From: Rufibacter roseolus
Lineage (GTDB): Bacteria > Bacteroidota > Bacteroidia > Cytophagales > Hymenobacteraceae
Direction: 5' to 3'
DNA length: 64,000 nt
Assembly: GCF_017916365.1 (NCBI RefSeq)
Contig: NZ_JAFMSU010000001.1
Span: forward strand, 496,001 to 560,000
This document shows positions 1 to 64,000 of this stretch, piece by piece (the first letter of the stretch is position 1; every line of letters starts with the position of its first letter). Made by a program: the position numbers and the translations under genes. The notes beneath the pieces were generated by a model. That model was not told the DNA's origin, made no database searches, and saw nothing but the letters and a program-made list of their open reading frames with translations.

Positions 1-604
1 AGCCCATGTTCAAGCCAACGGCGAAGATGGAAGTTCCTTTGTTATAGAAATATCCTGCCGCGCGCATCCCGAAGAACAGGCGGGTGTCGTCAAAGAAATC
101 TGTCTCGAAAACGGCTTTCCCGCCAAAGTCTTTTTCCCGGATATGCACGAAAAATTCATCGGCGTTTCTTCCCGGCGTGGTAGTGGCTCCCTGGGGAATA
201 TCTCCTTTTTTCAGATCCAACTCTGAGCGCCTCCGTACGGCAGGCCCCACCCCGAATTTAAAGGTGTACTTCTCCGTCTCATACAAGTCATAATAGAAAG
301 AGGCGTCAAACATGACAAAGGCTTTCCGGGAGGTGAAAAGTTGGATGTTCTTATCGTAGCGGGAGGAACTGAGGTACTCCCCGGAGACGGTGAAATGGAA
401 ATGGTCAGTGAGTTCACGGGTATATTGCTGGGTGAACAAGGCCCCGCTATTATCTCCTTCCAGGATATAGGCAAAATTCACCCCGGTTCTGAAGTGGTTT
501 GGATAGCGGTATTGCGCCGAGGCACCTTGTACGGCAAACAGGAAGAAGAACCCAACTAAAACGCTTTTCAGCAGAAGGTTACTTAGGAAGTTAACGTGTT
601 TCAT
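1..604 (-). CDS. Outer-membrane beta-barrel-like protein, 3' end cut by window edge
   Basis: Reads leftward from the ATG at 602-604 and runs off the left edge, so 201 codons are visible. The N-terminus (MKHVNFLSNLLLKSVLVG...) is a signal peptide ending in QGASA before mature QYRYPNHFRTG. The rest consists of short alternating polar/aromatic strands (for example TDHFHFTVSGEYL, TYKFGVGPAV-like turns) with no enzyme motif, as expected of a Bacteroidota outer-membrane porin-like protein. Specific function is unknown. A 13 bp perfect palindrome lies about 45 bp upstream. I am fairly sure it is a real exported protein and unsure of the family. Confidence 0.7.
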   Translation of the reverse strand, partial: MKHVNFLSNLLLKSVLVGFFFLFAVQGASAQYRYPNHFRTGVNFAYILEGDNSGALFTQQYTRELTDHFHFTVSGEYLSSSRYDKNIQLFTSRKAFVMFDASFYYDLYETEKYTFKFGVGPAVRRRSELDLKKGDIPQGATTTPGRNADEFFVHIREKDFGGKAVFETDFFDDTRLFFGMRAAGYFYNKGTSIFAVGLNMG

Positions 605-646
605 AAAAACGGGTCTTAATTCAAAGGAAAAGGGGATGGGCATGCG

Positions 647-659
647 GTATTGTCAATAC
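647..659. promoter_or_regulatory. 13 bp palindrome upstream of the outer-membrane protein gene
   Basis: GTATTG-T-CAATAC is a perfect 6+1+6 dyad 43 bp upstream of the leftward start at 604. It could be an operator for that gene; no regulator gene is adjacent. Short enough to occur by chance. Confidence 0.25.
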
Positions 660-857
660 TCAGGTTTAATTATTTAAGTTGTGCCGCTAAATAAATTTTC
701 TGCTATATAGAGGCTTTGAAGGCGTTTTTGAAGGAATCTAGCCAAAATCCTGCCATAATTCCGCCTCAATCATTAGCTTGTATTCAGGTATGACCGATGA
801 ACTTACCTGAAGGGATTCCCTTAAACTGATTCTGCCTTTCCCCATTACCCATTTTAC

Positions 858-2681
858 ATGTCCTTAGCCACCTTCTTGTTACAGGTAGACCAATTGAACA
901 TCGCTTTCAAGGCAGGGCAGGAAGCAGTGGCGGCCGTAAACGGGATTTCCTTTGAGGTCAGGAAAGGAGAGGCGGTAGCCATTGTGGGGGAGTCCGGCTC
1001 GGGTAAAACGGTAACCGCCTTATCACTCATGCAGCTCTTGCCCCGGGACGGGGTGCTTACCTCGGGATCTGCTACGTTCCAGTCCCCGGGTTTAGGTCAG
1101 ATAGACTTATTGAAACTCTCAGAAAAGCAGCTCCCTAAGTTAAGAGGCAAGGAGATTTCCATCATTTTTCAGGACCCAGCGTCTTCTCTGAACCCCGTGA
1201 TCTCCTGTGGAAAACAGGTAGCAGAGGCTTTGCTCATCCACTTGCCCATTTCCAAGAAAGAGGCTTATTCCCGCACATTGGCGCTTTTTGAGTTGGTGAA
1301 GCTACCTGAGCCTGAAAAGATTTTCAAGCGTTTTCCACACGAGCTTTCTGGGGGGCAGAAGCAGCGCATCATGATTGCCATGGCCATGGCCTGCGAGCCT
1401 TCTCTCCTCATTGCGGATGAACCTACCACTGCGTTGGATGTCACCGTGCAGGCCGGCATTCTGCAGTTGCTCAATGAACTTCGGCTGAGGAAAGAGATGG
1501 CTTTGCTGTTTATTTCCCATGACTTAGGAGTGGTGGCCGAGATCGCTGACCGGATATTGGTCATGTACCAGGGCCGCGTAGTGGAGGAGGGTGCTGTGAC
1601 GGAGATTTTCAGCAACCCAAGGCATCCGTACACCAAAGCCTTGCTCGCCTGCAGGCCCACCTTGCAAACCCAGGGAAACGTTATGCCCACCCTTTCGGAC
1701 TTCGTTTCCGGAGAGCTTCAAAGCTATTTTCAGGAAAACGGCTCCCAAACAGAAAGACCTCAGAAAGCAGTGGAAAAAGCGGAGAAAATAAAGGCAAACC
1801 AAGACTCATCAAGGGCTGAAGAGCTAGCAGGAAAACCCATCCTGCAAGTACAGGATATCCACGTGGAATTCACCCGAAGCAGATTGTTCTTTTGGCAGCA
1901 AAAAGAGGTTGTGAAAGCCGTAAACGGCGTTTCCTTTGAAGTTTTCCCGGGCCAGACTCTGGGCATCGTAGGCGAATCTGGTTGTGGGAAAACCACTCTG
2001 GGACGGGCCTTATTGCGGTTAATAGAACCCACCCAGGGGAAAGTAGTTTTCAACAGCAGAGATTGGTCTAATTTGCCCGCCGAAGAACTGAGGAAAAGTC
2101 GGAAAGACTTCCAGATGATCTTCCAGAATCCGCTGGCTTCACTTAACCCGATGATGAAAATAGGGGAGGCGATCATGGAACCCATGCAGGTGCATCAGGT
2201 GTTACACAGTCATCGGGAGAGAAAGCAGCGTACCCTTGAGTTACTGGAGGCCGTGCAGCTTCTGCCCGAACATTTTCACCGTTATCCCCATGAATTTTCC
2301 GGCGGCCAACTGCAGCGTATCTGCATTGCCAGAGCGTTGGCGCTGGAACCCACGTGTATCATCTGTGATGAAATCGTCTCGTCTTTAGACGTATCGGTGC
2401 AGGCGCAAGTCCTGAACCTGCTCAACCGTCTCAAGCGCGATTTCAATCTCACACTCCTCTTTATTACCCATGACCTCTCTGTGGCCAGGTTCATGTCTGA
2501 TCGCCTGTTGGTGATGGACCAGGGCCGCATAGTAGAGCAGGGCCCCGCGCAGCAGATTTTCTCTTCCCCGCAGCAACCTTACACCAAAGCCTTGCTTCAG
2601 GCCGTACCGGCCGGGGAGCTGAAGGATATTTTAGCGGCGCAGGAGAAACGAAAAGCGTACAAAGCAAGTATAGAACAATAG
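858..2681 (+). CDS. Oligopeptide-type ABC transporter ATPase with two fused nucleotide-binding domains
   Basis: 607 residues carrying two complete DppD/DppF-type ATPase domains in one chain, as in YejF/GsiA. Domain 1 has Walker A GESGSGKT at about 44-51, signature LSGGQ at about 163 and Walker B LLIADEPT at about 183. Domain 2 has GESGCGKT, signature FSGGQ and [13 protein letters not shown] low-complexity charged linker joins them near residues 290-330. Such proteins energise uptake of peptides or similar solutes through two permeases. No permease or binding-protein gene is adjacent, so this is an orphan ATPase whose partners must lie elsewhere. The substrate cannot be read from the sequence. 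Confidence 0.9.
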
Positions 2682-2710
2682 ATATATTTGCAGGCGCTTC
2701 CCTGGCAGAG

Positions 2711-2752
2711 GCGTTTTTATGCTGTTTTCCTAAAATCAGCCCCTAAACAGCA
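2711..2752. repeat. 40 bp palindrome family, copy 1
   Basis: Left arm GTTTTTATGCTGTTTTCC, right arm TAAAATCAGCCCCTAAAC. Lies 30 bp after the ABC ATPase stop and 115 bp before rnr. Confidence 0.6.
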
Positions 2753-2867
2753 TATTGTAAACACTTTCCAACGTAGAAGGGAAGCAGGATTAAAACATTT
2801 TGGCGACTGCAATGCCGCTCAGGTTCTGCCTTTGAAATCAGAATCTATTAGAAATTGAAAAGAATTA

Positions 2868-5222
2868 ATGGAAAGAAAAAGAAGAGGCCCGGGTGCCGGC
2901 AGAGATTCAGCCCCGCGGTCTGGTAATACCAGAAAAGACAAAGGCGCCCCACGCCGTGAAAGGGACGGAGGTTCCGGCAGACGCAGTGGCGGTGGCCAGA
3001 ATTCGGCCGGGCAAGTGTCCAGGGAAGTGCTGTTGAACATCTTCGGGCAGGAGCCCAAGAAGGTGTTCACGTACCGCCAACTGCACCGTCGCCTGGCCGT
3101 GACAGACAAAGAAGGCCGCGAACTTGTTTCCGGTCTCCTGAAGAAGATGAGCAAGAACGGCGAGTTGATTTTCCTGCCGGATGATTCCTATATCCTGAAC
3201 CCTGAGTTCCGGGGCAGCGTGGAGAAAAGCTTTGACCGACCTGAGCGCGGTAGCCGCAGAGAGAGAGATTCTGACCGCGGCGCCACCGTCTCCCGCCGGG
3301 GAGGCGCTACCATCGTGGGTAAAGTTGATTTGGCCAACGCCCGCCACGCCTACGTGGTGAGCGAGGAAAGCGAGCAGGACATCCGGGTACCGGTAGAGAA
3401 ACTCATGTTTGCCATGGACGGCGACACCGTGCGCGTACAACTGCGCAGAACCCGCCGGGCCAATGAACGTCCCGAGGGGGAAGTGGTGGAGGTGATCCAG
3501 CGCCAGCGCGAAGAGATTGTAGGCCGTCTGGAGCTGTCCAAAGGTTACGGCTTCATCGTGCCCGACCAGAAGAAAATGTACTTTGACGTATTTGTGGGTG
3601 AGCGCGGCCTAGCCGATGCAAACCACGGCGACAAGGTGCTGGTACGCGTAACGGAGTGGCCTGAGGACCCGCAGAAAAGCCCTACGGGCGAGATCATCCG
3701 CGTCTTCGGCCCGGCCGGAGAGCACAACGCCGAGATCCACGCCATCATGGCCGAGTTCGGGTTGCCGTTTGAGTTCCCTGAGTCAGTGGAGAAGGAGGCC
3801 AATGCCATCCCGGAGAAAATCAACCAGGAGGAAATCGCCAAGCGCCGCGACTTCAGAGACATCACCACGTTCACCATTGACCCGGCCGATGCCAAAGATT
3901 TTGACGATGCCCTTAGCATGCGCCAACTGGAGAACGGCAATTGGGAAGTGGGCGTGCACATCGCCGATGTGACCCACTACGTGCAGCCTAACAGCAGACT
4001 AGAGAAAGAGGCGTACCGCCGCGCCACCTCGGTGTACCTGGTAGACCGTACCATTCCTATGCTGCCCGAGCGCCTGTCAAACGGACTCTGCTCTCTGCGT
4101 CCAAACGAAGACAAACTCACGTTCTCGGTGGTGTTTGAGATTGATGACAACGCCAAGGTCCACAACTACTGGGTAGGCCGTACCATCATCCACTCAGATC
4201 GCCGCTTCGCTTACGAAGAAGCCCAGGAGGTGATTGAAACCGGTGAAGGTGACTACGCGCAGGAGATCCTGAAGCTGAACGAGCTGGCCAAGAAATTCAA
4301 AGACAAACGCTTCCAGAACGGAGCCGTGAATTTTGAGACCATTGAGGTGAAATTCAAGCTGGACGAGAACGGCAAGCCGCTGCACCTCTACGTGAAAGAG
4401 CGCAAAGACGCGCACAAACTCATTGAGGAGTTCATGCTGCTGGCCAACAAGTACGTGGCCGAGCACGTGTACAAGCAACGCAAAGGCAACAAGAAGCTGA
4501 CCATGGTGTACCGGACGCACGGCGCCCCGGATCCAGAGAAACTGATGAACTTCTCTGTGTTCGCCCGTAAGTTCGGGTACAAGGTAGATCTGGAAGAAGG
4601 CAAGGACATCTCCAAGGAGCTGAACAAGCTCGCTGACCAGACCCAGGGCAAGCCCGAGCAGAGCGTGCTGCAGAGCCTGGCCATCAGAACCATGGCCAAA
4701 GCCAAATACAGCACCGAGGAGGAAGGTCACTTCGGGTTGGCGTTCGCGCACTACTCGCACTTTACCTCGCCCATCAGACGGTACCCCGATATGATGGCGC
4801 ACCGCCTCATCTACCAGTATGAGCAGAAAGATTTCTCTGCTGAGAAGGAAGAGTTTGAAGAGCGCAGCCTGCACTCCTCAGACATGGAGAAACGCGCCGC
4901 CGAGGCTGAGCGGGCTTCCATCAAGTTCAAACAAGTGGAGTACATCAGCAGCTTCATTGGGCAGCAGTTCAAAGGCATCGTGTCTGGTCTCACAGATTGG
5001 GGCATGTACGTGGAGATTGAGGAGAACAAATGCGAAGGCATGGTTCGGCTGGCAGATCTGCAGGACGACTTCTACGAACTGGACTCGGCTAACTACCGCA
5101 TCATCGGGCAGAACAACAAACGCATAATCTCGTTTGGCGATGAGGTGATAGTGGAGGTGAAAGCCGCCAACGTGCTGGAGCGTACCATTGACCTGACCCT
5201 GATTGACACCGTGAAGAAATAA
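2868..5222 (+). CDS. rnr: Ribonuclease R
   Basis: 784-residue 3'-5' exoribonuclease of the RNB (RNase II) superfamily, which degrades structured RNA and takes part in RNA quality control. Order: a basic Arg/Gly-rich tail (residues 1-55, starting MERKRRGPGAGRD), a winged-helix region, cold-shock-like RNA-binding domains (SKGYGFIVPDQ), the catalytic RNB domain with acidic cluster DPADAKDFDDA near residue 345, and a C-terminal S1 domain (FKGIVSGLTDWGMYVEIEE). Unlike the E. coli enzyme, the basic tail is at the N-terminus and the protein ends soon after S1 (TLIDTVKK). A strong terminator follows the stop. Confidence 0.96.
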   Translation: MERKRRGPGAGRDSAPRSGNTRKDKGAPRRERDGGSGRRSGGGQNSAGQVSREVLLNIFGQEPKKVFTYRQLHRRLAVTDKEGRELVSGLLKKMSKNGELIFLPDDSYILNPEFRGSVEKSFDRPERGSRRERDSDRGATVSRRGGATIVGKVDLANARHAYVVSEESEQDIRVPVEKLMFAMDGDTVRVQLRRTRRANERPEGEVVEVIQRQREEIVGRLELSKGYGFIVPDQKKMYFDVFVGERGLADANHGDKVLVRVTEWPEDPQKSPTGEIIRVFGPAGEHNAEIHAIMAEFGLPFEFPESVEKEANAIPEKINQEEIAKRRDFRDITTFTIDPADAKDFDDALSMRQLENGNWEVGVHIADVTHYVQPNSRLEKEAYRRATSVYLVDRTIPMLPERLSNGLCSLRPNEDKLTFSVVFEIDDNAKVHNYWVGRTIIHSDRRFAYEEAQEVIETGEGDYAQEILKLNELAKKFKDKRFQNGAVNFETIEVKFKLDENGKPLHLYVKERKDAHKLIEEFMLLANKYVAEHVYKQRKGNKKLTMVYRTHGAPDPEKLMNFSVFARKFGYKVDLEEGKDISKELNKLADQTQGKPEQSVLQSLAIRTMAKAKYSTEEEGHFGLAFAHYSHFTSPIRRYPDMMAHRLIYQYEQKDFSAEKEEFEERSLHSSDMEKRAAEAERASIKFKQVEYISSFIGQQFKGIVSGLTDWGMYVEIEENKCEGMVRLADLQDDFYELDSANYRIIGQNNKRIISFGDEVIVEVKAANVLERTIDLTLIDTVKK

Positions 5223-5238
5223 GCGGTTTCTTTGAAAA

Positions 5239-5284
5239 GCGTTTTCGGGCTCCTTTGCTGAAAAGGGCCGGGAAACGCTTTTTA
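5239..5284 (+). terminator. Terminator after rnr
   Basis: AAGCGTTTTCGGGCTC pairs with GGGCCGGGAAACGCTT and is followed by a T run; it starts 17 bp after the rnr stop. Confidence 0.75.
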
Positions 5285-5329
5285 TGGCTTGTGAGTAAAA
5301 ACAAAAAATGCGGTTTCTTTATTTTACTG

Positions 5330-5337
5330 TAGCTTTG
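5330..5337 (+). promoter_or_regulatory. -7 element of the polyprenyl synthase promoter
   Basis: TAGCTTTG matches the Bacteroidota TAnnTTTG -7 consensus exactly. It would start transcription near 5344. The TTTC at 5314-5317 is a weak -33 partner. Confidence 0.5.
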
Positions 5338-5407
5338 GCGGTAAGTAAAGAAGCCGCATTTTCATCTAAACCAAAGGACTTTGCCCAATCGCTTAAAAAA
5401 TACTCCT

Positions 5408-6382
5408 GTGAATATCTCCCAATTCTCAGAACGTATACAACAGACGCTGTCCACGCTCCGGTACGGGCAGTCCCCCGATGAACTCTATGCCCCCATCCGC
5501 TATATGATGGATCTGGGCGGCAAAAGAGTGCGTCCGCTGCTGACAGTCCTGGGCGCTTACCTCTTCCATGACGACGTGGAAAAGGCCCTGATGCCTGCCG
5601 CAGGGGTAGAGGTTTTCCATAACTTCACGCTCATGCACGATGACATCATGGACAATGCGCCTTTGCGCCGAGGCCAGGAAACCGTGCACGAGAAATGGAA
5701 TACCAGCACCGCCATTCTCAGCGGCGATGTGATGCTGGTGCGCGCCTATGAGTGCTTTCTGGGCGTAGACCCGCAGAAATTACCCCAGGTTCTGCAACTG
5801 TTCAGTACCTGCGCCGCCGAGGTCTGCGAGGGTCAGCAGCTGGACATGAACTTTGAGAGCCGCCAGGATGTGCGCATTGAGGAATACTTGCACATGATCA
5901 AGCTCAAAACGGCTGTGCTGCTGGGCTTCGCGCTGGAACTGGGCGCGCTGCTCAACAACGCCGCCGCCGAGGATGCCCGCCACCTGAAGGAGTTCGGGAT
6001 CAACATGGGCATTGCCTTCCAGCTCCGCGATGACCTGCTGGATGTGTACGGTGACCAGGCCAAGTTTGGAAAGCGCGTGGGCGGTGACATTGTCTCTGAT
6101 AAGAAAACGTACCTGCTGCTGAAAGCCCTGGAACGTTCCTCGGCCACCCAGCGCGAGGAATTGAAAAAGTGGCAGGGGCAGGGCGGCAATGGCCGCGAAG
6201 CGCAGAAAGTGCAGGCCGTGAAGTCCATCTATGACGAGCTGGACATCCAGGGCACCACCCACAGCCAGATCAACCACTACTTCCAGAAAGCGCTCCACCA
6301 CCTAAACGAGGTCAACGCCCTCAACAGCAAAAAAGAGCTGCTCCGGCAACTAGCCCTGCAGTTGATTGAGCGCGAGAACTAA
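5408..6382 (+). CDS. Polyprenyl diphosphate synthase
   Basis: About 324 residues, all-trans prenyltransferase of the IspA/IspB family. It condenses isopentenyl diphosphate onto allylic diphosphates, probably for the menaquinone side chain. The first Asp-rich motif is LMHDDIMDN, the second QLRDDLLDVYGD; the family GGKRVRPLL motif is near the N-terminus. Product chain length cannot be told. I chose the GTG at 5408 (VNISQFSERI...), preceded by an A-rich stretch. An in-frame TTG at 5381 would add nine residues and is possible. The gene stands alone with its own promoter. Confidence 0.9.
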   Translation: MNISQFSERIQQTLSTLRYGQSPDELYAPIRYMMDLGGKRVRPLLTVLGAYLFHDDVEKALMPAAGVEVFHNFTLMHDDIMDNAPLRRGQETVHEKWNTSTAILSGDVMLVRAYECFLGVDPQKLPQVLQLFSTCAAEVCEGQQLDMNFESRQDVRIEEYLHMIKLKTAVLLGFALELGALLNNAAAEDARHLKEFGINMGIAFQLRDDLLDVYGDQAKFGKRVGGDIVSDKKTYLLLKALERSSATQREELKKWQGQGGNGREAQKVQAVKSIYDELDIQGTTHSQINHYFQKALHHLNEVNALNSKKELLRQLALQLIEREN

Positions 6383-6705
6383 TGCTTTACATAAGCCTCT
6401 GGTAAAACCACAAGCCCTCGGTAGAACTGAGCGTCGGCTTTGCCGATCCGGGGAATGGCTTTCTACTTTCAAGCTAACTGAATTTGAAGTAAGCTGTTTT
6501 AGCCCTGTTTTTCTTGAATGGCGCGTAAAACGGCTTCCATGCTTTTGGTTGCTTTTCTGAGTTGCTTTGTCCGCTAAAGGTGATTCTTCCCTCTTAGAAT
6601 ACCCCAGGGAGAATGCCAGTCATCGTCTGAATTGCGCAGGTTTTGCTAACTTGAGCCATTATCTGGGGCTGCTGCCCTATCTATTCTGTACCTATTTAGA
6701 GCCAC
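6383..6705. other. Intergenic gap between polyprenyl synthase and rhomboid genes
   Basis: 323 bp with one 40 bp palindrome (6493-6534) and no convincing gene, terminator or consensus promoter. Confidence 0.6.
6493..6534. repeat. 40 bp palindrome family, copy 2
   Basis: Outer arms GCTGTTTTAG and CGCGTAAAACGGC, inner CCTGTTTTTC then TTGAATGG. Mid-gap between two rightward genes. Confidence 0.6.
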
Positions 6706-7341
6706 ATGCCCATTTCCATCACCTTTGTCATCATTGCCGTTACCGTCCTCGCTTCTTTGTTTGCCTGGCAGAACCAGAACCTGATGGAGAATTGGGTGCA
6801 TCATCCGCAGTCGGTGGCGCGCAACAATGAGTGGTGGCGACTGCTGACCTCTGGCTTTCTGCACGCCGATTTCATGCATCTCTTCTTCAATATGTTCTCG
6901 CTGTACTTCTTCGGGGGTGTGGTGGAGAACCAGTTCATGGGCGTGTTCGGGTTTACCACCGGGGCCATTCTCTACGTGCTGCTTTACCTGGTAGCCATCA
7001 TTGTCTCGGACCTGCCCACGTACTTCAAACATAAAAACGACAGCCGGTATTACTCTCTGGGCGCCTCGGGCGGGGTGGCGGCCATCATCTTTGCCAGCAT
7101 CTATTTCAATCCGCTCACAGAGATGCTCATTTTTCCTATTCCTATTCCCATCAGGGGGTACATCTTCGGGGCACTGTATCTTTTCTATTCCTATTACCTG
7201 AGCACAAGGTCCAGCGGTGACGGCATCAACCATAGCGCCCACTTCTATGGGGCGGCTTTCGGGTTTGTGGTGAGCATCATTCTGATACCAGGTCAGCTGC
7301 TGAATTTCTTCCAAACCATTATCCAATCCATTGGCGGTTAA
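6706..7341 (+). CDS. Rhomboid family intramembrane serine protease
   Basis: 211-residue polytopic membrane protein. The catalytic serine sits in GASGG (near residue 118) and the histidine in NHSAHFYGAAFGF near residue 178, the Ser-His dyad of rhomboids. The WWRLLTSGFLHADFMHLFFNM segment after TM1 is the family's conserved loop region. Rhomboids cut transmembrane substrates inside the bilayer; the substrate here is unknown. Stands alone between gaps. Confidence 0.92.
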   Translation: MPISITFVIIAVTVLASLFAWQNQNLMENWVHHPQSVARNNEWWRLLTSGFLHADFMHLFFNMFSLYFFGGVVENQFMGVFGFTTGAILYVLLYLVAIIVSDLPTYFKHKNDSRYYSLGASGGVAAIIFASIYFNPLTEMLIFPIPIPIRGYIFGALYLFYSYYLSTRSSGDGINHSAHFYGAAFGFVVSIILIPGQLLNFFQTIIQSIGG

Positions 7342-7362
7342 GATTCTTTTGTATTTACCCTA

Positions 7363-7386
7363 GCGGCGGGGCTTCGCCTTTTCTTT
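7363..7386 (+). terminator. Weak hairpin after the rhomboid gene
   Basis: GGCG-gggctt-CGCC followed by TTTTCTTT, about 20 bp after the stop. The stem is short. Confidence 0.35.
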
Positions 7387-7442
7387 AAAACTTACGTATA
7401 CTATTGTAATACAGCGTTTTTAAGGAACAGGAGGGTAGATAA

Positions 7443-7943
7443 ATGTTGAATTTTACGAAGTTATGTCTGGTGTTTTGCATTTGCCTGGGTTTGCAGGCGA
7501 ACGGCAAAGCTCAGTCTCTAGTGGCCAAGGTGGCGGCTGTCTCTAAAGTAAACCAAACCAGCCTAGGCGAAGGCATTGCGCAGAAAGATCCGGTGCTCCT
7601 AGACCTGGTGACCAAAGCAGGCTTAATGCCCATGCTCACCAATGGCGGGGAATACACTTTCTTTGCGCCCTCGGGCCAGGCATTAACCCAGCACCAGAAT
7701 GATTCGCCGGAACAGCTCAGAAGTTTCTTAGAGCAGCACATTGTGAAAGGAACTCTCACCACCGATGACCTGCGCGACGGTGCTGATATAAAATCAATGG
7801 GTGGCAATAACCTGCGCGTCTGCCGCAAGAAAGGAAATCTTATGGTGAGCGGACTGCGCTTGACGAAATCTGACCAACTGTATATGAACGGTGTCTGGCA
7901 CCAGCTGAGCGGAGCCATCCAAAGCAGCGCCAGTACGCTTTGA
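7443..7943 (+). CDS. Secreted fasciclin (FAS1) domain protein
   Basis: 166 residues: a signal peptide (MLNFTKLCLVFCICLGLQANGKAQS) then a single FAS1 domain. Family features visible are DLVTKAGLMPML, YTFFAPSGQAL (H1 motif) and EQHIVKGTLTTDDL (H2 motif). FAS1 domains are adhesion or matrix modules; no enzyme activity is expected. The final SGAIQSSASTL is a short end. The AGGAGGG just before the ATG is an unusually good Shine-Dalgarno match for this phylum. Confidence 0.88.
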   Translation: MLNFTKLCLVFCICLGLQANGKAQSLVAKVAAVSKVNQTSLGEGIAQKDPVLLDLVTKAGLMPMLTNGGEYTFFAPSGQALTQHQNDSPEQLRSFLEQHIVKGTLTTDDLRDGADIKSMGGNNLRVCRKKGNLMVSGLRLTKSDQLYMNGVWHQLSGAIQSSASTL

Positions 7944-7962
7944 TAAAAGCATGTGTGAATGC

Positions 7963-7996
7963 AAAAGGGCCTGCTATTATAGCAGGCCCTTTTTGT
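7963..7996. terminator. Bidirectional terminator between fasciclin and DUF4249 genes
   Basis: Perfect 14 bp stem AAAAGGGCCTGCTA / TAGCAGGCCCTTTT with a 3 nt loop and a T tail, 20 bp after the fasciclin stop. Confidence 0.85.
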
Positions 7997-8016
7997 TTTA
8001 GGCTTGGTTCATAGGT

Positions 8017-8056
8017 CCGTTTCTAAGCCGGTTTCTGAAAAATAACGCCGAAACGG
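8017..8056. repeat. 40 bp palindrome family, copy 3
   Basis: CCGTTTCTAAGCC / GCCGAAACGG outer arms, GGTTTCTGAAAAAT centre. Sits between convergent genes, just downstream of the terminator at 7963. Confidence 0.65.
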
Positions 8057-8074
8057 ATTGGAAGGCAGAAGCGA

Positions 8075-8878
8075 TTACCGGATGTTATCTGCCTCCACTT
8101 TCCGCTCAATGACAGAAACCGCCGAGGCTCCGAAGTACCCAATGGCTCCGTTGCTGATGTTGCCGGGCGCGTTGGCTGGTGGGGCATCAAACGGGCCGCC
8201 GGTGTAGTACTGCATGCGTGAAAGCACCCGGAAAAACTCGTACCCAGGCCGGTCCAGCGAGAGCATTTCCACCTTCATCACATCGCCCTCTTCCAGTTCA
8301 ATGCCAATCTCGGGGTCGCCGTAATTGCCGTCGTAGAGGTCATCGTTAATGGCTACTATTTCTTTGTCGCGCTCGCCGTTCACGTAGATGTTGAACTTGT
8401 AGAGATCGCCTTTGCCAGCCGGTTCCCGGAAGAAGATGGTGGCGTAGTAGCCCTCTTCTACCTGGGCATTGCCTTCCTTGAAATGGTAGGTAAGGGAATC
8501 AAGGGTGCTCACGGGTTTCAGGAAGCTGCTGGCGGTGTATTCCTGTCCGTTCAGTTGCACGTTGAGGTAGTACGTGTTGCCGCGTTTGCCTTGCAGTTGA
8601 CCCGTTTGGTACAGGCCGTTGCCTTTCGCTTGCAGGGTTTCCTCAAAGCCCTCGCTGTCTTTTATACGCACCACAGCGTTTTCCAGCCCGGCGGCCGGAC
8701 CTTGGTTCAGGTAGCCTTTTGAGGTAGAGATGCGCACGGTGTAAGGTCCCGGTTGATCGGTGACTAAGCCTTCGATGACCACTTTGGCGGCGTCCTCAGG
8801 TAAATCGTAGTCAATGACTTCCTCGCAGCTGCTGAACAGGAACAGGGAGGAAAACAGGAGGAACAGGTACTTTTTCAT
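8075..8878 (-). CDS. DUF4249 domain lipoprotein, partner of the TonB receptor
   Basis: 267 residues. The N-terminus MKKYLFLLFSSLFLFSSCEE is a lipoprotein signal with lipobox FSSC, followed directly by the acidic EE residues typical of outer-membrane lipoproteins. The rest (VVIEGLVTDQPGPYTVRISTS, early carboxypeptidase-like strand pattern) matches DUF4249, a family almost always encoded after a TonB-dependent receptor. It starts 21 bp downstream of the receptor stop, so the two form an operon. It is inferred to be the surface-exposed accessory lipoprotein of that receptor; the ligand is unknown. Confidence 0.88.
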   Translation of the reverse strand: MKKYLFLLFSSLFLFSSCEEVIDYDLPEDAAKVVIEGLVTDQPGPYTVRISTSKGYLNQGPAAGLENAVVRIKDSEGFEETLQAKGNGLYQTGQLQGKRGNTYYLNVQLNGQEYTASSFLKPVSTLDSLTYHFKEGNAQVEEGYYATIFFREPAGKGDLYKFNIYVNGERDKEIVAINDDLYDGNYGDPEIGIELEEGDVMKVEMLSLDRPGYEFFRVLSRMQYYTGGPFDAPPANAPGNISNGAIGYFGASAVSVIERKVEADNIR

Positions 8879-8899
8879 GATCTATTCTGGGTAATTCAC

Positions 8900-11272
8900 T
8901 TAGAAATTGAAGTTGTAAGTAATTGCCGGGATGATCCCGAACATGTAGGTTTTCACGGCCTCGGTCTTGCTGGCATCGTCTTCGTTTTCCCGGAAGGCGA
9001 TAGAGAAGGCGTTTTTGCGGTTGTAGGCATTGTAGAGCGAGAGGCTCCAACTGCTGTCATGCTTCTTGCCGGTAAGGCTGCGCGGACGGTCATAGGTCAC
9101 GGCTAAATCCAGGCGGTGGTAAGCGGGCAAGCGGAACCCGTTGCGCGAGGAGTAGATAGGATAGGAGTGCCCCTCGTACTCAAATCGGCCAACCGGCATG
9201 GTGGTGGCCCCGCCGGTGGCGTACGTCCAGTTGGCCCCGAAGCTCCAGCGTAGGTTCAGTTGGTAAGTAGAAACCACGTTCACCGAGTGGCGGCGGTCAT
9301 AGCGTACCGGGTAAGCTTTGCCACCGTTGATGCCGGGCACCGTACGGTCGGTTTTAGACCAGGTGTAGCCAATCCAGCCGGTGAAATCGCCTTTCTGTTT
9401 GCGCAGCATAAACTCCGCGCCGTAAGAGGTGCCGGAGCCACGCAACAGCACCGTGTCAATGCGGTTGTTCAGGAACACATCAGAATTGTCTTTGTAGTCA
9501 ATCTGGTTCTGCATCCACTTGTAGTACACCTCCACCGAGGCCTCAAACATGTTGTCCTGGAAGTTGCGGAAGTACCCGGCGGCCACCTGATCGGCGATCT
9601 GCGGTTTGGTGTAGTGGTTGCTGGGTACCCACACGTCAAAAGGCAACGAGGCGGTGGAGTTAGACAGCAGGTGCAGGTACTGGCGCATGCGGTTGTAAGA
9701 GACCTTCAACGAGCTTTTCTCGTCTACCTGATACTTAGCTGAGAAGCGCGGCTCCAAGCCCATGTAGTCTTTGATCACCTCCAGAGAGCCGTAGTCTTTG
9801 CGCCCGATCTTGGTAAAACCATCCTCGGCGTACTCATAGATGGTGCCTTTGCCCACGTTGGCGAAATAGGAGAAGCGCAGGCCGTACTCCATGGAAAGGC
9901 GCGGCGTGATCTCATACTGGTGGCTCAGGTACGCGGCGGCTTCCAGGGCATTGCTGCCCGCCAGCCTGATCTCGTTGAAGTACGACTCTGGGCCCGGTTT
10001 TACTACGCCCGGCTGAAACCGGTGGAACGTGCCTACCCACCCAAACTTGAACTGGTGTTGCGGATTCAGGTAATAGGTATAGTCGTTTTTGAGGCTGTAG
10101 TCAATGATGTGCGAGGTCCAGGTGAACTCAGAGGATTTCTCTTTGGAGCCCAGCGAGTAGTCAAAATCGGAGAAGATGAGGGTGGTGTTGGTGAACAGCC
10201 TGTCGTTGAAGAGGTGGTTCCAGCGCAGGGTGGCCGTGGCGTTGCCCCAGTCAAAGGCGCCGGAGTTGTTGCCTGCCACATCGCGCCCGAAGTACCCGCT
10301 CACGAACAGCCTATCCTTCGGACCCAGAATGTAGTTTGCTTTCAGATTGAGGTCATAGAAATAGAGCTGGTTGTCTTTGATACCCTCGTCTGAGCTGAGT
10401 TTGAAGAACACATCGGCGTAGGTTCTACGGCCAGAGAGGATAAACGAGCTCTTGTCTTTCACGATGGGCGCTTCCACGGTGAGGCGACTGCTCAACGTCC
10501 CGATTCCGCCCGAGGCGGCAAAGCGCTTGCTGTTTCCTTCTTTCATCCGGATGTCCAGCAGCGAGGACAACCTGCCGCCGTGCTCCGCCGGGATGCCGCC
10601 TTTGTAGAGCTGCACGTCCTTGATGGCATCGGCGTTAAACACCGAGAAGAAGCCCATGAGGTGGGAGGCGTTGTACACGGGAGCCTCGTCCAGCAAAATC
10701 AGGTTCTGGTCCACGCCGCCGCCGCGTACGTAGAAGCCACTGGTACCCTCGCCGGCAGTCTGCACGCCCGGCGTCATCTGGATGGCCTTGATCACGTCCA
10801 CCTCGCCCATGAGCGCCGGCATTTTCTTGAGTTCGGCTACCTGCATCTTCATGGTGCTCATTTCCATGCTGCGCACGTTCTCGTCCTTCACATCGGTGTT
10901 GGTCACTACTACTTCCTGCAGGGTGGTTTGGTCGCTTCTAAGCTCAATGTTAAGTTTCTGCGGGGAGGAAAGGTTTACGGTTTGGGTGTGCGTGGCAAAA
11001 CCCAGATAGCTCACCGCCACGGTGTAGGTGCCCTGCGGCAGGGTAAGGGAGAAGAAGCCGTACTCGTTCGTGGCCGCGCCCACGCCCGAGAGTTCGCGCA
11101 CGCTCACAGTGGCCCCAATGAGGCCCTCGCCGGAGGATTGGTCTTTCACGTAGCCGCTGAGGGTGAGTTTCTGTTGGGCATTCCCGGCAAAAGGAAGAAG
11201 CGATAGGAGCACGCAGAAAGACAGCAACAGCAGATTTCTGTGATAAATGGGAAAGGGTTTGCTGAAAATCAT
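8900..11272 (-). CDS. TonB-dependent outer-membrane receptor
   Basis: About 790 residues from the ATG at 11270-11272. Order: signal peptide ending GNAQQ, a carboxypeptidase-like regulatory domain (YVKDQSSGEGLIGATVSV), a plug domain with GEVDVIKAIQMTPGVQ, FYVRGGG and LLDEAPVYN, then a 22-strand barrel ending in the aromatic terminus PAITYNFNF. It moves an unidentified ligand across the outer membrane using TonB energy. An upstream in-frame start would add 13 residues before the signal peptide and is rejected. A TAnnTTTG element lies 37 bp upstream. Confidence 0.93.
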   Translation of the reverse strand: MIFSKPFPIYHRNLLLLSFCVLLSLLPFAGNAQQKLTLSGYVKDQSSGEGLIGATVSVRELSGVGAATNEYGFFSLTLPQGTYTVAVSYLGFATHTQTVNLSSPQKLNIELRSDQTTLQEVVVTNTDVKDENVRSMEMSTMKMQVAELKKMPALMGEVDVIKAIQMTPGVQTAGEGTSGFYVRGGGVDQNLILLDEAPVYNASHLMGFFSVFNADAIKDVQLYKGGIPAEHGGRLSSLLDIRMKEGNSKRFAASGGIGTLSSRLTVEAPIVKDKSSFILSGRRTYADVFFKLSSDEGIKDNQLYFYDLNLKANYILGPKDRLFVSGYFGRDVAGNNSGAFDWGNATATLRWNHLFNDRLFTNTTLIFSDFDYSLGSKEKSSEFTWTSHIIDYSLKNDYTYYLNPQHQFKFGWVGTFHRFQPGVVKPGPESYFNEIRLAGSNALEAAAYLSHQYEITPRLSMEYGLRFSYFANVGKGTIYEYAEDGFTKIGRKDYGSLEVIKDYMGLEPRFSAKYQVDEKSSLKVSYNRMRQYLHLLSNSTASLPFDVWVPSNHYTKPQIADQVAAGYFRNFQDNMFEASVEVYYKWMQNQIDYKDNSDVFLNNRIDTVLLRGSGTSYGAEFMLRKQKGDFTGWIGYTWSKTDRTVPGINGGKAYPVRYDRRHSVNVVSTYQLNLRWSFGANWTYATGGATTMPVGRFEYEGHSYPIYSSRNGFRLPAYHRLDLAVTYDRPRSLTGKKHDSSWSLSLYNAYNRKNAFSIAFRENEDDASKTEAVKTYMFGIIPAITYNFNF

Positions 11273-11308
11273 AACTATGTAATCTCTGGTACATTGGGAA
11301 TATGACCA

Positions 11309-11316
11309 CAAACCTA
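11309..11316 (-). promoter_or_regulatory. -7 element for the TonB receptor/DUF4249 operon
   Basis: On the minus strand this reads TAGGTTTG, an exact TAnnTTTG match. It would start transcription near 11302, about 30 nt before the ATG at 11272. No clear -33 TTTG. Confidence 0.5.
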
Positions 11317-11605
11317 TCTTTTACCCCTATATCTTCATTTCTATATATGACGGAGAAGGCCTATTCTTAGCCCAACCTGGATAAATAAGGCTTGAAACAA
11401 CCATGACATAGAGGCCAGAAACCAGGAAAACGGCCTGAAAGGGATTTTCAGAATGCGGCACCTTTATCCCAGAATTTAAATTCATGAGAGGCTTGGGAAG
11501 GAATTGTCTGAACTGAGTGCATTGTGATTTGAGGCTATTTTAGGAAAAACGGCAAATAAATGCGCACGGCCGTGCAACCCTTAGCGGGTATGGCTCATCT
11601 TTAGA
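11317..11605. other. Divergent gap between TonB receptor and head-GIN genes
   Basis: About 290 bp, A/T-rich near the receptor. Contains a very degenerate palindrome-family relic at 11424-11468 and no gene. Confidence 0.5.
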
Positions 11606-12355
11606 ATGAAACGTAACGCTACTCCTATGAAAAAAACCAACTTGTTTCCTCTGCTGGCTGTACTGGCCCTCATTGCCTCCTTGTCTTCCTTCAGGGTGGC
11701 CAGCCGCTCTGTTTTTGATGAGCAGACCCGTAATGTACCGGCCTTCCATGCCATAGGGCTGGCTTATCCGGCCAACGTGATCCTGCGCCAGGGCAGCACC
11801 CAAAGCCTGAAAGTAGAGGGCGACAAAGACCAGTTGGCAGATCTGGTAACGGAGGTGAAAGACGGCCGCCTTTCCATCAAGAGAAAAGACGAGGACAGAA
11901 ACTGGAACTGGTCTTCTAACAACAATGACCGCGTCACCATCTACATCACCGTACCCATGGTAGACCACCTGGCGGTAAGCGGCTCGGGCAAGATCAAAGG
12001 GGAGGGTACTTTCAAGGCCAAATCCATGGACCTGGCGGTGAGCGGCTCCGGTGGCATCCAGCTGAACGCCAACGTAGAGGACCTGTCCAGCCGTATCTCG
12101 GGCTCCGGCAGCATTGAACTGAGAGGCGAAGGCCAGCAGAGCACCATCTCGGTGAGCGGCTCAGGTTCCCTCAAAGGTTTTGAGTTCAAGACCTCCGATG
12201 CCAAGATAAGCATCAGCGGCTCGGGCACCTGCGAGATCAACGCCACCTCCACGCTTAAATCCAGCATCAGCGGCAGCGGCCGGGTTTCTTATGAGGGATC
12301 GCCCAGCGTAGACAGCCGCGTGAGTGGCAGCGGCACCGTGAAGAAACGCGGTTAA
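11606..12355 (+). CDS. Secreted head-GIN domain protein (DUF2807)
   Basis: 249 residues. Signal peptide (MKKTNLFPLLAVLALIASLSS core), then FHAIGLAYPANVILRQGSTQSLKVEG and ITVPMVDHLAVSGSGKI, which match the head-GIN/DUF2807 family. The C-terminal half repeats an SGSG motif seven times about every 17-25 residues (VSGSGKI, VSGSGGI, ISGSGSI, VSGSGSL, ISGSGTC, ISGSGRV, VSGSGTV), consistent with rungs of a right-handed beta-helix. Role is unknown, presumably at the cell surface. The ATG at 11627 is an equally good start, giving a cleaner signal peptide. Confidence 0.85.
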   Translation: MKRNATPMKKTNLFPLLAVLALIASLSSFRVASRSVFDEQTRNVPAFHAIGLAYPANVILRQGSTQSLKVEGDKDQLADLVTEVKDGRLSIKRKDEDRNWNWSSNNNDRVTIYITVPMVDHLAVSGSGKIKGEGTFKAKSMDLAVSGSGGIQLNANVEDLSSRISGSGSIELRGEGQQSTISVSGSGSLKGFEFKTSDAKISISGSGTCEINATSTLKSSISGSGRVSYEGSPSVDSRVSGSGTVKKRG

Positions 12356-12399
12356 TTCAAGTGAGTTATCTGCCGTTCCGGAGGGCTAAAGAAAGACAT

Positions 12400-12437
12400 C
12401 GTTTTTACCCTGTTTTCCGGAAATCGGCTTTAAAACG
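12400..12437. repeat. 40 bp palindrome family, copy 4
   Basis: CGTTTTTACCCTGTTTTCC then GGAAATCGGCTTTAAAACG. 45 bp after the head-GIN stop. Confidence 0.65.
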
Positions 12438-12633
12438 GCTTACCTGCTAATAGTTGTAACAGGCAAAAGCCAGGGTGTAGGGGAAATCGGGCTGCATTTC
12501 TTCAGATTTTTTGGATCTGGTGTTTGTAGAGAGACATGAAATAAAGCTTCCGATTTCCCTTCACTTCTGGTGAACTGCCAGGCCTGAAGTTATACTATTT
12601 GCCTGAAATTCAATCAATACTCTTTTCTGTTTT
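12438..12633. other. Gap before the lipoprotein gene; possible small RNA or leader
   Basis: Contains TATACTATTTG at 12592-12602, a loose -7 look-alike, ~30 bp ahead of a terminator hairpin. No ORF of note. Confidence 0.3.
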
Positions 12634-12677
12634 AAGCCTCGTTTCGTAGAACTGTGTTCAAAGAAACGGGGCTTTTT
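12634..12677 (+). terminator. Terminator hairpin 90 bp upstream of the lipoprotein gene
   Basis: AAGCCTCGTTTC / GAAACGGGGCTT stem with one G-T wobble, then TTTTT. It is ~280 bp after the nearest upstream stop, so it may end a short leader or small RNA. Its left arm (CTGTTTTAAGCCTCGTTTC) also resembles the 40 bp palindrome family. Confidence 0.6.
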
Positions 12678-12766
12678 CCTGCCTTTATCTTAGCTACTGA
12701 GGGAGATATGGGGGTAAAGTGCAGGTTATCGGTCTCAAGAAGAAGATGCCCCGAACTACCTCTTCT

Positions 12767-13765
12767 ATGAAAATCTACTTCTCCCCGGCGCTCCTGCTCT
12801 TGGTTCTGTTTCTTCAAACCGCCTGCATGCGGGTCTATGAGCCGGTGGTCTCCGGTGACCGGCTGTCTTCGCTGCCCACACCCAGTCATGGCAAAGAAGT
12901 GGAGGTATTTTTCCCCGGTGAACGACCCTCTGATACAGCCTATGTGAAAATTGCCGTGGTGGAGGAGAAGGCAGAAGGCGAGGTAGCGTACGCGCAGTTG
13001 GTAGAGCAACTCAGGAAAAAAGCGCAGAAGCAGGGCCTTGACGCAATCCTCATCCTGGGCAAAACCCAGGGCACCCAACTGAAAAACGATGCCACCTTGT
13101 TTGAGGTCATCCTGGAGATAGCTTCCGGCGACGAGATCAAGGACAACTATTACTCCGTCACTACCCACGAACTGAGCGCCGTGGGCATCAAATACAAACG
13201 TAACCTGCAGTACCTGCCCCAGTACGTGCAAAGCAAGCGCATTTACGTCCTGGAGAAAGGTCAGGAGCTTCTGTTGGCCACAGTGGCCGTTGACCACTTG
13301 GGACAGGACCAGAAAGTAACGTACCAAAATGTGAACGATACGCCTACCTACCAGAGGTTCGTGCACCGGTACAGCTTAGACCATCTCCTGAAAGAGCAGG
13401 GCCCTCACTGGCATTACCTGGAGGAGAACGGACTGGTGGTGAGAAGAAAACTCCTAAGCATGGATGGCAGCGGCCCTATCAAGAACATCAAGATCAGTTA
13501 CAATGCGGCCCAATTACCCGAGAAACTGGAAATCCGCCACCCAGTCACGGCTCTGCCCGAGGTTCTTACCATCACTTACAACTCACAGGGGCAGGTCACC
13601 CAGAAACACATCTACCGCAATAAGCAGCTCGTCTTACAGGAAACCAACACGTATGGTGCTGATGGTAAACTGGTGAGCACCCTGCATGAGAAAGTACAGC
13701 ACGGCCAGACCATCCCCTTCCTGAAAACCGTCTACGACTACTACAACCTGCTTTCCCTAAACTGA
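12767..13765 (+). CDS. Lipoprotein of unknown function
   Basis: About 332 residues from the ATG at 12767, chosen because MKIYFSPALLLLVLFLQTAC is then a lipoprotein signal with lipobox LQTAC. In-frame GTG 12719 and ATG 12746 would only lengthen it. I do not recognise the family. Residues ~45-110 (EVFFPGERPSDTAYVKIAVVEE, QLRKKAQKQGLDAILILG) look like a small alpha/beta domain of the kind that groups a Lys/Arg helix with a strand. The C-terminal third has repeated short strands with NNTYGADGKLVST-like turns, resembling RHS/YD-type or MORN-like repeats. Confidence 0.7.
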   Translation: MKIYFSPALLLLVLFLQTACMRVYEPVVSGDRLSSLPTPSHGKEVEVFFPGERPSDTAYVKIAVVEEKAEGEVAYAQLVEQLRKKAQKQGLDAILILGKTQGTQLKNDATLFEVILEIASGDEIKDNYYSVTTHELSAVGIKYKRNLQYLPQYVQSKRIYVLEKGQELLLATVAVDHLGQDQKVTYQNVNDTPTYQRFVHRYSLDHLLKEQGPHWHYLEENGLVVRRKLLSMDGSGPIKNIKISYNAAQLPEKLEIRHPVTALPEVLTITYNSQGQVTQKHIYRNKQLVLQETNTYGADGKLVSTLHEKVQHGQTIPFLKTVYDYYNLLSLN

Positions 13766-13771
13766 CCTACA

Positions 13772-13814
13772 GGTTCTGTTTTAGCGCCTCTTTTCTGAAA
13801 AAAGCCCCTAAACC
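13772..13814. repeat. 40 bp palindrome family, copy 5
   Basis: GGTTCTGTTTTAGCGCC, CTTTTCTGAAAA, then AGCCCCTAAACCC. Starts 7 bp after the lipoprotein stop and ends 11 bp before the convergent patatin stop. Confidence 0.7.
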
Positions 13815-13824
13815 CGCTGCACGG

Positions 13825-16143
13825 TTATTGCAGCGTGCGTGGCCGGTACAACAGGAAACCAACGTGCCCAAATACGCCCCAGCGATGCTCATCATTGTCA
13901 AAGTGGATGAAGTGCAAAGCCGCCGGCCCTATGGGCAGATGCAAAATAACCCCGGTGCTGGCCGTGAGTCTTGGGCGCTCAAACCCTTTGGTCCTGATGG
14001 CTTCCTGCATAGGGCCTTCTTCTAGTAAGCCATGGATCACGTGCACATAGGTCTCGGTGCGCCATTCAAACTTGGTCAGGAAGGTGGTAGAGTACCGCAG
14101 ACCCGCTGCCCCAAACCTGCTGGCGCGGTACTTGTCCAGGAACAGCGTGCGGGAATCTGGCAGTGGCGCAAAAATCGGAGAGCTGGTGAGCGATGACCGG
14201 TAATTAGAGAAGGTGCCCTGCGTGCTGACTACCCCTTCCAGAAAATAACCCCAGGTACTTCTATCCTTGTTGAAAGGGAAATATTCTTCCAGCGTACCAG
14301 AGATCTGGAGCCATTGATGGTCTGCCGTGCGTCTGTCCGGGTTCAGGGAGGTAGTGCCTGGTTTGTACGCTTCCTCACCCATCACCCCCCGGATGCCCAT
14401 CACCGCCCTGCGGCCGCGCGTGGAGTACATCTTCCGGTTCAGGGAGTTGCGCTCAAACCGAATAGCCGCCGTGTAGCCGGTGAAATCAGTTTCGTCCAGC
14501 ACATCCTCAGAGGAAACGGTCCTCACGTTGGCGTACTCATCCTCGTTGGAGAAATACGAGACATCCGTTACTACCCGGCTCCTGAAATTATGGCTGAAGC
14601 CGGCTTGCACGCCCAATTTGAAATCACGCTGGCGCACCTGGGTGCTGGCGGCATCGCGGTTCAGGAAGTCGTTTACGTCACGGTAGTTGAGGGAGCTGTA
14701 CATCACCGATGGTTCCACGTAGAACGGCAGCTTGGCTGGTATATTCACCCGGAAGCCGAACTGCCCGGCGGCATAGAACCGGCCTATGTTGGCGTTGGCG
14801 CCCACGGTGTACAGCAACCGGTTCAGGTAACGGTACTCCAAGCCCAGGTACAGGTTGTCTACCGGCCTGGTACTGAAAACGGCCCCCACCTCGGCGGTGG
14901 CATTGTTGCTCTGCTGCGCGTCAATGCTTAGCTCATAACCTCCGGCCAGACTGTCAAAACGGATGCGCGGATAAATCCCTTTGAAGAAATCATTGGCAGC
15001 CAGCCGGTAGTAGCCTTCCTCAATGTCGCCAATCTCATATTGGTTGTCATCGCCGCGGCGAAAGAAGTTGCGCACGTAGTTGTGCTGGTTTTCTTTCAGG
15101 CCCTGGATCTTGACGCTGGCGAAACGCGGCGGGGGTGCCTGCTTCTGGAACGCCTGCCGTCTTTGCTGCAAGCTCACCGAGTCTACCTCGCGCCGGATGC
15201 GCTGTTTCATGAGCGGCAGCTTTTCCTCGGTGGCTTTTACCCCGATATCAATCAGGTCCCGCACGCGGTCAAAGGCAGTGGTGCCGTACCCTTCCAGATC
15301 GGGTTGGATGAGGATGCCGTTGGGGCCTACCGCCAGGGTATCTGCTACGTCAAAGCCCAGGAAAACCAGGGAAGAGCTCAACAGTTCATCGTCCTTTTCA
15401 TGCGGGTATTTCTTGAAGGAAACATCGCCCACGTTCACGCCAATGATGATGTCCGGCTTAAACTCGGAGCGCATCACATCGGTGGGGAAGTTGTTGAACA
15501 AGCCTCCGTCAAAGAGGTAGCGCCCATCGGCCTGCCGGATGGGCCGGAACGCCAGCGGCACCGCCATGGAGTTACGCACGGCATCGGCCAGAGACCCGCC
15601 GCGCTGCACGATCTGCTGGCGGGTAAAGATTTCGGCGGTAAGGCTACGATAAGGCACAAACAACCTGTTGAAGTCATACTTAGAAATGGCTCCGCCCGCC
15701 GCCAGGGTAGAAGCCAGGGCATAGTTCAGGTTCACGTCGCTTACCAGTCCGCTGGTGGTCTGTACTTTGATGCTTTTCTGCAGGGAGATGGGTAAGCGCA
15801 ATGCTGCCGGCGAGGGGTCTAAGCTGAAATAGTTGAAGGCGTGTTCTTCCAGCGGTCGGCCAGAAACCCAGTACTGGAATTTAGGCGACAACACCAGGTC
15901 TTCAATGTCCTGGGGCGAGTAGCCGGCGGCGTACAGCGCACCCACCACAGAGCCCATACTGGTGCCCACAATGTAGTCAATGGGAATGTTGTTTTTCTCC
16001 AGCACTTTAAGCACGCCCACGTGGGCCAAGCCTTTTGCGCCGCCGCCGCTGAGCACCAGGCCCACTTTCTGGGCAGAGGCTTGCCAGGATACAAATAACA
16101 GCAGGAACAGGAATACCCTTAACCGAGATAAGAGTTTAATCAT
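13825..16143 (-). CDS. Patatin-like phospholipase with C-terminal beta-barrel
   Basis: About 772 residues from the ATG at 16141-16143. Signal peptide (VSWQASA) then a patatin domain: oxyanion GGGAKG, nucleophile GTSMG and catalytic Asp in DGGLFNN, with two surface-antigen/POTRA-like and barrel regions after residue ~330 (FASVKIQGLKENQHNYVRNFF; C-terminal FGHVGFLLYRPRTLQ). This is the PlpD/type Vd-like layout: a lipase attached to a BamA-like outer-membrane barrel, here probably kept at the surface or in the periplasm. The longer ORF start would place 39 non-signal residues in front and is rejected. Confidence 0.9.
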   Translation of the reverse strand: MIKLLSRLRVFLFLLLFVSWQASAQKVGLVLSGGGAKGLAHVGVLKVLEKNNIPIDYIVGTSMGSVVGALYAAGYSPQDIEDLVLSPKFQYWVSGRPLEEHAFNYFSLDPSPAALRLPISLQKSIKVQTTSGLVSDVNLNYALASTLAAGGAISKYDFNRLFVPYRSLTAEIFTRQQIVQRGGSLADAVRNSMAVPLAFRPIRQADGRYLFDGGLFNNFPTDVMRSEFKPDIIIGVNVGDVSFKKYPHEKDDELLSSSLVFLGFDVADTLAVGPNGILIQPDLEGYGTTAFDRVRDLIDIGVKATEEKLPLMKQRIRREVDSVSLQQRRQAFQKQAPPPRFASVKIQGLKENQHNYVRNFFRRGDDNQYEIGDIEEGYYRLAANDFFKGIYPRIRFDSLAGGYELSIDAQQSNNATAEVGAVFSTRPVDNLYLGLEYRYLNRLLYTVGANANIGRFYAAGQFGFRVNIPAKLPFYVEPSVMYSSLNYRDVNDFLNRDAASTQVRQRDFKLGVQAGFSHNFRSRVVTDVSYFSNEDEYANVRTVSSEDVLDETDFTGYTAAIRFERNSLNRKMYSTRGRRAVMGIRGVMGEEAYKPGTTSLNPDRRTADHQWLQISGTLEEYFPFNKDRSTWGYFLEGVVSTQGTFSNYRSSLTSSPIFAPLPDSRTLFLDKYRASRFGAAGLRYSTTFLTKFEWRTETYVHVIHGLLEEGPMQEAIRTKGFERPRLTASTGVILHLPIGPAALHFIHFDNDEHRWGVFGHVGFLLYRPRTLQ

Positions 16144-16495
16144 ATGAAATCTGACTAGAATATGGATCTGAAAGAATTGGCTTATTGCAATTGCTCTGTT
16201 CTCCTGGAAGCAGAAAGGGGGGACTTTTTCTGTTAAACGAGAAAACCGGTAAGGAAACACTAAAAATCAAAGGCAAAGCCGCTTAGGAGCACTTACTGGC
16301 ATAGCCCGGAAAAGGTTGGAGTCCTGAACCAGAAAAGGCTTGGTTTTATCTTACCTGCCAAAGGCAAGGCAAATCTGCCCAGGAATCTTGCACAAATCAG
16401 AGGAGCACGGGCGCGTGTGCAGAGAAAGGAAGTTCCGTTTCAGGCCTGTTTCAGGGATTTCAGCCGCAAAACACCATTGCGGGAGGTAGGGAAAT
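16144..16495. other. Gap between patatin and HTTM genes
   Basis: 352 bp between two leftward genes. Holds one palindrome-family copy (16435-16472); no gene or consensus promoter seen. Confidence 0.6.
16435..16472. repeat. 40 bp palindrome family, copy 6
   Basis: CCGTTTCAGGCCTGTTTC, AGGGATT, then TCAGCCGCAAAAC. 24 bp beyond the stop of the leftward HTTM gene. Confidence 0.6.
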
Positions 16496-17863
16496 TCAAG
16501 GGCGCTTGGTCTCCTGCAGCGGGACAATCCAGGGAGAATGCTGATGTGGCAACCAGGGAACCCCGGCCAGGTTCACCGTAGAATCTACCAGAGGCTGGGA
16601 AGGTCGTTTGTTGAGGCTCACCTGGGTGTGGGCAAACACTTGCACTTGCTTGTAGCCCTGTTGCCGGTACTTACGCTCCAGAAACTGACAGTATTGCCAC
16701 AGAAGGTCTGGGTGCGTGGCTACGGTACGGGCTTGTTTTGGAGTGAGATGGTTCTCTGGATACTCCCAGAACAGCTGGTTATCTGCCAGCACTTTGAAGC
16801 TGGCATAGCCGCTTTTGGTGCGCAGCATCATGTGCCAGGACATGCGGTGCCCTTCCTCGGTCCAGTTAGGGTTGCCCGGAAACCACCAGTGCCGCAGCGG
16901 CAGCAGAACCTGTATAAGCAAATGAATCCCCAGAAGCCAGAAGAAAAGCCTTTCTCCGGTGCTTATTTCCCGAACCGGGTTCTCAGAGGCAGTGAATACC
17001 GGCTTCCTCCGGAGGAGCCTTCTTCTGATGGTTTCCGGCGGAAAGAAGAACAAACACAAGGCCAGCGCCAGGTACGGGAAAATACCGATATGGAAGATGG
17101 CCGAGTTGAAGCCGTGGAAGAAGATGGCCATGCAGAAGGCCAGGACCCGCGTACGTGGCCAGAGCAGCAGCGGAACAATGAGGAGGTCAAAGAAGATACC
17201 GCCGTACACCACCAGTTTCTGAAACCAAGCCTGCTGTAGTAGCCCGCCAATGAGCCAGAAATGCGTTTTGTTCCCAAACCAGACTTTAATGGGAATACCC
17301 GCCAGCCAATCTGCGTTCATTTTAGCAACGGCGGCGTAGGTATAGACAATTGCCATCTGGGTCACAAACACCAGCAGGCACCAGCGGGGGCAGGAAAGGG
17401 ATTTCAGCTCCGGCTTGCGTCTGGCATCCAGAGAGGCGTACCGGTGGGCGGGCACCAGCAGCATCAGGAAACACAGCACCAGCAACAGGTAATAGTGGTT
17501 GTTGTAGCTGGTTTTCTGCATGAGGTAAGCGCCCCACCAAAGCACGGTAAAGAGGATGATGCTGGCCCGGTAATACAACCCTACCATTACCAGCAAGCCC
17601 AATACGGCCATGGTGCCATAGTAGAAGTACATGCCGTTACCGGGCAAAGGCCTGAGCCACTCAAACCCGATGAACGGGAAAAAGACCGTGGGCTCTACCA
17701 GGTTCTTCTTCACCCAGCCCGTTAGAATGGCACCGGCCGTCTCCAGAAACAACAGCAAGCCAAACAACCACCGGAACACAATAAGCGGCGCATTGTCTAC
17801 CGGTTCACGGAGCCAGGTCAGGAACGAGGGTTTAGAAGTTTGTAAGACTGCGGTTGAGCCCAT
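16496..17863 (-). CDS. HTTM domain membrane protein (vitamin K gamma-carboxylase-like)
   Basis: About 455 residues from the ATG at 17861-17863; the upstream TTG is not needed. Many transmembrane helices with the HTTM hallmarks: PVDNAPLIVFRWLFG at the N-terminus, YNNHYYLL, and YAAVAKMNADWLAG, whose AK-N-DWL matches the active-lysine region of animal gamma-glutamyl carboxylase. A soluble C-terminal domain of ~150 residues (QVLLPLRHWWFPGNPNWTEEGHRMSWHMM) completes the carboxylase-like layout. Bacterial members are of unproven function. It stands alone. Confidence 0.85.
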   Translation of the reverse strand: MGSTAVLQTSKPSFLTWLREPVDNAPLIVFRWLFGLLLFLETAGAILTGWVKKNLVEPTVFFPFIGFEWLRPLPGNGMYFYYGTMAVLGLLVMVGLYYRASIILFTVLWWGAYLMQKTSYNNHYYLLLVLCFLMLLVPAHRYASLDARRKPELKSLSCPRWCLLVFVTQMAIVYTYAAVAKMNADWLAGIPIKVWFGNKTHFWLIGGLLQQAWFQKLVVYGGIFFDLLIVPLLLWPRTRVLAFCMAIFFHGFNSAIFHIGIFPYLALALCLFFFPPETIRRRLLRRKPVFTASENPVREISTGERLFFWLLGIHLLIQVLLPLRHWWFPGNPNWTEEGHRMSWHMMLRTKSGYASFKVLADNQLFWEYPENHLTPKQARTVATHPDLLWQYCQFLERKYRQQGYKQVQVFAHTQVSLNKRPSQPLVDSTVNLAGVPWLPHQHSPWIVPLQETKRP

Positions 17864-17956
17864 GGATAGTTGTACTCCAGGCAAAATAAAACAGTTGAAT
17901 GTACAAGTCTACGGTTCTTTGCCCATGAAGTAAACCAAAAGAAAATGTCTTACACC

Positions 17957-17991
17957 AAAACAGCCTGGCATTACAAGTGCCGGGCTGTTTT
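17957..17991 (-). terminator. Terminator of the M28 peptidase gene
   Basis: AAAACAGCCTGGCA / TGCCGGGCTGTTTT, 14 bp stem with one wobble, reading leftward into TTTT. A palindrome-family copy overlaps its right arm. Confidence 0.7.
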
Positions 17992-18024
17992 GAAGGTGTT
18001 TTCAGGAAAAAAGGCCTGAAATGC
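17984..18024. repeat. 40 bp palindrome family, copy 7
   Basis: GCTGTTTTGAAGGTGTTTTC then AGGAAAAAAGGCCTGAAATGC. Ends 4 bp from the M28 peptidase stop and shares its first bases with the terminator arm. Confidence 0.6.
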
Positions 18025-18027
18025 TCT

Positions 18028-19404
18028 TTACCGGAGAGGCTTGGGAACCACCGGTAAGCTTTCGTGCCCCTCAGCATCTACTGCCTGCACGGCAAAGAAA
18101 TAATTGTCTTTGGAGTACGGCAGGGTAGTGGTGGTGCCGTCTACGTAGATTTTCTTCTCCCACATAGGCGATGACGTCTCACGCATGAGAATGTAGTAGC
18201 CGGTTGGTCTCTCGCCTTTGGACGGGGCTTTCCAGCGCAGCTCGGTTTGGTTCGTGAGGTTGCTGGTGACTACGCCTACTTCCTCGGGTGAGGCCGGTGC
18301 CAAGGCCAGGTTGGCTAACGTAGCCAGGTTCATGGCGGTGTTCTTGCGCACGTACTCAAAATCTACGTGCTCCGGGAAGTCGCCGTAGTTGATGCCGTTC
18401 TCGGTGCGTACGTTCTGGTGCTGGTAGCGGTAATTTTCGTTCATTTCACACACCCTAATGGCCGTGAAACCCGCCTGGCTGAACGGCGTGTGGTCTCCGC
18501 CGCGCAGGAAGCGGTCGGTGCGGTAGTTCAGCACCACTTCCAGTTGCGGCACGTAGCGGGCGGTCATCTCTTTCATGTAACGAGCCAGCTGGCGGCTGCG
18601 GCTGTCGTTCTCGCCGCCAATGCTTTTGCGCAGGGCAGCCATTTCCGGGGTCTCATACGCAGGTACGCCTTCAGAGAAAATCCGCACGCGGGTATTGTCT
18701 TTAAGGTTGGTCTCGTCTGAGAAAGAGTTACCTATCATGTCATTGTTGAGCATGGCTACCAGGTTCCAGTTCTCGGCCTTGGCTTTTTCTGCCAGGTGCT
18801 TGGCCCCGTACAGACCTTGCTCTTCGCCCTGCACGCACACAAAGATGATAGTAGCTGGGAACTGCTGCTTGGCCATCACGCGGGCCAGTTCAATGACCGC
18901 GGCAGTACCGGAGCCATCGTCATTCGCGCCGGGGGCTTTGCCTTTGACGTCCATCACATCGGTGTTGCGGGTGTCTATGTGGCCGCTGACAATGAACACA
19001 CGGTCATCGGTAGGATCGGTGCCTTTGAGGGTAGCCATTACGTTGGCCATCTCCACGTCTTCCTTGATGCGGCGGCCATCGGCTTTCACAATGTATTTGT
19101 CCTGGGTTACGGTCATGCGTCCGCCCGAGGTGGCGGCGGCTTTCTCCAGCTCGGCCTGGGCCCAGTTGCGGGCTGCGCCAATGCCTTTCTTCTTGTCTTT
19201 GACGGTACTCAGTGAATGGCGGGTCTCAAAGCCTACCAGCCCGCGCACCAAACGCTCCAGTTCCTGAGCCGAGACCTGCTCAGTCATGGTCTTGATGGTG
19301 GGATCGGTTCTGATGATGTCCTGGGCCGAGGTAAGGTTAGTAAGGAAAAGTAAACCCAGGGCGGCGGAACCCGCACGGGCAAACGAGGAAACAGAAGTAA
19401 ACAT
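18028..19404 (-). CDS. Secreted M28 family zinc metallopeptidase
   Basis: 458 residues with a signal peptide (LLFLTNLTSAQ). Zinc ligands of the M28 aminopeptidase fold are visible: SGHIDTR, GANDDGSG, catalytic GEEQGLYG, NNDMIGN and RGGDHTPF. A C-terminal fibronectin type III-like domain (ELRWKAPSKGERPTGYYIL) follows from about residue 370. It likely releases N-terminal amino acids from peptides outside the inner membrane. Divergent from gdh with a 230 bp gap. Confidence 0.9.
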   Translation of the reverse strand: MFTSVSSFARAGSAALGLLFLTNLTSAQDIIRTDPTIKTMTEQVSAQELERLVRGLVGFETRHSLSTVKDKKKGIGAARNWAQAELEKAAATSGGRMTVTQDKYIVKADGRRIKEDVEMANVMATLKGTDPTDDRVFIVSGHIDTRNTDVMDVKGKAPGANDDGSGTAAVIELARVMAKQQFPATIIFVCVQGEEQGLYGAKHLAEKAKAENWNLVAMLNNDMIGNSFSDETNLKDNTRVRIFSEGVPAYETPEMAALRKSIGGENDSRSRQLARYMKEMTARYVPQLEVVLNYRTDRFLRGGDHTPFSQAGFTAIRVCEMNENYRYQHQNVRTENGINYGDFPEHVDFEYVRKNTAMNLATLANLALAPASPEEVGVVTSNLTNQTELRWKAPSKGERPTGYYILMRETSSPMWEKKIYVDGTTTTLPYSKDNYFFAVQAVDAEGHESLPVVPKPLR

Positions 19405-19498
19405 AAATGGGGTTGTGGCTTTGTTTGTATAACCTGACCTGTAATTTCCGGATTATTCCGCAGAAACCAATGGTAAAGCGCTGGACAGAAAGCGAAAA

Positions 19499-19540
19499 AC
19501 GGTTTAGGCCCTGTTTCCCGGAAAAGAAGGCAGAAACGGC
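19499..19540. repeat. 40 bp palindrome family, copy 8
   Basis: ACGGTTTAGGCCCTGTTTC, CCGGAAAAG, AAGGCAGAAACGG. In the divergent gap between the M28 and gdh genes, so it cannot be only a 3'-end element. Confidence 0.6.
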
Positions 19541-19550
19541 AGGGTGCAAA

Positions 19551-19570
19551 AATGTTCTCCGTGGAACATT
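19551..19570. promoter_or_regulatory. Dyad AATGTTC-N6-GAACATT in the M28/gdh divergent gap
   Basis: Perfect 7 bp arms around TCCGTG. The 16 bp core differs from a parS-like TGTTCCACGTGGAACA at two positions. Either a regulator site for the divergent genes or a degenerate parS. Confidence 0.35.
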
Positions 19571-19634
19571 TTACAGGCAAAGCAACGTGAACTGGTGTTA
19601 GTACGTTTTACCTAAACCACCAATTGCAGAAACT

Positions 19635-21083
19635 ATGAGTCAATCCGTGTCATCCATTAAGAGCCCCGCTGTGTCACCCGGCAGAGAATTTCTGGATAGT
19701 GTCCATTACTACTATGACCAGGCTGCCCAACATTCCAAACTTCATCCCGGTATTCTGGCGCAGATCAAGGTCTGCAACAGCGTCTACAAAGTCAATTTCC
19801 CTGTGGAGGTAGACGGGCAGGTACATGTGTTTGAGGGAATCAGGGCCCAGCATAGTCAGCATAAGCTGCCCACCAAAGGCGGTATCAGGTTCAGTATGCA
19901 CGTAGACGAAGACGAGGTAGTGGCGCTGGCCAGCCTCATGACCTTCAAGTGCGCCGTAGTGGATGTGCCGTTTGGCGGGGCCAAGGGCGGCGTGAAAATA
20001 AATCCCAGAACCTCCTCTGTGGAGATGCTGGAGAAAGTGACCCGCAGGTTTGCCTCTGAGCTTATCAAGAAAAACCTTATCGGGCCGGCCGTAGACGTAC
20101 CCGCCCCGGACTACGGAACCAGCGGCCGCGAGATGGCCTGGATTGCCGATACCTACCATGCTTTCAAATTTGGGGAAACCAACGCGCTGGGCTGCGTTAC
20201 CGGTAAACCGGTAGGCCAGGGGGGTATCCGAGGCCGGAACGAGGCCACCGGTCTGGGCATTTTCTTCGGGCTGCGGGAAGCCATGCAGGACCAGGCCGTA
20301 CTGAAACCATTGGGTCTCACCAGCGGATTGGCCGGCAAGAGAATCATTATTCAAGGCATGGGGAACGTAGGGTACCATGCGGGCAAGTTCCTGCAGAACG
20401 AGGGTGCCATTATCATAGGCGTGGCCGAGCGCGAGGGCGGTATCTACAACCCAGACGGCATGGATATTGACAGCATTTTCCATTACCGCAAGCAGAACGA
20501 AAGCTTTGAAGGACACCCAGACGGCCACTTCATCCAAAACTCCATTGAGATGTTGGAGTATGACTGCGATGTGCTGCTACCGGCTGCCCTGGAGAACCAG
20601 ATCCACAGCGGAAACGCCGAGCGCATCAAGGCCAAAATCATCGCCGAAGGCGCCAACGGACCCGTTACCCAGGAGGCCGAGCGGATTCTGCACGCCCGTG
20701 GCGTAGTCATTATCCCAGACCTGTACCTGAATGCCGGCGGGGTGACCGTCTCCTATTTTGAGTGGCTCAAGAACCTCTCCAACGTGCGCTTCGGGCGGAT
20801 GGGCAAACGCGCCGAGGAAGCCAGTCTCAAGCGCCTGGTGAGCACCATTGAGAAAACCACCGGCAAGAGCCTCTCCGCCGAGGAAAAGCTGTTGATCATC
20901 CACGGCGCTGATGAACGGGATTTGGTCTACTCCGGCCTGGAAGACACCATGATAACGGCCTACCAGGAGATGCGCGAAGTAACCCACCAAATCAAAGGCA
21001 TCACGGACCTGCGTACCGCCGGTTTCTACGCCGCCATTGAGAAGATTGGCGTGAGTTATCAATCACTGGGTATTTTCCCGTGA
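19635..21083 (+). CDS. Glu/Leu/Phe/Val-type glutamate dehydrogenase
   Basis: 482 residues. It interconverts glutamate and 2-oxoglutarate with ammonia, in the cytoplasm. Visible: KGGIRFSMHVDEDEV, catalytic lysine region KCAVVDVPFGGAKGGV, PAPDYGTSGREMAWIADTY and the Rossmann motif GMGNVG near residue 242. It is longer than the ~420 residue bacterial hexameric enzymes because of an extended C-terminus (LSAEEKLLIIHGADERDLVYSGLEDTM). Coenzyme preference cannot be read. Monocistronic, with a terminator 50 bp after the stop. Confidence 0.93.
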   Translation: MSQSVSSIKSPAVSPGREFLDSVHYYYDQAAQHSKLHPGILAQIKVCNSVYKVNFPVEVDGQVHVFEGIRAQHSQHKLPTKGGIRFSMHVDEDEVVALASLMTFKCAVVDVPFGGAKGGVKINPRTSSVEMLEKVTRRFASELIKKNLIGPAVDVPAPDYGTSGREMAWIADTYHAFKFGETNALGCVTGKPVGQGGIRGRNEATGLGIFFGLREAMQDQAVLKPLGLTSGLAGKRIIIQGMGNVGYHAGKFLQNEGAIIIGVAEREGGIYNPDGMDIDSIFHYRKQNESFEGHPDGHFIQNSIEMLEYDCDVLLPAALENQIHSGNAERIKAKIIAEGANGPVTQEAERILHARGVVIIPDLYLNAGGVTVSYFEWLKNLSNVRFGRMGKRAEEASLKRLVSTIEKTTGKSLSAEEKLLIIHGADERDLVYSGLEDTMITAYQEMREVTHQIKGITDLRTAGFYAAIEKIGVSYQSLGIFP

Positions 21084-21094
21084 TGGTTTGCGAA

Positions 21095-21133
21095 TTGTTT
21101 TCGGGCTGTTTTTATTGAGACAGGCAGGAAAGG
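21095..21133. repeat. 40 bp palindrome family, degenerate copy 9
   Basis: TTGTTTTCGGGCTGTTTTT, ATTGAG, ACAGGCAGGAAAGG. 12 bp after gdh; directly abuts the gdh terminator. Confidence 0.4.
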
Positions 21134-21134
21134 G

Positions 21135-21175
21135 GCGCCTCGCTGGAGTGAATCTGGCGAGGCGTTTCTTATTTT
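21135..21175 (+). terminator. Terminator after glutamate dehydrogenase
   Basis: GCGCCTCGC / GCGAGGCGT stem, 13 nt loop, T-rich tail TTTCTTATTTT. Confidence 0.75.
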
Positions 21176-21506
21176 ATTGTTTGGTTCTGGCGTTGCTTTT
21201 GGTCTTTGTGGTTTTCGATGTGCTTTCGTAATCCGTTGATGCTAGCGTGGCGCCGCAGTTTGCGTGGGTTTATAAGCTTGGTTGTTGCATCGCTGTGCTC
21301 CGTGCGCTCACGGCCGCGAGGCCCCGCCTTCCGGCCTCGCGCTGTGTTCTTTTCCTTTCCTCGGCTGAAGCCATCGGAATGTTGGGCTTTGCCCAACACC
21401 GGAAAATCACAAGGCGCTCAACCGAAAGGCTGGAATTGGAAATGCGTCAGTAGAAACGCCTCAGACCTCACAAGTTTTCAAAACCTGCAAGCATCTTCCC
21501 TGCAGA

Positions 21507-21533
21507 GACTCCCCCTTGAGGGGGCGAAGGGGA
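21507..21533. repeat. CCCCTCC/GGAGGGG-type repeat, copy 1
   Basis: CTCCCCCTTGAGGGGG hairpin followed by GAAGGGGAG. Related sequences at 23398, 29287 and 49483. Confidence 0.5.
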
Positions 21534-21595
21534 GTGTTTACACCTGCTGCATCGTTTTGGATTCAACTTTGGCAACTTCCTTTCTTCTTTTCACT

Positions 21596-21663
21596 GGTTC
21601 AAGTCTGTGACTTGGACCTACCATGACCGGCAGTTTGCAACTGCCGTGAGGCGACAGCCTCAA
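21596..21663 (+). repeat. Triple-hairpin module, copy 1
   Basis: GGTTCAAGTC-tgt-GACTTGGACC, then TACCA, CGGCAGTT-tgc-AACTGCCG, then TGAGGC-gaca-GCCTCA. Recurs at 23437 (direct) and 29182 (inverted). Confidence 0.75.
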
Positions 21664-21667
21664 GAAA

Positions 21668-21898
21668 ACGTATCATTCTGCTAATAAGGCTGCTATATGC
21701 TTTAAGTTGACTTAGCCTTCATACAGAAAATTTCTCCTATGCTTACAAGTCCTTACTTCAGCTTGATGTATTCGTAGCCAATTTTTGAAAATCAGGTCCA
21801 AAATAACTCTGATATGTCAGCGGAGACGTTATTTCCGGCAGAAAGTGTAATTTACCTGGGGCCAAGGCTACTAATACCTTAAACCTTTACGTACCACG
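21668..21898. other. Upstream region of the sigma factor operon
   Basis: 230 bp, A/T-rich, no ORF. No exact TAnnTTTG match is apparent close to the GTG start; the promoter may belong to another sigma class. Confidence 0.4.
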
Positions 21899-22417
21899 GT
21901 GGAGAATCCGGCTTTACGCGCAGAATTTGTCAAGCTCATTGCCCAGGATCAGGCCCTGATCCATAAGGTGTGCAGCATGTACTGCCGGGACCCTGAGGAG
22001 CGGAAAGATCTGTTTCAGGACATAGTGCTGCAACTTTGGCGGTCCTATCCCTCGTTTAAGCACGAGTCCAAGGTAAGTACCTGGATGTACCGCGTAGCGC
22101 TGAACACCGCCGTCTCCAGTTTCCGGAAAGACAGCCGCCGCCCCCGCCACGGCTCTCTCTCAGACATGGACCTGCAGATTCCGGCCACGCCCGATACCTC
22201 CGCTGAATACGAGTTGAAAATAAAATATCTCTACGCCGCCATTGACCAGCTCTCGCAGGTGGAGAAGGCCATTGTGATGCTGTACCTGGAAGACAAAAGC
22301 TACGATGAGATGGCTGAGATCATAGGTATCACCAAATCAAACGTAGGTGTGAAGTTGAACCGCATCAAAGCGAAACTAGAGAAGCTGTTAACCCCGGTGT
22401 ATGATGAATTTAGATAG
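21899..22417 (+). CDS. ECF-type sigma-70 family RNA polymerase sigma factor
   Basis: 172 residues from a GTG. Region 2 is visible as CRDPEERKDLFQDIVLQLW and VSTWMYRVALNTAV; region 4 as AIVMLYLEDKSYDEMAEIIGITKSNVGVKLNRIKAKL. It would direct polymerase to a small regulon under an extracytoplasmic or membrane signal. The stop overlaps the next gene by 17 bp, so the pair is translationally coupled and the partner is a candidate membrane-bound regulator. Confidence 0.9.
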   Translation: MENPALRAEFVKLIAQDQALIHKVCSMYCRDPEERKDLFQDIVLQLWRSYPSFKHESKVSTWMYRVALNTAVSSFRKDSRRPRHGSLSDMDLQIPATPDTSAEYELKIKYLYAAIDQLSQVEKAIVMLYLEDKSYDEMAEIIGITKSNVGVKLNRIKAKLEKLLTPVYDEFR

Positions 22418-23039
22418 CCTCAAAGATACCTGGAAGGTATACGCGGCCCAGGCGGCGGCAGAGCACCAGGTGACCGAGCACCAGATCACAGGCTTGCTCA
22501 AGGCCCGTACCGAGAACGCCCTAACCAAACTCAAGCGGAACATCTACTTTGAGTTAGTAGTGCAGGTCTTTACGGTATTGTTGTTTGGGGCGGGCACCAT
22601 CCTGGTCAAAGAAGACCCTGCCTTTCAGGTCTTGTGTGTGGTAGTAATGGTGGTGTGTTTACCGTTTCTGGGTTATTTCTGGGCAAGGCTGTCTTATGTG
22701 AAAAGCCTCAACGTGACCACCGCCAACCTCAGGTCTACCTTGCGCAACCTTATTGAAATGCTCACCGGCCTCACCCGCCTCTACTTCTGGACCAACATGC
22801 TGCTGGCGCCCATCGGGTTGGCGGCTGGCCAACTGGCATATCTTAAGCTGGCCAAAGGCATCAACATCTCGCACCTGCCCTGGGAGCAAATGTATCTTCG
22901 CCTCATCATCGGGTTTGTCATTGGCGCCGTGCTGGGTTATTTCTTTTTGAAGTGGTACATCCGGCAGATGTTCGGTGGCCATCTCAAGGCGCTGAAAGCT
23001 GCTTATAGTGAGTTGGAGAGTGTGGAGGTAGCAGCGTAG
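22401..23039 (+). CDS. Membrane protein coupled to the sigma factor, candidate anti-sigma partner
   Basis: 212 residues starting MMNLDSLKDTWKVYAAQAAAEHQ. An amphipathic N-terminal part (~50 residues) faces the cytoplasm, followed by four hydrophobic segments (IYFELVVQVFTVLLFGAG, VLCVVVMVVCLPFLGYFW, YFWTNMLLAPIGLAAG, LIIGFVIGAVLGYFFL). Such proteins are common after ECF sigma genes in this phylum; a role holding or sensing for the sigma factor is inferred from overlap only. No zinc-anti-sigma motif is present. Confidence 0.75.
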   Translation: MMNLDSLKDTWKVYAAQAAAEHQVTEHQITGLLKARTENALTKLKRNIYFELVVQVFTVLLFGAGTILVKEDPAFQVLCVVVMVVCLPFLGYFWARLSYVKSLNVTTANLRSTLRNLIEMLTGLTRLYFWTNMLLAPIGLAAGQLAYLKLAKGINISHLPWEQMYLRLIIGFVIGAVLGYFFLKWYIRQMFGGHLKALKAAYSELESVEVAA

Positions 23040-23397
23040 CTGGATTAATCTTATTTTTAAAGGATTGATGTTTTCTTAGTATGCATTTCGTTTGTGCTGC
23101 TACTGCCTTTCAGTTGTTTTCTTTTGCATTCGTAGTCCGCTTGTGTTGGCGTGGCGCCGCAGTTTTCGTGGGTGCATAAGCTTTACTGTTTCATTGCTAA
23201 GCTCCGTGCGCTCACGGCCGCGAGGCCCCGCCGTCCGGCCTCGCGCTGCGCCAGCTTCCTTTGCTCCTTTCAGTCGCAATGCCTGGCGGCACCGGAACCT
23301 GACAAGGCGCTCCACCGAAAGGCTGGAATTGGTGCTTTTGGTTAAAGCCTTTGCAGCTCGCAACAGCGAACCATCCCAAAATATGGTAGGTTTTTAT

Positions 23398-23425
23398 TCC
23401 CCTCCTCGGAGGGGCAGAGGTGGGT
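23398..23425. repeat. CCCCTCC/GGAGGGG-type repeat, copy 2
   Basis: TCCCCTCCTCGGAGGGG stem followed by CAGAGGTGGG. Confidence 0.5.
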
Positions 23426-23436
23426 TCATTTTCCAT

Positions 23437-23503
23437 GGTTCAAGTCTGTGACTTGGACCTATAATGGCCGGCAGTTTGCAACTGCCGTGAGGCGTTAGCC
23501 TCA
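23437..23503 (+). repeat. Triple-hairpin module, copy 2
   Basis: GGTTCAAGTC-tgt-GACTTGGACC, CGGCAGTT-tgc-AACTGCCG and TGAGGC-gtta-GCCTCA; the third hairpin differs from copy 1 only in its loop. Confidence 0.75.
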
Positions 23504-23823
23504 AACCAGCTTTTTGCCTACTCCATTGTTCTCCTCGGCCTCAATCTTCCCCCTTTCATTATATTCCTAGATTACTCTTATGAAAAAGTAGAGGGATGTC
23601 TACACGTGCCTGACCACGTAATTCCAACGTTTTTAACAATGTAGAGTCCAAGCACCGCCTTGCCTCTTACCGTTCCCACCTCCATCACAATCTACTCAAG
23701 CAAATCTTCCATCATTACCTTCAAACTTCCTTGGCAGACAAAGAAAAAGCAGGGCAAGGCTGTAATATTTAGGCAGTTCGAGATACTAACGAATGGAACA
23801 GCCTTCCTTACTACCTTCCCTTT
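23504..23823. other. Gap upstream of the DUF5687 operon
   Basis: 320 bp, A/T-rich, no gene or repeat recognised; presumably holds the promoter of the ABC operon. Confidence 0.5.
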
Positions 23824-25311
23824 ATGATCAGACTTCTACTTTCTCATCAATGGAAAGAAGCTACCCGTTCCAGTGTATGGCAGAAGAACCTTGCCGTGAA
23901 CCTGGTGCTGGGCTTCTTCATGCTCCTTTTGCTGCTGTATGTGGTGGTGCTGAGTGCGTTTATGGACGTGATTATTGAGAAGGCGTGGCCAGACAAAGAT
24001 CCGGTGGCGGTGATCAATGGGGCTCTGCTGTATTACTTCCTGTTTGACCTGGCCTTTAGGTTCTTCATGCAGGAGTTGCCGGTGCTGGGCATTCAGCCGT
24101 ATTTGCACCTGCCGGTGGGCAAAGGCAAACTGGTGCATTTTGTGCTCTGGAAATCTATTACCAGCTTCTTTAATTACATGTCTTTGCTGTTGTTCATCCC
24201 GTTTGCGCTCAAAGTGCTGCCGGAGGTGTATGGGCTAGGCGGAGCCTGGATGTGGGTGCTGGGGCTGTTCCTAATCACTTTGATCAACAATTTCCTGACG
24301 CTTTACTTCAAACGCCAATTGGTAGAGAAACCCCTGGTGACCTTCGGGTTCCTGCTGGCGATAGTAGCGTTGGCCACATTGGATTACCTTAACCTTATCT
24401 CAGTGGGAGCGGCCTCCGGATCGTTTTTCCGGGCCTTAGGGCAAAACCCTGTCTGGGTGCTGGTGCCTGTGGCGCTACTGGTGGCAGTATACCTGCTTAA
24501 CTACCGCTTCCTGATTGCCCATACCTATCCAGAGGAAATGCGAATCAGTAAACAGTCTAAGGTGGGTACCTCTGCTGAGATCGGTTTCCTGCAGCGGTTC
24601 GGCGAGTTGGGTACGCTCATTGGGCTGGAGTTGAAGCTGATCATGCGCCACAAACGGCCTAAGTCCACCACCATGATGTCTGTCCTCTTCCTGGCCTATG
24701 GGTTCATCTTCTACACTCAGGAAATGTACACCAAGGGGTTTGCCATGCTCATCTTCCCAGGCATTTTCATGACAGGTTTCATGATGCTGAGCTACGGTCA
24801 GTTTGTGCCGGGCTGGCAGAGCGCCCACTTTGATGCCCTGCTTACCAAACGCCTGAGCCCGTATACCTTCTACCTGGGCAAATTCTGGATGTTTGTGCCC
24901 GCCTGTACCATCGCCTACCTGGTGACGCTGCTGTATGGCCTCATGCCGGGCAGTGGCGGCAAGATCATGCTCATCAACACGGCCTGCTTTCTCTACAATA
25001 TAGGTGTGAACACCTTTGTGGTGCTGTACCTGAGTACTTACAACAAAAAGCGGATTGACCTGAGCAAGAGCGCTTCCTTTAACTGGCAGGGCGTGGGTGC
25101 CTCCCAGTTCATTCTCATGCTGCCGGCGCTGCTTTTGCCAATCCTGGTATATCTGCCCTTCGGGCTGATGGACAAACCGTGGTGGGGAATTGCGGCCGTG
25201 GGCATCATTGGTCTGCTGGGATTCCTTTTCCATAGGCAGTTGCTGGGCATAGTGGTCAACCGTTTCCAGCGCGAGAAATACGCCATCGCGGCCGGTTTCC
25301 GGCAAGCTTAG
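23824..25311 (+). CDS. DUF5687 family ABC-type permease
   Basis: 495 residues, about ten hydrophobic segments arranged in two blocks separated by a cytoplasmic stretch (EEMRISKQSKVGTSAEIGFLQRFGELG). MIRLLLSHQWKEATRSSVWQKN at the N-terminus and LLYYFLFDLAFRFFMQELPVLGIQPYLHLPV are typical of DUF5687, a Bacteroidota family next to single ABC ATPases. With the ATPase gene 38 bp downstream it should form an ABC-2-like exporter. Substrate is unknown. Confidence 0.87.
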   Translation: MIRLLLSHQWKEATRSSVWQKNLAVNLVLGFFMLLLLLYVVVLSAFMDVIIEKAWPDKDPVAVINGALLYYFLFDLAFRFFMQELPVLGIQPYLHLPVGKGKLVHFVLWKSITSFFNYMSLLLFIPFALKVLPEVYGLGGAWMWVLGLFLITLINNFLTLYFKRQLVEKPLVTFGFLLAIVALATLDYLNLISVGAASGSFFRALGQNPVWVLVPVALLVAVYLLNYRFLIAHTYPEEMRISKQSKVGTSAEIGFLQRFGELGTLIGLELKLIMRHKRPKSTTMMSVLFLAYGFIFYTQEMYTKGFAMLIFPGIFMTGFMMLSYGQFVPGWQSAHFDALLTKRLSPYTFYLGKFWMFVPACTIAYLVTLLYGLMPGSGGKIMLINTACFLYNIGVNTFVVLYLSTYNKKRIDLSKSASFNWQGVGASQFILMLPALLLPILVYLPFGLMDKPWWGIAAVGIIGLLGFLFHRQLLGIVVNRFQREKYAIAAGFRQA

Positions 25312-25345
25312 TTTTAACCCTGATTTCAAAAAATAGCCGCATAAC
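25311..25345. repeat. 40 bp palindrome family, copy 10, inside an operon
   Basis: GTTTTAACCCTGATTTC, AAAAAAT, AGCCGCATAAC. Its first G is the last base of the DUF5687 stop and it ends 4 bp before the ATPase ATG, so it occupies the whole spacer including the ribosome-binding region. Confidence 0.6.
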
Positions 25346-25348
25346 GAG

Positions 25349-26041
25349 ATGATAGAAGTACGCGATCTCCAAAAGAATTACAACGGCGTAACGGTGGTGA
25401 ACATCCCGGCGCTAACCGTACAGAAAGGCGAAACCATTGGCCTGGTAGGCAACAACGGCGCTGGCAAGACCACTTTCTTCCGGATGATCCTGGACCTGAT
25501 CCGCCCTACCAAAGGCGAGGTGTTCAGCAAGGGCGAGAACGTGCGCGCCACCGAGGATTGGAAACAGTACACTGGGTCGCACCTGGACGAAGGCTTCCTC
25601 ATTGACTTCCTCACGCCCGAGGAGTATTTCGCTTTCATTGGCAAGCTCAATGGGTTGACCACCGGCGATGTGCAGGCTTTTCTGGACCGCTTCCGCGATT
25701 TCTTCAACGGCGAGATTCTGGAGCAGCGCAAGTACATCAGGGATTTCTCCAAGGGCAACCAGAAGAAGGTAGGCGTGGCCGCCGCCGTCATGTCTGATCC
25801 GGAACTCTTAATCCTGGATGAGCCTTTCGCCAACCTGGACCCCAGTTCCCAGATCAGGCTCAAGAACCTGTTGAAAGACCTCAAACGCCAGGGCATGACC
25901 CTGCTCATCTCCAGCCACGACCTGAGCCACGTGATTGAGGTTTGTGACCGTATTGTGCTGCTGGAAAAAGGCCAGGTCATAGAAGACATGAAAACCGACG
26001 AAACCACGCTCAAACAGCTGGAAAGCTATTTTACGGTATAG
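25349..26041 (+). CDS. ABC transporter ATPase, partner of the DUF5687 permease
   Basis: 230 residues, one complete nucleotide-binding domain: Walker A GNNGAGKT (about 34-41), Q-loop region near YTGSHLDEG, signature-like DFSKGNQKKVG, Walker B LLILDEPFANLD and switch histidine SSHDLSH. The signature reads FSKGNQ rather than LSGGQ, usual for CcmA/BcrA-type exporters. It drives the preceding permease. Confidence 0.93.
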   Translation: MIEVRDLQKNYNGVTVVNIPALTVQKGETIGLVGNNGAGKTTFFRMILDLIRPTKGEVFSKGENVRATEDWKQYTGSHLDEGFLIDFLTPEEYFAFIGKLNGLTTGDVQAFLDRFRDFFNGEILEQRKYIRDFSKGNQKKVGVAAAVMSDPELLILDEPFANLDPSSQIRLKNLLKDLKRQGMTLLISSHDLSHVIEVCDRIVLLEKGQVIEDMKTDETTLKQLESYFTV

Positions 26042-26115
26042 ATATCCACAGCAGAATCCTGTGAAAAAGCATCTGGTCCCGTAAGGGTAATCCACACGCA
26101 AACTGATTTGACTTG

Positions 26116-26166
26116 TCCCTCTTTCAAGGCCGTTTTCTGCAAAACAGCCTTGAAAGAGGGATTTTT
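26116..26166 (+). terminator. Terminator built on a palindrome-family core
   Basis: TCCCTCTTTCAAGGC, CGTTTT-ctgc-AAAACA, GCCTTGAAAGAGGGA, then TTTTT. The ~20 bp stem has one mismatch. The centre GTTTTCTGCAAAAC equals the centre of the perfect copy at 58870. Confidence 0.85.
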
Positions 26167-26240
26167 ATGCCTGATGGTTTCTGATGATAACTAGTAAGAA
26201 CAAAGCCGTAATGGCGCAATTAAAAGTCTGGAGCCTAATT

Positions 26241-26279
26241 CTGTTTTAGCCTCGATTTCTGAGAAGCGGCCGCAAAACG
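26241..26279. repeat. 40 bp palindrome family, copy 11
   Basis: CTGTTTTAGCCTCGATTTC, TGAGAAGC, GGCCGCAAAACG. 44 bp upstream of the YdjM-type gene start. Confidence 0.6.
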
Positions 26280-26322
26280 CCTTTTGGCTCCTGTGCGTAG
26301 AGAAACACCAAACAGAAACCAA

Positions 26323-27375
26323 ATGGATTCACTCACGCACGCTGCTTTGGGCGCCTGCCTCGGCGAGATCATGCTCTCCAGAAAGCTGGGGAAGCGGGCT
26401 TTGCTTTATGGCGCGGTGGCCCAGAACCTCCCCGATATGGATGTGGTAGCGGCGCTGTGGCTGCATCCCTCAGAAAACCTGCTAGTACACCGCGGGTTCA
26501 CCCATTCCTTTTTCTTCGGGTTGCTTTTGGCGGTTCTGCTCACGTATTTAGCGGGTAAGTGGCACCGGAGCAGCGGGGTACGGTGGCAGCAGTTCTTCCT
26601 GTTTTTTGTGGTGCAGATAATTGCCCATGATCTGCTGGATACCTGTAACGCCTACGGCACCGGATTGCTGGAGCCGTTCAGTCACCAGCGGTTCTCTTTT
26701 CACCTGCTGTACGTAGCAGATCCGTTCTTCACCATTTGGCCTGTGGCGGCTTTGGTTGCGTTGTTGATTCTCAAGAATCCTTTGCCGGTAAGAAAACGAT
26801 GGGCTTTGGTGGGCTTGCTGCCTGCGGGGCTGTACCTGCTGTATGCAGTGGTAAACAAATCGGTCATCCAGGAGGGGATAGAAGCTTCTTTGGCCAAAAG
26901 ACAAGTGCCGCATACGAGCCTCATGGTCACGCCTACACCGTTCAATAACTGGCTGTGGTACGCCGTGGCCACTACCGATAGTGGTTATTACGTGGGCCAT
27001 CGGTCTGTTTTCGCGCCGGATGATTATGCCACGGATTTCAGGTTTTTCCCAAAAAATGAGGCACTGCTGACTTCGGCGGTAAGTCCGGAGGAAGTGCAGG
27101 AGTTGAAACGGTTTTCCGCCGGCTATTACACTGCCGAGCGCTGGAATGATACGCTGGTGTTCAATGTGCTGCGGTACGGGCAGATCCTGGGCTGGCAAAA
27201 CCCCGATGCCCGCTTCACGTTCCATTATTTCTTGAGCCCCCCAGGAGTGGACAATAAACTGGTCATGCAGCGCGGCCGGGTGAAGGGCTGGACCAGAGAA
27301 ACCCTGCAGCAGATGTATTGGGCTATCTTCAGGGTGCCGGAGGAAAGACATCGGGTGAAGCCCAGAAAGCAATAA
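26323..27375 (+). CDS. YdjM-type membrane-bound metal-dependent hydrolase (DUF457)
   Basis: About 350 residues from the ATG at 26323 (MDSLTHAALGACLG); the earlier TTG adds a non-conserved leader. Conserved DUF457 residues are visible: LTHA, NLPDMDV and HRGFTHSFFFG in the first 70 residues, then membrane segments (FLFFVVQIIAHDLLD, ALVALLILKNP). It is thought to bind metal through His/Asp; the substrate is unproven. The soluble C-terminal ~140 residues are not assigned. Confidence 0.85.
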   Translation: MDSLTHAALGACLGEIMLSRKLGKRALLYGAVAQNLPDMDVVAALWLHPSENLLVHRGFTHSFFFGLLLAVLLTYLAGKWHRSSGVRWQQFFLFFVVQIIAHDLLDTCNAYGTGLLEPFSHQRFSFHLLYVADPFFTIWPVAALVALLILKNPLPVRKRWALVGLLPAGLYLLYAVVNKSVIQEGIEASLAKRQVPHTSLMVTPTPFNNWLWYAVATTDSGYYVGHRSVFAPDDYATDFRFFPKNEALLTSAVSPEEVQELKRFSAGYYTAERWNDTLVFNVLRYGQILGWQNPDARFTFHYFLSPPGVDNKLVMQRGRVKGWTRETLQQMYWAIFRVPEERHRVKPRKQ

Positions 27376-27475
27376 ACAACCAGCAAAGCGCTTCTTTTGG
27401 GGTTGTGGGGCGAAAGCGTACGCTATGGTGGATTTGCGCTTAAATTTCCATAAACAAACCTGAAACATAGATTCT

Positions 27476-28948
27476 GTGGCGTACCTCCTGAACAGCGTAG
27501 ATTGGTTATTGATCTGGAACATCGTCTACTTTACGGTGGTGGCTCTGGTGTGCCTGCGCATTATCTATGACACGGGCTCCACGTCTAAAACGCTGGCCTA
27601 TCTGCTGTTCACCATCTTTGTGCCGTTTGTAGGCATCATCATCTACTTCTCCTTCGGGATCAACTACAAGAAGCGCCGGATCTACAGCAAGAAGCTGGTG
27701 AAAGATGAGATTTTCCTGCAGAAGCTGGAGCACCGCGTGGAAACTTACTCAGCGGAAACGCTGGCGGCCAGCAACACCCAGGTGCAAGGCTACCGGGAAC
27801 TGGTGAAGCTCCTGCTCAACGACGGGCTTAGTCCGCTCACCGGCGGAAACCGGGTGAAGCTGCTGCTGAATGGCGAAGAGAAATTCCCCGAGGTGCTGCA
27901 GGCGATGCGGGAGGCCCGGCACCACATCCATCTGGAGTATTACATCATTGAAGACGACGTCATCGGAAACCAGATCAAAGACCTCCTCATCCAGAAGGCG
28001 CAGGAAGGCGTGCAGGTGCGGTTCATCTATGACGATTATGGCAGCCGGTCTATCCGGAAGAAATACGTGGCCGAGTTGCGGGCCGCAGGCGTGGAGGCTT
28101 TCCCTTTCCATAGGGTGCGTTTCCTGCTGCTGGCCAACCGCCTGAACTACCGTAACCACCGTAAGATCATTCTGGTAGACGCCAAAATCGCGTTTGTGGG
28201 CGGCATCAACGTAGCCGATCGTTACATCAACCATCCCGGGGAAAGCAAACGGTTGTACTGGCGGGATACCCACCTGCGTATTGACGGTCCGGGTATCTAC
28301 TACCTGCAGTACCTTTTCTTCTGCGACTGGAACTTTGCCTCGGGACAGATGCTGCCGCCGCACCGGAGGTATTTCCTGACCCCGCCGCTCCCAGATGGCC
28401 ATGCGCCCGTGCAGATAGCCGCCAGCGGCCCAGATTCGCCTATGCCCACTATTCTATTCTCCTTGTTGCAGGCCATCTACCTGGCCCAGGAAGAAGTGCT
28501 CATTACCACGCCCTACTTTATTCCCGGTGAAGGCATTCTGCAGGCACTCACGGTGGCGGCGCTGGGTGGCGTTAAAGTGAAACTGCTGGTGCCGGGCATC
28601 TCAGACTCGGCCCTGGTGAACGCGGCGGCCTGGTCTTACTATGACGATATGCTCCATGCCGGGGTGGAGATTTACCTGTACCAGAAAGGCTTTATCCATT
28701 CTAAAACCACGGTGATTGACGGCACCGTGAGCATGGTGGGCACCGCCAACATGGACAACCGCAGCTTTGAGCTGAATTTTGAGGTGAACGCCGTGGTCTA
28801 TGATACCGATCTCTCCCAGCAGCTCCGCGGCATCTTTTACCGGGACCTGGAGCACGCCACCAAAATAGACCTGGAAGCCTGGAGGCAAAGACCCCGCCTG
28901 AAACAGCTCTTCGAGAAACTCGCCCGCCTACTCTCGCCGCTGCTTTAG
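27476..28948 (+). CDS. cls: Cardiolipin synthase
   Basis: 490 residues from a GTG. Two N-terminal transmembrane helices (WNIVYFTVVALVCLRIIYD, FTIFVPFVGIIIYFSFG) precede two phospholipase D HKD motifs: NHRKIILVDAKIAFVGG and HSKTTVIDGTVSMVGTANMD. It joins phosphatidylglycerol molecules to cardiolipin in the inner membrane. Length agrees with ClsA-type enzymes. Confidence 0.94.
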   Translation: MAYLLNSVDWLLIWNIVYFTVVALVCLRIIYDTGSTSKTLAYLLFTIFVPFVGIIIYFSFGINYKKRRIYSKKLVKDEIFLQKLEHRVETYSAETLAASNTQVQGYRELVKLLLNDGLSPLTGGNRVKLLLNGEEKFPEVLQAMREARHHIHLEYYIIEDDVIGNQIKDLLIQKAQEGVQVRFIYDDYGSRSIRKKYVAELRAAGVEAFPFHRVRFLLLANRLNYRNHRKIILVDAKIAFVGGINVADRYINHPGESKRLYWRDTHLRIDGPGIYYLQYLFFCDWNFASGQMLPPHRRYFLTPPLPDGHAPVQIAASGPDSPMPTILFSLLQAIYLAQEEVLITTPYFIPGEGILQALTVAALGGVKVKLLVPGISDSALVNAAAWSYYDDMLHAGVEIYLYQKGFIHSKTTVIDGTVSMVGTANMDNRSFELNFEVNAVVYDTDLSQQLRGIFYRDLEHATKIDLEAWRQRPRLKQLFEKLARLLSPLL

Positions 28949-29052
28949 AAGGAGGAGGTTGGAAAATATCAGTTCCTAGTAGTACTAATACTGAAGATTA
29001 GATTAAGCTAAACTTGGAATGAAACAGTCATGCGCAAAAAGCTCATTCCTCG

Positions 29053-29124
29053 GTCTGTCCCCTGACAGACGGAAATAACAAACCGAAAACAGGCGGATAT
29101 TGGATTGGCCTGTCCCTAACAGGC
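29053..29124. repeat. Pair of related mini-hairpins
   Basis: GTCTGTC-ccct-GACAGAC and GCCTGT-cccta-ACAGGC: the stems differ by paired substitutions while the CCCT loop is kept. Confidence 0.45.
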
Positions 29125-29181
29125 TAAGGTAAAGCAGGAGGTTTAGGGCCACGGCATCAGCAAAGCTGGTTTAAGGGGGCA

Positions 29182-29237
29182 CTCTACGGAAGTTTTAAAC
29201 TTCCGGCTATGGTAGGTTCAAGTCACAGACTCGAACC
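29182..29237 (-). repeat. Multi-hairpin module, copy 3 (inverted)
   Basis: On the minus strand: GGTTCGAGTC-tgt-GACTTGAACC, TACCA, CGGAAGTT-taa-AACTTCCG. Against copies 1 and 2 the second stem carries a C-G to A-T pair exchange. The third hairpin is not preserved. Confidence 0.7.
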
Positions 29238-29286
29238 AGGTACTTTACAGAATATACCAATGATTTGGCTTTTCCTTCGGTAGTAT

Positions 29287-29331
29287 AAATTTCCCTCTGG
29301 GAGGGGCAGGGGGTAGGTTCCCCCTTGGGAA
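29287..29331. repeat. CCCCTCC/GGAGGGG-type repeat, copy 3
   Basis: TTTCCCTCTGGGAGGGGC followed by AGGGGGTAGG and CCCCCTTGGG. Same relative order to the hairpin module as in the other two loci, read on the minus strand. Confidence 0.5.
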
Positions 29332-29377
29332 GCAGTTCTACCAGCAGTCTCCTCTATACCTCGCAGAACGGCGGCTC

Positions 29378-29416
29378 CCGTTTTACTCCGGTTTTGGAAA
29401 AACAGCATTGAAACAG
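29378..29416. repeat. 40 bp palindrome family, copy 12
   Basis: CCGTTTTACTCCGGTTTT, GGAAAAA, CAGCATTGAAACAG. Ends 1 bp before the stop of the leftward thioesterase gene. Confidence 0.6.
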
Positions 29417-29417
29417 A

Positions 29418-29993
29418 CTACAGCTCAAACCCCAGCTGGCATCGTTGCCCTAGTAGGGCCGTAATGTTCTGGCGCAGTTCCAGGTTGGTCTTAATCTCTT
29501 TGAATTCCTGTTCAGAACGGGTCTTGATTTCTTTCCGTTGGATGGCCTCAATAAAGCGGCGGGCGTCATCCGGGGTTTCCAGGAGCAGGCCCGGCACCTG
29601 GGCTGGCTTGTCGTCCTCACCTTTGGCCACCATGGTGAAGTATGAGGTATTGGTGTGCTTCATAAACCCAGATTTCACGTTCTCGGCCACTACTTTAATG
29701 CCCACCATGAGCGAGGTTTTGCCCACGTAGTTCACCGAGGCCATGAGGCTCACTAGCTCACCTACTTCCACGGGTTGCAGGAAATGGACGCCGTCTACCG
29801 TCACGGTAACGCAATAGTTGCCCGCGTGCTTGGCGGCGCAAGCATAGGCTACCTTGTCCATAAGCGAAAGCAGAATACCCCCATGGATCTTACCGCCGAA
29901 GTTGGCGTAGCTGGGGATCATCAACTCGGTGAGCGTGGTACGGGAATGGGAAACCGGGCGGAATAAATCTGGTTCAAGTCTGGGTTGCTGCAT
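29418..29993 (-). CDS. Acyl-CoA thioesterase, hotdog fold
   Basis: 191 residues from the ATG at 29991-29993 (MQQPRLEPDLFRPVSHSRTT). Core hotdog motif YANFGGKIHGGILLSLMDKVAYACA followed by VTVDGVHFLQPVEVGELV is that of YciA/BACH-type acyl-CoA hydrolases, which free CoA from cytoplasmic acyl-CoA. The ORF is open further upstream to a TTG at 30104, but that extension is the translation of a palindromic repeat and is not conserved-looking. Confidence 0.9.
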   Translation of the reverse strand: MQQPRLEPDLFRPVSHSRTTLTELMIPSYANFGGKIHGGILLSLMDKVAYACAAKHAGNYCVTVTVDGVHFLQPVEVGELVSLMASVNYVGKTSLMVGIKVVAENVKSGFMKHTNTSYFTMVAKGEDDKPAQVPGLLLETPDDARRFIEAIQRKEIKTRSEQEFKEIKTNLELRQNITALLGQRCQLGFEL

Positions 29994-29994
29994 G

Positions 29995-30035
29995 CCCGTT
30001 TCTACGCTGTTTTTAGAAAAAGTGTCTAAAACGGG
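29995..30035. repeat. 40 bp palindrome family, copy 13, at a start codon
   Basis: CCCGTTTCTACGCTGTTTTT then AGAAAAAGTGTCTAAAACGGG. Lies one base from the thioesterase ATG, so it would form a hairpin in the ribosome-binding region. Confidence 0.65.
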
Positions 30036-30119
30036 AAACCTGCTTATCCTCTGTTTTGCCAGAAAATTACAGAGAGGGAGGAGTGTTTTGCTTTCTAATT
30101 GCAATGAGCGCTCAAGCAG

Positions 30120-30458
30120 TTAGCGCCAAGTATTATTGCTATAGAGTAGTAATAGCATAAAAAAGGCAAAATGTAATCCCACCAAACCTATGAAGGTGCT
30201 CTTGAAGCGGGATGTACCCAGAGTTAAGTCAATCAAAAATCCGTAGATGGGATATTGAAGTAGGCCTAAACCAATGATAAGGAATTCCATATCCATTGCT
30301 TCGGAGGCTGTGAATACCATTACAATTGATGCCCAGGGAAATAGAAAAAACGCTGGTCCATACCAACCATGACCTCCGCCCGCAGAGAAAACAGCCATTA
30401 TCAGGAGCAATGGCGTTAACAGGGAAAGGGTAAATGCCCACCTGTGTCTTGAGGTCAT
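30120..30458 (-). CDS. Small membrane protein, unrecognised
   Basis: 112 residues with four hydrophobic segments (WAFTLSLLTPLLLIMAVFSAGG, YGPAFFLFPWASIVMVFTA, FLIIGLGLLQYPIYGFLI, LVGLHFAFFMLLLLY). No known family recognised. It follows DUF721 by 35 bp on the same strand and is more A/T-rich than its neighbours, which may mean recent acquisition. It may be an orphan. Confidence 0.6.
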   Translation of the reverse strand: MTSRHRWAFTLSLLTPLLLIMAVFSAGGGHGWYGPAFFLFPWASIVMVFTASEAMDMEFLIIGLGLLQYPIYGFLIDLTLGTSRFKSTFIGLVGLHFAFFMLLLLYSNNTWR

Positions 30459-30493
30459 ACGTCAGAAATGACGAATTTCAGTAGTTTGAATGC

Positions 30494-30820
30494 CTACAGG
30501 AAGATGACATCATCAACCACCTGCTCGCCCATTTCAATGTTGATCAAGGCCATCACTTTCCCCCGGGCCATGTTCAGTTCATGCTTAAGCGGGGCTGAGG
30601 AAAGGCGCACGTACAGTTTGCGGTTGCGCACAAATACCTCCTGCGTTTTCATGGAGATGGCTTTGCCCATGATCTTTTCCCAGGAGCTCACCAGCTGCAC
30701 CTCGTTTAGTTTTCCGTTCAGTTTATAGGCTTTGAGCATGGCATCAATACTGTCTTTCAGGGAGATAGTATCGGCTTTGCGCATGAACGGGTTTCTGGGA
30801 TTAAGCGGACGCAGGGACAT
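30494..30820 (-). CDS. DUF721 (DciA-like) protein
   Basis: 108 residues of the DUF721 family: SLKDSIDAMLKAYKLNGKLNEVQLVSSWEKIMGKAISMKT and LYVRLSSAPLKHELNMAR. The family includes DciA, the loader/operator of replicative helicase in bacteria lacking DnaC; that role is inferred here. It lies downstream of recF on the same strand, a conserved neighbourhood in Bacteroidota, although 375 bp with repeats separates them here. Confidence 0.85.
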   Translation of the reverse strand: MSLRPLNPRNPFMRKADTISLKDSIDAMLKAYKLNGKLNEVQLVSSWEKIMGKAISMKTQEVFVRNRKLYVRLSSAPLKHELNMARGKVMALINIEMGEQVVDDVIFL

Positions 30821-31195
30821 AGGAGGCTCTTTTAAGGTGTTGCTACGGCGCTAAATTACTCTAATCTCAAGCGTTTCGGTGAGGTTTGGCCAGATGAATT
30901 TACCCACTCGGTTATCCCCAAATCAACCTCAGTTATACACCTGCTATTTACAGACTGTTTTACAGAAAACACCCTCAAAGCACCTCCTCCTGATACGAGA
31001 GTTCTTTTCTTTTTACGGTAGTGAGGACAGATTTATTTAGGAGGAAAGAACATTACCGCTGGCGCGAGCGTCCCGCTCGTGTCCACACGCACAGCAGAGT
31101 TACTTTTGTTGCTCAACTAGTAATAAATAGAAATACGTGCGGACACGAGCGGGACGCTCGCGCCAGCGGCACAAGAACCAACTGGCAACTAATAA
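30821..31195. other. Gap between recF and DUF721 carrying a REP pair
   Basis: 375 bp, with a half-palindrome (30953-30980) and two inverted REP-like units (31056-31086, 31136-31169). An ORF through it is only repeat. Confidence 0.65.
31056..31169. repeat. REP-like inverted pair 1
   Basis: Units CCGCTGGCGCGAGCGTCCCG... (31056-31086) and its reverse complement (31136-31169), ~50 bp apart. Each unit contains a CGAGCG-tcc-CGCTCG hairpin. The arrangement is BIME-like. Confidence 0.8.
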
Positions 31196-32311
31196 CTACT
31201 CTTCGTCTTCAATCGTCACCGCAGTTCCTTCAGAGATTCTGAAACGGCGAATGTTATTGGACAGGGGCTGCAGGATTTTGTCGGTGCGCTCCAGGTGGGT
31301 ATCAGTGAGGAAGATCTGCCCGAAGGTGTTGTTGGCCACCAGTTGCATGAGCTGCGTGATGCGTTTCTCGTCCAGGCGGTCAAAGATATCGTCTAGGAGC
31401 AAAAGCGGTTTCTGGCTGTTTTTTGAAGAAAGCACCTCAAACTGGGCCAGCTTCAAAGCAATGACATAACTCTTCTGCTGCCCCTGCGACCCAAAGTTCT
31501 TCACGCTGCGGCTGTCCATCAAAAATACGAAATCGTCTTTATGCGGGCCCACGGTGGTGCGCTGCAGGAGTAGGTCTTTGCGGTGGCTTTGGTCCAGCAG
31601 GTAGGCGTAGTTCTGCCGGATTAACTGGCTTTGGTACCCGAGGGTCACCACTTCATGCGAGTCTGAGAGGTGCTGGTAGTGGCGCTGGAAGACGGGCTCA
31701 AACGTTTCCAGGAAAGCGGCCCGCCTGATACTCAGCTCGGTGCCCAGGGGCATGATCTGCTCATCCAGAATCTGTAGGTACTCCTTATCTACGTAGCTTT
31801 TCTCATAGAACTGCTTCAGAAGCGAGTTGCGCTGCTTTAGAATATAGGTGTATTGGATGAGTAGGTCCAGGTAAGAATGGTCCAGCTGGGCCATGAGCGA
31901 GTCAAAGAACTTGCGGCGCTCCTCGCTGCCTTCCCTGATCAGGTCCGTGTCATACGGCGAGATCAACACCACCGGGAACTTGCCCACGTGCTCGCTCACC
32001 CGCTCGTAAGGCGCTTTGTTTAAGGTGATAATCTTTTTCTGGCCCGTCTTTAAATAACACTGAACCGCACTTATTTTCTCTTCGGTTTTAAACCGGCCTC
32101 GTACAATGAAATACTCCTCGCCCTCTTTGATGTTCTGCAGGTCTGAGGAGGTGAAGGCGCTTTTGGTGAGCGACAGATAGTGGATGGCGTCCAGCAGGTT
32201 GGTTTTGCCGCTGCCGTTGTCGCCAATGAAACAGTTGATGTGCGAAGAAAAAGGCAGGGTGGCTTCCTCGTAATTCTTGAAGTGCAGTACGTGTAGATTT
32301 TCGAGGAGCAT
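31196..32311 (-). CDS. recF: DNA replication and repair protein RecF
   Basis: 371 residues. ATP-binding SMC-like protein that loads RecA at gapped DNA. Walker A is GDNGSGKTNL near residue 30, the signature region SQGQQKSYVIALKLAQ and Walker B LLLLDDIFDRLDEKR near residue 320. N-terminal MLLENLHVLHFKNYEEATL is characteristic. Divergent from pdhA. Confidence 0.96.
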   Translation of the reverse strand: MLLENLHVLHFKNYEEATLPFSSHINCFIGDNGSGKTNLLDAIHYLSLTKSAFTSSDLQNIKEGEEYFIVRGRFKTEEKISAVQCYLKTGQKKIITLNKAPYERVSEHVGKFPVVLISPYDTDLIREGSEERRKFFDSLMAQLDHSYLDLLIQYTYILKQRNSLLKQFYEKSYVDKEYLQILDEQIMPLGTELSIRRAAFLETFEPVFQRHYQHLSDSHEVVTLGYQSQLIRQNYAYLLDQSHRKDLLLQRTTVGPHKDDFVFLMDSRSVKNFGSQGQQKSYVIALKLAQFEVLSSKNSQKPLLLLDDIFDRLDEKRITQLMQLVANNTFGQIFLTDTHLERTDKILQPLSNNIRRFRISEGTAVTIEDEE

Positions 32312-32315
32312 GAAC

Positions 32316-32342
32316 TTGTTTACAGATTTTTACTTAATTTCG
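32316..32342 (+). promoter_or_regulatory. Candidate pdhA promoter
   Basis: TTG at 32316-32318, 16 bp spacer, TAATTTCG at 32335-32342 (one mismatch to TAnnTTTG). Leaves a ~100 nt leader. Confidence 0.35.
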
Positions 32343-32450
32343 CATGTTTAGAATACCTTACGGAACCGAGTCCAGGCTACATCTACCTTGATAAAGCTTT
32401 TGGCGAGGTCTCAATATTTTTGACTTAACCCTTACCAATACAAATACAGT

Positions 32451-33497
32451 ATGGCAGAGACGAAAGCAGCGAAGACGAAAGATGCGAACAAGGCAAAGGT
32501 AAACGCTGCCCCAGCATTTTCAAAAGAGACCTACTTGCGCTGGTATGAGATGATGCAGCTCATGCGCAAATTTGAGGAGAAAGCCGGTCAGTTATACGGC
32601 CAGCAGAAAATCAAAGGTTTCTGTCACCTTTACATCGGGCAGGAAGCCTGTGCGGCCGGTGCCATCACCGCCCTCACCAAAGACGATAAATGGATCACCG
32701 CGTACCGCGACCACGCCCACCCGCTTGGGTTAGGAACTTCTCCTAACGCTGTGATGGCCGAGTTGTACGCCAAAGCCACTGGTTGCTCTAAAGGCAAAGG
32801 CGGTTCCATGCACATTTTCGATAAAGAAGTAAACTTCGTAGGCGGTCACGGTATTGTGGGTGCCCAGGTTCCGCTTGGTGCTGGTCTGGCCTTCGCTGAG
32901 AAATACAACAAGACCGGTAACGTTGCCATCACCTACATGGGTGACGGTGCCGTTCGTCAAGGTGCCCTGCACGAGGCCTTCAACATGGCCATGCTGTGGA
33001 AACTGCCCGTTATCTTTGTGGTGGAGAACAACGGTTACGCCATGGGTACCTCGGTACAGCGTACGTCTAATGTGACCGAGCTGTACAAACTGGGTCTGTC
33101 TTATGACATGCCGTCTGAGCCCGTGAACGCCATGCGTTGCGAGGATGTGCACGAAGCCGTAGCCCGCGCCGCTGAGCGTGCCCGCGCCGGTGAAGGCCCA
33201 ACCTTCCTGGAGTTCCGCACTTACCGTTACAAAGGTCACTCTATGTCTGACCCGGCTAAGTACCGCACCAAAGAAGAACTGGAAAGCTACCGTAACCAGG
33301 ACCCCATTGAGAGCGTGCGCTACACCATCCTGGAAAACAACTTCGCCACGGAGCAGGAACTGGAAGAGATTGATAATAAGATCAAGGCCCAGGTGCAGGA
33401 ATCTGTGGAGTTCGCCGAGAAATCTCCTTATCCAGCCCCCGAGGAATTGTACACCGATATCTACGTAGAGAAAGACTATCCTTACGTGATGGACTAA
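32451..33497 (+). CDS. pdhA: Pyruvate dehydrogenase E1 component, alpha subunit
   Basis: 348 residues. Thiamine-diphosphate-dependent decarboxylase subunit of the complex making acetyl-CoA. TPP motif GDGAVRQGALHEAFN...VVENN at about 165-195; regulatory-loop region RYKGHSMSDPAKYRTKEE. A charged N-terminal tail MAETKAAKTKDANKAK precedes the fold. The beta subunit and E2 genes are not adjacent, so the complex is encoded at split loci, common in this phylum. Confidence 0.94.
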   Translation: MAETKAAKTKDANKAKVNAAPAFSKETYLRWYEMMQLMRKFEEKAGQLYGQQKIKGFCHLYIGQEACAAGAITALTKDDKWITAYRDHAHPLGLGTSPNAVMAELYAKATGCSKGKGGSMHIFDKEVNFVGGHGIVGAQVPLGAGLAFAEKYNKTGNVAITYMGDGAVRQGALHEAFNMAMLWKLPVIFVVENNGYAMGTSVQRTSNVTELYKLGLSYDMPSEPVNAMRCEDVHEAVARAAERARAGEGPTFLEFRTYRYKGHSMSDPAKYRTKEELESYRNQDPIESVRYTILENNFATEQELEEIDNKIKAQVQESVEFAEKSPYPAPEELYTDIYVEKDYPYVMD

Positions 33498-33592
33498 AAA
33501 ACCAGGGCCGTGGGAACCTGAGCTAACAATTTGTGGTTCAACGGGCAGGGCTTTTTCAAGAACAGCATCTAAATCCTTTTTTATAATTACTG

Positions 33593-34297
33593 ATGTCAAA
33601 TAACACAATTAAGCGAGAAGGCGAATTCGAGCTATTAGAAAACCCGGATGCGCTGGCTGACCGGTTGTTGAAGTCGGAGAGTTATGTGGAGCGTCACAAA
33701 AACCTGTTCATCGGGATTTTTGTAGCCATTGCTGCCGCTGTGGTTGGAGGGTTCCTGTATTACCAGAACCAGCAGACCAAAAACCAGGAAGCATTGGCGG
33801 CCATGTTCCAGGCCGAATACTATTTAGAAGCTGATTCCCTGAGCAAAGCCCTGAACGGCGATGGCCAAAACGACGGTTTCAAAGCCGTAGCTGATGAGTA
33901 CGGCAGCACCAAGGCTGGTAAACTGGCTAACTTCTACGCGGGTGTTGTTTCTCTTAAGCAAGGCAAATATCAGGAGGCTCTGAACTACCTGGAGGAATTT
34001 AAGTCTGATGACCTTCTGCTGCAGGCCCGCGCCTACAGTCTGCAAGGCGATGCCAACCTGGAACTAGGTAAAAAAGAAGAGGCTGCTGCCCTGTACAAGA
34101 AAGCCGCTGAGCACAAAGCCAACGACTTCTTCTCTCCGCAGTACCTCATGAAAGCTGCCGTGGCTCACGAAGCCGCGAACCAGTACGCCGAGGCTATAGA
34201 AGTGTATGACCGCGTGATCAATGACTACCCGTTAAGCCCAGAGGTAAACGAGGCCAAGAAATACAAGGCCCGTGCCGAGGGATTAGCTAAGAAATAA
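33593..34297 (+). CDS. YfgM-like tetratricopeptide repeat protein
   Basis: 234 residues. A cytoplasmic N-terminus, one transmembrane helix (NLFIGIFVAIAAAVVGGFLYY, about 37-57), then TPR repeats (KLANFYAGVVSLKQGKYQEALNYL, ARAYSLQGDANLELGKKEEAA, PQYLMKAAVAHEAANQYAEAIEVYD). Layout matches YfgM/Tol-Pal-type periplasmic scaffolds. It lies ahead of ribH, an arrangement seen in relatives; the partner is unknown. Confidence 0.85.
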   Translation: MSNNTIKREGEFELLENPDALADRLLKSESYVERHKNLFIGIFVAIAAAVVGGFLYYQNQQTKNQEALAAMFQAEYYLEADSLSKALNGDGQNDGFKAVADEYGSTKAGKLANFYAGVVSLKQGKYQEALNYLEEFKSDDLLLQARAYSLQGDANLELGKKEEAAALYKKAAEHKANDFFSPQYLMKAAVAHEAANQYAEAIEVYDRVINDYPLSPEVNEAKKYKARAEGLAKK

Positions 34298-34320
34298 GGC
34301 TCCTTAGAGTTAAATAAGAA

Positions 34321-34365
34321 CAGAGCGGCTGCTGAAAATAAATTCGGCAGCCGCTCTGTTTTTTT
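34321..34365 (+). terminator. Terminator after the YfgM-like gene
   Basis: CAGAGCGGCTGC / GCAGCCGCTCTG perfect 12 bp stem, 14 nt loop, seven Ts. Confidence 0.9.
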
Positions 34366-34381
34366 ATGCAAATTTGCGTAG

Positions 34382-34423
34382 AACCGTTTCTGGGCTGTTT
34401 TTGGCGAAAAAGGCCTAAACCGC
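34382..34423. repeat. 40 bp palindrome family, copy 14
   Basis: ACCGTTTCTGGGCTGTTTTT, GGCGAAAAAGGCCTAAACCGC. Downstream of a terminator and 42 bp upstream of ribH. Confidence 0.65.
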
Positions 34424-34464
34424 AAAGTCCAGAGATACCAACGCTCCCTTAAATTTCCTTAAAG

Positions 34465-34947
34465 ATGGCAAGCGCCCTTAAAAACCTTAGTGAGTATAAC
34501 TCAGATAACCTCCCGGATATTTCAGGCAAGAAGTTTGGCCTGGTAGTGGCCGAGTGGAACAAAGAAATCACCGACACCTTGTGCAAAGGTGCCTACGAGA
34601 CGCTGCTGCAGCACGGTGCTAAGCCCGAGAACATTTACCGCAACACCGTGCCCGGTTCCTTTGAACTGACCCTTGGCGCCCAATTTCTGGCCCAGAGCAA
34701 CGAGATAGACGCGGTCATCGCCTTAGGGGTAGTCATCAAAGGTGAAACCAAACACGATGATTATATCTGCCACGCCGTAGCCCAGGGACTCACGCAGGTA
34801 GGCCTCAAGTTCAACAAACCCGTAATCTTTGGGTTGGTTACCACCAATGATGAGCAGCAGGCCTGGGACCGCGCCGGTGGCAAGCACGGGAACAAAGGCG
34901 TGGAAGCCGCGGCTACCGCCATCCAGATGCTGAATTGGGTTAACTAA
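34465..34947 (+). CDS. ribH: 6,7-dimethyl-8-ribityllumazine synthase
   Basis: 160 residues. Makes lumazine from the pyrimidinedione and butanone phosphate in the penultimate step of riboflavin synthesis. Visible: VVAEWNKEITDTLCKGA, VPGSFELTLGAQFLA, ALGVVIKGETKHDDYI and catalytic/phosphate region NDEQQAWDRAGGKHGNKG. No riboswitch was seen upstream; other rib genes are not nearby. Confidence 0.95.
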   Translation: MASALKNLSEYNSDNLPDISGKKFGLVVAEWNKEITDTLCKGAYETLLQHGAKPENIYRNTVPGSFELTLGAQFLAQSNEIDAVIALGVVIKGETKHDDYICHAVAQGLTQVGLKFNKPVIFGLVTTNDEQQAWDRAGGKHGNKGVEAAATAIQMLNWVN

Positions 34948-34971
34948 AACATTTTGTGCTAAACGTTTAAA

Positions 34972-35011
34972 CAAGAGGACCAGTTATGATGTAGCTGGTC
35001 TTCTTGCTTTT
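34972..35011 (+). terminator. Terminator after ribH
   Basis: CAAGAGGACCAG / CTGGTCTTCTTG stem with one wobble, then CTTTTA. Confidence 0.7.
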
Positions 35012-35086
35012 ATAGACATTCCTTAGATGTTAAAAGGTAAAAAACAGGCTGTATTCCCCCCTCCAAAACAGTCTGAAAACCTGCTT

Positions 35087-35126
35087 CTGTTTTAAGGCAA
35101 AAAGCTGAAAAATAGGCCCAAAAAGG
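35087..35126. repeat. 40 bp palindrome family, degenerate copy 15
   Basis: CTGTTTTAAGGC, AAAAAGCTGAAAAA, TAGGCCCAAAAAGG; a second half-element CAGTCTGAAAACCTG precedes it. Confidence 0.45.
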
Positions 35127-35221
35127 CAGGTACAGAGTAGAAAGTAGTAGTTAATTACAATAAAATTATAGATTTCAGTTATCATTTTGATTCTCTGCTT
35201 ACTTTATAGAAATATTAATTG

Positions 35222-35229
35222 TATTTTTG
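35222..35229 (+). promoter_or_regulatory. -7 element upstream of the DksA-like gene
   Basis: TATTTTTG, exact TAnnTTTG match; predicted start near 35236 leaves a ~135 nt leader. Confidence 0.5.
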
Positions 35230-35370
35230 CGCAAAAAATAAGTAGCAGTACTTTCATTAATCAGGGGATCGTATAAATTCTGCGTATTTTACTAAGAAGG
35301 ATCTTCTAGCTTGGCTGCTAACCTTTTATACTAACAAACTATAGCTAAACTGTTACGAACCCTTAAAGCC

Positions 35371-35754
35371 ATGAGTGAAGAAAAACAGCGGTATTCTCAA
35401 GAGGAATTGAACGAATTTCAGGAAATCATCATTGAGAAACTAAATAACGCCCGCAAAGAGGTAGCCTTTATCAAGGAGACCCTGAGCCGCAGAAATGATT
35501 CCGGAACTGACAATACGGCCTCTACTTCCAAAGTTCTGGAAGACGGTGCAGATACCCAGGAGAAAGAAAGCTTGAACCAGTTGGCGTCACGGCAGTTGAA
35601 ATTTATCCAGCAGTTGGAGAACGCCCTCATCCGGATCAAGAACGGAAGTTACGGGGTATGCATCAAGACCGGCAAATTGATCCCGAAGGAGCGTTTAAAG
35701 GCGGTGCCGCATACGCAGCACACCATTGAGGCCAAAATGAGCCGCAACGACTAA
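35371..35754 (+). CDS. DksA/TraR-like regulator lacking zinc cysteines
   Basis: 127 residues: a coiled-coil (LNEFQEIIIEKLNNARKEVAF...) then the DksA C-terminal module YGVCIKTGKLIPKERLKAVPHT. Only one cysteine remains where classical members have four, as in the usual Bacteroidota form of this family. By analogy it would act on RNA polymerase through the secondary channel; that is inferred. Next gene scpB starts 16 bp downstream, so the two are likely cotranscribed. Confidence 0.87.
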   Translation: MSEEKQRYSQEELNEFQEIIIEKLNNARKEVAFIKETLSRRNDSGTDNTASTSKVLEDGADTQEKESLNQLASRQLKFIQQLENALIRIKNGSYGVCIKTGKLIPKERLKAVPHTQHTIEAKMSRND

Positions 35755-35770
35755 TTAAACCGCATAGAAT

Positions 35771-36334
35771 TTGAACCTGTTACTGAACCATCTTCAGGCG
35801 CTGATATTTTGTGCCACCTCGCCCGTGTCTATAGAGGAACTGCAGAAATGCCTTTCCGAGGCCCTGGTCACCGAGGTGAGCGTGAGTGATGTATTGGAGG
35901 GAATTGAGCAGTTAAATGCTCAATTCTCTACTGATGCTTTCGCTTTCCAGATATACGCAATTGGGGGTGGTTACCAGTTTTTGACCAAGCCGGCCTACCA
36001 GGACTCGGTTAGTATTTTACTCAAGCACAAATCCAAGAAGAAGCTATCTGCCTCTGCCTTGGAGACCCTGGCCATCATTGCCTACAAACAGCCCATCACG
36101 CGCTCCCAGATAGAGCAGATCAGAGGCGTGAGCTGTGACTACGCCATCCAGCGCCTGCTGGAGAAAGGCCTGCTGGAAATCAAAGGCAAAGCCAATACCA
36201 TCGGTCGCCCCGTCCTGTTTGGCACCAGCCAAAAGTTCATGGAGTACTTCGGCATCAACCACCTCAAAGACCTTCCGCAGCTCAGAGACCTGGCCCCGGA
36301 AGAGAACAGCATCGGCGAGACCGCCGCGCTCTAA
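35771..36334 (+). CDS. scpB: Chromosome segregation protein ScpB
   Basis: 187 residues from a TTG. Two winged helices: ALIFCATSPVSIEELQKCL and SALETLAIIAYKQPITRSQIEQIRGVSCDYAIQRLLEKGLLEI, the latter the family's diagnostic stretch. It bridges SMC through the kleisin ScpA in condensin. ScpA is not in the window. Confidence 0.94.
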   Translation: MNLLLNHLQALIFCATSPVSIEELQKCLSEALVTEVSVSDVLEGIEQLNAQFSTDAFAFQIYAIGGGYQFLTKPAYQDSVSILLKHKSKKKLSASALETLAIIAYKQPITRSQIEQIRGVSCDYAIQRLLEKGLLEIKGKANTIGRPVLFGTSQKFMEYFGINHLKDLPQLRDLAPEENSIGETAAL

Positions 36335-36388
36335 TTTTTACAATCACATCTTTTATACAGTAGCGATACTGCAGTTTTTCACAACAAC

Positions 36389-38164
36389 ATGGCTAGAAAC
36401 GAAGATACGCCTCAAGAAGGCAACGAACGTCCACGGAATAACAATTCCTGGAACGAAGGAAAGAAAGTATTTGGCAGAGGTACCCGCTTTGACCGCCCGG
36501 AAGGAGGTAACCGCGAAGAGGGCTTCCGCAACCGGGACAGAAACTCAGAAAATTCAGACAGACCGCGCCGCGACGACCGCGACGGCGATATAAACACCAA
36601 CCGCGAGAACAGAGAACGCGCGCCCAGAAGGGAAAGCGACCGTAGAGGTGGCGATTTCCGTCCAGCTCGTGGGTTTGACCGGCCAGACAGAGGCAATAAT
36701 GACCGCCCAGACTTCCGCCCACGCGGAGGCGAGGACCGCTCTGACCGCAGACCAGCCAGAGAAGGTGGGTTCAACCGCGAAGGCAGAGATGACCGCCGTG
36801 GAGGTTCTTTCAATGACCGTCGGGAAGGTGGCAGAGGCCCAGCCCGTGGAGGTGACGAAAGAGGCGAACGCCGCTCTTTCAATAACCGTGATGACCGGGG
36901 CGGTGAGCGCCGTGGTGCAGACCGTCCGTCTTTCGGCGCTGGCAGAGAAGATAACCGTCCAGCCCGTGGTGGAGATCGTCGCGAAGGTGGTTTCTCCTCT
37001 GACCGCAATGACCGTGGTTTCAACCGCGGCGGCGATGACCGCAGAGAAAGAGGCGCTGGCAGAGAAGAGCGTGGCTTTAACCGGGGTGGTGACCGCCGCG
37101 AGGACAGGTTCAACCGTTCAGATGACAGCCGCAGAGATGCACCGCGCGAAAACAGGCCGTTTTCCGGAAAGCGGGACGAAAACAGCGCTGAGCGTCCGGC
37201 CCGCCGGGAAGAGGGCAGAGGCTTTGACCGCAGTGCTCCACGTGAAAACCGTGGCCGCGAGGATCGTCCTTCTTTCCAGAGACGTGATGACCGTCCAGAG
37301 CGTGGCAACAGCCGCCCTGAGCGCGGTGACCGTAGCGGCAAAGGCTTCAAAGAAGGCCGCTTTGGTCGTTCAGACGAAGAAACCCAGGAGGCACCTTTCT
37401 ATAACCTGAAACGCTACGAAGAGCGCCGCAAGAAAAGAGACGACTCCTATGGCAACGAAGACCTGCGCCTGAACCGCTACATCGCCAACGCCGGGATCTG
37501 CTCCCGCCGCGAGGCAGATGAGCTCATCGCCGCCGGCGAGATCAAGGTAAACGGACAGGTAGTTACCGAGATGGGCTATAAAGTAGCGCCAACGGATACC
37601 GTGCAGTATGGTCGCAAGACCCTGAGCCGTGAGAAAACGGTGTATGTGCTCCTGAACAAACCAAAGGACTTCCTGACCACCACCGATGATCCTGAAGGCC
37701 GCAAGACCGTGATGGACCTGGTGAAGAATGCCTCCAAAGAGCGTATGTTCCCGGTTGGCCGCCTGGACAGAAACACCACCGGTTTGCTCCTTTTCACCAA
37801 TGACGGTGAACTGGCCCAAAAACTGACGCACCCGTCTAACAAGGTGTCTAAAATCTACCAGGTAGAACTGGACAAGCCTATCACGCAGGAACACGTGAAG
37901 CAGATTCAGGACGGCCTGATGCTGGAAGACGGCAAAGCCGAAGTTGATGAAGTAGCGCTCCTGGGAGAAAGCAACAAGTTCCTGGGCATCGAAATCCACA
38001 TTGGAAGGAACCGCATTGTGCGCCGCATCTTTGAACACCTGGGCTACGATGTAGTGACGCTGGATCGTGTGCAATACGCTGGCTTAACCAAAAAAGACCT
38101 GCCAAGAGGCAACTGGCGTTTCCTCACCGAAAAAGAAGTAGTGCGCCTGAAATACTTTATGTAA
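36389..38164 (+). CDS. rluB: 23S rRNA pseudouridine synthase (RluB type) with ~330-residue Arg/Asp/Gly-rich N-terminus
   Basis: 591 residues. Residues ~345-591 are the enzyme: S4 domain LNRYIANAGICSRREADELI, then VLLNKPKDFLTT, catalytic Asp in PVGRLDRNTTGLLLFTNDGEL, and NRIVRRIFEHLGYDV. It converts a uridine of the large rRNA peptidyl-transferase region. Residues ~20-330 are low complexity, rich in R, D, G and E with repeated DDRRGG, RRED and GGDRRE. Such tails are RNA-binding and disordered. It follows scpB by 54 bp. Confidence 0.92.
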   Translation: MARNEDTPQEGNERPRNNNSWNEGKKVFGRGTRFDRPEGGNREEGFRNRDRNSENSDRPRRDDRDGDINTNRENRERAPRRESDRRGGDFRPARGFDRPDRGNNDRPDFRPRGGEDRSDRRPAREGGFNREGRDDRRGGSFNDRREGGRGPARGGDERGERRSFNNRDDRGGERRGADRPSFGAGREDNRPARGGDRREGGFSSDRNDRGFNRGGDDRRERGAGREERGFNRGGDRREDRFNRSDDSRRDAPRENRPFSGKRDENSAERPARREEGRGFDRSAPRENRGREDRPSFQRRDDRPERGNSRPERGDRSGKGFKEGRFGRSDEETQEAPFYNLKRYEERRKKRDDSYGNEDLRLNRYIANAGICSRREADELIAAGEIKVNGQVVTEMGYKVAPTDTVQYGRKTLSREKTVYVLLNKPKDFLTTTDDPEGRKTVMDLVKNASKERMFPVGRLDRNTTGLLLFTNDGELAQKLTHPSNKVSKIYQVELDKPITQEHVKQIQDGLMLEDGKAEVDEVALLGESNKFLGIEIHIGRNRIVRRIFEHLGYDVVTLDRVQYAGLTKKDLPRGNWRFLTEKEVVRLKYFM

Positions 38165-38179
38165 TCTGTCGTTCATAGA

Positions 38180-38896
38180 ATGCTGAATCTGGCGATAGAC
38201 CGGGGTAACACCCGCATCAAAGCCGGTCTCTTCAGAGACGGGCTTTTGGTGCAACAGTTCACCTGCCCAGACTTCCCCGCACTGGGGAAAGAACTGGCGG
38301 GCGTTACCCTGCAAAACGCCATTATGTCTTCTGTGAGCCAGGAATCGGCAGAACTGGTGCAGCACATCCCGGTGTCTGGGCAAAGGATTCTGTTCCATGC
38401 CCAGACACCGGTGCCGGTGCACAACAACTATGGCACGCCCCATACTTTAGGCGTAGACCGGTTGGCGGCAGCGGTAGGGGCCCAGTACCTGTTCAAAGAC
38501 CACCATTGCCTTATCATAGACGCGGGAACCTGCATCACCTATGACCTTTTGGAGGCAGATGGAACGTTCCAAGGCGGCAGCATCTCGCCGGGTGTGACCA
38601 TGCGTTACCAGGCGGTGCATACTTTCACCGGGAAACTGCCCTTGCTGGAAGGCTACGAGTTACCGCCCAGGCCTGGCAAAACCACCGCCGAAGCCATTCA
38701 AGGAGGCATTCTCTACGGCGCAGTGGCAGAGGCCGAAGGCATGATTCAACATTATGAACGTCAATACAAACCGTTGACGGTTATTCTGTGCGGCGGCGAC
38801 GCCCCGTTTTTTGAAAGTACAGTAAAAGCACGCATCTTTGTCATTCCCGAATTGGTTTTAATCGGGTTAAACCGAATACTTGAGTATAATGTATAA
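38180..38896 (+). CDS. coaX: Type III pantothenate kinase
   Basis: 238 residues. First step of coenzyme A synthesis. Phosphate-binding AIDRGNTRIKAGLF at the N-terminus, substrate region TLGVDRLAAAVGA, and second phosphate motif IIDAGTCITYDLL; GCGGDAPFF-type motif near the end (LCGGDAPFFES). Starts 15 bp after rluB and overlaps the next gene by 8 bp, so it sits in an operon with the envelope genes. Confidence 0.93.
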   Translation: MLNLAIDRGNTRIKAGLFRDGLLVQQFTCPDFPALGKELAGVTLQNAIMSSVSQESAELVQHIPVSGQRILFHAQTPVPVHNNYGTPHTLGVDRLAAAVGAQYLFKDHHCLIIDAGTCITYDLLEADGTFQGGSISPGVTMRYQAVHTFTGKLPLLEGYELPPRPGKTTAEAIQGGILYGAVAEAEGMIQHYERQYKPLTVILCGGDAPFFESTVKARIFVIPELVLIGLNRILEYNV

Positions 38897-40229
38897 GCCT
38901 TTCCGCGCCCTGTTATTGATCTCTGGTTTAGTTATTGGGTCACAGCAACTACAGGCGCAACAGCTTTCCAATTCCCCTTATTCCCGCTTCGGCGTGGGCG
39001 ATCTGGTGCACGGCACCGGGTCTATCCGCAGCGCCGGCATGGGGCAGGTGGGGGTGGCCAACGGTAGTGCGGCTCTCATCAATGACCTTAACCCAGCCCT
39101 GCTGTACTATAACAACTCCGTGACGTTTGAAGCCGCCGTGGCCTCTGAACTGAAGCGGTTGTCTGACAAGAACACCTCTCAGGTAGACGGTACCGCCAAC
39201 CTGGGTTACCTGTCTTTGGCTCTGCCGCTTTCGCGCAGGTGGACTACCTCCATTGGGCTGAGACCTTACAGCCGGGTGAATTACACTACTATCTCCACGG
39301 CGCCGGTGGCCGGGTCAGGATCTACCGTTACCTCTTATAATGAGTACAACGGCACCGGGGGCATCAACGAGGTTTATTTTGCGCACGGTTTCAGAATCGC
39401 CAATGGCTTAACCGCGGGTGTTTCCGGGTCTTACCTTTTCGGGACCATTGACCGCCAGGAATCCACCATTCTGGTAGACAGAGAAGATTCTACCAGCGCT
39501 TTGCAGAAAACTTTGATCCACACCACTTCCAAGTACACCGGCCTCATGTTCAAAGGAGGCTTGCACTACCGGAAGAAAATAAGCGATAAGGCCAGCCTAG
39601 GCATTGGCGGTACCTATACCACCAAAGCCAACATCAGCACAGACCGGCAGGTAGCCCAGGAGCGTCGTCTATTGGATGAGTCCCTGATCTCCAGCCTGGT
39701 AACCGACAGTCTGGAAGGCTACACCACCCTGCCGCATATGCTGCAGCTTGGTTTGTCTTTTGATAATAACAAAAACTGGTCAGTGGGCGCTGACTATACC
39801 CAAACCAAAGGCTCAGAATACAGAGGCTTCAGCTTGGCCAAAGAGGGCGGCCGCCAGGAACTGGGAGACGGCTATCGCATTGGCATTGGTTCTGAAATCA
39901 CGCCAGATGCGGGTTCGGTGAGCTCTTATTTTAAAAGGGTAACCTATCGCTTTGGCGGTTACTATGGTAACACCCAGGTCAATGCCATTACACCGGGTAA
40001 CGCTACCCCAAGGGCCCATGACCTGAAAGACATGGCCCTTACCTTTGGCTTCTCCCTTCCTTTGGGCAGAGGCGTACGTCCACCAGACTATACCCAGGCC
40101 CTCCTGAATACCAGCTTTACCGTAGGACAACTGAAAGCAGAGAACACAGGTCTCAAAGAACAGTATCTGCGGGTGAACCTGGGCATCACCTTCAACAACC
40201 GGTGGTTTATAAAACGGAAGTTTGACTAA
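38889..40229 (+). CDS. Outer-membrane beta-barrel protein coupled to coaX
   Basis: About 446 residues from the ATG at 38889, overlapping coaX; the TTG at 38880 is less likely. Signal peptide ends QQLQAQ. The mature start LSNSPYSRFGVGDL and ALINDLNPALLYYNNSVTFEAAV resemble OmpP1/FadL-type and PorV-like barrels, with alternating strands to the aromatic end GITFNNRWFIKRKFD. Conserved in this gene order in relatives. Function not established. Confidence 0.85.
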   Translation: MYKPFRALLLISGLVIGSQQLQAQQLSNSPYSRFGVGDLVHGTGSIRSAGMGQVGVANGSAALINDLNPALLYYNNSVTFEAAVASELKRLSDKNTSQVDGTANLGYLSLALPLSRRWTTSIGLRPYSRVNYTTISTAPVAGSGSTVTSYNEYNGTGGINEVYFAHGFRIANGLTAGVSGSYLFGTIDRQESTILVDREDSTSALQKTLIHTTSKYTGLMFKGGLHYRKKISDKASLGIGGTYTTKANISTDRQVAQERRLLDESLISSLVTDSLEGYTTLPHMLQLGLSFDNNKNWSVGADYTQTKGSEYRGFSLAKEGGRQELGDGYRIGIGSEITPDAGSVSSYFKRVTYRFGGYYGNTQVNAITPGNATPRAHDLKDMALTFGFSLPLGRGVRPPDYTQALLNTSFTVGQLKAENTGLKEQYLRVNLGITFNNRWFIKRKFD

Positions 40230-40326
40230 GCCACATTCATCATACAGCCTCAGATAAAAAAGACAGATACCAGGCCCCTGAATCTACAGTTGATTTTTGG
40301 GTTTGGTATCTGAACCGTTTAAAGGA

Positions 40327-40896
40327 ATGAGTAATCAGATTCAAGTGCTGCTGACAAAGTATTGGGGCATCAAGACGCCGCTCCTCTGGGTATTTCTCCT
40401 GGGCGTGATGATGAGCTGGAGTTGCAAGAAGGCAGACGAGAATATCAAGCCCATTGAGTACAAGGGTCCCACCTCAGAAACCTACAACCAGGTCACCATT
40501 TACAGTGACTCGGCGAAGATGAAACTGAAGCTGAGTGCCCCGGTAGAACAGCAGCTCCAGAACGGAGACATTATTTACTCCAAGGGCATGTACATCACCT
40601 TCTACGAAGAAGGTAAGCCCACTACCATCATCACGGCCAAGTTCGGCCGGTATGACAAAGCCAAAGACCAGTATGTGGCCCGCAACGATGTGGTGGTGAA
40701 AAACATCGTGAAGAATGAACAATTGAACACCGAGGAGCTGTTCTGGGAGCGTCAGAAGCAAAGCATTTTCACAGACAAGTTTGTCCGTATCACCAGCACC
40801 GAGGAAGTGGTAACAGGCGTAGGGCTTACCGCCAAACAGGATTTCTCTGACTATACCTTAAAGCAATTCTCCGGCTCTTTTGTCTTAAAGCAATGA
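40327..40896 (+). CDS. lptC: LPS export ABC transporter periplasmic protein LptC-like
   Basis: About 189 residues from the ATG at 40327. N-terminal hydrophobic anchor with a cysteine (LLWVFLLGVMMSWSC) then the LptC/LptA-type beta-jellyroll: YNQVTIYSDSAKMKLKLSAP, GMYITFYEEGKPTTIITA, GRYDKAKDQYVARNDVVV, TDKFVRITSTEEVVTGVGL. It would pass lipopolysaccharide from LptBFG to LptA. lptB is at 53801 in this window. Confidence 0.85.
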   Translation: MSNQIQVLLTKYWGIKTPLLWVFLLGVMMSWSCKKADENIKPIEYKGPTSETYNQVTIYSDSAKMKLKLSAPVEQQLQNGDIIYSKGMYITFYEEGKPTTIITAKFGRYDKAKDQYVARNDVVVKNIVKNEQLNTEELFWERQKQSIFTDKFVRITSTEEVVTGVGLTAKQDFSDYTLKQFSGSFVLKQ

Positions 40897-41051
40897 CCTT
40901 AAAACAAACCATCTACATGGCATTGGCCGTTGCTTTTCTGGTCATTGGCGTGCACCAGTCCATTGTGAACGGCGTGCTGCAAAGCTATTGGATCATCATG
41001 CTGTCCATTATCTTTCTCATGCTTTTCCGTATGAACAAGGCAAAGCATTGA
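40893..41051 (+). CDS. 52-residue membrane protein
   Basis: Starts at an ATGA overlap with the lptC stop (40893-40896) and ends 13 bp before the next gene. The product (MTLKQTIYMALAVAFLVIGV then HQSIVNGVLQSYWIIMLSII then FLMLFRMNKAKH) has two transmembrane helices and a basic tail. Tight coupling on both sides and a clean hydrophobic composition argue for a real gene although it is short. Function unknown. Confidence 0.8.
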   Translation: MTLKQTIYMALAVAFLVIGVHQSIVNGVLQSYWIIMLSIIFLMLFRMNKAKH

Positions 41052-41064
41052 TCTTCCCCGCTTT

Positions 41065-42330
41065 ATGGACCTTGCCTACATGTATATGATTGCCGCGGCA
41101 GGATTCCTGCTGCTTTCGCTCTTCAGTGTGGCAGAGGTGGCCTTGCGGCAGATTGGGCGGGCCTACATCAGACTACAGGTCACGGAAAACCGAAAGTCCA
41201 TCATCGGGTTTCTCCTGAGCCGTGAGAAGCAGACGCTGTTCACCATTCAGTTAGGTCTGGGGCTGGGCTTCCTTTTATTTGGTTTAGGAGGCTTGGGAAG
41301 TCTTTCTGCGCTACTGCAACCATATTTACAGTTTTTCCTTGCGTTTGCATTGGCGGGTCTGGCCACTATCATGTTGGCCTGGCTGCTGTTTCTGGTGGTG
41401 GGTATGCTGGCTAGCCTGGTGGCGGCCGCCAGTCTGCTGAAAGTGATCTCTCCGCTGGTAGCCTTCTTCTTTGTGCTTTTTTACCCCATTACTTTTCTGG
41501 CTACCGCGGTTTCAGGCCTGTTTTCTTCAAATGAGGACGAAAACGAGACCGATGTCCTGGCCAACGCCTTGGCTTTTCAGCCCTTTGCGGTAAGGCTCTC
41601 CTCCCCGGATGAGATTGTGCTGGCGCCTTCCAGCGAGGTGGACAGCAAGATCTTCAACAATGCCCTGGAGTTCAAGAACGTGAAGGTACGGGAGTGTATG
41701 GTGCCCCGCACCGAGATTGACGCCATTGAGTTGGAAGAAGGCGTACAGGTGCTCCGCGAGGCGTTCATTGAGACCGGCCACTCTAAAATCCTCATCTACC
41801 AGGACTCCCTGGACCATATTCTGGGCTACTGCCACCAATTTTCCCTGTTCAACAATCCGGCTACGGTAGAGGAGATTCTCACGCCCATGGAAGCCGTGCC
41901 CGAGACCATGCTGGCCCGTGAGCTCTTTGTAAAGTTCATCACCGAACACCGCAGCATTGTGCTGGTGCTGGATGAGTTTGGCGGCACCTCTGGGATTGTG
42001 ACCCTAGAAGATGTGATGGAAGAGATTCTGGGTGATATCAATGATGAGTATGATGAGGAGGATCTGTTAGAGCAGGCGCTGCCACAGCCGGGTTCTTACC
42101 TCTTCAGCGCCCGCCAGGAAATAGACTACCTCAATGAGAAGTACGAGCTTAACCTGCCCGAGGGCGACTATGAAACTTTAGGTGGTTTTATCTTGTCTGT
42201 ACTGGAGGAAATACCCAAGGCGGGCGATGTGATAGTGGTCCCGCCCTTTGAAATCAGGATCCTTTCTATGGATGAGCACCGCATCAATACGGTACATCTT
42301 TCAGTAAGGTTGGCCTCTCCAGAAGAATAA
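41065..42330 (+). CDS. CNNM/CBS domain membrane protein (HlyC/CorC-type)
   Basis: 421 residues. N-terminal DUF21/CNNM transmembrane domain (to about residue 155), then a CBS pair with VKVRECMVPRTEIDAIEL, SKILIYQDSLDHILGYCH and VLDEFGGTSGIVTLEDVMEEILGDI, and a C-terminal transporter-associated domain (ETLGGFILSVLEEIPKAGD). Related proteins move Mg2+ or Co2+ or act in envelope homeostasis; ion not determined. In the coaX operon. Confidence 0.9.
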   Translation: MDLAYMYMIAAAGFLLLSLFSVAEVALRQIGRAYIRLQVTENRKSIIGFLLSREKQTLFTIQLGLGLGFLLFGLGGLGSLSALLQPYLQFFLAFALAGLATIMLAWLLFLVVGMLASLVAAASLLKVISPLVAFFFVLFYPITFLATAVSGLFSSNEDENETDVLANALAFQPFAVRLSSPDEIVLAPSSEVDSKIFNNALEFKNVKVRECMVPRTEIDAIELEEGVQVLREAFIETGHSKILIYQDSLDHILGYCHQFSLFNNPATVEEILTPMEAVPETMLARELFVKFITEHRSIVLVLDEFGGTSGIVTLEDVMEEILGDINDEYDEEDLLEQALPQPGSYLFSARQEIDYLNEKYELNLPEGDYETLGGFILSVLEEIPKAGDVIVVPPFEIRILSMDEHRINTVHLSVRLASPEE

Positions 42331-42352
42331 CCTGCGCTATAGAGACTTATAT

Positions 42353-42383
42353 TTTGATTTTATCACTTATTGCGATTATTTTG
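42353..42383 (+). promoter_or_regulatory. Promoter of the PpiD-type gene
   Basis: TTTG at 42353-42356, 20 bp spacer, TATTTTG at 42377-42383, 30 bp ahead of the ATG. Confidence 0.5.
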
Positions 42384-42413
42384 CATAACGCTTAAAATAC
42401 GTCTAATACTTAC

Positions 42414-44519
42414 ATGGCATTAATTAACAAGATTCGGGAGAAGTCAGGGTTCGCCATTGGCGCCATAGCCATTGGCTTGCTCATTTTCATTGTGTTGGGA
42501 GACTTGCTGGGACCAAATTCCCGCCTGTTCGGCAACAAGATGGTAGTAGGAGAAGTGGCCGGACATGAAGTGTCTGTGCAGGAATTTGAAGCCATGTTTG
42601 AGGAGGCTAAAAACAACTACGCTAGCCAGTACGGCCGCCAGCCTTCAGAAGCTGAGTTGTCTTCCCTGCGCGAGCAGACCTGGAACCAATTAGTGTTCAA
42701 ATACGCATTTGAGGATGAATTTGAGAAAGTAGGCATTGGCGTTTCCGCCGATGAGCAGGTAGACATGGTACAAGGCCGTAACATTCACCCGGCCCTAAAA
42801 CAGATGTTCACCGACCCTAAGACTGGCCAGTTCAGCGTAGAGCAGGTAAAACAAACCCTGCGTAACCTGGGCAGCATGCCTCCGGAGCAACAAGCCGCTT
42901 GGCGTAAATACGAGCAGGATCTGGCTACAGACCGTCTGCGCAACAAATACTATAATCTGTTCACGGTTTCTAACTACGTGACCACAGAAGAAGCCAAGCG
43001 TTTCAACGCTGAGCAAAACACCAAGGCCACCATCACTTCATTGTTTGTGCCTTACTTCAGCATCGCAGACTCTACCATCAAAGTAACCGATGACCAGTTG
43101 AGCGAGTACCTGAACAAAAACAAAAAGAAATTTGAGGTTGAGGAAGGCCGCTCTATTACTTATGTAACAGTACCGGTAACCGCCTCTAAAGAAGACAGCA
43201 CAGACTACAGCAAAGAGACCTCTGAACTGGCCGCACGTTTCGCCACTACTGAGAACGACTCTCTGTTTGTGAAAGCTGAATCTGAGACGCCGTTCAACCC
43301 AGCTTACGTGCCGGCGAACGAGTTGCCAGAAGAACTTAAAAACCAGGCGCTGGAAAAAGGCAAGCTATACGGACCTTTCGCCCAGAACGGAAGCTTCAGC
43401 CTGTACAAGATCATGGATGTGAAAGAAGGCGGTCAAGCCTCTGTTCGTGCCAGCCACATCTTGATCAAGCCAGACAACACCACCCCAGAAGCCAAAGCCG
43501 CCGCGAAAGCCAAAGCCCAGGGCATCCTGAACCAGATCAAAGGCGGTGCTGACTTCGCCCAACTGGCTGCCCAGCACGGTACTGACGGAACTGCCTCCCA
43601 AGGTGGTGACTTAGGATGGTTCACCCAGGGCCGTATGGTGCCTTCTTTCGAGAAAGCGGTGTTCGCCGCGCCGGGTGTTGGTTTGCTGCCAAACCTGGTA
43701 GAGACAGACTACGGTTACCACATCGTGAAAATCACCGAGCCTAAGACTACCAAAACTTACCAGGTAGCCCAGGTAACCCGCGCCCTTACGCCAAGTGACA
43801 ACTCTCGTGAGCTTGCTTTCAGCCGTGCCGGTGCTATCGCAGCTAACAGCACCAACCTGGAGACCTTCAACAAGACCATCGCCAGCGAGAAAGGCCTGTC
43901 TAAAGTAGAGGCCAAGAACATCAACCCCGCTGACCGTTCTATCAACAACCTGCAGAACGCCCGTGAACTGGTACGTTGGGCTTTCTCTGAAGACACCAAA
44001 GAAGGTTCAGTTTCTCCAGTGATCACCATGGATGACCAATACGTAGTAGCGGTTTTGACCGGCAAACGCGAAAAAGGAACCGCCAAAGTAGCCGATGTAC
44101 GTGAAGAACTGACTGCCGCCGTACGTAACGAGCTGAAAGGCCAGAAAATCAAAGATAAACTGGCTTCTGCCACTGGTTCACTGGATCAGATCGCTGCCAA
44201 ATACGGGCCTGATGCGCTGGTTCGTCCGGCCAACGATATTACTTTAGGTGCCGCTACTATCCCGGGCTTAGGCCTGGAGCCGGTTGCCGTTGGTAAGATC
44301 TTCGGCCTGAAGCCAGGTCAGCGTTCCGCCCCAATTGACGGAGAAGGCGGTATCGTAATCGTGCAGTTGAACAGCCTGACCCCAGCCGCTCCGGTAGCCG
44401 ATGTTGCCTCTGTGAAGCAGCAGTTGCAAGGCACCCGTGCCGGACGTGTACAAAGCGCCCTGTATGAGGCCGTTCGCAAAAACGCCAAGATTGAAGACAA
44501 CCGCGTTAGATTCTTCTAA
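42414..44519 (+). CDS. PpiD-type peptidylprolyl isomerase and chaperone
   Basis: 701 residues. Inner-membrane anchor (GFAIGAIAIGLLIFIVLGDLLG, ~12-33), SurA_N-like chaperone region, parvulin rotamase domain (ASHILIKPDNTTPEAKAAA ... GGDLGWFTQGRMVPSFEKAVF, about 345-440) and a second, degenerate parvulin-like C-terminus. It helps fold outer-membrane proteins in the periplasm. Has its own promoter though it follows the coaX operon. Confidence 0.93.
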   Translation: MALINKIREKSGFAIGAIAIGLLIFIVLGDLLGPNSRLFGNKMVVGEVAGHEVSVQEFEAMFEEAKNNYASQYGRQPSEAELSSLREQTWNQLVFKYAFEDEFEKVGIGVSADEQVDMVQGRNIHPALKQMFTDPKTGQFSVEQVKQTLRNLGSMPPEQQAAWRKYEQDLATDRLRNKYYNLFTVSNYVTTEEAKRFNAEQNTKATITSLFVPYFSIADSTIKVTDDQLSEYLNKNKKKFEVEEGRSITYVTVPVTASKEDSTDYSKETSELAARFATTENDSLFVKAESETPFNPAYVPANELPEELKNQALEKGKLYGPFAQNGSFSLYKIMDVKEGGQASVRASHILIKPDNTTPEAKAAAKAKAQGILNQIKGGADFAQLAAQHGTDGTASQGGDLGWFTQGRMVPSFEKAVFAAPGVGLLPNLVETDYGYHIVKITEPKTTKTYQVAQVTRALTPSDNSRELAFSRAGAIAANSTNLETFNKTIASEKGLSKVEAKNINPADRSINNLQNARELVRWAFSEDTKEGSVSPVITMDDQYVVAVLTGKREKGTAKVADVREELTAAVRNELKGQKIKDKLASATGSLDQIAAKYGPDALVRPANDITLGAATIPGLGLEPVAVGKIFGLKPGQRSAPIDGEGGIVIVQLNSLTPAAPVADVASVKQQLQGTRAGRVQSALYEAVRKNAKIEDNRVRFF

Positions 44520-44544
44520 GCCAAACCGGTTTTCAGAAATATTG

Positions 44545-44580
44545 CAAGAGCCGCGCCACCCAGCGCGGCTCTTGTGTTTT
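44545..44580 (+). terminator. Terminator after the PpiD-type gene
   Basis: CAAGAGCCGCGC / GCGCGGCTCTTG perfect 12 bp stem, then TGTTTT. Confidence 0.85.
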
Positions 44581-44591
44581 CCGGGCTGTCC

Positions 44592-44629
44592 ATTTAGCGG
44601 CCTATTTTCAAAAATCGGGGTTAAAACAG
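44592..44629. repeat. 40 bp palindrome family, copy 16
   Basis: ATTTAGCGGCCTATTTTC, AAAAATCG, GGGTTAAAACAG. Between terminator and TPR gene. Confidence 0.6.
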
Positions 44630-44684
44630 TATATTGAACAGGCGTAGAATACGTTAAGGAAGAATAGCTTAGCTGGAGAATACC

Positions 44685-46508
44685 ATGAGAAGAAAGTTAT
44701 TATTTATTTGGCTCCTTACCTTGGGCATTCTGGGCACAGCTGTGCCACAGGTCAGCGCCCAGAGCGTTCCAGAGCAGATGGCCCTGGCCAAAGAGTACCT
44801 GCGCCAGAGTGAATACAGCAAGGCCGAGGCGCTATTCGTGCAGTTGGTGGAGCAAGACGTGCAGTTTGGCTTGGTGTACCCAGATTACCTGACCACGCTG
44901 TTGGCCCTGCGCAACTTCAAAGAAGCCGAGAAACTGGTGAAACGGGCGCAGAAGAAGTACCCGGGTGTGCCAGCCTATGCCATAGACGAGGGACGCGTGC
45001 TGCAGGTCGCCGGCAATACCGCCGCCGCCGAAAAGAAATGGACCCAGGTAGTGCAGACCGCCACCCCCGAGAACGTGTACGGCATCGCCACGGCGTTCCA
45101 GCAGGCCGATATGCTCCCTTACGCCGAGCAAGTGTACCTGCGCGCGCGCCAGCTGAGCGGTAGCGAGAAGACCTTTGCGGCCCAACTGCTCCAACTCTAT
45201 TCTTACCAGCGCAAAACCGATCTGTTGATTGAGGAGGTGCTGCGCCAGGTGAGAAGCAGCAATGTGCCGCTCACCTTCGCCCAGAATATGCTACAGAACG
45301 CCCTCCGCAATGAGGAGTCCCTTTCCATGCTGGAACAGCGCCTCATGACCGCCGTACAGGCCGAGCCGGATGCCACGCCCGTGCAGGAACTGCTCATCTG
45401 GACCCTTCTGCAGCGCAAAGACTTCGGGCCGGCACTCCTGCAGACGCGGGCGCTGGACCGCCGTACCCAGGGCGGCGGGGCCCGGGTGCTCTCCATGGCA
45501 GATATCAGCCTGCGGAACAAAGACTACGCCACCGCCATTGAGGGCTACACCTATGTAATGCAGCAGTACCGCACCGGCGAACTGTACCCCATCGCGCGAC
45601 AACGCATCATCCAAGCTCGCGAGGAGCAGGTAAAGAACACTTTCCCCTTAAACAAAGAGAAGATAAAGCTGCTGGCCCAGGAGTACGAGAGCTTGCTGCA
45701 GGAACTGGGCCGCAACGACCGTACCGCTGAGGTCATCAAAGAACTGGGTGAGTTGCAGGCCTTCTATCTGGGCGCGCAGGAGTTAGCCGTGAAAAACCTG
45801 CAGGAAGTGATTAACATGCCAAGAGCGCATCCTAACGTGGTGGCCGAGGCCAAACTGGCCCTCGCCGATGTGTACCTCTTGCGGGGTGAGCCTTGGGAAA
45901 GCACCCTGCTGTACAGCCAGGTAGAAAAAACGCACAAAGAACAGCCGCTGGGCTATGAGGCCAAACTCCGCAACGCTCGCCTCAGCTATTACAAAGGTGA
46001 TTTTGAACTGGCCCAGAGCCACCTTGACATCCTCAAACTGGCCACTAGCCGCGAGATCGCGAATGATGCCCTTGACCTGAGTCTGCTCATCATTGACAAC
46101 ACGGGAATGGATACCTCGGCGGCGGCGCTCAAAGAGTACGCTGCTATTGATTTCCTGGTATTCCAGCACAAATATCCCGAGGCCATGGCCGCCCTGGACA
46201 AACTGCTCACCAAGTACCCCGGCCACAGCCTCACGGATGAGATCTATTTCCAGAAAGCCGAGCTACAACAACAGATGGGTCAATTTCAGGAAGCTGCCAA
46301 GAACCTGCAGCTCATCATAGAGAACCCCAAATACGACATCCTCTCAGACGATGCGCTCTTCCTGCTGGCCAAACTGAACGAGGAGAACCTCAAGCAACCC
46401 GACAAAGCCCAGGAACTCTACAACCAACTCCTGGTGAAGCACCCCGGCAGCGTGTTCGTAGCCGAGGCCCGGAAAAGGCTGAGAAAGCTGCGCGGGGATA
46501 AAGTGTAG
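44685..46508 (+). CDS. Secreted tetratricopeptide repeat protein
   Basis: 607 residues. Signal peptide ending PQVSAQ, then TPR repeats through most of the chain (EYLRQSEYSKAEALFVQLV, NFKEAEKLVKRAQKKYPGVP, YKGDFELAQSHLDILKLA, QFQEAAKNLQLIIENP, PDKAQELYNQLLVKHPGS). Probably a periplasmic scaffold; partner unknown. Typical of the coaX/ppiD neighbourhood in relatives. Confidence 0.88.
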   Translation: MRRKLLFIWLLTLGILGTAVPQVSAQSVPEQMALAKEYLRQSEYSKAEALFVQLVEQDVQFGLVYPDYLTTLLALRNFKEAEKLVKRAQKKYPGVPAYAIDEGRVLQVAGNTAAAEKKWTQVVQTATPENVYGIATAFQQADMLPYAEQVYLRARQLSGSEKTFAAQLLQLYSYQRKTDLLIEEVLRQVRSSNVPLTFAQNMLQNALRNEESLSMLEQRLMTAVQAEPDATPVQELLIWTLLQRKDFGPALLQTRALDRRTQGGGARVLSMADISLRNKDYATAIEGYTYVMQQYRTGELYPIARQRIIQAREEQVKNTFPLNKEKIKLLAQEYESLLQELGRNDRTAEVIKELGELQAFYLGAQELAVKNLQEVINMPRAHPNVVAEAKLALADVYLLRGEPWESTLLYSQVEKTHKEQPLGYEAKLRNARLSYYKGDFELAQSHLDILKLATSREIANDALDLSLLIIDNTGMDTSAAALKEYAAIDFLVFQHKYPEAMAALDKLLTKYPGHSLTDEIYFQKAELQQQMGQFQEAAKNLQLIIENPKYDILSDDALFLLAKLNEENLKQPDKAQELYNQLLVKHPGSVFVAEARKRLRKLRGDKV

Positions 46509-46529
46509 AAAGGAAGGTTCGCAAGAATC

Positions 46530-46590
46530 CGGCTGCTGTTTTAGGACTACTTTCTTATAAATGGGCCTAAAACGGCTGCCGGATTTTATT
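46530..46590. terminator. Palindrome-family copy acting as terminator after the TPR gene
   Basis: Arms CCGGCTGCTGTTTTAGGAC and GGCCTAAAACGGCTGCCGG, then ATTTTATTT, 22 bp after the stop and 10 bp before the convergent PH-gene stop. Confidence 0.7.
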
Positions 46591-46600
46591 TGCCGGGAGG

Positions 46601-47035
46601 CTACTCCACCACAATCTGCGGATTCACCTCTTGCAAAGCTTGAAGGAAGGCTTCTTTTTGGGCCGGAGAAAGGTAAATTGTGTCCCAGCGGTTATAGTTA
46701 ATGACCAAGCCATGTAAGCCCAAGGCCGGCCTGAGTCCCGCCCACAGGTATTGGTTCTGCTTTATTTCCCTGATTTGCCGGATAGGAATAGTACCGTGCA
46801 GCGGCCCGCATCTGTATTGGAGTGTCTCCCCGGAGATGAGATAATGGGTGCCAAACTAGGTCCAGAGCAACAAGCCGCTGGTAAGGAGGCAGAAAACTAG
46901 CAGCCCTAGCTTTCTTGGAAACGACATCCCACTTCGGAGTTCCTGAATCAGCAATACGGCCAGTAAGGCAACGGTGCCCCAAATGGTGAGCGTGATAAAC
47001 CAGCTTTTTGATGAAGTGAATTTCACAGAAGCCAT
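46601..47035 (-). pseudogene. PH-domain membrane protein broken by an in-frame stop
   Basis: From the ATG at 47033-47035 the frame encodes MASVKFTSSKSWFITLTIWG and two hydrophobic segments, then meets TAG at 46856-46858 (codon 60). Without this codon the frame continues 84 more residues: FGTHYLISGETLQYRCG, LHGTIPIRQIREIKQ, ALGLHGLVINYNRWDTIYLS and QKEAFLQALQEVNPQIVVE. This is the bacterial PH (bPH_6) family, in which two membrane segments are followed by a PH fold. Only one change from the intact gene, so it is recent, a sequencing error or a stop codon suppressed in vivo. Confidence 0.8.
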
Positions 47036-47130
47036 GGCCTTACGGGTTGGTGCGCCTAAGGTAGAAATACCAGAGAGAAAACCAAGAAGGAAGAACCAAC
47101 GCTTTATAGCGACGCCCGTTTCCAAAGTCT

Positions 47131-47165
47131 TTTGGGCCTGATTTCCTTAAAACAAACCTGAAACG
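47131..47165. repeat. 40 bp palindrome family, copy 17
   Basis: TTGGGCCTGATTTCC, TTAAAAC, AAACCTGAAAC. Ends on the base before the stop of the small 38-residue gene. Confidence 0.5.
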
Positions 47166-47282
47166 CTAATCCCGGAAGAAGATAAACAGAATGGCCAGGA
47201 ACAGGAAAAACGACAGGTACATGAGGCCGTCTACCAGGCCGTAGTCTTTGTATTTGTGGTAAAAGGCTTTCAGTTTTTTCAC
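47166..47282 (-). CDS. 38-residue membrane protein
   Basis: GTG start at 47280-47282 and TAG at 47166-47168. The product starts VKKLKAFYHKYKDYGLVDGL, then MYLSFFLFLAILFIFFRD: a basic N-terminus and one transmembrane helix. No other frame in this gap is open. The clean helix and a palindrome at the stop, as at other genes, support it. Function unknown. Confidence 0.55.
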   Translation of the reverse strand: MKKLKAFYHKYKDYGLVDGLMYLSFFLFLAILFIFFRD

Positions 47283-47364
47283 GGGCGTAAAGCTAAGGGA
47301 AAAGGATCTGGTTTTAAAAACAGCAAGCGGCTAAAAGGAGTGCCCGGTTCTCTCGCAGATTTCG

Positions 47365-47372
47365 TATTTTTG
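47365..47372 (+). promoter_or_regulatory. -7 element of recJ
   Basis: TATTTTTG, exact TAnnTTTG, 37 bp before the recJ ATG. Confidence 0.5.
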
Positions 47373-47409
47373 TGACCTCATTTCACAGACCAAGCCGCAG
47401 CAACAGCCG

Positions 47410-49119
47410 ATGCAGAAACGATGGGTAGTTAAGGACGCGCCGGACGCCGCAAAAGTACAGCATATAGCCCAGAGCCTAAACCTGGTTCCTGCGTTGGCAG
47501 CCATTCTCTGCCAACGGGATATTTGCACCTTTGACGAGGCCAAAACCTTTTTCCGTCCCTCGCTGCAGGATCTGCATGACCCATTCCTGCTCAAGGACAT
47601 GGACAAGGCCGTGAACCGGCTCGTAGACGCTCTGCACCGCCAGGAGCGCATCTTGATCTACGGCGACTATGACGTGGACGGCACTACCTCGGTGGCCTTG
47701 GTGTACGGCTTCCTGCAGCCTTTCTTCCAGGACCGGATTGAGTACTATATCCCAGACCGTTACTCAGAAGGTTACGGCGTGTCTTTCCGGGGGATAGACT
47801 ACGCCCAGGAGAATGACTTCAGCCTGATCATCTCCCTGGACTGCGGCGTGAAATCCATTGACAAGGTAGCCTACGCCAACACCAAAGGCGTGGACTTCAT
47901 CATCTGCGACCACCACTTACCCGATGAGGAATTGCCCCAGGCGGTGGCCGTGCTGGACGCCAAGCGTGCCGATTGCCCGTACCCTTACAAAGAACTGGCC
48001 GGCTGCGGCGTAGGCTTCAAGTTCATGCAGGCCTTCTGCCAGCAGCAGGGCTTTGACGAGGAGCCCTTGCTCCAACTCCTGGATCTGGTAGTAGTGAGCA
48101 TCGCCGCCGATATTGTGCCCATTACCGGCGAGAACCGCATCCTGGCCTACCACGGACTGCAGCGCATGAACAACGCGCCGCTGCGCCCCGGACTGGCCGC
48201 CTTGAAGGACCTGGCCGAGCTGCGCAGCGAGCTGGACATTACCCAGATCGTATTCGGCTTTGCGCCGCGCATCAACGCCGCCGGTCGCATGGGCGATGCC
48301 AAGCGTTCCGTAGCCATGCTGCTGGCCAGAACGAAGGAAGAGGCCTTTGACATGGTGCAAAAGATCAACGTGTCCAACTCAGAGCGCCGCGGGCATGACA
48401 CCAGCATCACCAAAGAGGCTCTGCAGATGATTGAGGACGATGATTTCCTGCGCAGCGCCCGCTCCACCGTCCTTTTCAAGGAAAGCTGGCACAAAGGCGT
48501 GGTAGGCATTGTGGCCTCACGCTGCATTGAGAAATACTACCGCCCCACCATCATCCTCACGGAGTCCAACGGCAAGGCCACCGGCTCGGCCCGCTCCGTG
48601 CATGGCTTTGACGTGCACCAGGCAATCCTGGCCTGTTCAGATCTGCTGGATCAGTTTGGAGGGCACATGTACGCCGCGGGCCTCACCCTGCCCGTGGAGA
48701 ACGTGCCAGCGTTTAGAGAGCGTTTTGAGCAAATCGTGGCCGATACCATTCTGGAGGAGCAGCGGGTGCCCATGATGGAGATCGATATTCCGCTGGAGTT
48801 TCACCAGATCAACCAGCGGTTCTTCAACATCCTCAAGCAGATGGAGCCGTTCGGTCCGGGCAACATGGCGCCCGTGTTCATGAGCACCTGCGTGTATGAC
48901 ACCGGCTCAGCTCGCGTAGTAGGCGACGCCCACCTCAAACTGCGCCTCACCCAGGACGGCGAAACCTTCTTTGATGCCATCGCCTTCGGCATGGCCGAGT
49001 ACTACCCACGCATCCAGAAGGGCATCCCGTTCGATGTCTGCTACGCCATAGAAGAGAACGTCTTTCGGGGCAACGTGACCTTACAGCTGCGCATCAAAGA
49101 CATCCGCTTTGCAGGGTAA
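47410..49119 (+). CDS. recJ: Single-stranded-DNA-specific exonuclease RecJ
   Basis: 569 residues. 5'-3' exonuclease of the DHH family acting in recombination and mismatch repair. DHH core motifs: IYGDYDVDGTTSVALV, DCGVKSIDKV, ICDHHLPDEELP, and DHHA1 motif region QFGGHMYAAGLTL. C-terminal OB domain (KLRLTQDGETFFDAIAFGM). Both lobes are intact. Confidence 0.95.
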   Translation: MQKRWVVKDAPDAAKVQHIAQSLNLVPALAAILCQRDICTFDEAKTFFRPSLQDLHDPFLLKDMDKAVNRLVDALHRQERILIYGDYDVDGTTSVALVYGFLQPFFQDRIEYYIPDRYSEGYGVSFRGIDYAQENDFSLIISLDCGVKSIDKVAYANTKGVDFIICDHHLPDEELPQAVAVLDAKRADCPYPYKELAGCGVGFKFMQAFCQQQGFDEEPLLQLLDLVVVSIAADIVPITGENRILAYHGLQRMNNAPLRPGLAALKDLAELRSELDITQIVFGFAPRINAAGRMGDAKRSVAMLLARTKEEAFDMVQKINVSNSERRGHDTSITKEALQMIEDDDFLRSARSTVLFKESWHKGVVGIVASRCIEKYYRPTIILTESNGKATGSARSVHGFDVHQAILACSDLLDQFGGHMYAAGLTLPVENVPAFRERFEQIVADTILEEQRVPMMEIDIPLEFHQINQRFFNILKQMEPFGPGNMAPVFMSTCVYDTGSARVVGDAHLKLRLTQDGETFFDAIAFGMAEYYPRIQKGIPFDVCYAIEENVFRGNVTLQLRIKDIRFAG

Positions 49120-49132
49120 ACAAATCTGTAAT

Positions 49133-49171
49133 CCGCTGTTTTAAGCCAGTTTTACCAAAAGCAGGGCAAAA
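49133..49171. repeat. 40 bp palindrome family, copy 18
   Basis: CCGCTGTTTTAAGCCAGTTTT, ACCAAAAGCAGGGCAAAAA. 14 bp after recJ. Confidence 0.55.
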
Positions 49172-49181
49172 ATATGATGTT

Positions 49182-49327
49182 GGGGCAATCCCTTGTGGTT
49201 GCCCTTGGCCGTTCCCAATGCTTCACACGACGGATGGTCTGCCTGATCGTTCCGTCTTGTAGCTTATTGTCATAACACATCTTAACTATACGGGCTACCG
49301 GTTAGGGCAACCACAAGGGATTGCCCC
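49182..49327. repeat. 24 bp perfect inverted repeat with ~98 bp spacer
   Basis: Left arm GGGGCAATCCCTTGTGG... (49182-49205) and its exact complement at 49304-49327. Each arm is itself near palindromic (GGCAA...TTGCC). REP-pair or MITE-like; no ORF in the spacer. Confidence 0.8.
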
Positions 49328-49482
49328 TACATTTCCTGCCATTGGCGCAGACGCTCGCAGGACCTTCGAACGCTGCGAGGTCTTTTGAGCAGGCTGTACT
49401 TCCGACGGAGAACCCCGTCATTGTTGGTGTTATCACCAATAACCCAAACTGCGGCACGACTTCCTCCTGACACATGTGGAAA

Positions 49483-49510
49483 TCCCCTCCTCGGAGGTGT
49501 AGGGGTGGGT
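49483..49510. repeat. CCCCTCC/GGAGG-type repeat, copy 4
   Basis: TCCCCTCCTCGGAGGTGTAG then GGGTGGGTT. Not followed by the hairpin module here. Confidence 0.45.
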
Positions 49511-49633
49511 TATCGTTCTAAGTCTATTTTCCCTAAAACACATTAGAAGCAGCATTTAGGGGTGGATAAGTTCGCATCTGAGGGGCAGATGGTGTATTTT
49601 TAGATTTCCATCCTACACAAACAAGCTCTATTG

Positions 49634-52549
49634 ATGATGAAACCCAGAATTCTTTTGGCGGGACTCTTGCTGAGCGCGGGTGCTTTGACGGCACAGGCGC
49701 AGACGCCCGCCAAAAAAGTATTGACCCATGAGGTCTATGACTCATGGAAAAGCGTGGAAGGGGACTCGCTCTCTAACGACGGGAAATACCTGCTCTACGC
49801 CGTGAATCCGCAGGAAGGCGACGGGGTGCTGCACCTGAGAGACCTGAGCCAGAACTCCGGCAAGACTTTCCCCCGCGGATACCGCAGTGCCTTCACTTCA
49901 GACAGCCGCTTCGCCATTTTCCAGATCAAGCCTGCCTACGCCGCCACCCGTCAGGCCAAACTGAAGAAAAAGAAGCCCGAGGAAATGCCCAAGGATTCCC
50001 TGGCTATTCTGGACTTGGGCAAAGGAAACACGCAGTACCTGGCGCGGGTGAAATCCTACAAACTGCCCAAGCAGAGCGGCGAGTGGCTGGCTTACCAAAT
50101 GGAGGCACCCCTGGCCACCAAAGGAGGAGCCAAAGACACTACCAAAACCGCAGCTCCGGCTGCCAGCAAAGCCCCTGCAAATGGCGGTGGCAAGAAAGAA
50201 GACGCCACTGAGCTGGTGCTGCGTCACCTGCCTACGGGCCAGGAGTACCGCTTTGACCGCGTGACTGATTTCCTGTTCTCAGACAAAGGCAACCGCTTGT
50301 TCTTCGTGCAGGCCGGTAAGAACGCCAAGAGCAAGAGCAGTCTGCACGTCTTCAATACCTCGGCGCGGAAAGCCATGCCGGTAGACAGCGGCCGCGTGAC
50401 TTACAAGAACTTGGTAACAGACAAAGCCGGTGAGCAACTGGCCTTCGTCTCCAGCAAAGACAGTACCGGCAAAGACCTCCGGTACTTCCAGCTGTTGCAC
50501 TGGGTTGCTAAGGATAACAAAACCCGCGTCCTCGCTGATACCGCTTACAAAGGCATGCCGGCCAAGTGGATGGTGAGCGAGCACGCACAGCTGGGTTTCT
50601 CAGACAAAGGCGACCGCCTGTTCTTCGGGACGTTCCCAAGGCCGACGCAGTACGAGAAAGACACCACCAAGCTGGACGAAGACAAAGTGAGCTTAGATGT
50701 CTGGACCTATCGTGACCCCTTGATTCAGCCCATGCAGTTGAAACAGCTGGAGCGCGAGCAGAAACGCTCGTTCCTGGCCCTGTATGACCTCAAAAGCAAA
50801 AAGATGGTGCAATTGGCAACATTGGAGATTCCCGATGTTTCTTTAAACCCTGGGCGTACCGCCGATGTAGCTGTAGGTAGTAGCAGTGTGAACTATCTCC
50901 TGAGCGTGGGCTATGACACTCCTTCGCGGCAGGATGCCTGGCTCATTGACCTGAAAGACGGCAGCCGCAAACTAGCCGTGAAAGACACCCGCGGCACACC
51001 CAGGTTATCGCCGGGCGGCAAGTACCTGTACTGGTACGAGCCATCGGACAGTTCCTGGAAAGCGATGCCCGTGAAAGGCGGCACCCCGGTGAACCTGACC
51101 AAAAAGCTGAAAGTGGCTTTCTACGATGAGCAGAACGACATGCCCACTCTGCCGGAGGAGTACGGCCTCACCGGCTGGACCAAAGACGACCAGTACCTGC
51201 TGGTGAACGACCGCTATGACGTTTGGCGCCTGGACCCCACCGGCAAAGCCGCTGCCATGAACATCACCGATGGTTACGGACGGCAAAATAACCTGCAGTT
51301 GCGCTACGTGAGCCTGAACCCCAGTCAACGGGTGGTGCCTTCAGAAGAGAAACTGCTGCTGCGCGCCTTGGACCTGAAAACCAAAGACGCCGGCTTCTAC
51401 ACTGATTATGTGACCAAAGCCGGTGCGCCGCAGAAAATCCTGATGGAGCCGTACAGCTTCACGGGCGTGCGCAAAGCCAAAGACAGCGATCGCCTCATCT
51501 TTCGGAGAGCCAGCTTCAAGGAGTATTCAGATGTATGGGTGACTAATACCAGCTTCAATGCACCGCAAAAGATCAGCAACGCCAACCCGCAGCAGAGTGA
51601 GTACCTGTGGGGCAACGTGGAACTAGTCAACTGGCGCTCAGACGATGGCGTGCCATTGGAAGGCCTGCTGTTCAAACCAGAGAACTTCGACCCGAAAAAG
51701 AAATACCCGATGCTGGTGTATTTCTATGAACGCAACGCCGAGACCCTGCACAATTACCGCGCGCCAGCTCCCAGTGCCTCTACCATCAACATCCCGCTGT
51801 TTGTGAGCCAGGGCTACCTGGTGTTTGTGCCCGATATTATCTACAAAGACGGCTACCCCGGCGAGAGCGCTTACCACAGCATCATTCCGGGTGTGCAGAG
51901 CCTGGTAGCCAAAGGATTCGTAGATGAGAAGAAGATGGCTTTGCAGGGGCAGAGCTGGGGCGGGTACCAGGTGGCCTATCTGGTGACGCGTACCAACATG
52001 TTCAAAGCCGCCATGGCCGGAGCGCCCGTGAGCAACATGACCAGCGCCTACGGCGGAATCCGGTGGGAGACAGGCATGAGCCGCCAGTTCCAGTACGAGC
52101 GCACCCAGAGCCGCATAGGCGGGACGCTGTGGGAGAAACCCCTGCAGTATATTGAGAACTCACCGCTGTTCTTTGTGCCGAAGGTGGAGACGCCGCTCAT
52201 GATGATGGCCAACGACAATGACGGGGCTGTTCCGTGGTACCAGGGCATTGAGATGTTCATGGCCCTGCGCCGCCTGAACAAGCCGGTTTGGCTCCTAGTC
52301 TACAACGGCGAGGCCCATAACCTGGTGCAGCGCAAGAACCGCAAAGACCTCTCGGTGCGCATGTCGCAGTTCTTTGACCATTACCTCAAAGGTGCCCCGG
52401 AACCCGCCTGGATGAAGAAAGGCGTACCAACGCTGGTGAAAGGCAAAGAGTACGGCCTGGAGTTGATTGAGGAACCGGCCACTACCACGCCAACGCCTGG
52501 TCAGCAACCAACTACTCCTGTCACCGCGCAGCCTACTACAATGAAATAA
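49634..52549 (+). CDS. Secreted prolyl oligopeptidase family (S9) serine peptidase
   Basis: About 971 residues from the ATG at 49634. Signal peptide ends GALTAQAQ. An N-terminal beta-propeller (~residues 45-640) caps the C-terminal alpha/beta hydrolase. Catalytic serine in GQSWGGYQ, Asp in DNDGAVPW, His in GEAHNLVQRKNR. Larger than classical DPP4-like S9 enzymes because of the propeller and a Thr/Pro-rich tail (TTTPTPGQQPTTPVTAQP). Degrades peptides outside the inner membrane. Confidence 0.93.
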   Translation: MMKPRILLAGLLLSAGALTAQAQTPAKKVLTHEVYDSWKSVEGDSLSNDGKYLLYAVNPQEGDGVLHLRDLSQNSGKTFPRGYRSAFTSDSRFAIFQIKPAYAATRQAKLKKKKPEEMPKDSLAILDLGKGNTQYLARVKSYKLPKQSGEWLAYQMEAPLATKGGAKDTTKTAAPAASKAPANGGGKKEDATELVLRHLPTGQEYRFDRVTDFLFSDKGNRLFFVQAGKNAKSKSSLHVFNTSARKAMPVDSGRVTYKNLVTDKAGEQLAFVSSKDSTGKDLRYFQLLHWVAKDNKTRVLADTAYKGMPAKWMVSEHAQLGFSDKGDRLFFGTFPRPTQYEKDTTKLDEDKVSLDVWTYRDPLIQPMQLKQLEREQKRSFLALYDLKSKKMVQLATLEIPDVSLNPGRTADVAVGSSSVNYLLSVGYDTPSRQDAWLIDLKDGSRKLAVKDTRGTPRLSPGGKYLYWYEPSDSSWKAMPVKGGTPVNLTKKLKVAFYDEQNDMPTLPEEYGLTGWTKDDQYLLVNDRYDVWRLDPTGKAAAMNITDGYGRQNNLQLRYVSLNPSQRVVPSEEKLLLRALDLKTKDAGFYTDYVTKAGAPQKILMEPYSFTGVRKAKDSDRLIFRRASFKEYSDVWVTNTSFNAPQKISNANPQQSEYLWGNVELVNWRSDDGVPLEGLLFKPENFDPKKKYPMLVYFYERNAETLHNYRAPAPSASTINIPLFVSQGYLVFVPDIIYKDGYPGESAYHSIIPGVQSLVAKGFVDEKKMALQGQSWGGYQVAYLVTRTNMFKAAMAGAPVSNMTSAYGGIRWETGMSRQFQYERTQSRIGGTLWEKPLQYIENSPLFFVPKVETPLMMMANDNDGAVPWYQGIEMFMALRRLNKPVWLLVYNGEAHNLVQRKNRKDLSVRMSQFFDHYLKGAPEPAWMKKGVPTLVKGKEYGLELIEEPATTTPTPGQQPTTPVTAQPTTMK

Positions 52550-52551
52550 CC

Positions 52552-52589
52552 CGCTTTCAAGGCGATTTCCTGAAAACAGCCCAAAAGCC
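52552..52589. repeat. 40 bp palindrome family, copy 19
   Basis: CGCTTTCAAGGCGATTTCC, TGAAAACAGCCCAAAAGCC. Starts 3 bp after the S9 stop; its right arm is shared with the following terminator. Confidence 0.65.
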
Positions 52590-52620
52590 CATCCTTTGTG
52601 AGAAGAGGATGGGCTTTTCT
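52583..52620 (+). terminator. Terminator after the S9 peptidase
   Basis: AAAAGCCCATCCT / AGGATGGGCTTTT, 13 bp perfect stem. Confidence 0.85.
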
Positions 52621-52809
52621 ATGGGAAGACTACAAGCCTTGAGATCTGTTCGAGGTTAGATAAAAAGGAATCAACCCGAAAAACCTGAGATCCGGAAGGA
52701 TATTGCGTGAGCGGGGTTCAGGCCCTTCGCGCTACAAAGACTAAAAAGGTGCCCTTGCTGCGGTATCAGGCGAAAGCTTAGGGCTGGTTTGGGCCAGAAA
52801 TAGACGGTT

Positions 52810-52847
52810 CTGTTTTAGCCCTGATTTCAGGAAAAGAGTGCTAAAAC
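52810..52847. repeat. 40 bp palindrome family, copy 20
   Basis: CTGTTTTAGCCCTGATTTC, AGGAAAAG, AGTGCTAAAAC. Its final base is the first of the GH25 stop codon read leftward. Confidence 0.7.
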
Positions 52848-53617
52848 TAGTTGGATTGGGCCATTACCTGAGTAGTGGCTGGAGCAGGAACAGCCTTGGT
52901 AGCAGGCACGCAGTAAGCACTTAAAGCTTCTAAATCACCGTAGAACCAGTTTACGTCTACGGGAGCGTCAATGCCTCTTACGATGCCTTTTTCTGAATAC
53001 TGCCAGAAAGCCATCTTGTCACCGGGGTGGATGGAAGGCTCGGCGTTCTGGTACCGGGCGATCCAGAAATGATAACCCGGGAAGTAGCCCCGGAGCTTGC
53101 TGTCATAGAACTTCTGATAGCTGTAGATGATGGGTTTCACGCCGTAATGCTTCTCAACCTCGGTGAGCCACTGGCGGATACCACTGCGCATCTGGGCATC
53201 GGGGATGTCGCTGGCGTAAGCTTCCACATCCAGCACTGGGGCCAGATCGCCGGGTAGGAGGGTAACGGTGTTTTTGAAGTGTGCAACTTGCTTTTCAACG
53301 CTCACCCAAGGCTGGTAGTAATGGTAGGCACCGCGTTTGATGCCGTGCTGGCGGCTGAGCTCCCAGTTGCGGTCAAAGTAAGGGTCTTTCATGAAATCGC
53401 CCTCAGTGGCTTTCACAAAGGCGAAGTTGATATTGGAGTCTTTCACATGCTCCCAGTTCACCTCACGCTGGTACCTTGACACGTCAATGCCATGCAGAAA
53501 CGACACAGGATCGTTGCCGGCACTCAGCAGGGCCACGCAGAAAGTAAACAAGGCCGCCGCCACTCCGGCGTGACGGGCAACTTTCCTCAGGAAGGAAAAC
53601 ATAGATGGAAAACGCAT
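52847..53617 (-). CDS. Glycoside hydrolase family 25 lysozyme
   Basis: 256 residues with a signal/anchor segment. GH25 fold: HGIDVSRYQREVNW, FAFVKATEGDF, KRGAYHYYQPW, and acidic pair in LDVEAY (Asp-x-Glu catalytic region); HFWIARYQNAEPS near the end. It cleaves the 1,4-beta bond of peptidoglycan, acting in the periplasm or outside. Could serve cell-wall turnover or attack. An Ala/Pro-rich tail follows the domain. Confidence 0.92.
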   Translation of the reverse strand: MRFPSMFSFLRKVARHAGVAAALFTFCVALLSAGNDPVSFLHGIDVSRYQREVNWEHVKDSNINFAFVKATEGDFMKDPYFDRNWELSRQHGIKRGAYHYYQPWVSVEKQVAHFKNTVTLLPGDLAPVLDVEAYASDIPDAQMRSGIRQWLTEVEKHYGVKPIIYSYQKFYDSKLRGYFPGYHFWIARYQNAEPSIHPGDKMAFWQYSEKGIVRGIDAPVDVNWFYGDLEALSAYCVPATKAVPAPATTQVMAQSN

Positions 53618-53800
53618 GGGTGAAAGAAGAGGTATAAGTTACAGCTAAATGACAGCTTGCGCAAGGAATATCCCTATGGGTCAATCACTTTGTTTGAAAA
53701 TTCATAATCCTGAGTGGAACATTGTGGTTCCTGCGTACGTAGCTGCAGCTCTTTTGCGTTACCGTACCACATCTGCGGTTTATTCCTTAATTTTAAGGCA

Positions 53801-54532
53801 ATGATTTTACGTTCTGAAAACCTGTTCAAAAAATACAAGTCTCGCACGGTAGTTAACGATGTGAGTGTGGAAGTAAACCAAGGAGAGATTGTAGGGCTGC
53901 TGGGCCCTAACGGCGCCGGAAAAACCACCTCTTTCTACATGATTGTAGGGCTGGTGAAACCAAACTCCGGGCGTATTTTCCTGGACCAGGAAGACATCAC
54001 TGAACTGCCCATGTACCGAAGAGCCAAAAGAGGCGTAGGTTATCTGGCGCAGGAGGCATCGGTGTTCCGCGACCTGACGGTGGAGGAGAACATCATGTCT
54101 GTGCTGGAGATGACGGGCAAGAGTAAGCAGGAGCGCCGCGAGAAAGTAGAGGAGCTGCTGGAGGAGTTCTCGCTCACGCACGTGCGCAAAAACAAAGGCG
54201 TGGTGCTCTCCGGGGGTGAGCGCCGCCGTACCGAGATCGCCCGTGCTCTTGCCGTAGACCCATCTTTCGTGTTGCTGGATGAGCCATTTGCCGGGGTAGA
54301 CCCCATTGCGGTAGAGGAGATCCAGACCATCGTGGCCAAGCTAAAAACCAAGAATATCGGCATCCTCATCACCGACCACAACGTGAACGAGACGCTCTCC
54401 ATCGTAGACCGCGCTTATCTATTGTTTGAAGGCAAAATCCTGAAAGCCGGCTCCGCCGAAGAACTCGCCGCCGATGAGCAGGTGCGCCGCGTTTACCTGG
54501 GTAAGCACTTCGAGCTGAAAAGAAAGGTTTAG
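53801..54532 (+). CDS. lptB: LPS export ABC transporter ATPase LptB
   Basis: About 243 residues from the ATG at 53801 ([20 protein letters not shown]); the 29 in-frame upstream residues are rejected as they lack homology. Walker A GPNGAGKT (38-45), signature LSGGERRR, Walker [12 protein letters not shown], switch region TDHNVNET. The LptB tyrosine/RxxGxYLAQ region is seen as [16 protein letters not shown]. Energises LPS extraction from the inner membrane. Confidence 0.93.
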
Positions 54533-54573
54533 TTGATTGCTGATCGTTGCTAATAAACGAAACCTTTCTTTTA
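54519..54573 (+). terminator. Terminator overlapping the lptB stop
   Basis: AAAGAAAGGTTT / AAACCTTTCTTT 12 bp perfect stem, 29 nt loop, T tail; the left arm lies in the last codons. Confidence 0.55.
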
Positions 54574-54612
54574 TCATCCTGAAAGGATCTTGTGGGCAAA
54601 CCAGAAAGGCTT
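54573..54612 (+). repeat. AGGATCTTGTGGGC repeat, copy 1
   Basis: ATCATCCTGAAAGGATCTTG, TGGGCAAACCAGAAAGGC. Same as the inner inverted arms at 62837-62926. Confidence 0.65.
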
Positions 54613-54841
54613 CTTTCCAACGCAATTACCCTCTGCAACCAAGATGGTAAACAGGGAAAAGTGGTTTCCTGAGCTACATCACTAGTTAGAAACTTAATCT
54701 CTGAAGAACAGTACAAGCACATATTCCAGCGCTTACTGCGGTTGCCTCTCTTGATCAATGGCCTCATCAAAGTGACGAATGACAACCTGAAAACGTAGCT
54801 AGGAAAACAACAATCAACAACTAACAATCAACATTTAGATA
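54613..54841. other. Upstream region of the GH3-family gene
   Basis: 229 bp without a gene; the tail is rich in CAA(C/T) repeats just before the start. Confidence 0.4.
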
Positions 54842-56362
54842 GTGGAGATAATCAATTCGCTTGTGACGTGGGTAATGAAGAAGAGGATCCATCAGATAGA
54901 CCTTTTCCGGAAGTACCCGCATGATGTTCAGAACGAATTGTTCACCAACCTCATTTCCACGGCCAAGAATACCGAGTGGGGACAGAAATACGGCTACTCA
55001 GATAAATTGAGCGTGCGCGAGTTTCAGGAACGCGTGCCGGTCTGCGCCTATGAAGATCTGTACCCCTGCATTGAGCGCGTTATGCGTGGCGAACAAAACG
55101 TGCTATGGCCCAGCAAGGTGGAATGGTTTGCCAAATCATCGGGTACCACCAATGCTCGCAGTAAGTTTATTCCCGTTACCCCAGAGGCCTTGGAAGACTG
55201 TCACTACAAAGGAGGCAAAGACATGCTGTCCATTTACGTGAACAACTACCCAGACACGAAGATATTTTCCGGTAAGGGCCTCTCCATCGGGGGCAGCCAC
55301 CATCCCAACGAGTTCAACTCAGAAACCCGCTGCGGCGATGTCTCGGCGGTGATTATGCAGAACCTGCCTATTTGGGCCGAGGCCATGCGCACGCCACCAC
55401 TCAAAGTGGCACTTATGGACAAGTGGGAAGAGAAGATTGAGAAGATGGTAGAGATCACCGTCAAAGAAAATGTGACCAGCCTTTCGGGCGTGCCCACCTG
55501 GACCTACGTGCTTTTAAACCGCATTTTAGAAGAAACAGGCGCAAAGGACATCACCGAGGTATGGCCTAACCTAGAGCTGTTTACCCACGGAGCGGTGGCT
55601 TTCGGTCCATATAGAGAACTGTTCCGGCAGCTGATTCCTACCGAGAAGATGAACTACCTGGAGGTCTACAATGCCTCCGAAGGGTTCTTCGGTATACAGG
55701 ACGAGCCCAGCCTCAAAGATGAGATGCTCCTGATGCTGGATTACGGCGTATTCTACGAGTTCATCCCCATGGAAGAAGCAGACCAGCAAAACCCCAAGGT
55801 GCTAACCTTAGACCAGGTGGAGCTTGGTAAGAACTACGCCCTGCTGATTTCCACTAATGCCGGTCTGTGGCGCTATAAAATAGGGGATACCGTTAAGTTC
55901 ACCTCTCTGGATCCGTACCGCATCAAGATCTCGGGCAGAACCAAGCATTTCATCAACGCCTTCGGCGAAGAGGTGGTGGTAGAGAATGCCGAGACCGCTA
56001 TTACGAAGGCCTGCGAGGCCACTGGCGCCACCATCACCAACTTCACGGCCGCGCCGGTGTACTTTGAGGGCAAGAGCAAAGGCGGGCACCAATGGGTCAT
56101 AGAGTTCTCCCAGCAGCCTTCCAGTTTAGCGCACTTCACCGATGTCTTAGACCAAACGCTGCGCAAGGTCAACTCAGACTACGATGCCAAACGGCAGAAA
56201 GACCTGGCCTTGCAGGCACCGCTCATCACCGTGGCTCCCTCCGGCGCCTTCCTGAACTGGCTTCAGCACAAAGGCAAACTGGGTGGCCAGCACAAAGTGC
56301 CGCGCCTTGCAAATAACCGTGAGTACCTGGAGGAGATTCTGGCAGTAAATAACCTTTCCTAG
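54842..56362 (+). CDS. GH3-family acyl-adenylate/amide synthetase
   Basis: 506 residues from a GTG. GH3 superfamily: EWGQKYGYSDKLSVREFQERVP, ATP/AMP motif FAKSSGTTNARSKFIPVT, HGAVAFGPYRE, YNASEGFFGIQ, and GLWRYKIGDTVKF with KISGRTKHFINAFGEEV. Plant GH3 enzymes conjugate amino acids to hormones; bacterial substrates are unknown. Stand-alone gene. Confidence 0.9.
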   Translation: MEIINSLVTWVMKKRIHQIDLFRKYPHDVQNELFTNLISTAKNTEWGQKYGYSDKLSVREFQERVPVCAYEDLYPCIERVMRGEQNVLWPSKVEWFAKSSGTTNARSKFIPVTPEALEDCHYKGGKDMLSIYVNNYPDTKIFSGKGLSIGGSHHPNEFNSETRCGDVSAVIMQNLPIWAEAMRTPPLKVALMDKWEEKIEKMVEITVKENVTSLSGVPTWTYVLLNRILEETGAKDITEVWPNLELFTHGAVAFGPYRELFRQLIPTEKMNYLEVYNASEGFFGIQDEPSLKDEMLLMLDYGVFYEFIPMEEADQQNPKVLTLDQVELGKNYALLISTNAGLWRYKIGDTVKFTSLDPYRIKISGRTKHFINAFGEEVVVENAETAITKACEATGATITNFTAAPVYFEGKSKGGHQWVIEFSQQPSSLAHFTDVLDQTLRKVNSDYDAKRQKDLALQAPLITVAPSGAFLNWLQHKGKLGGQHKVPRLANNREYLEEILAVNNLS

Positions 56363-56560
56363 TCAAAAAGGGAGAACTTTCCGCTAACCTGTGAGTATCG
56401 GCGTTTAACGCCTGTTTTCCCGTAAACTGCTCTGGAATAGCGGGCTTATAACCTTAGCTTTTTGACCTGGGTGTTTTGCCTAGCATTTCAGGAAAATAGG
56501 CTCAAAAGAAGCCATTGATTTTGAGGCAGGTCATAATATCAGGATCATGTCTACTGTAGT
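56363..56560. other. Gap after the GH3-family gene with two palindrome relics
   Basis: Degenerate palindrome-family pieces at 56399-56430 (CGTTTAACGCCTGTTTTCC) and 56471-56514 (GTGTTTTGCCTAGCATTTC, AGGAAAATAGGCTCAAAAG). No gene. Confidence 0.5.
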
Positions 56561-56568
56561 AATGAATA

Positions 56569-56599
56569 GTATTTATACAGGCAAAATTTGTATAAATAC
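56569..56599. promoter_or_regulatory. 10 bp inverted repeat overlapping the cytochrome gene promoter
   Basis: GTATTTATAC-N11-GTATAAATAC, perfect arms. The right arm covers the base after the -33 TTTG, so a bound regulator would block or help polymerase. Confidence 0.5.
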
Positions 56600-56617
56600 A
56601 TAATAATCCTATCTTTA
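56587..56617 (+). promoter_or_regulatory. Promoter upstream of the cytochrome c gene
   Basis: TTTG (56587-56590), 19 bp spacer, TATCTTTA (56610-56617). Ideal Bacteroidota spacing with a one-base change in the -7 box. Predicted leader of ~260 nt. Confidence 0.6.
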
Positions 56618-56882
56618 TACCATTCTAAGTATATCAAAGAATATTATTGCTCTTCCAATTAAGCAGATAGAACGCCTCTAAAGCTACTCTTAGGCTTTCT
56701 GTTAGGGAGTAGAAGACCCAAAGTGCCGGCGTCTAGGTAGCCGGAGAAACCAATACGGTTCATCAGGAAAGTCCCCCACAGTTTCTAGTACTCTTCACGT
56801 GAAATTCAGAGCATAGTTCCGGCAAAGGAATCTCTATGCGGCTGTAACCATTCGCCTTTCCAACTTTAACCTTACTAAAGCC

Positions 56883-57503
56883 ATGAAAAGAGTTCTTGCC
56901 ATTGTGTGTGTCGCCGCTTTGTTCTACAGCTGCGAGAGCAAACCCAAGGAAAACAAAACTGCCGAGGCCGGGATCGTCAATGCCGTGACCGAATCATCCA
57001 CGCAGCCTACGATCTTGAGCCAGGAGGCACTGAAAGAACGGGGAGAGTATTTGGTCACCATCGGGGCCTGCAGTGATTGCCACTCGCCCAAACTTACTCC
57101 CACAGACAAGATACCACCCATGACGCCAGACCCTGATCGGTTCCTGTCTGGGCACCCGGCATCCGAAAAACTTCCGCCTATGCCTGCAGGTGCGGGAAAA
57201 AACGGATGGGTGCTTTTCAGTATGAATAATACGGCGGCAGTAGGGCCCTGGGGTACCTCTTTTTCGGCGAACCTAACGCCAGACCCTACCGGTATTGGTA
57301 ACTGGACCCTGGATAACTTCAAGAAAGCGCTGCGTGAAGGGAAATACAAAGGTATGGACAATACCCGGCAAATACTTCCGCCCATGCCCTGGCCGCACTA
57401 CAGTAAAATGAAAGATGAAGACATAGAGGCTATCTTTACGTACCTGAAGTCTATAAAACCCGTGAAGAACGTGGTGCCGGCACCTCTTCCGCCCGCAGCC
57501 TAG
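56883..57503 (+). CDS. Lipoprotein c-type cytochrome
   Basis: 206 residues. Lipoprotein signal MKRVLAIVCVAALFYSC followed by a Lys/Glu-rich linker. One haem site ACSDCHSP (CxxCH) near residue 61; a distal Met is plausible in PPMPWPHYSK. It would carry electrons in the periplasm; partners are not adjacent. Long leader and operator-like repeat suggest regulation. Confidence 0.88.
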   Translation: MKRVLAIVCVAALFYSCESKPKENKTAEAGIVNAVTESSTQPTILSQEALKERGEYLVTIGACSDCHSPKLTPTDKIPPMTPDPDRFLSGHPASEKLPPMPAGAGKNGWVLFSMNNTAAVGPWGTSFSANLTPDPTGIGNWTLDNFKKALREGKYKGMDNTRQILPPMPWPHYSKMKDEDIEAIFTYLKSIKPVKNVVPAPLPPAA

Positions 57504-57506
57504 GTT

Positions 57507-57550
57507 AAACGAAAAGGGAGAAGACACATGTGCCTTCTCCCTTTTCGTTT
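57507..57550. terminator. Bidirectional terminator between cytochrome and AIM24-like genes
   Basis: Perfect 17 bp stem AAACGAAAAGGGAGAAG / CTTCTCCCTTTTCGTTT with a 10 nt loop, for both convergent genes. Confidence 0.9.
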
Positions 57551-57572
57551 AAAATAACTCTACAAAGAAACG

Positions 57573-58334
57573 CTATTCCAGGAAGCTGCTCAGCAAACCG
57601 CCTTCTTTGTTGGCGTTTCCGCCGTAGGGCATCAACGCCTGGATGAGTTTCTTCACCGGCATAGACTGAATCCAGACACGGCCGGTGCCTCTGAGCGTAG
57701 CCAGGAACAGACCTTCCCCCCCGAAGACCATGGAACGCAAGCCGCCCGCCCGCTGAATGTCGAAATCAATCCCGTTTTCATAGGCCACCACGCAGCCAGT
57801 ATCAATGCGGAGGGTCTCGTTGTGCAGGTGCCGCTCAATTACGGTGCCACCCGCGTGGATGAAGGCCAGACCATCGCCGGTGAGGCGCTGCATGATAAAA
57901 CCCTCACCCCCGAAAAAGCCTGCGCCCAGACGCTGGTTGAAGTGCATGGCAATGCGGGTACCCAGCGCCGCGGCCAGGAAACCGTCTTTCTGCACAATCA
58001 AACCCTGCGGGAACTCGGCCAGGTTGATGGGCATGATGGTGCCCGGGTAAGGAGCCGAGAAGCCCACTTTGGCTTTGCCATACCCACGGTGGGTAAAATG
58101 CGTCATGAACAGCGACTCACCCGTAATGGCGCGGCTACCCATCTGCACCAGCTTGCCTAAGAAGCCCTGAGCGGGGTTAGAGCCATCGCCCATCTTGGTT
58201 TCAAACTGAATGCCGTCTTCCATGAACACCATGGCGCCGGCCTCGGCAATCACGGTTTCTTGCGGGTCTAGTTCTACTTCCAGTACCTGAATGTCTGAGC
58301 CGTAAATGCGGTAATCTACTTCGTGGGATGTCAT
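57573..58334 (-). CDS. AIM24/TIGR00266 family protein
   Basis: 253 residues of the DUF124/AIM24 family: DIQVLEVELDPQETVIAEAGAMVFM, GESLFMTHFTH, AKVGFSAPYPGTIMPI, GGEGFIMQRLTGDGLAFIHAGG. Beta-rich trimer-forming fold; molecular function unknown. Starts 14 bp after the neighbouring acidic protein gene on the same strand, so likely an operon. Confidence 0.92.
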   Translation of the reverse strand: MTSHEVDYRIYGSDIQVLEVELDPQETVIAEAGAMVFMEDGIQFETKMGDGSNPAQGFLGKLVQMGSRAITGESLFMTHFTHRGYGKAKVGFSAPYPGTIMPINLAEFPQGLIVQKDGFLAAALGTRIAMHFNQRLGAGFFGGEGFIMQRLTGDGLAFIHAGGTVIERHLHNETLRIDTGCVVAYENGIDFDIQRAGGLRSMVFGGEGLFLATLRGTGRVWIQSMPVKKLIQALMPYGGNANKEGGLLSSFLE

Positions 58335-58348
58335 ATGTGAGGTTAGGT

Positions 58349-58711
58349 TTATTTTTTCTTCGGCTTAGGATCCGTTGGTTTCCCTTTGTCAGAGAAATCA
58401 TCATCGGCCTCATCATCAAAAGATGTCCCTTTCTTGAAGAAATCCTCCTCGTTCTCTTCCTCATCCACGGTTTCCTCAATGGGGAATTCCTCGTCTTCTT
58501 CCTGCGGCCGTTTCTTGCCCTGGTCACCTACCAGTTTCTTGTCTGAGACGTTGCGGTCCAGGAAAGAATTGAGCTGGTCAATGTTGAAGTTAGAGGTGAT
58601 GTCCCCCAAGGGATTGATCTTGATCTCGAAGCCCTCCAGTTCAGGGTGCACCTTCGCTTTTTTCTCCGGTTTATTCTCTGGTTTGTCCTTGTCTGCTTTC
58701 TTCTTTGCCAT
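58349..58711 (-). CDS. Lys/Glu-rich protein with a short conserved-looking core
   Basis: 120 residues. Basic tail MAKKKADKDKPENKPEKKAK, a middle block ELEGFEIKINPLGDITSNFN with IDQLNSFLDRNVSDKKL, then an acidic tail. The middle block looks structured and recurs in relatives by memory; the rest is charged and disordered. No function known. First gene of the two-gene unit with the AIM24-like protein. Confidence 0.75.
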   Translation of the reverse strand: MAKKKADKDKPENKPEKKAKVHPELEGFEIKINPLGDITSNFNIDQLNSFLDRNVSDKKLVGDQGKKRPQEEDEEFPIEETVDEEENEEDFFKKGTSFDDEADDDFSDKGKPTDPKPKKK

Positions 58712-58801
58712 AGTAGTAAAGTTTACGCCCAGGCAAGCCGCCGGGCCAGTTGCTTTTACTACAAACGGGAAATCTGGCAGAAGGATAAACGAATTAAAAA
58801 G

Positions 58802-58855
58802 AATCCGCCGTCATAAGCAAGCCCCAGATGCTTGTTTATGACGGCGGATTTTATT
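58802..58855. terminator. Strong hairpin after gltX
   Basis: AATCCGCCGTCATAA / TTATGACGGCGGATT, perfect 15 bp, then TTTTATT on the plus side. Lies 90 bp downstream of gltX on the minus strand. Confidence 0.7.
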
Positions 58856-58869
58856 GTTAGACCTAAAAC

Positions 58870-58905
58870 ATTTTGGGGCTGTTTTCTGCAAAACAGCCCC
58901 AAAAT
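58870..58905. repeat. 40 bp palindrome family, perfect copy 21
   Basis: ATTTTGGGGCTGTTTT-ctgc-AAAACAGCCCCAAAAT, a 16 bp perfect stem. 40 bp downstream of the gltX stop (minus strand). The best-preserved member of the family. Confidence 0.9.
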
Positions 58906-58944
58906 CATATGTATCGCATTTCTCTGCCTGCGCAGAAATTAGCG

Positions 58945-60483
58945 TTAAGCAGCGTACTGGGCCAGCTTGGTCAACGCGGCATCAATCCGGCTTTCAGTTT
59001 CTTCCCGGCCGATGATCTCAATGATGGCCATCAGGTCTGGGCCTGCTTCCACGCCGGTCAGGGCTATTCTCAAGGCCTGCATTACCTGGCCAATTTTCAA
59101 GCCATTGCGCTCCAGAACCTGTAGCAACAGGGCTTTTACAGAATCAGCGTTGAACTCTGGCAGAGAAGCTAGCTCGTTTCTGAATTCCTCAAAGGCTCCG
59201 GCAGCAGCAGCCGACCATTTCTTGGCCGCTACCTGCTCATTGTACTGCGTTGGCGCCACGAAGAAGTAAGCAGCCTCTTTCCAGAAATCCTGCGGGAAGG
59301 TCACGCGCTCTTTCATCAGGCTCACGATCTTCTCGGCGCGCTCTTCAGAGCACTCAATGCCTTGCTCGGGCAGGGCTGCCAGCAGGTACTGGGCTAATTC
59401 TGCGTCTGGTTTGGCGCGCAGGTATTGCTCATTGTACCAACGGGCTTTCTGGATATCGAAACGGGTACCGGATTTACCGATGCGCTCAATGCTGAAGGCC
59501 TCAATGAGTTCTTCCATAGAGAAGATCTCTTGCTGCGTGCCCGGGTTCCAGCCCAGGAAGGCCAGGAAGTTCACGAAACCGTCTGGCAGGTAACCCGCCT
59601 CTCGATAGCCGCTTGATTTCTCGCCGGTCACCGGATCTACCCAGTTCAGCGGGAATACCGGGAAACCTAACTTATCACCGTCGCGCTTGCTCAGTTTACC
59701 GTTGCCATCTGGTTTCAATAGCAGCGGTAAGTGTGCGAACTCCGGCATAGTGTCTTCCCACCCGAAGTAGCGGTACAGCAACACATGCAGTGGGGCACTT
59801 GGCAACCACTCCTCGCCTCTGATCACGTGGGTGATGCCCATCAGGTGGTCATCCACGATGTTAGCCAGGTGATAGGTTGGCATGCCGTCAGACTTCATCA
59901 AAACTTTGTCATCAATGGCCGAGGAATGCACCATTACCCAACCTCTGATCAGGTCTTTCAGACGAACTTCTTCTTTACGGGGCACTTTCAGACGGATCAC
60001 ATATGGGTCACCGCTCTCCAATCTGCGTTTCACCTCATCCTCCGGCAAAGTGAGGGAGTTCTTCATAGTGGCGCGGGTGATGGCGTTGTACTGTGGGGTG
60101 GCTACCTTAGCGGCTTTCAGGCGCTCGCGCATTTCTTCCAGTTCCTCAGCAGTGTCAAAAGCATAATAGGCGTGGCCGGCGTTCACCAGTTGCAGGGCGT
60201 AGTCCATGTACATGGGCTTACGCTCAGACTGGCGGTAAGGGGCGTGCGGGCCGCCGTGCACCGGGCTTTCGTCCAGTTTAATGCCGCACCACTCTAAGGA
60301 GTCAAAGATGTATTGCTCGGCGCCGGGCACAAAGCGGGTTTGATCTGTATCTTCAATGCGCAGTATCATTTTACCGCCCATTTTTTTAGCAAAAAGGTAA
60401 TTATACAGCGCTGTGCGTACCCCACCAATATGCAGCGGCCCGGTAGGGCTAGGGGCAAAGCGTACTCGTACTTCTCTTTCCAT
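58945..60483 (-). CDS. gltX: Glutamyl-tRNA synthetase
   Basis: 512 residues from the ATG at 60481-60483 (MEREVRVRFAPSPTG); the 15 upstream codons are leader. Class I HIGH-like motif PSPTGPLHIGG and KMSKS-like KLSKRDGDK. Charges tRNA-Glu. Conserved anticodon-binding C-terminal domain present. Promoter lies just upstream. Confidence 0.96.
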   Translation of the reverse strand: MEREVRVRFAPSPTGPLHIGGVRTALYNYLFAKKMGGKMILRIEDTDQTRFVPGAEQYIFDSLEWCGIKLDESPVHGGPHAPYRQSERKPMYMDYALQLVNAGHAYYAFDTAEELEEMRERLKAAKVATPQYNAITRATMKNSLTLPEDEVKRRLESGDPYVIRLKVPRKEEVRLKDLIRGWVMVHSSAIDDKVLMKSDGMPTYHLANIVDDHLMGITHVIRGEEWLPSAPLHVLLYRYFGWEDTMPEFAHLPLLLKPDGNGKLSKRDGDKLGFPVFPLNWVDPVTGEKSSGYREAGYLPDGFVNFLAFLGWNPGTQQEIFSMEELIEAFSIERIGKSGTRFDIQKARWYNEQYLRAKPDAELAQYLLAALPEQGIECSEERAEKIVSLMKERVTFPQDFWKEAAYFFVAPTQYNEQVAAKKWSAAAAGAFEEFRNELASLPEFNADSVKALLLQVLERNGLKIGQVMQALRIALTGVEAGPDLMAIIEIIGREETESRIDAALTKLAQYAA

Positions 60484-60509
60484 GTTGTATAGGTATTTCA
60501 ATCGAGGTG

Positions 60510-60517
60510 CAAAAGTA
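60510..60517 (-). promoter_or_regulatory. -7 element of gltX
   Basis: Minus strand TACTTTTG, exact TAnnTTTG; TTTA 19 bp further upstream is a possible -33. Leaves a ~20 nt leader. Confidence 0.6.
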
Positions 60518-60640
60518 CGGTATTTCAAGTCTTCCGTAAAGCTTTTATCCTTAAAACCTTGCGTCTCTGTTTACTAATTATTCCGGGCTGGTTTTCCCTG
60601 CTTCTCAGGGCTTTTGCTTAGGAAACCACTTGTGTTCCAA

Positions 60641-60648
60641 TAAGTTTG
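60641..60648 (+). promoter_or_regulatory. -7 element of the YihY-type gene
   Basis: TAAGTTTG, exact TAnnTTTG. TTTG at 60613-60616 is 24 bp upstream, slightly long spacing. Confidence 0.5.
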
Positions 60649-60693
60649 TAAACCTGCCGCTTTTAGTACGTATGAAGGAGGAAAATAAACTAC

Positions 60694-61686
60694 ATGCTGA
60701 AAAGTAAGCTAAAGAAGGCTTGGAGTATCATTGTAGAGGTTTGGCTGGATTTTCTGGACAACAACTCGTTCCAGAAAGGAGCGGCCTTGGCTTACTATAC
60801 CATATTCGCGCTGCCGCCTATCCTGATCATCATGATCAATACCGCCGGGGCCATCTTTGGGAAAGATGCGGTGCGGGGCCGGGTGTACGAGCAACTGCGT
60901 GATCTTCTGGGCAGTAAAGGGGCCTACGATATTCAGGAGATGGTAGAGAACATCAACCAGTCGGCTGACTTTACCTTTGCCACTGTGGTGGGGGTGTTTA
61001 CCTTGCTTATAGGGGCCACCGGGGTTTTTGTCTCCCTGCAAGAGTCACTGAACCAGATTTGGGGCGTGAAACCCAAACCCCGAAACGAGTACCTGAAGCT
61101 GCTCTGGGACCGGCTGCTATCCTTCGCTATGATTCTGGCCATTGTGTTCCTGCTGCTGGTGAGTCTGGTAGTGCACACCGCATTGGTGGCCATCACCTCT
61201 TTCCTGACAAACCGGATTGATGAGTCTATCCTGCAACTCACCTGGATTGTCAATTGGGTGGGTTCCACGGGGGTGGTCACCTTTCTGTTCGCGTTGATCT
61301 ATAAATTTCTGCCCGATGCCAAAATCAGGTGGGGCGATGTTTGGATAGGGGCCCTGGTCACGGCCGTCCTCTTTTCGCTGGGAAAATCATTGATTGGCCT
61401 CTACCTAGGAAACAGCGACTTTGCCGGTATCTATGGGGCCGCGGGCTCGGTGATTGTGGTGCTCACCTGGGTGTTTTATACCTCGCAGATCGTTTTCATC
61501 GGGGCCCAGTTCACTTTGGTGTACGCCCGCCGCTACGGAGCTGATATCTATCCTTCAACCTACGCGGTACGGGTCATCAACAAAGAAGTGGAGGTGGGGC
61601 ATGCCCCCGTGAACGATGAACCAGGCCCTAATGAGGCCAAAGCCAAAGGCGAAGACTGTGAAGTTGACGAGAAGGTAAAGGATTGA
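60694..61686 (+). CDS. YihY/BrkB family inner-membrane protein
   Basis: 330 residues, about six transmembrane helices. YihY hallmarks: FQKGAALAYYTIFALPPILIIM, GATGVFVSLQESLNQIWGV, KFLPDAKIRWGDVWIGALVTAVLFSLGKSLIGLYLG and GAAGSVIVVLTWVFYTSQIVFIGAQFT. Cytoplasmic acidic tail. Function uncertain (once misnamed RNase BN). AAGGAGG lies 15 bp before the start, rare here. Confidence 0.9.
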   Translation: MLKSKLKKAWSIIVEVWLDFLDNNSFQKGAALAYYTIFALPPILIIMINTAGAIFGKDAVRGRVYEQLRDLLGSKGAYDIQEMVENINQSADFTFATVVGVFTLLIGATGVFVSLQESLNQIWGVKPKPRNEYLKLLWDRLLSFAMILAIVFLLLVSLVVHTALVAITSFLTNRIDESILQLTWIVNWVGSTGVVTFLFALIYKFLPDAKIRWGDVWIGALVTAVLFSLGKSLIGLYLGNSDFAGIYGAAGSVIVVLTWVFYTSQIVFIGAQFTLVYARRYGADIYPSTYAVRVINKEVEVGHAPVNDEPGPNEAKAKGEDCEVDEKVKD

Positions 61687-61799
61687 ATGAATGAGAGAAT
61701 AAAAGGACGGATGTCTGCTTAAAGCCTGTTTTCCTGAAGACTGCCTTAAAATATATCAGGTAGACTCCATTACAATTCCATTCTCTCATTCATTCAATC
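61681..61799. repeat. Nested inverted repeat between convergent YihY and RidA genes
   Basis: Perfect 20 bp arms: GATTGAATGAATGAGAGAAT (61681-61700, including the YihY stop) and its complement at 61780-61799. A palindrome-family copy (61715-61752) lies between them, so the whole can fold as a long hairpin. Confidence 0.75.
61715..61752. repeat. 40 bp palindrome family, copy 22
   Basis: CTGCTTAAAGCCTGTTTTCC, TGAAGACTGCCTTAAAAT. Inside the 20 bp nested inverted repeat. Confidence 0.65.
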
Positions 61800-61812
61800 T
61801 CTCCATCACTCA

Positions 61813-62196
61813 TTAGAATTTAACCGCGATGCAGGAGATCTCCACATTCACATCTTTGGGCAGGCGGCTTACCTCCACGGTTTCGCGGGCCGGCGGATTG
61901 CTGGTGAAATAGCTTCCGTACGTCTCGTTAATTGCCCCAAAGTTGCCCAAGTCTTTCACGAAGATGCTGCACTTCACCACGTTGCTGAAGTCCATGCCTG
62001 CTTCCTGCAGAATGTACTGGAGGTTCTTCATGACCTGGTGCGTCTCGGTTTGGATATCTGCCTGTACTAATTGGCCAGTTTCCTGATCCAGGGCGATCTG
62101 TCCAGAGATATACAAGGTATTACCGGCCATTACGGCCTGACTGTAGGGGCCGATGGGGGCCGGAGCAGATTTGCTTTCTATGATGTTGGTTGCCAT
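61813..62196 (-). CDS. RidA family enamine/imine deaminase
   Basis: 127 residues from the ATG at 62194-62196 (MATNIIESKSAPAPIGPYSQAV). RidA/YjgF signature ISGQIALDQETGQL and the C-terminal Arg/Glu site NPPARETVEVSRLPKDVNVEISCIA. It hydrolyses reactive 2-aminoacrylate-type imines. Divergent from the next gene. Confidence 0.94.
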   Translation of the reverse strand: MATNIIESKSAPAPIGPYSQAVMAGNTLYISGQIALDQETGQLVQADIQTETHQVMKNLQYILQEAGMDFSNVVKCSIFVKDLGNFGAINETYGSYFTSNPPARETVEVSRLPKDVNVEISCIAVKF

Positions 62197-62212
62197 ATGC
62201 AAAATGGTTAAT

Positions 62213-62240
62213 CTGTATCTTTACAGGCTTAAAGGTACAG
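62213..62240. promoter_or_regulatory. Overlapping divergent promoters in a palindrome
   Basis: CTGTATCTTTA, CAGGCT, TAAAGGTACAG: 11 bp arms with one mismatch, containing a rightward TATCTTTA and a leftward TACCTTTA -7 element, for the 62245 gene and ridA. Confidence 0.5.
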
Positions 62241-62244
62241 AAAT

Positions 62245-62658
62245 ATGAACACATTGGTTTTAGCCACGGAAGAGCAGGAAGCAGAAGTAAGCCTTAAATT
62301 CTATAACAGAGCCTATTTGCATTTACAAGACCCGGCAGAACTGAAAGCCTGGCTTCCGCAAGCGAATTTAGTGATTGATTTGCTTCTGCATGAGAGACCA
62401 GAGCGCCTGGCGCAATACAACCAGCAAGGCAAAGGCGACAAACTAACCGTGTTCTTCAACGCAAACCATCTAAACCTAACGGAGTTTACCTCAGCTTACT
62501 CCCCACTCAATTTCAACCTAGCCGGATTAATAGGCGAACCACTTGTGAACAAAGAAGTTCTGGAAGTAGTCCCTCTTCGCGAGGATTCCCACCGCTCTAT
62601 TGACAAGGCTTTCGTGTTCCTGGCCTCGCTTTACCAATTGGTGAAGAATCACAAATAG
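62245..62658 (+). CDS. Protein of unknown function, 137 residues
   Basis: MNTLVLATEEQEAEVSLKFY... The N-terminus (TLVLAT plus acidic helix) and LPQANLVIDLLLHERPERL look like a Rossmann-type alpha/beta domain, but no cofactor motif GxGxxG is present. The middle FFNANHLNLTEF and GEPLVNKEVLEVVPLRE fit further strands. Probably soluble and cytoplasmic. Shares a divergent promoter palindrome with ridA. Confidence 0.7.
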   Translation: MNTLVLATEEQEAEVSLKFYNRAYLHLQDPAELKAWLPQANLVIDLLLHERPERLAQYNQQGKGDKLTVFFNANHLNLTEFTSAYSPLNFNLAGLIGEPLVNKEVLEVVPLREDSHRSIDKAFVFLASLYQLVKNHK

Positions 62659-62659
62659 G

Positions 62660-62697
62660 GGTTTACAGCCTCTTTTCGCGAAAACAGCCTCAAAACA
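62660..62697. repeat. 40 bp palindrome family, copy 23
   Basis: GTTTACAGCCTCTTTTC, GC, GAAAACAGCCTCAAAAC: arms complementary at 14 of 17 positions. 2 bp after the stop of the 137-residue gene. Confidence 0.7.
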
Positions 62698-62727
62698 GAA
62701 GGGTTTTATTGAGCCTTTGCTATTCTT

Positions 62728-62990
62728 CCGCTGGCGCGAGCGTCCCGCTCGTGTGCACGTATTGCAGAAAGGACTTTGTCGGGCTTTTCAGAGATAAGGT
62801 TCTCCAGCCTACTCAAGCCCTATCGCTCCTCCTCTTCTGTCATCTTGGAAAGATCTTGTGGGCGAACTAGAAAGGCATTAGAGAAACGGCACTACCGCTT
62901 GCCCACAAGATCCTTGCAGGATGACAAAGGTGTGGGTGAAGTGATTATCAGCAATGCGTACGGACACGAGCGGGACGCTCGCGCCAGCGG
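62728..62990. repeat. Compound nested REP element
   Basis: Outer inverted units CCGCTGGCGCGAGCGTCCCG... (62728-62760 and reverse complement 62956-62990) enclose inner inverted units GTCATCTTGGAAAGATCTTG... (62837-62880 and 62897-62926). The inner unit is the repeat found at 54573. Confidence 0.8.
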
Positions 62991-63005
62991 GGGAAGTATC
63001 CTTAG

Positions 63006-63049
63006 CTTGTTTTAAGGCTGTTTCCCAAAAACCAGCTTAAAACAGCAAG
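63006..63049. repeat. 40 bp palindrome family, copy 24
   Basis: CTTGTTTTAAGGCTGTTTC, CCAAAAAC, CAGCTTAAAACAGCAAG. Its right arm is shared with the terminator at 63039. Confidence 0.65.
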
Positions 63050-63080
63050 GGCAGCCGTAACGCTGCCCTTGCTGTTTTTA
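63039..63080. terminator. Terminator of the DUF1501 gene
   Basis: AAAACAGCAAGGGCAG / CTGCCCTTGCTGTTTT, perfect 16 bp stem, 8 nt loop, T tail on both strands; 26 bp beyond the DUF1501 stop. Confidence 0.85.
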
Positions 63081-63105
63081 TGAGTTGATGTGGTTAACTT
63101 TAGAA

Positions 63106-64000
63106 TCAGCCCTGGCGCATTACGCCTATTTTCTCACCGGTAAAGTCAGGGAAGAGGACTTTGTCATTCTTGATGTTTAGGTGTTTTCCGGCTACTTCGC
63201 TGAAAATACTCCGGAAATCTGTAGTGACGGGGAGGTCGCGGCCGTCTTCCAGATTTTCTTTGGCCAGCGGCGGCACGTGGCCGTGCACCATTCCGCCGTT
63301 CACGTCGTTGCCTAAGATAAATAGGCAGGAGCCTCGGCCGTGGTCGGTGCCGTTACTGCCGTTCTGGTGCACGGTGCGGCCAAACTCGGTCATCGTCATC
63401 ACGTTCACGTCATCCTGGTAGGCGTCCAGGTCTGTCCAGAAGGCGGTGATGCTTTGGCTCAGGTCATTCACGTTGCGGGCGAAAGTGCCGTTGGAGGTCC
63501 CTTGGTTGTAGTGCGTGTCCCATCCACCGGACTCGGCGAAAGCCACTTCCAGGCCCACGTCCATCTTGATCATCTGAGCGATCTGCTTCAGTGATTTTCC
63601 CAGCCCGGAGTTAGGGTAGACCGCATTGTTGGCCGGAATGTAGTTCTTGGAATCTATCTTTTGCAGCATCTTCACGGCCTCAAAACTCTCTTTGCCGGTT
63701 TTGTTCAGCAGGGAAGACGAGGTCTGGTCATACAAATCCTCAAAGTTCTTGGAGGCTAACGCCGCACCCTGTTGGTTTCCGCGCATCTGCACCCCGAAAT
63801 CCTGTAGGTTGCTGATGGCAATAGCGGCATGGTCGCCGTAGAAAGAGCGGGGCAACGATGACGTGAGGCTGACTGCCTGGAACGGGGTGGGCTCGTGGCC
63901 CAGTAAACCCACGGCCCGGTTGAGCCATCCGCTGGCTGTGCCTTTGTCAAAAGGGGTGCCGGTTTCCATGTAGTCCTGCGCATCGAAGTGGGAGCGGGTG
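63106..64000 (-). CDS. DUF1501 protein, 5' end cut by window edge
   Basis: 298 codons visible; the frame is open through the right edge (TRSHFDAQDYMETGTPFDKG...), so the internal ATG at 63969 is not the start. DUF1501 hallmarks: SHFDAQDYMETG, MDVGLEVAFAESGGWDTHYNQG, VNVMTMTEFGRTVHQNGSNGTDHGRG, and GGMVHGHVPPL. Related to alkaline-phosphatase-superfamily-like secreted proteins, usually paired with a DUF1800 gene beyond the window. Function unknown. Confidence 0.92.
   Translation of the reverse strand, partial: TRSHFDAQDYMETGTPFDKGTASGWLNRAVGLLGHEPTPFQAVSLTSSLPRSFYGDHAAIAISNLQDFGVQMRGNQQGAALASKNFEDLYDQTSSSLLNKTGKESFEAVKMLQKIDSKNYIPANNAVYPNSGLGKSLKQIAQMIKMDVGLEVAFAESGGWDTHYNQGTSNGTFARNVNDLSQSITAFWTDLDAYQDDVNVMTMTEFGRTVHQNGSNGTDHGRGSCLFILGNDVNGGMVHGHVPPLAKENLEDGRDLPVTTDFRSIFSEVAGKHLNIKNDKVLFPDFTGEKIGVMRQG

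What the first reader, a model, noticed from the sequence alone, without database searches (positions are those of the whole stretch)
2711..63049. Dispersed ~40 bp degenerate palindrome in most intergenic gaps
Reading every gap shows the same design: an outer arm GTTTTAG or variants, inner CCTGTTTTC, a 2-4 nt loop, GAAAA(CAG), then (G)GCCTAAAAC. Copies: 2711, 6493, 8017, 12400, 13772, 16435, 17984, 19499, 21095, 25311, 26116, 26241, 29378, 29995, 34382, 35087, 44592, 46530, 47131, 49133, 52552, 52810, 58870, 61715, 62660, 63006, plus relics at 11424, 30953, 56399 and 56471. One copy (58870-58905) is a perfect 16 bp stem. Sequence differs between copies while the fold is kept, so it is not simply recently spread. 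None lies inside a called gene. I know of no named family with this sequence.
Basis: partly seen in the sequence, partly recalled or inferred. Interest (0 to 1): 0.8.

Follow-up and report, generated by a model that had tools for sequence, protein, structure and literature searches.

The report
Thousands of DNA docking sites genus-wide
Every sampled genome of the bacterial genus Rufibacter carries many copies of a roughly 36-base symmetrical DNA signal, often just past the ends of genes and often at the same places in different species, and its pattern of conservation points to a protein that grips and wraps the DNA (perhaps DNA gyrase) rather than to an RNA hairpin or a jumping element.

Summary
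The repeat is real: 29 of 30 listed copies score >=20 bits; 20 shuffles gave 0 hits. It belongs to the genus Rufibacter: a degenerate form matches 16 of 16 genus genomes drawn (24-1208 sites each) and 0 of 43 others; reversed control 0. It is not chiefly a conserved fold. Over 182 own-genome copies aligned with R. hautae, four trinucleotides (TTT, TTT, AAA, AAA) resist change (7% mismatch), while the spacers between them change at least as fast as the flanks (21-25% vs 15-20%). G-U and A-C pairs are equally common on the transcribed strand; compensated pairs concentrate in copies with long stems. Density follows gene 3' ends, places are often shared across species, and several species have their own spelling. 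GC content oscillates every ~10.5 bp to about 75-88 bp on both sides, around a 36-bp centre, as published for the E. coli gyrase motif. Best reading: DNA-wrapping protein sites at transcription-unit boundaries, gyrase the leading candidate; binding untested, gyrase genes look ordinary. REP/RAYT and intrinsic terminators fail their tests.

The parts
2713..2748 (.). element core (GTTT..AAAC, 36-bp dyad), after stop of 858-2681
   Evidence: 44.5 bits; 3' element in 10 of 10 orthologs (own included here and below)
   Evidence: 33.8 bits; 12 of 12 orthologs
6496..6531 (.). element core
   Evidence: 34.3 bits; 10 of 12 orthologs of 5381-6382
8019..8054 (.). element core in convergent gap
   Evidence: 35.4 bits; 10 of 11 orthologs of 7443-7943
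11526..11561 (.). element core in divergent gap, not listed
   Evidence: 29.2 bits
12401..12436 (.). element core
   Evidence: 42.4 bits; 12 of 12 orthologs of 11606-12355
13778..13813 (.). element core in convergent gap
   Evidence: 35.0 bits; 6 of 6 orthologs of 12719-13765
16437..16472 (.). element core
   Evidence: 32.7 bits; 4 of 9 orthologs of 16496-17884
17987..18022 (.). element core
   Evidence: 37.4 bits; 10 of 12 orthologs of 18028-19404
19502..19537 (.). element core in divergent gap
   Evidence: 34.0 bits
21097..21132 (.). element core
   Evidence: 24.6 bits; 11 of 13 orthologs of 19635-21083
21769..21804 (.). weak element core, not listed
   Evidence: 21.0 bits
25311..25346 (.). 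element core abutting stop codon of 23824-25311
   Evidence: 24.0 bits; 8 of 14 orthologs
26121..26156 (.). element core with extended paired flanks
   Evidence: 36.3 bits and sequence; 12 of 14 orthologs of 25349-26041
26243..26278 (.). element core
   Evidence: 36.4 bits
29379..29414 (.). element core after stop of 29418-29921(-)
   Evidence: 26.7 bits; 14 of 14 orthologs, 12 of them within 3 bp of the stop codon
29998..30033 (.). element core
   Evidence: 30.6 bits
   Evidence: 34.1 bits
34386..34421 (.). element core, 84-90 bp after stop of 33593-34297 in 14 of 14 genomes
   Evidence: 37.7 bits
35089..35124 (.). degenerate element core
   Evidence: 22.2 bits; 6 of 14 orthologs of 34465-34947
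41509..41544 (.). element core inside the coding sequence 41065-42330, encodes a GLFS-type peptide
   Evidence: 33.0 bits; same place in 10 of 10 Rufibacter loci; peptide
44592..44627 (.). element core
   Evidence: 34.6 bits; 15 of 16 orthologs of 42414-44519
46538..46573 (.). element core after 44685-46508
   Evidence: 35.0 bits; 15 of 16 orthologs
47129..47164 (.). element core about 246 bp before recJ
   Evidence: 37.1 bits; 242-248 bp before recJ in 9 of 10 Rufibacter loci (not in L084)
49138..49173 (.). element core after recJ (47410-49119)
   Evidence: 34.9 bits; 15 of 16 orthologs
49515..49550 (.). element core, not listed
   Evidence: 25.9 bits
52553..52588 (.). element core 0-4 bp after stop of 49631-52549
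   Evidence: 34.4 bits; 15 of 15 orthologs
52812..52847 (.). element core touching stop of 52847-53617(-)
   Evidence: 37.0 bits; 15 of 15 orthologs
56403..56438 (.). element core
   Evidence: 24.8 bits; 10 of 15 orthologs of 54842-56362
56473..56508 (.). element core
   Evidence: 21.4 bits
58870..58905 (.). element core, perfect 16-bp stem
   Evidence: 40.0 bits; 8 of 8 orthologs of 58945-60528
61717..61752 (.). element core
   Evidence: 32.0 bits; 2 of 5 orthologs of 60694-61686
62661..62696 (.). element core, 2 bp after stop of 62245-62658
   Evidence: 43.0 bits; 3 of 3 orthologs
63009..63044 (.). element core
   Evidence: 32.2 bits; 3 of 3 orthologs of 63106-63969

Best explanation
Each element is a two-fold symmetric binding site read in double-stranded DNA. 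Shown: a 36-bp core of the form GTTT-NN-RRSYY-NN-TTT-YNNR-AAA-NN-RRSYY-NN-AAAC, in which the four TTT/AAA tracts are the parts protected from change. Shown: flanks with a 10.5-bp GC rhythm on both sides to about 75-88 bp, so the unit is about 150-170 bp of DNA. Shown: density follows gene 3' ends as judged from gene order (convergent > same-direction > divergent gaps), and in the window region many places are kept across the genus. Inferred: a protein bends the core at the dyad and wraps the flanks. Inferred: its job is at the boundary of transcription units, removing the positive supercoils that pile up ahead of RNA polymerase and keeping neighbouring units apart. Most likely ligand (inferred): DNA gyrase, a type IIA topoisomerase, because the reported E. 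coli gyrase motif has the same anatomy (36-bp centre, two flanks with 10.75-bp rhythm, symmetric about a 4-bp staggered cut). The second choice is a Rufibacter-specific wrapping protein.
For: Constraint on four tracts only: mismatch 7.1-7.5% per tract against 21-25% in spacers, 28% in the centre and 15-20% in flanks, with fewer gaps, over 182 copies; four further genome pairs with 16-26 copies each agree (tracts 5.8-10.2%, spacers 28.7-36.1%, flanks 15.4-22.6%). Fixed spacing: TTT-N9-TTT-N4-AAA-N9-AAA occurs 83-126 times per 400-464 kb of Rufibacter; outer N8 is also common (13-121, as TTTT runs allow), N7 2-10, other outer spacings 0-2. The same pattern occurs 1, 0, 0 and 0 times in 347 kb Pontibacter, 22 kb Adhaeribacter, 390 kb Hymenobacter and 661 kb of others. 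GC rhythm of 10.5 bp: amplitude 0.024; random intergenic dyads reach at most 0.0087 in 100 trials, displaced centres 0.0119 in 100; constant phase in three successive windows to 88 bp, 0.0006 at 75-125 bp. It survives removal of neighbouring elements and of A4/T4 runs (0.029). E. coli gyrase motif. Location: elements per kb in convergent / same-direction / divergent gaps of 100-600 bp are 4.4-5.5 / 2.4-3.3 / 1.3-1.7 in four genomes, and 12 of 93 convergent gaps are empty against 35 under Poisson. DNA rather than RNA: G-U 175, A-C 172 on the transcribed strand in 141 copies.
Against: No binding data. Gyrase in particular: no extra GyrA/ParC or GyrB/ParE copy (2 and 2 in 16 of 16 genus genomes); 9 Rufibacter GyrA proteins show only 6 genus-fixed differences from six sister-genus proteins, none near the catalytic tyrosine; the sister genera searched lack the sites. 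The species dialects are not explained. The flank rhythm shows little sign of current selection (W to S change 10.6% at minima vs 12.1% at maxima). 23 of the 182 copies lie in divergent gaps; 23 of 23 are shared with R. hautae and their tracts change least (4.4%), which a pure 3'-end role does not predict. Order relative to a detected terminator is mixed: of 109 gene ends with both in two genomes, the terminator comes first in 51 (own same-direction 21 of 30, own convergent 15 of 36, G006 same-direction 7 of 22, G006 convergent 8 of 21), last in 31, overlapping in 27. Some pairing is kept: 43 of 63 doubly changed pairs that were paired stay paired.
Confidence: 0.45

Rival explanations
1. A Rufibacter-specific DNA-wrapping or nucleoid protein (not gyrase) binds the dyads and acts as a boundary or insulator; its changing specificity produced the species dialects.
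For: Sites in 16 of 16 genus genomes and 0 of 43 others, while gyrase looks much the same in sister genera; species dialects over conserved tracts.
Against: No candidate protein found; I had no way to list genus-specific genes. The 36-bp centre plus 10.5-bp flanks match the published gyrase motif closely.
Confidence: 0.3
2. REP-like or MITE-like mobile palindromes spread by a RAYT or other transposase and later decayed.
For: Dispersed short intergenic palindromes in large numbers; near-identical arms in some genomes (one 19-base arm 26 times in G005); Y1 transposase homologs in 15 of 16 genus genomes, own included.
Against: Kept in place between species (159 of 182 shared with R. hautae). Selection on four tracts. 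Y1 homologs also in most sister-genus genomes without the element, and none in G007, which has 28 elements in 60 kb. No GTAG/CGTC tag. The three own-genome Y1 genes have 1, 3 and 1 elements in about 3.2 kb, close to background.
Confidence: 0.1
3. RNA hairpins: intrinsic terminators or mRNA 3'-end stabilisers.
For: Enriched at 3' ends; a minority have long stems with compensated changes, and some overlap detected terminators (27 of 109).
Against: Only a weak T excess after the element (TTTT within 50 bp: 45% after, 33% before). Ordinary terminators are detected at similar rates in Rufibacter (35%, 34%, 27% in three sets) and Pontibacter (39%). G-U equals A-C. Elements in divergent gaps are the best conserved.
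Confidence: 0.07
4. DNA uptake signal for natural transformation, with species dialects like those of Neisseriaceae.
For: Spread over the genome, 24 to 1208 strict sites per genome, species-specific spelling over a fixed core.
Against: 88-96% of copies in four genomes are not inside called genes, all 480 arms in the own genome sample are different, and density follows gene 3' ends.
Confidence: 0.04
5. Bare curved DNA that pins plectoneme tips, with no dedicated protein.
For: Phased A/T tracts and a 10.5-bp rhythm.
Against: The flank rhythm is out of phase with the outer core tract (GC minima at 16, then 22, 31, 40, 51 bp from the dyad), and the spacer letters follow dialects.
Confidence: 0.04

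Closest known systems
E. coli DNA gyrase motif (PMC6379681; passages, section 23)
   Same: Symmetric, 36-bp centre, flanks with about 10.5-10.75-bp GC rhythm over 130 bp or more; a 4-base centre fits a 4-bp staggered cut.
   Different: The E. coli motif is called long and too degenerate for standard motif finders; here the centre is a discrete repeat, often fixed in place, found only in this genus among those searched, with species dialects. Binding not shown.
REP/BIME elements with RAYT transposases (PMC2817692 and PMC3733652, passages)
   Same: Short intergenic palindromes at high copy; BIME-2 elements are gyrase targets in E. coli (passage).
   Different: No GTAG or CGTC tag, no flanked RAYT, conserved orthologous positions, spacers mostly free to mispair.
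GapR, binder of overtwisted DNA at 3' ends (PMC8360656, passages)
   Same: Acts downstream of transcription units and between convergent ones.
   Different: GapR is described as following overtwisted DNA, not a fixed 36-bp dyad. I did not test for a homolog.
DNA uptake sequence dialects of Neisseriaceae (PMC3630211, passages)
   Same: Many copies, species dialects around a core common to all dialects.
   Different: 10-12-mers, commonly inside genes; here a 36-bp dyad mostly outside genes.
HIP1 palindrome of cyanobacteria (search listing only; details recalled)
   Same: Highly iterated palindrome of lineage-wide reach and uncertain function.
   Different: Eight bases and often in genes (recalled).

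Membership tests
REP/RAYT | GTAG or CGTC tag at one end | tested here: not met
   Column frequencies in four genomes show no such tetranucleotide at the element's ends
REP/RAYT | a transposase gene flanked by two inverted copies, present with the elements | tested here: not met
   Own three Y1 loci have 1, 3 and 1 elements in about 3.2 kb each; G007 has no Y1 hit, most sister-genus genomes have Y1 without elements
REP/RAYT | presence differs between related genomes at the same gap | tested here: not met
   159 of 182 shared with R. hautae; of 47 gene ends, 22 have the element in at least 80% of sampled orthologs, 15 in at most 20%, 10 between
Intrinsic terminator | hairpin followed by a U-tract on the transcribed strand | tested here: not met
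   separate terminators; 27 of 109 elements beside a terminator overlap it
Structured RNA | compensatory change and wobble excess on the transcribed strand | tested here: not met
   No excess; small excess and 43 of 63 double changes kept paired, concentrated in a minority
Known Rfam family | match at gathering score | tested here: not met
   0 matches in the window
Gyrase site | 36-bp symmetric centre with about 10.5-bp GC rhythm in flanks over 130 bp | tested here: met
   compared with the text of PMC6379681, not with its matrix
Gyrase site | enriched at ends of transcription units, most between convergent ones | tested here: met
   from gene order, not from transcripts
Gyrase site | bound and cut by gyrase with a 4-bp stagger at the dyad | not testable with these tools
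   needs cleavage mapping
Gyrase site | genus-specific change in gyrase that would explain genus-only sites | tested here: not met
   No extra copies; 6 genus-fixed GyrA differences, none near the active site; GyrB sequences not aligned
DNA uptake sequence | short sequence with many exact copies, common inside genes | tested here: not met
   480 of 480 arms distinct in own genome; 4-12% of copies inside called genes

The most novel reading that the evidence does not exclude
Rufibacter chromosomes carry a dedicated boundary system: a genus-specific DNA-wrapping protein, or a gyrase recruited to fixed sites, sits at most transcription-unit ends, a bacterial counterpart of insulators. Hundreds to thousands of its sites per genome have changed spelling together, in place, as its specificity drifted between species.
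Probability: 0.35. Interest if true: 0.92.

Novelty: new variant of a known kind. Interest (0 to 1): 0.8.

Why it matters
Where gyrase or nucleoid proteins act is usually a faint genome-wide tendency. Here sequence alone seems to mark a discrete site at many transcription-unit ends throughout a genus, with natural variants in 16 sampled genomes. If so, it would allow a direct test of how bacteria manage torsion and separate neighbouring units, and of how a protein and very many of its sites change specificity together.

Tried and rejected
Fold reading: covariation counted on the window alignment and on larger samples; supported only for a minority. Transcribed-strand wobble test negative. Terminator replacement: Rufibacter keeps ordinary terminators at rates like Pontibacter's. 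REP/RAYT: rejected as above. Insertion inside the 41065-42330 gene: sister-genus proteins differ there, but no clean insertion could be read. Gyrase change: no extra copies, nothing striking in GyrA. Flank-rhythm selection: inconclusive. The binding protein was not found; I did not search for it beyond gyrase and Y1 transposases.

Limits: my gene caller covers 61-74% of the sequence and trims some starts, so some 'divergent' or long gaps may hide small genes. The model was trained on the same DNA that it counts, with Markov shuffles as control. Copy numbers beyond the sampled 400-464 kb are extrapolated (own 517 per Mb). The 47-gene table rests on 3 to 16 genomes per gene, own included. Searches use only copies of score >=25; only gaps of 100-600 bp. 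The 16 genus genomes are those the tool drew; the genus may have more.

A mis-typed pattern (wrong spacing) gave 0 everywhere, the own genome included; it is disregarded and one search is the corrected search. One search failed (structure one column short), one search failed (a term not accepted; repeated as with other terms).

Full report
What was checked. The window lies in an unnamed 5.5-Mb genome (G000, contig 1, 496001-560000). Its RecJ protein is 96% identical to that of Rufibacter hautae; the searches drew 16 genomes of its genus, own included. I built a 50-column model of the repeat from 464 kb of this genome and scanned the window: 29 of the 30 listed places score 20 bits or more, with 0 hits in each of 20 shuffles. 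The listed place 11424 fails.

How many. With genome-specific models: 240 copies in 464 kb of the own genome, 174 in 400 kb of G005, 152 in 400 kb of G013, 144 in 400 kb of G006, with 0 in one shuffled control of each. Whole genomes with the bare core TTT-N9-TTT-N4-AAA-N9-AAA: 932 sites against 18 for the reversed control in G000, and 531/19, 1319/6 and 752/7 in the three other genus members drawn; the 41 other family members drawn had 0-38 against controls of 0-18. With the fuller degenerate pattern, 16 of 16 genus genomes have 24 to 1208 sites, 43 of 43 others have 0, and controls are all 0. In 80 named RecJ loci, 9 of 9 Rufibacter/Sabulibacter loci hold 7-14 copies and 71 of 71 others hold none at 20 bits.

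What is conserved. I aligned 263 gaps with R. hautae, holding 182 elements. Mismatch is 7.1-7.5% in each TTT or AAA tract (single columns 3-14%), 21-25% in spacers, 28% in the centre and 15-20% in flanks; gaps are rarer inside the element. Counting only sites where the own base is the consensus narrows the contrast but does not remove it (1-9% at tract columns, 9-34% at spacer columns). Four other genome pairs agree. Spacers show a mild purine-purine-S-pyrimidine-pyrimidine rule, with a raised transition share at columns 13-14 and 16-18. So the symmetry is best read as that of a protein site (inference).

Fold. On the window alignment paired cells do not exceed shuffles (67.6% vs 68.2%). In 188 and 134 copies the excess is 2.7 and 2.6 points. 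Elements whose pairing runs seven or more bases outward number 19 of 174, 11 of 152, 9 of 240 and 12 of 144, against fewer than one expected in each. Between own and R. hautae, 38 of 182 copies have at least one compensated pair, 29 of them just one, and the rate per copy rises with stem length. Of 63 core pairs that were paired in the own genome and changed on both sides, 43 stay paired, which is more than chance would give and counts for pairing in part of the copies. On the transcribed strand G-U (175) and A-C (172) are equal in 141 copies near a stop codon, and 237 to 247 in 191. A minority therefore double as hairpins, some overlapping terminators; the rest show no sign of evolving as RNA.

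Where. In gaps of 100-600 bp, elements per kb fall from convergent (4.4-5.5) through same-direction (2.4-3.3) to divergent (1.3-1.7) in four genomes; 12 of 93 convergent gaps are empty against 35 under Poisson. Of 47 window gene ends, 22 have a 3' element within 150 bp in at least 80% of sampled orthologs, 15 in at most 20% and 10 in between; by window coordinates, 13 of those 15 are followed by another gene within 170 bp. Of 109 gene ends with both an element and a detected terminator, the terminator comes first in 51, last in 31 and overlaps in 27; only the own same-direction set is clearly terminator-first (21 of 30). Divergent-gap elements are 23 of 23 shared with R. hautae with the lowest tract change (4.4%, against 6.1% in same-direction and 11.3% in convergent gaps), so the site is not only a 3'-end mark.

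Dialects. Consensus spellings over the same tracts differ clearly in G005, G013, G014/G007 and G001; the own genome, R. hautae and several others share a looser one. Between G005 and G013 orthologous copies are no more alike than non-orthologous ones (distance 0.365 vs 0.359, 7 shared sites), while copies within each genome are alike (0.21-0.25). Between own and R. hautae orthologs are much closer (0.229 vs 0.411, 20 sites). The mean over all pairs listed is 0.358 against 0.387. Sites keep their places while their letters change together in some lineages. I have no mechanism for this beyond a shift in the specificity of what reads them.

Wrapping. Averaged over 708 elements in four genomes and folded at the dyad, GC content oscillates with a 10.5-bp period from 25 to about 75-88 bp (amplitude 0.024). 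Random intergenic centres reach at most 0.0087 in 100 trials and displaced centres 0.0119 in 100; the phase is constant over three windows, and the amplitude is 0.0006 at 75-125 bp. It persists without neighbouring elements and without runs of four A or T (0.029, null maximum 0.017). Single genomes give 0.0205-0.030; three exceed their null maximum and G005 falls just under its own (0.0237 vs 0.0246). The E. coli gyrase motif is described as a centre from -16 to 19 and flanks from -63 to -17 and 20 to 66 with 10.75-bp GC periods, symmetric about a 4-bp staggered cut (PMC6379681, section 23). The element's core is 36 bp and its centre is four bases between TTT and AAA. The flank rhythm is out of phase with the outer core tract, as two differently bent parts would be (inference).

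Against gyrase. Gyrase genes look ordinary: two GyrA/ParC and two GyrB/ParE homologs in each of the 16 genus genomes, and 6 GyrA positions fixed in 9 Rufibacter and absent from six sister sequences, none near the active tyrosine. GyrB was not aligned. So either ordinary gyrase meets unusually strong sites, as with some BIME-2 elements in E. coli (passages), or another wrapping protein is responsible.

Novelty. No Rfam match in the window. Three literature searches naming Rufibacter with palindromic, intergenic or repeat listed 2, 1 and 13 papers, none about such an element by title or the part of the abstract shown; subscription journals are mostly not in that library. A large survey of REP sequences has no mention of Rufibacter, Hymenobacter or Pontibacter in its main text (term search).

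Noticed in passing
window 41065-42330 (element at 41509-41544): An element lies inside a coding sequence at the same place in 10 of 10 Rufibacter loci and follows the species spelling in some (L081, L082), so the protein spells it out (GLFS-type peptide).
   Followed up: partly
G151 (same order, unnamed, 72% complete): 102 core-pattern hits against 25 in the control, from what looks like a different repeated palindrome.
   Followed up: no
G176 (1.0-Mb genome, same order): 43 core-pattern hits against 4 in the control.
   Followed up: no
G005 (Rufibacter immobilis by contig coordinates; L196-L215): Two classes of half-site coexist; the 41 copies with AG at the centre tend to join an old-style arm to a new-style arm.
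   Followed up: partly
centre columns, four genomes: The middle two bases tend to avoid self-complementary pairs (for example CG 6 seen, 33 expected in G005), with no clear strand preference.
   Followed up: partly
window 1715-1750: A 31-bit hit inside the ABC transporter gene 858-2681, not checked in relatives.
   Followed up: no
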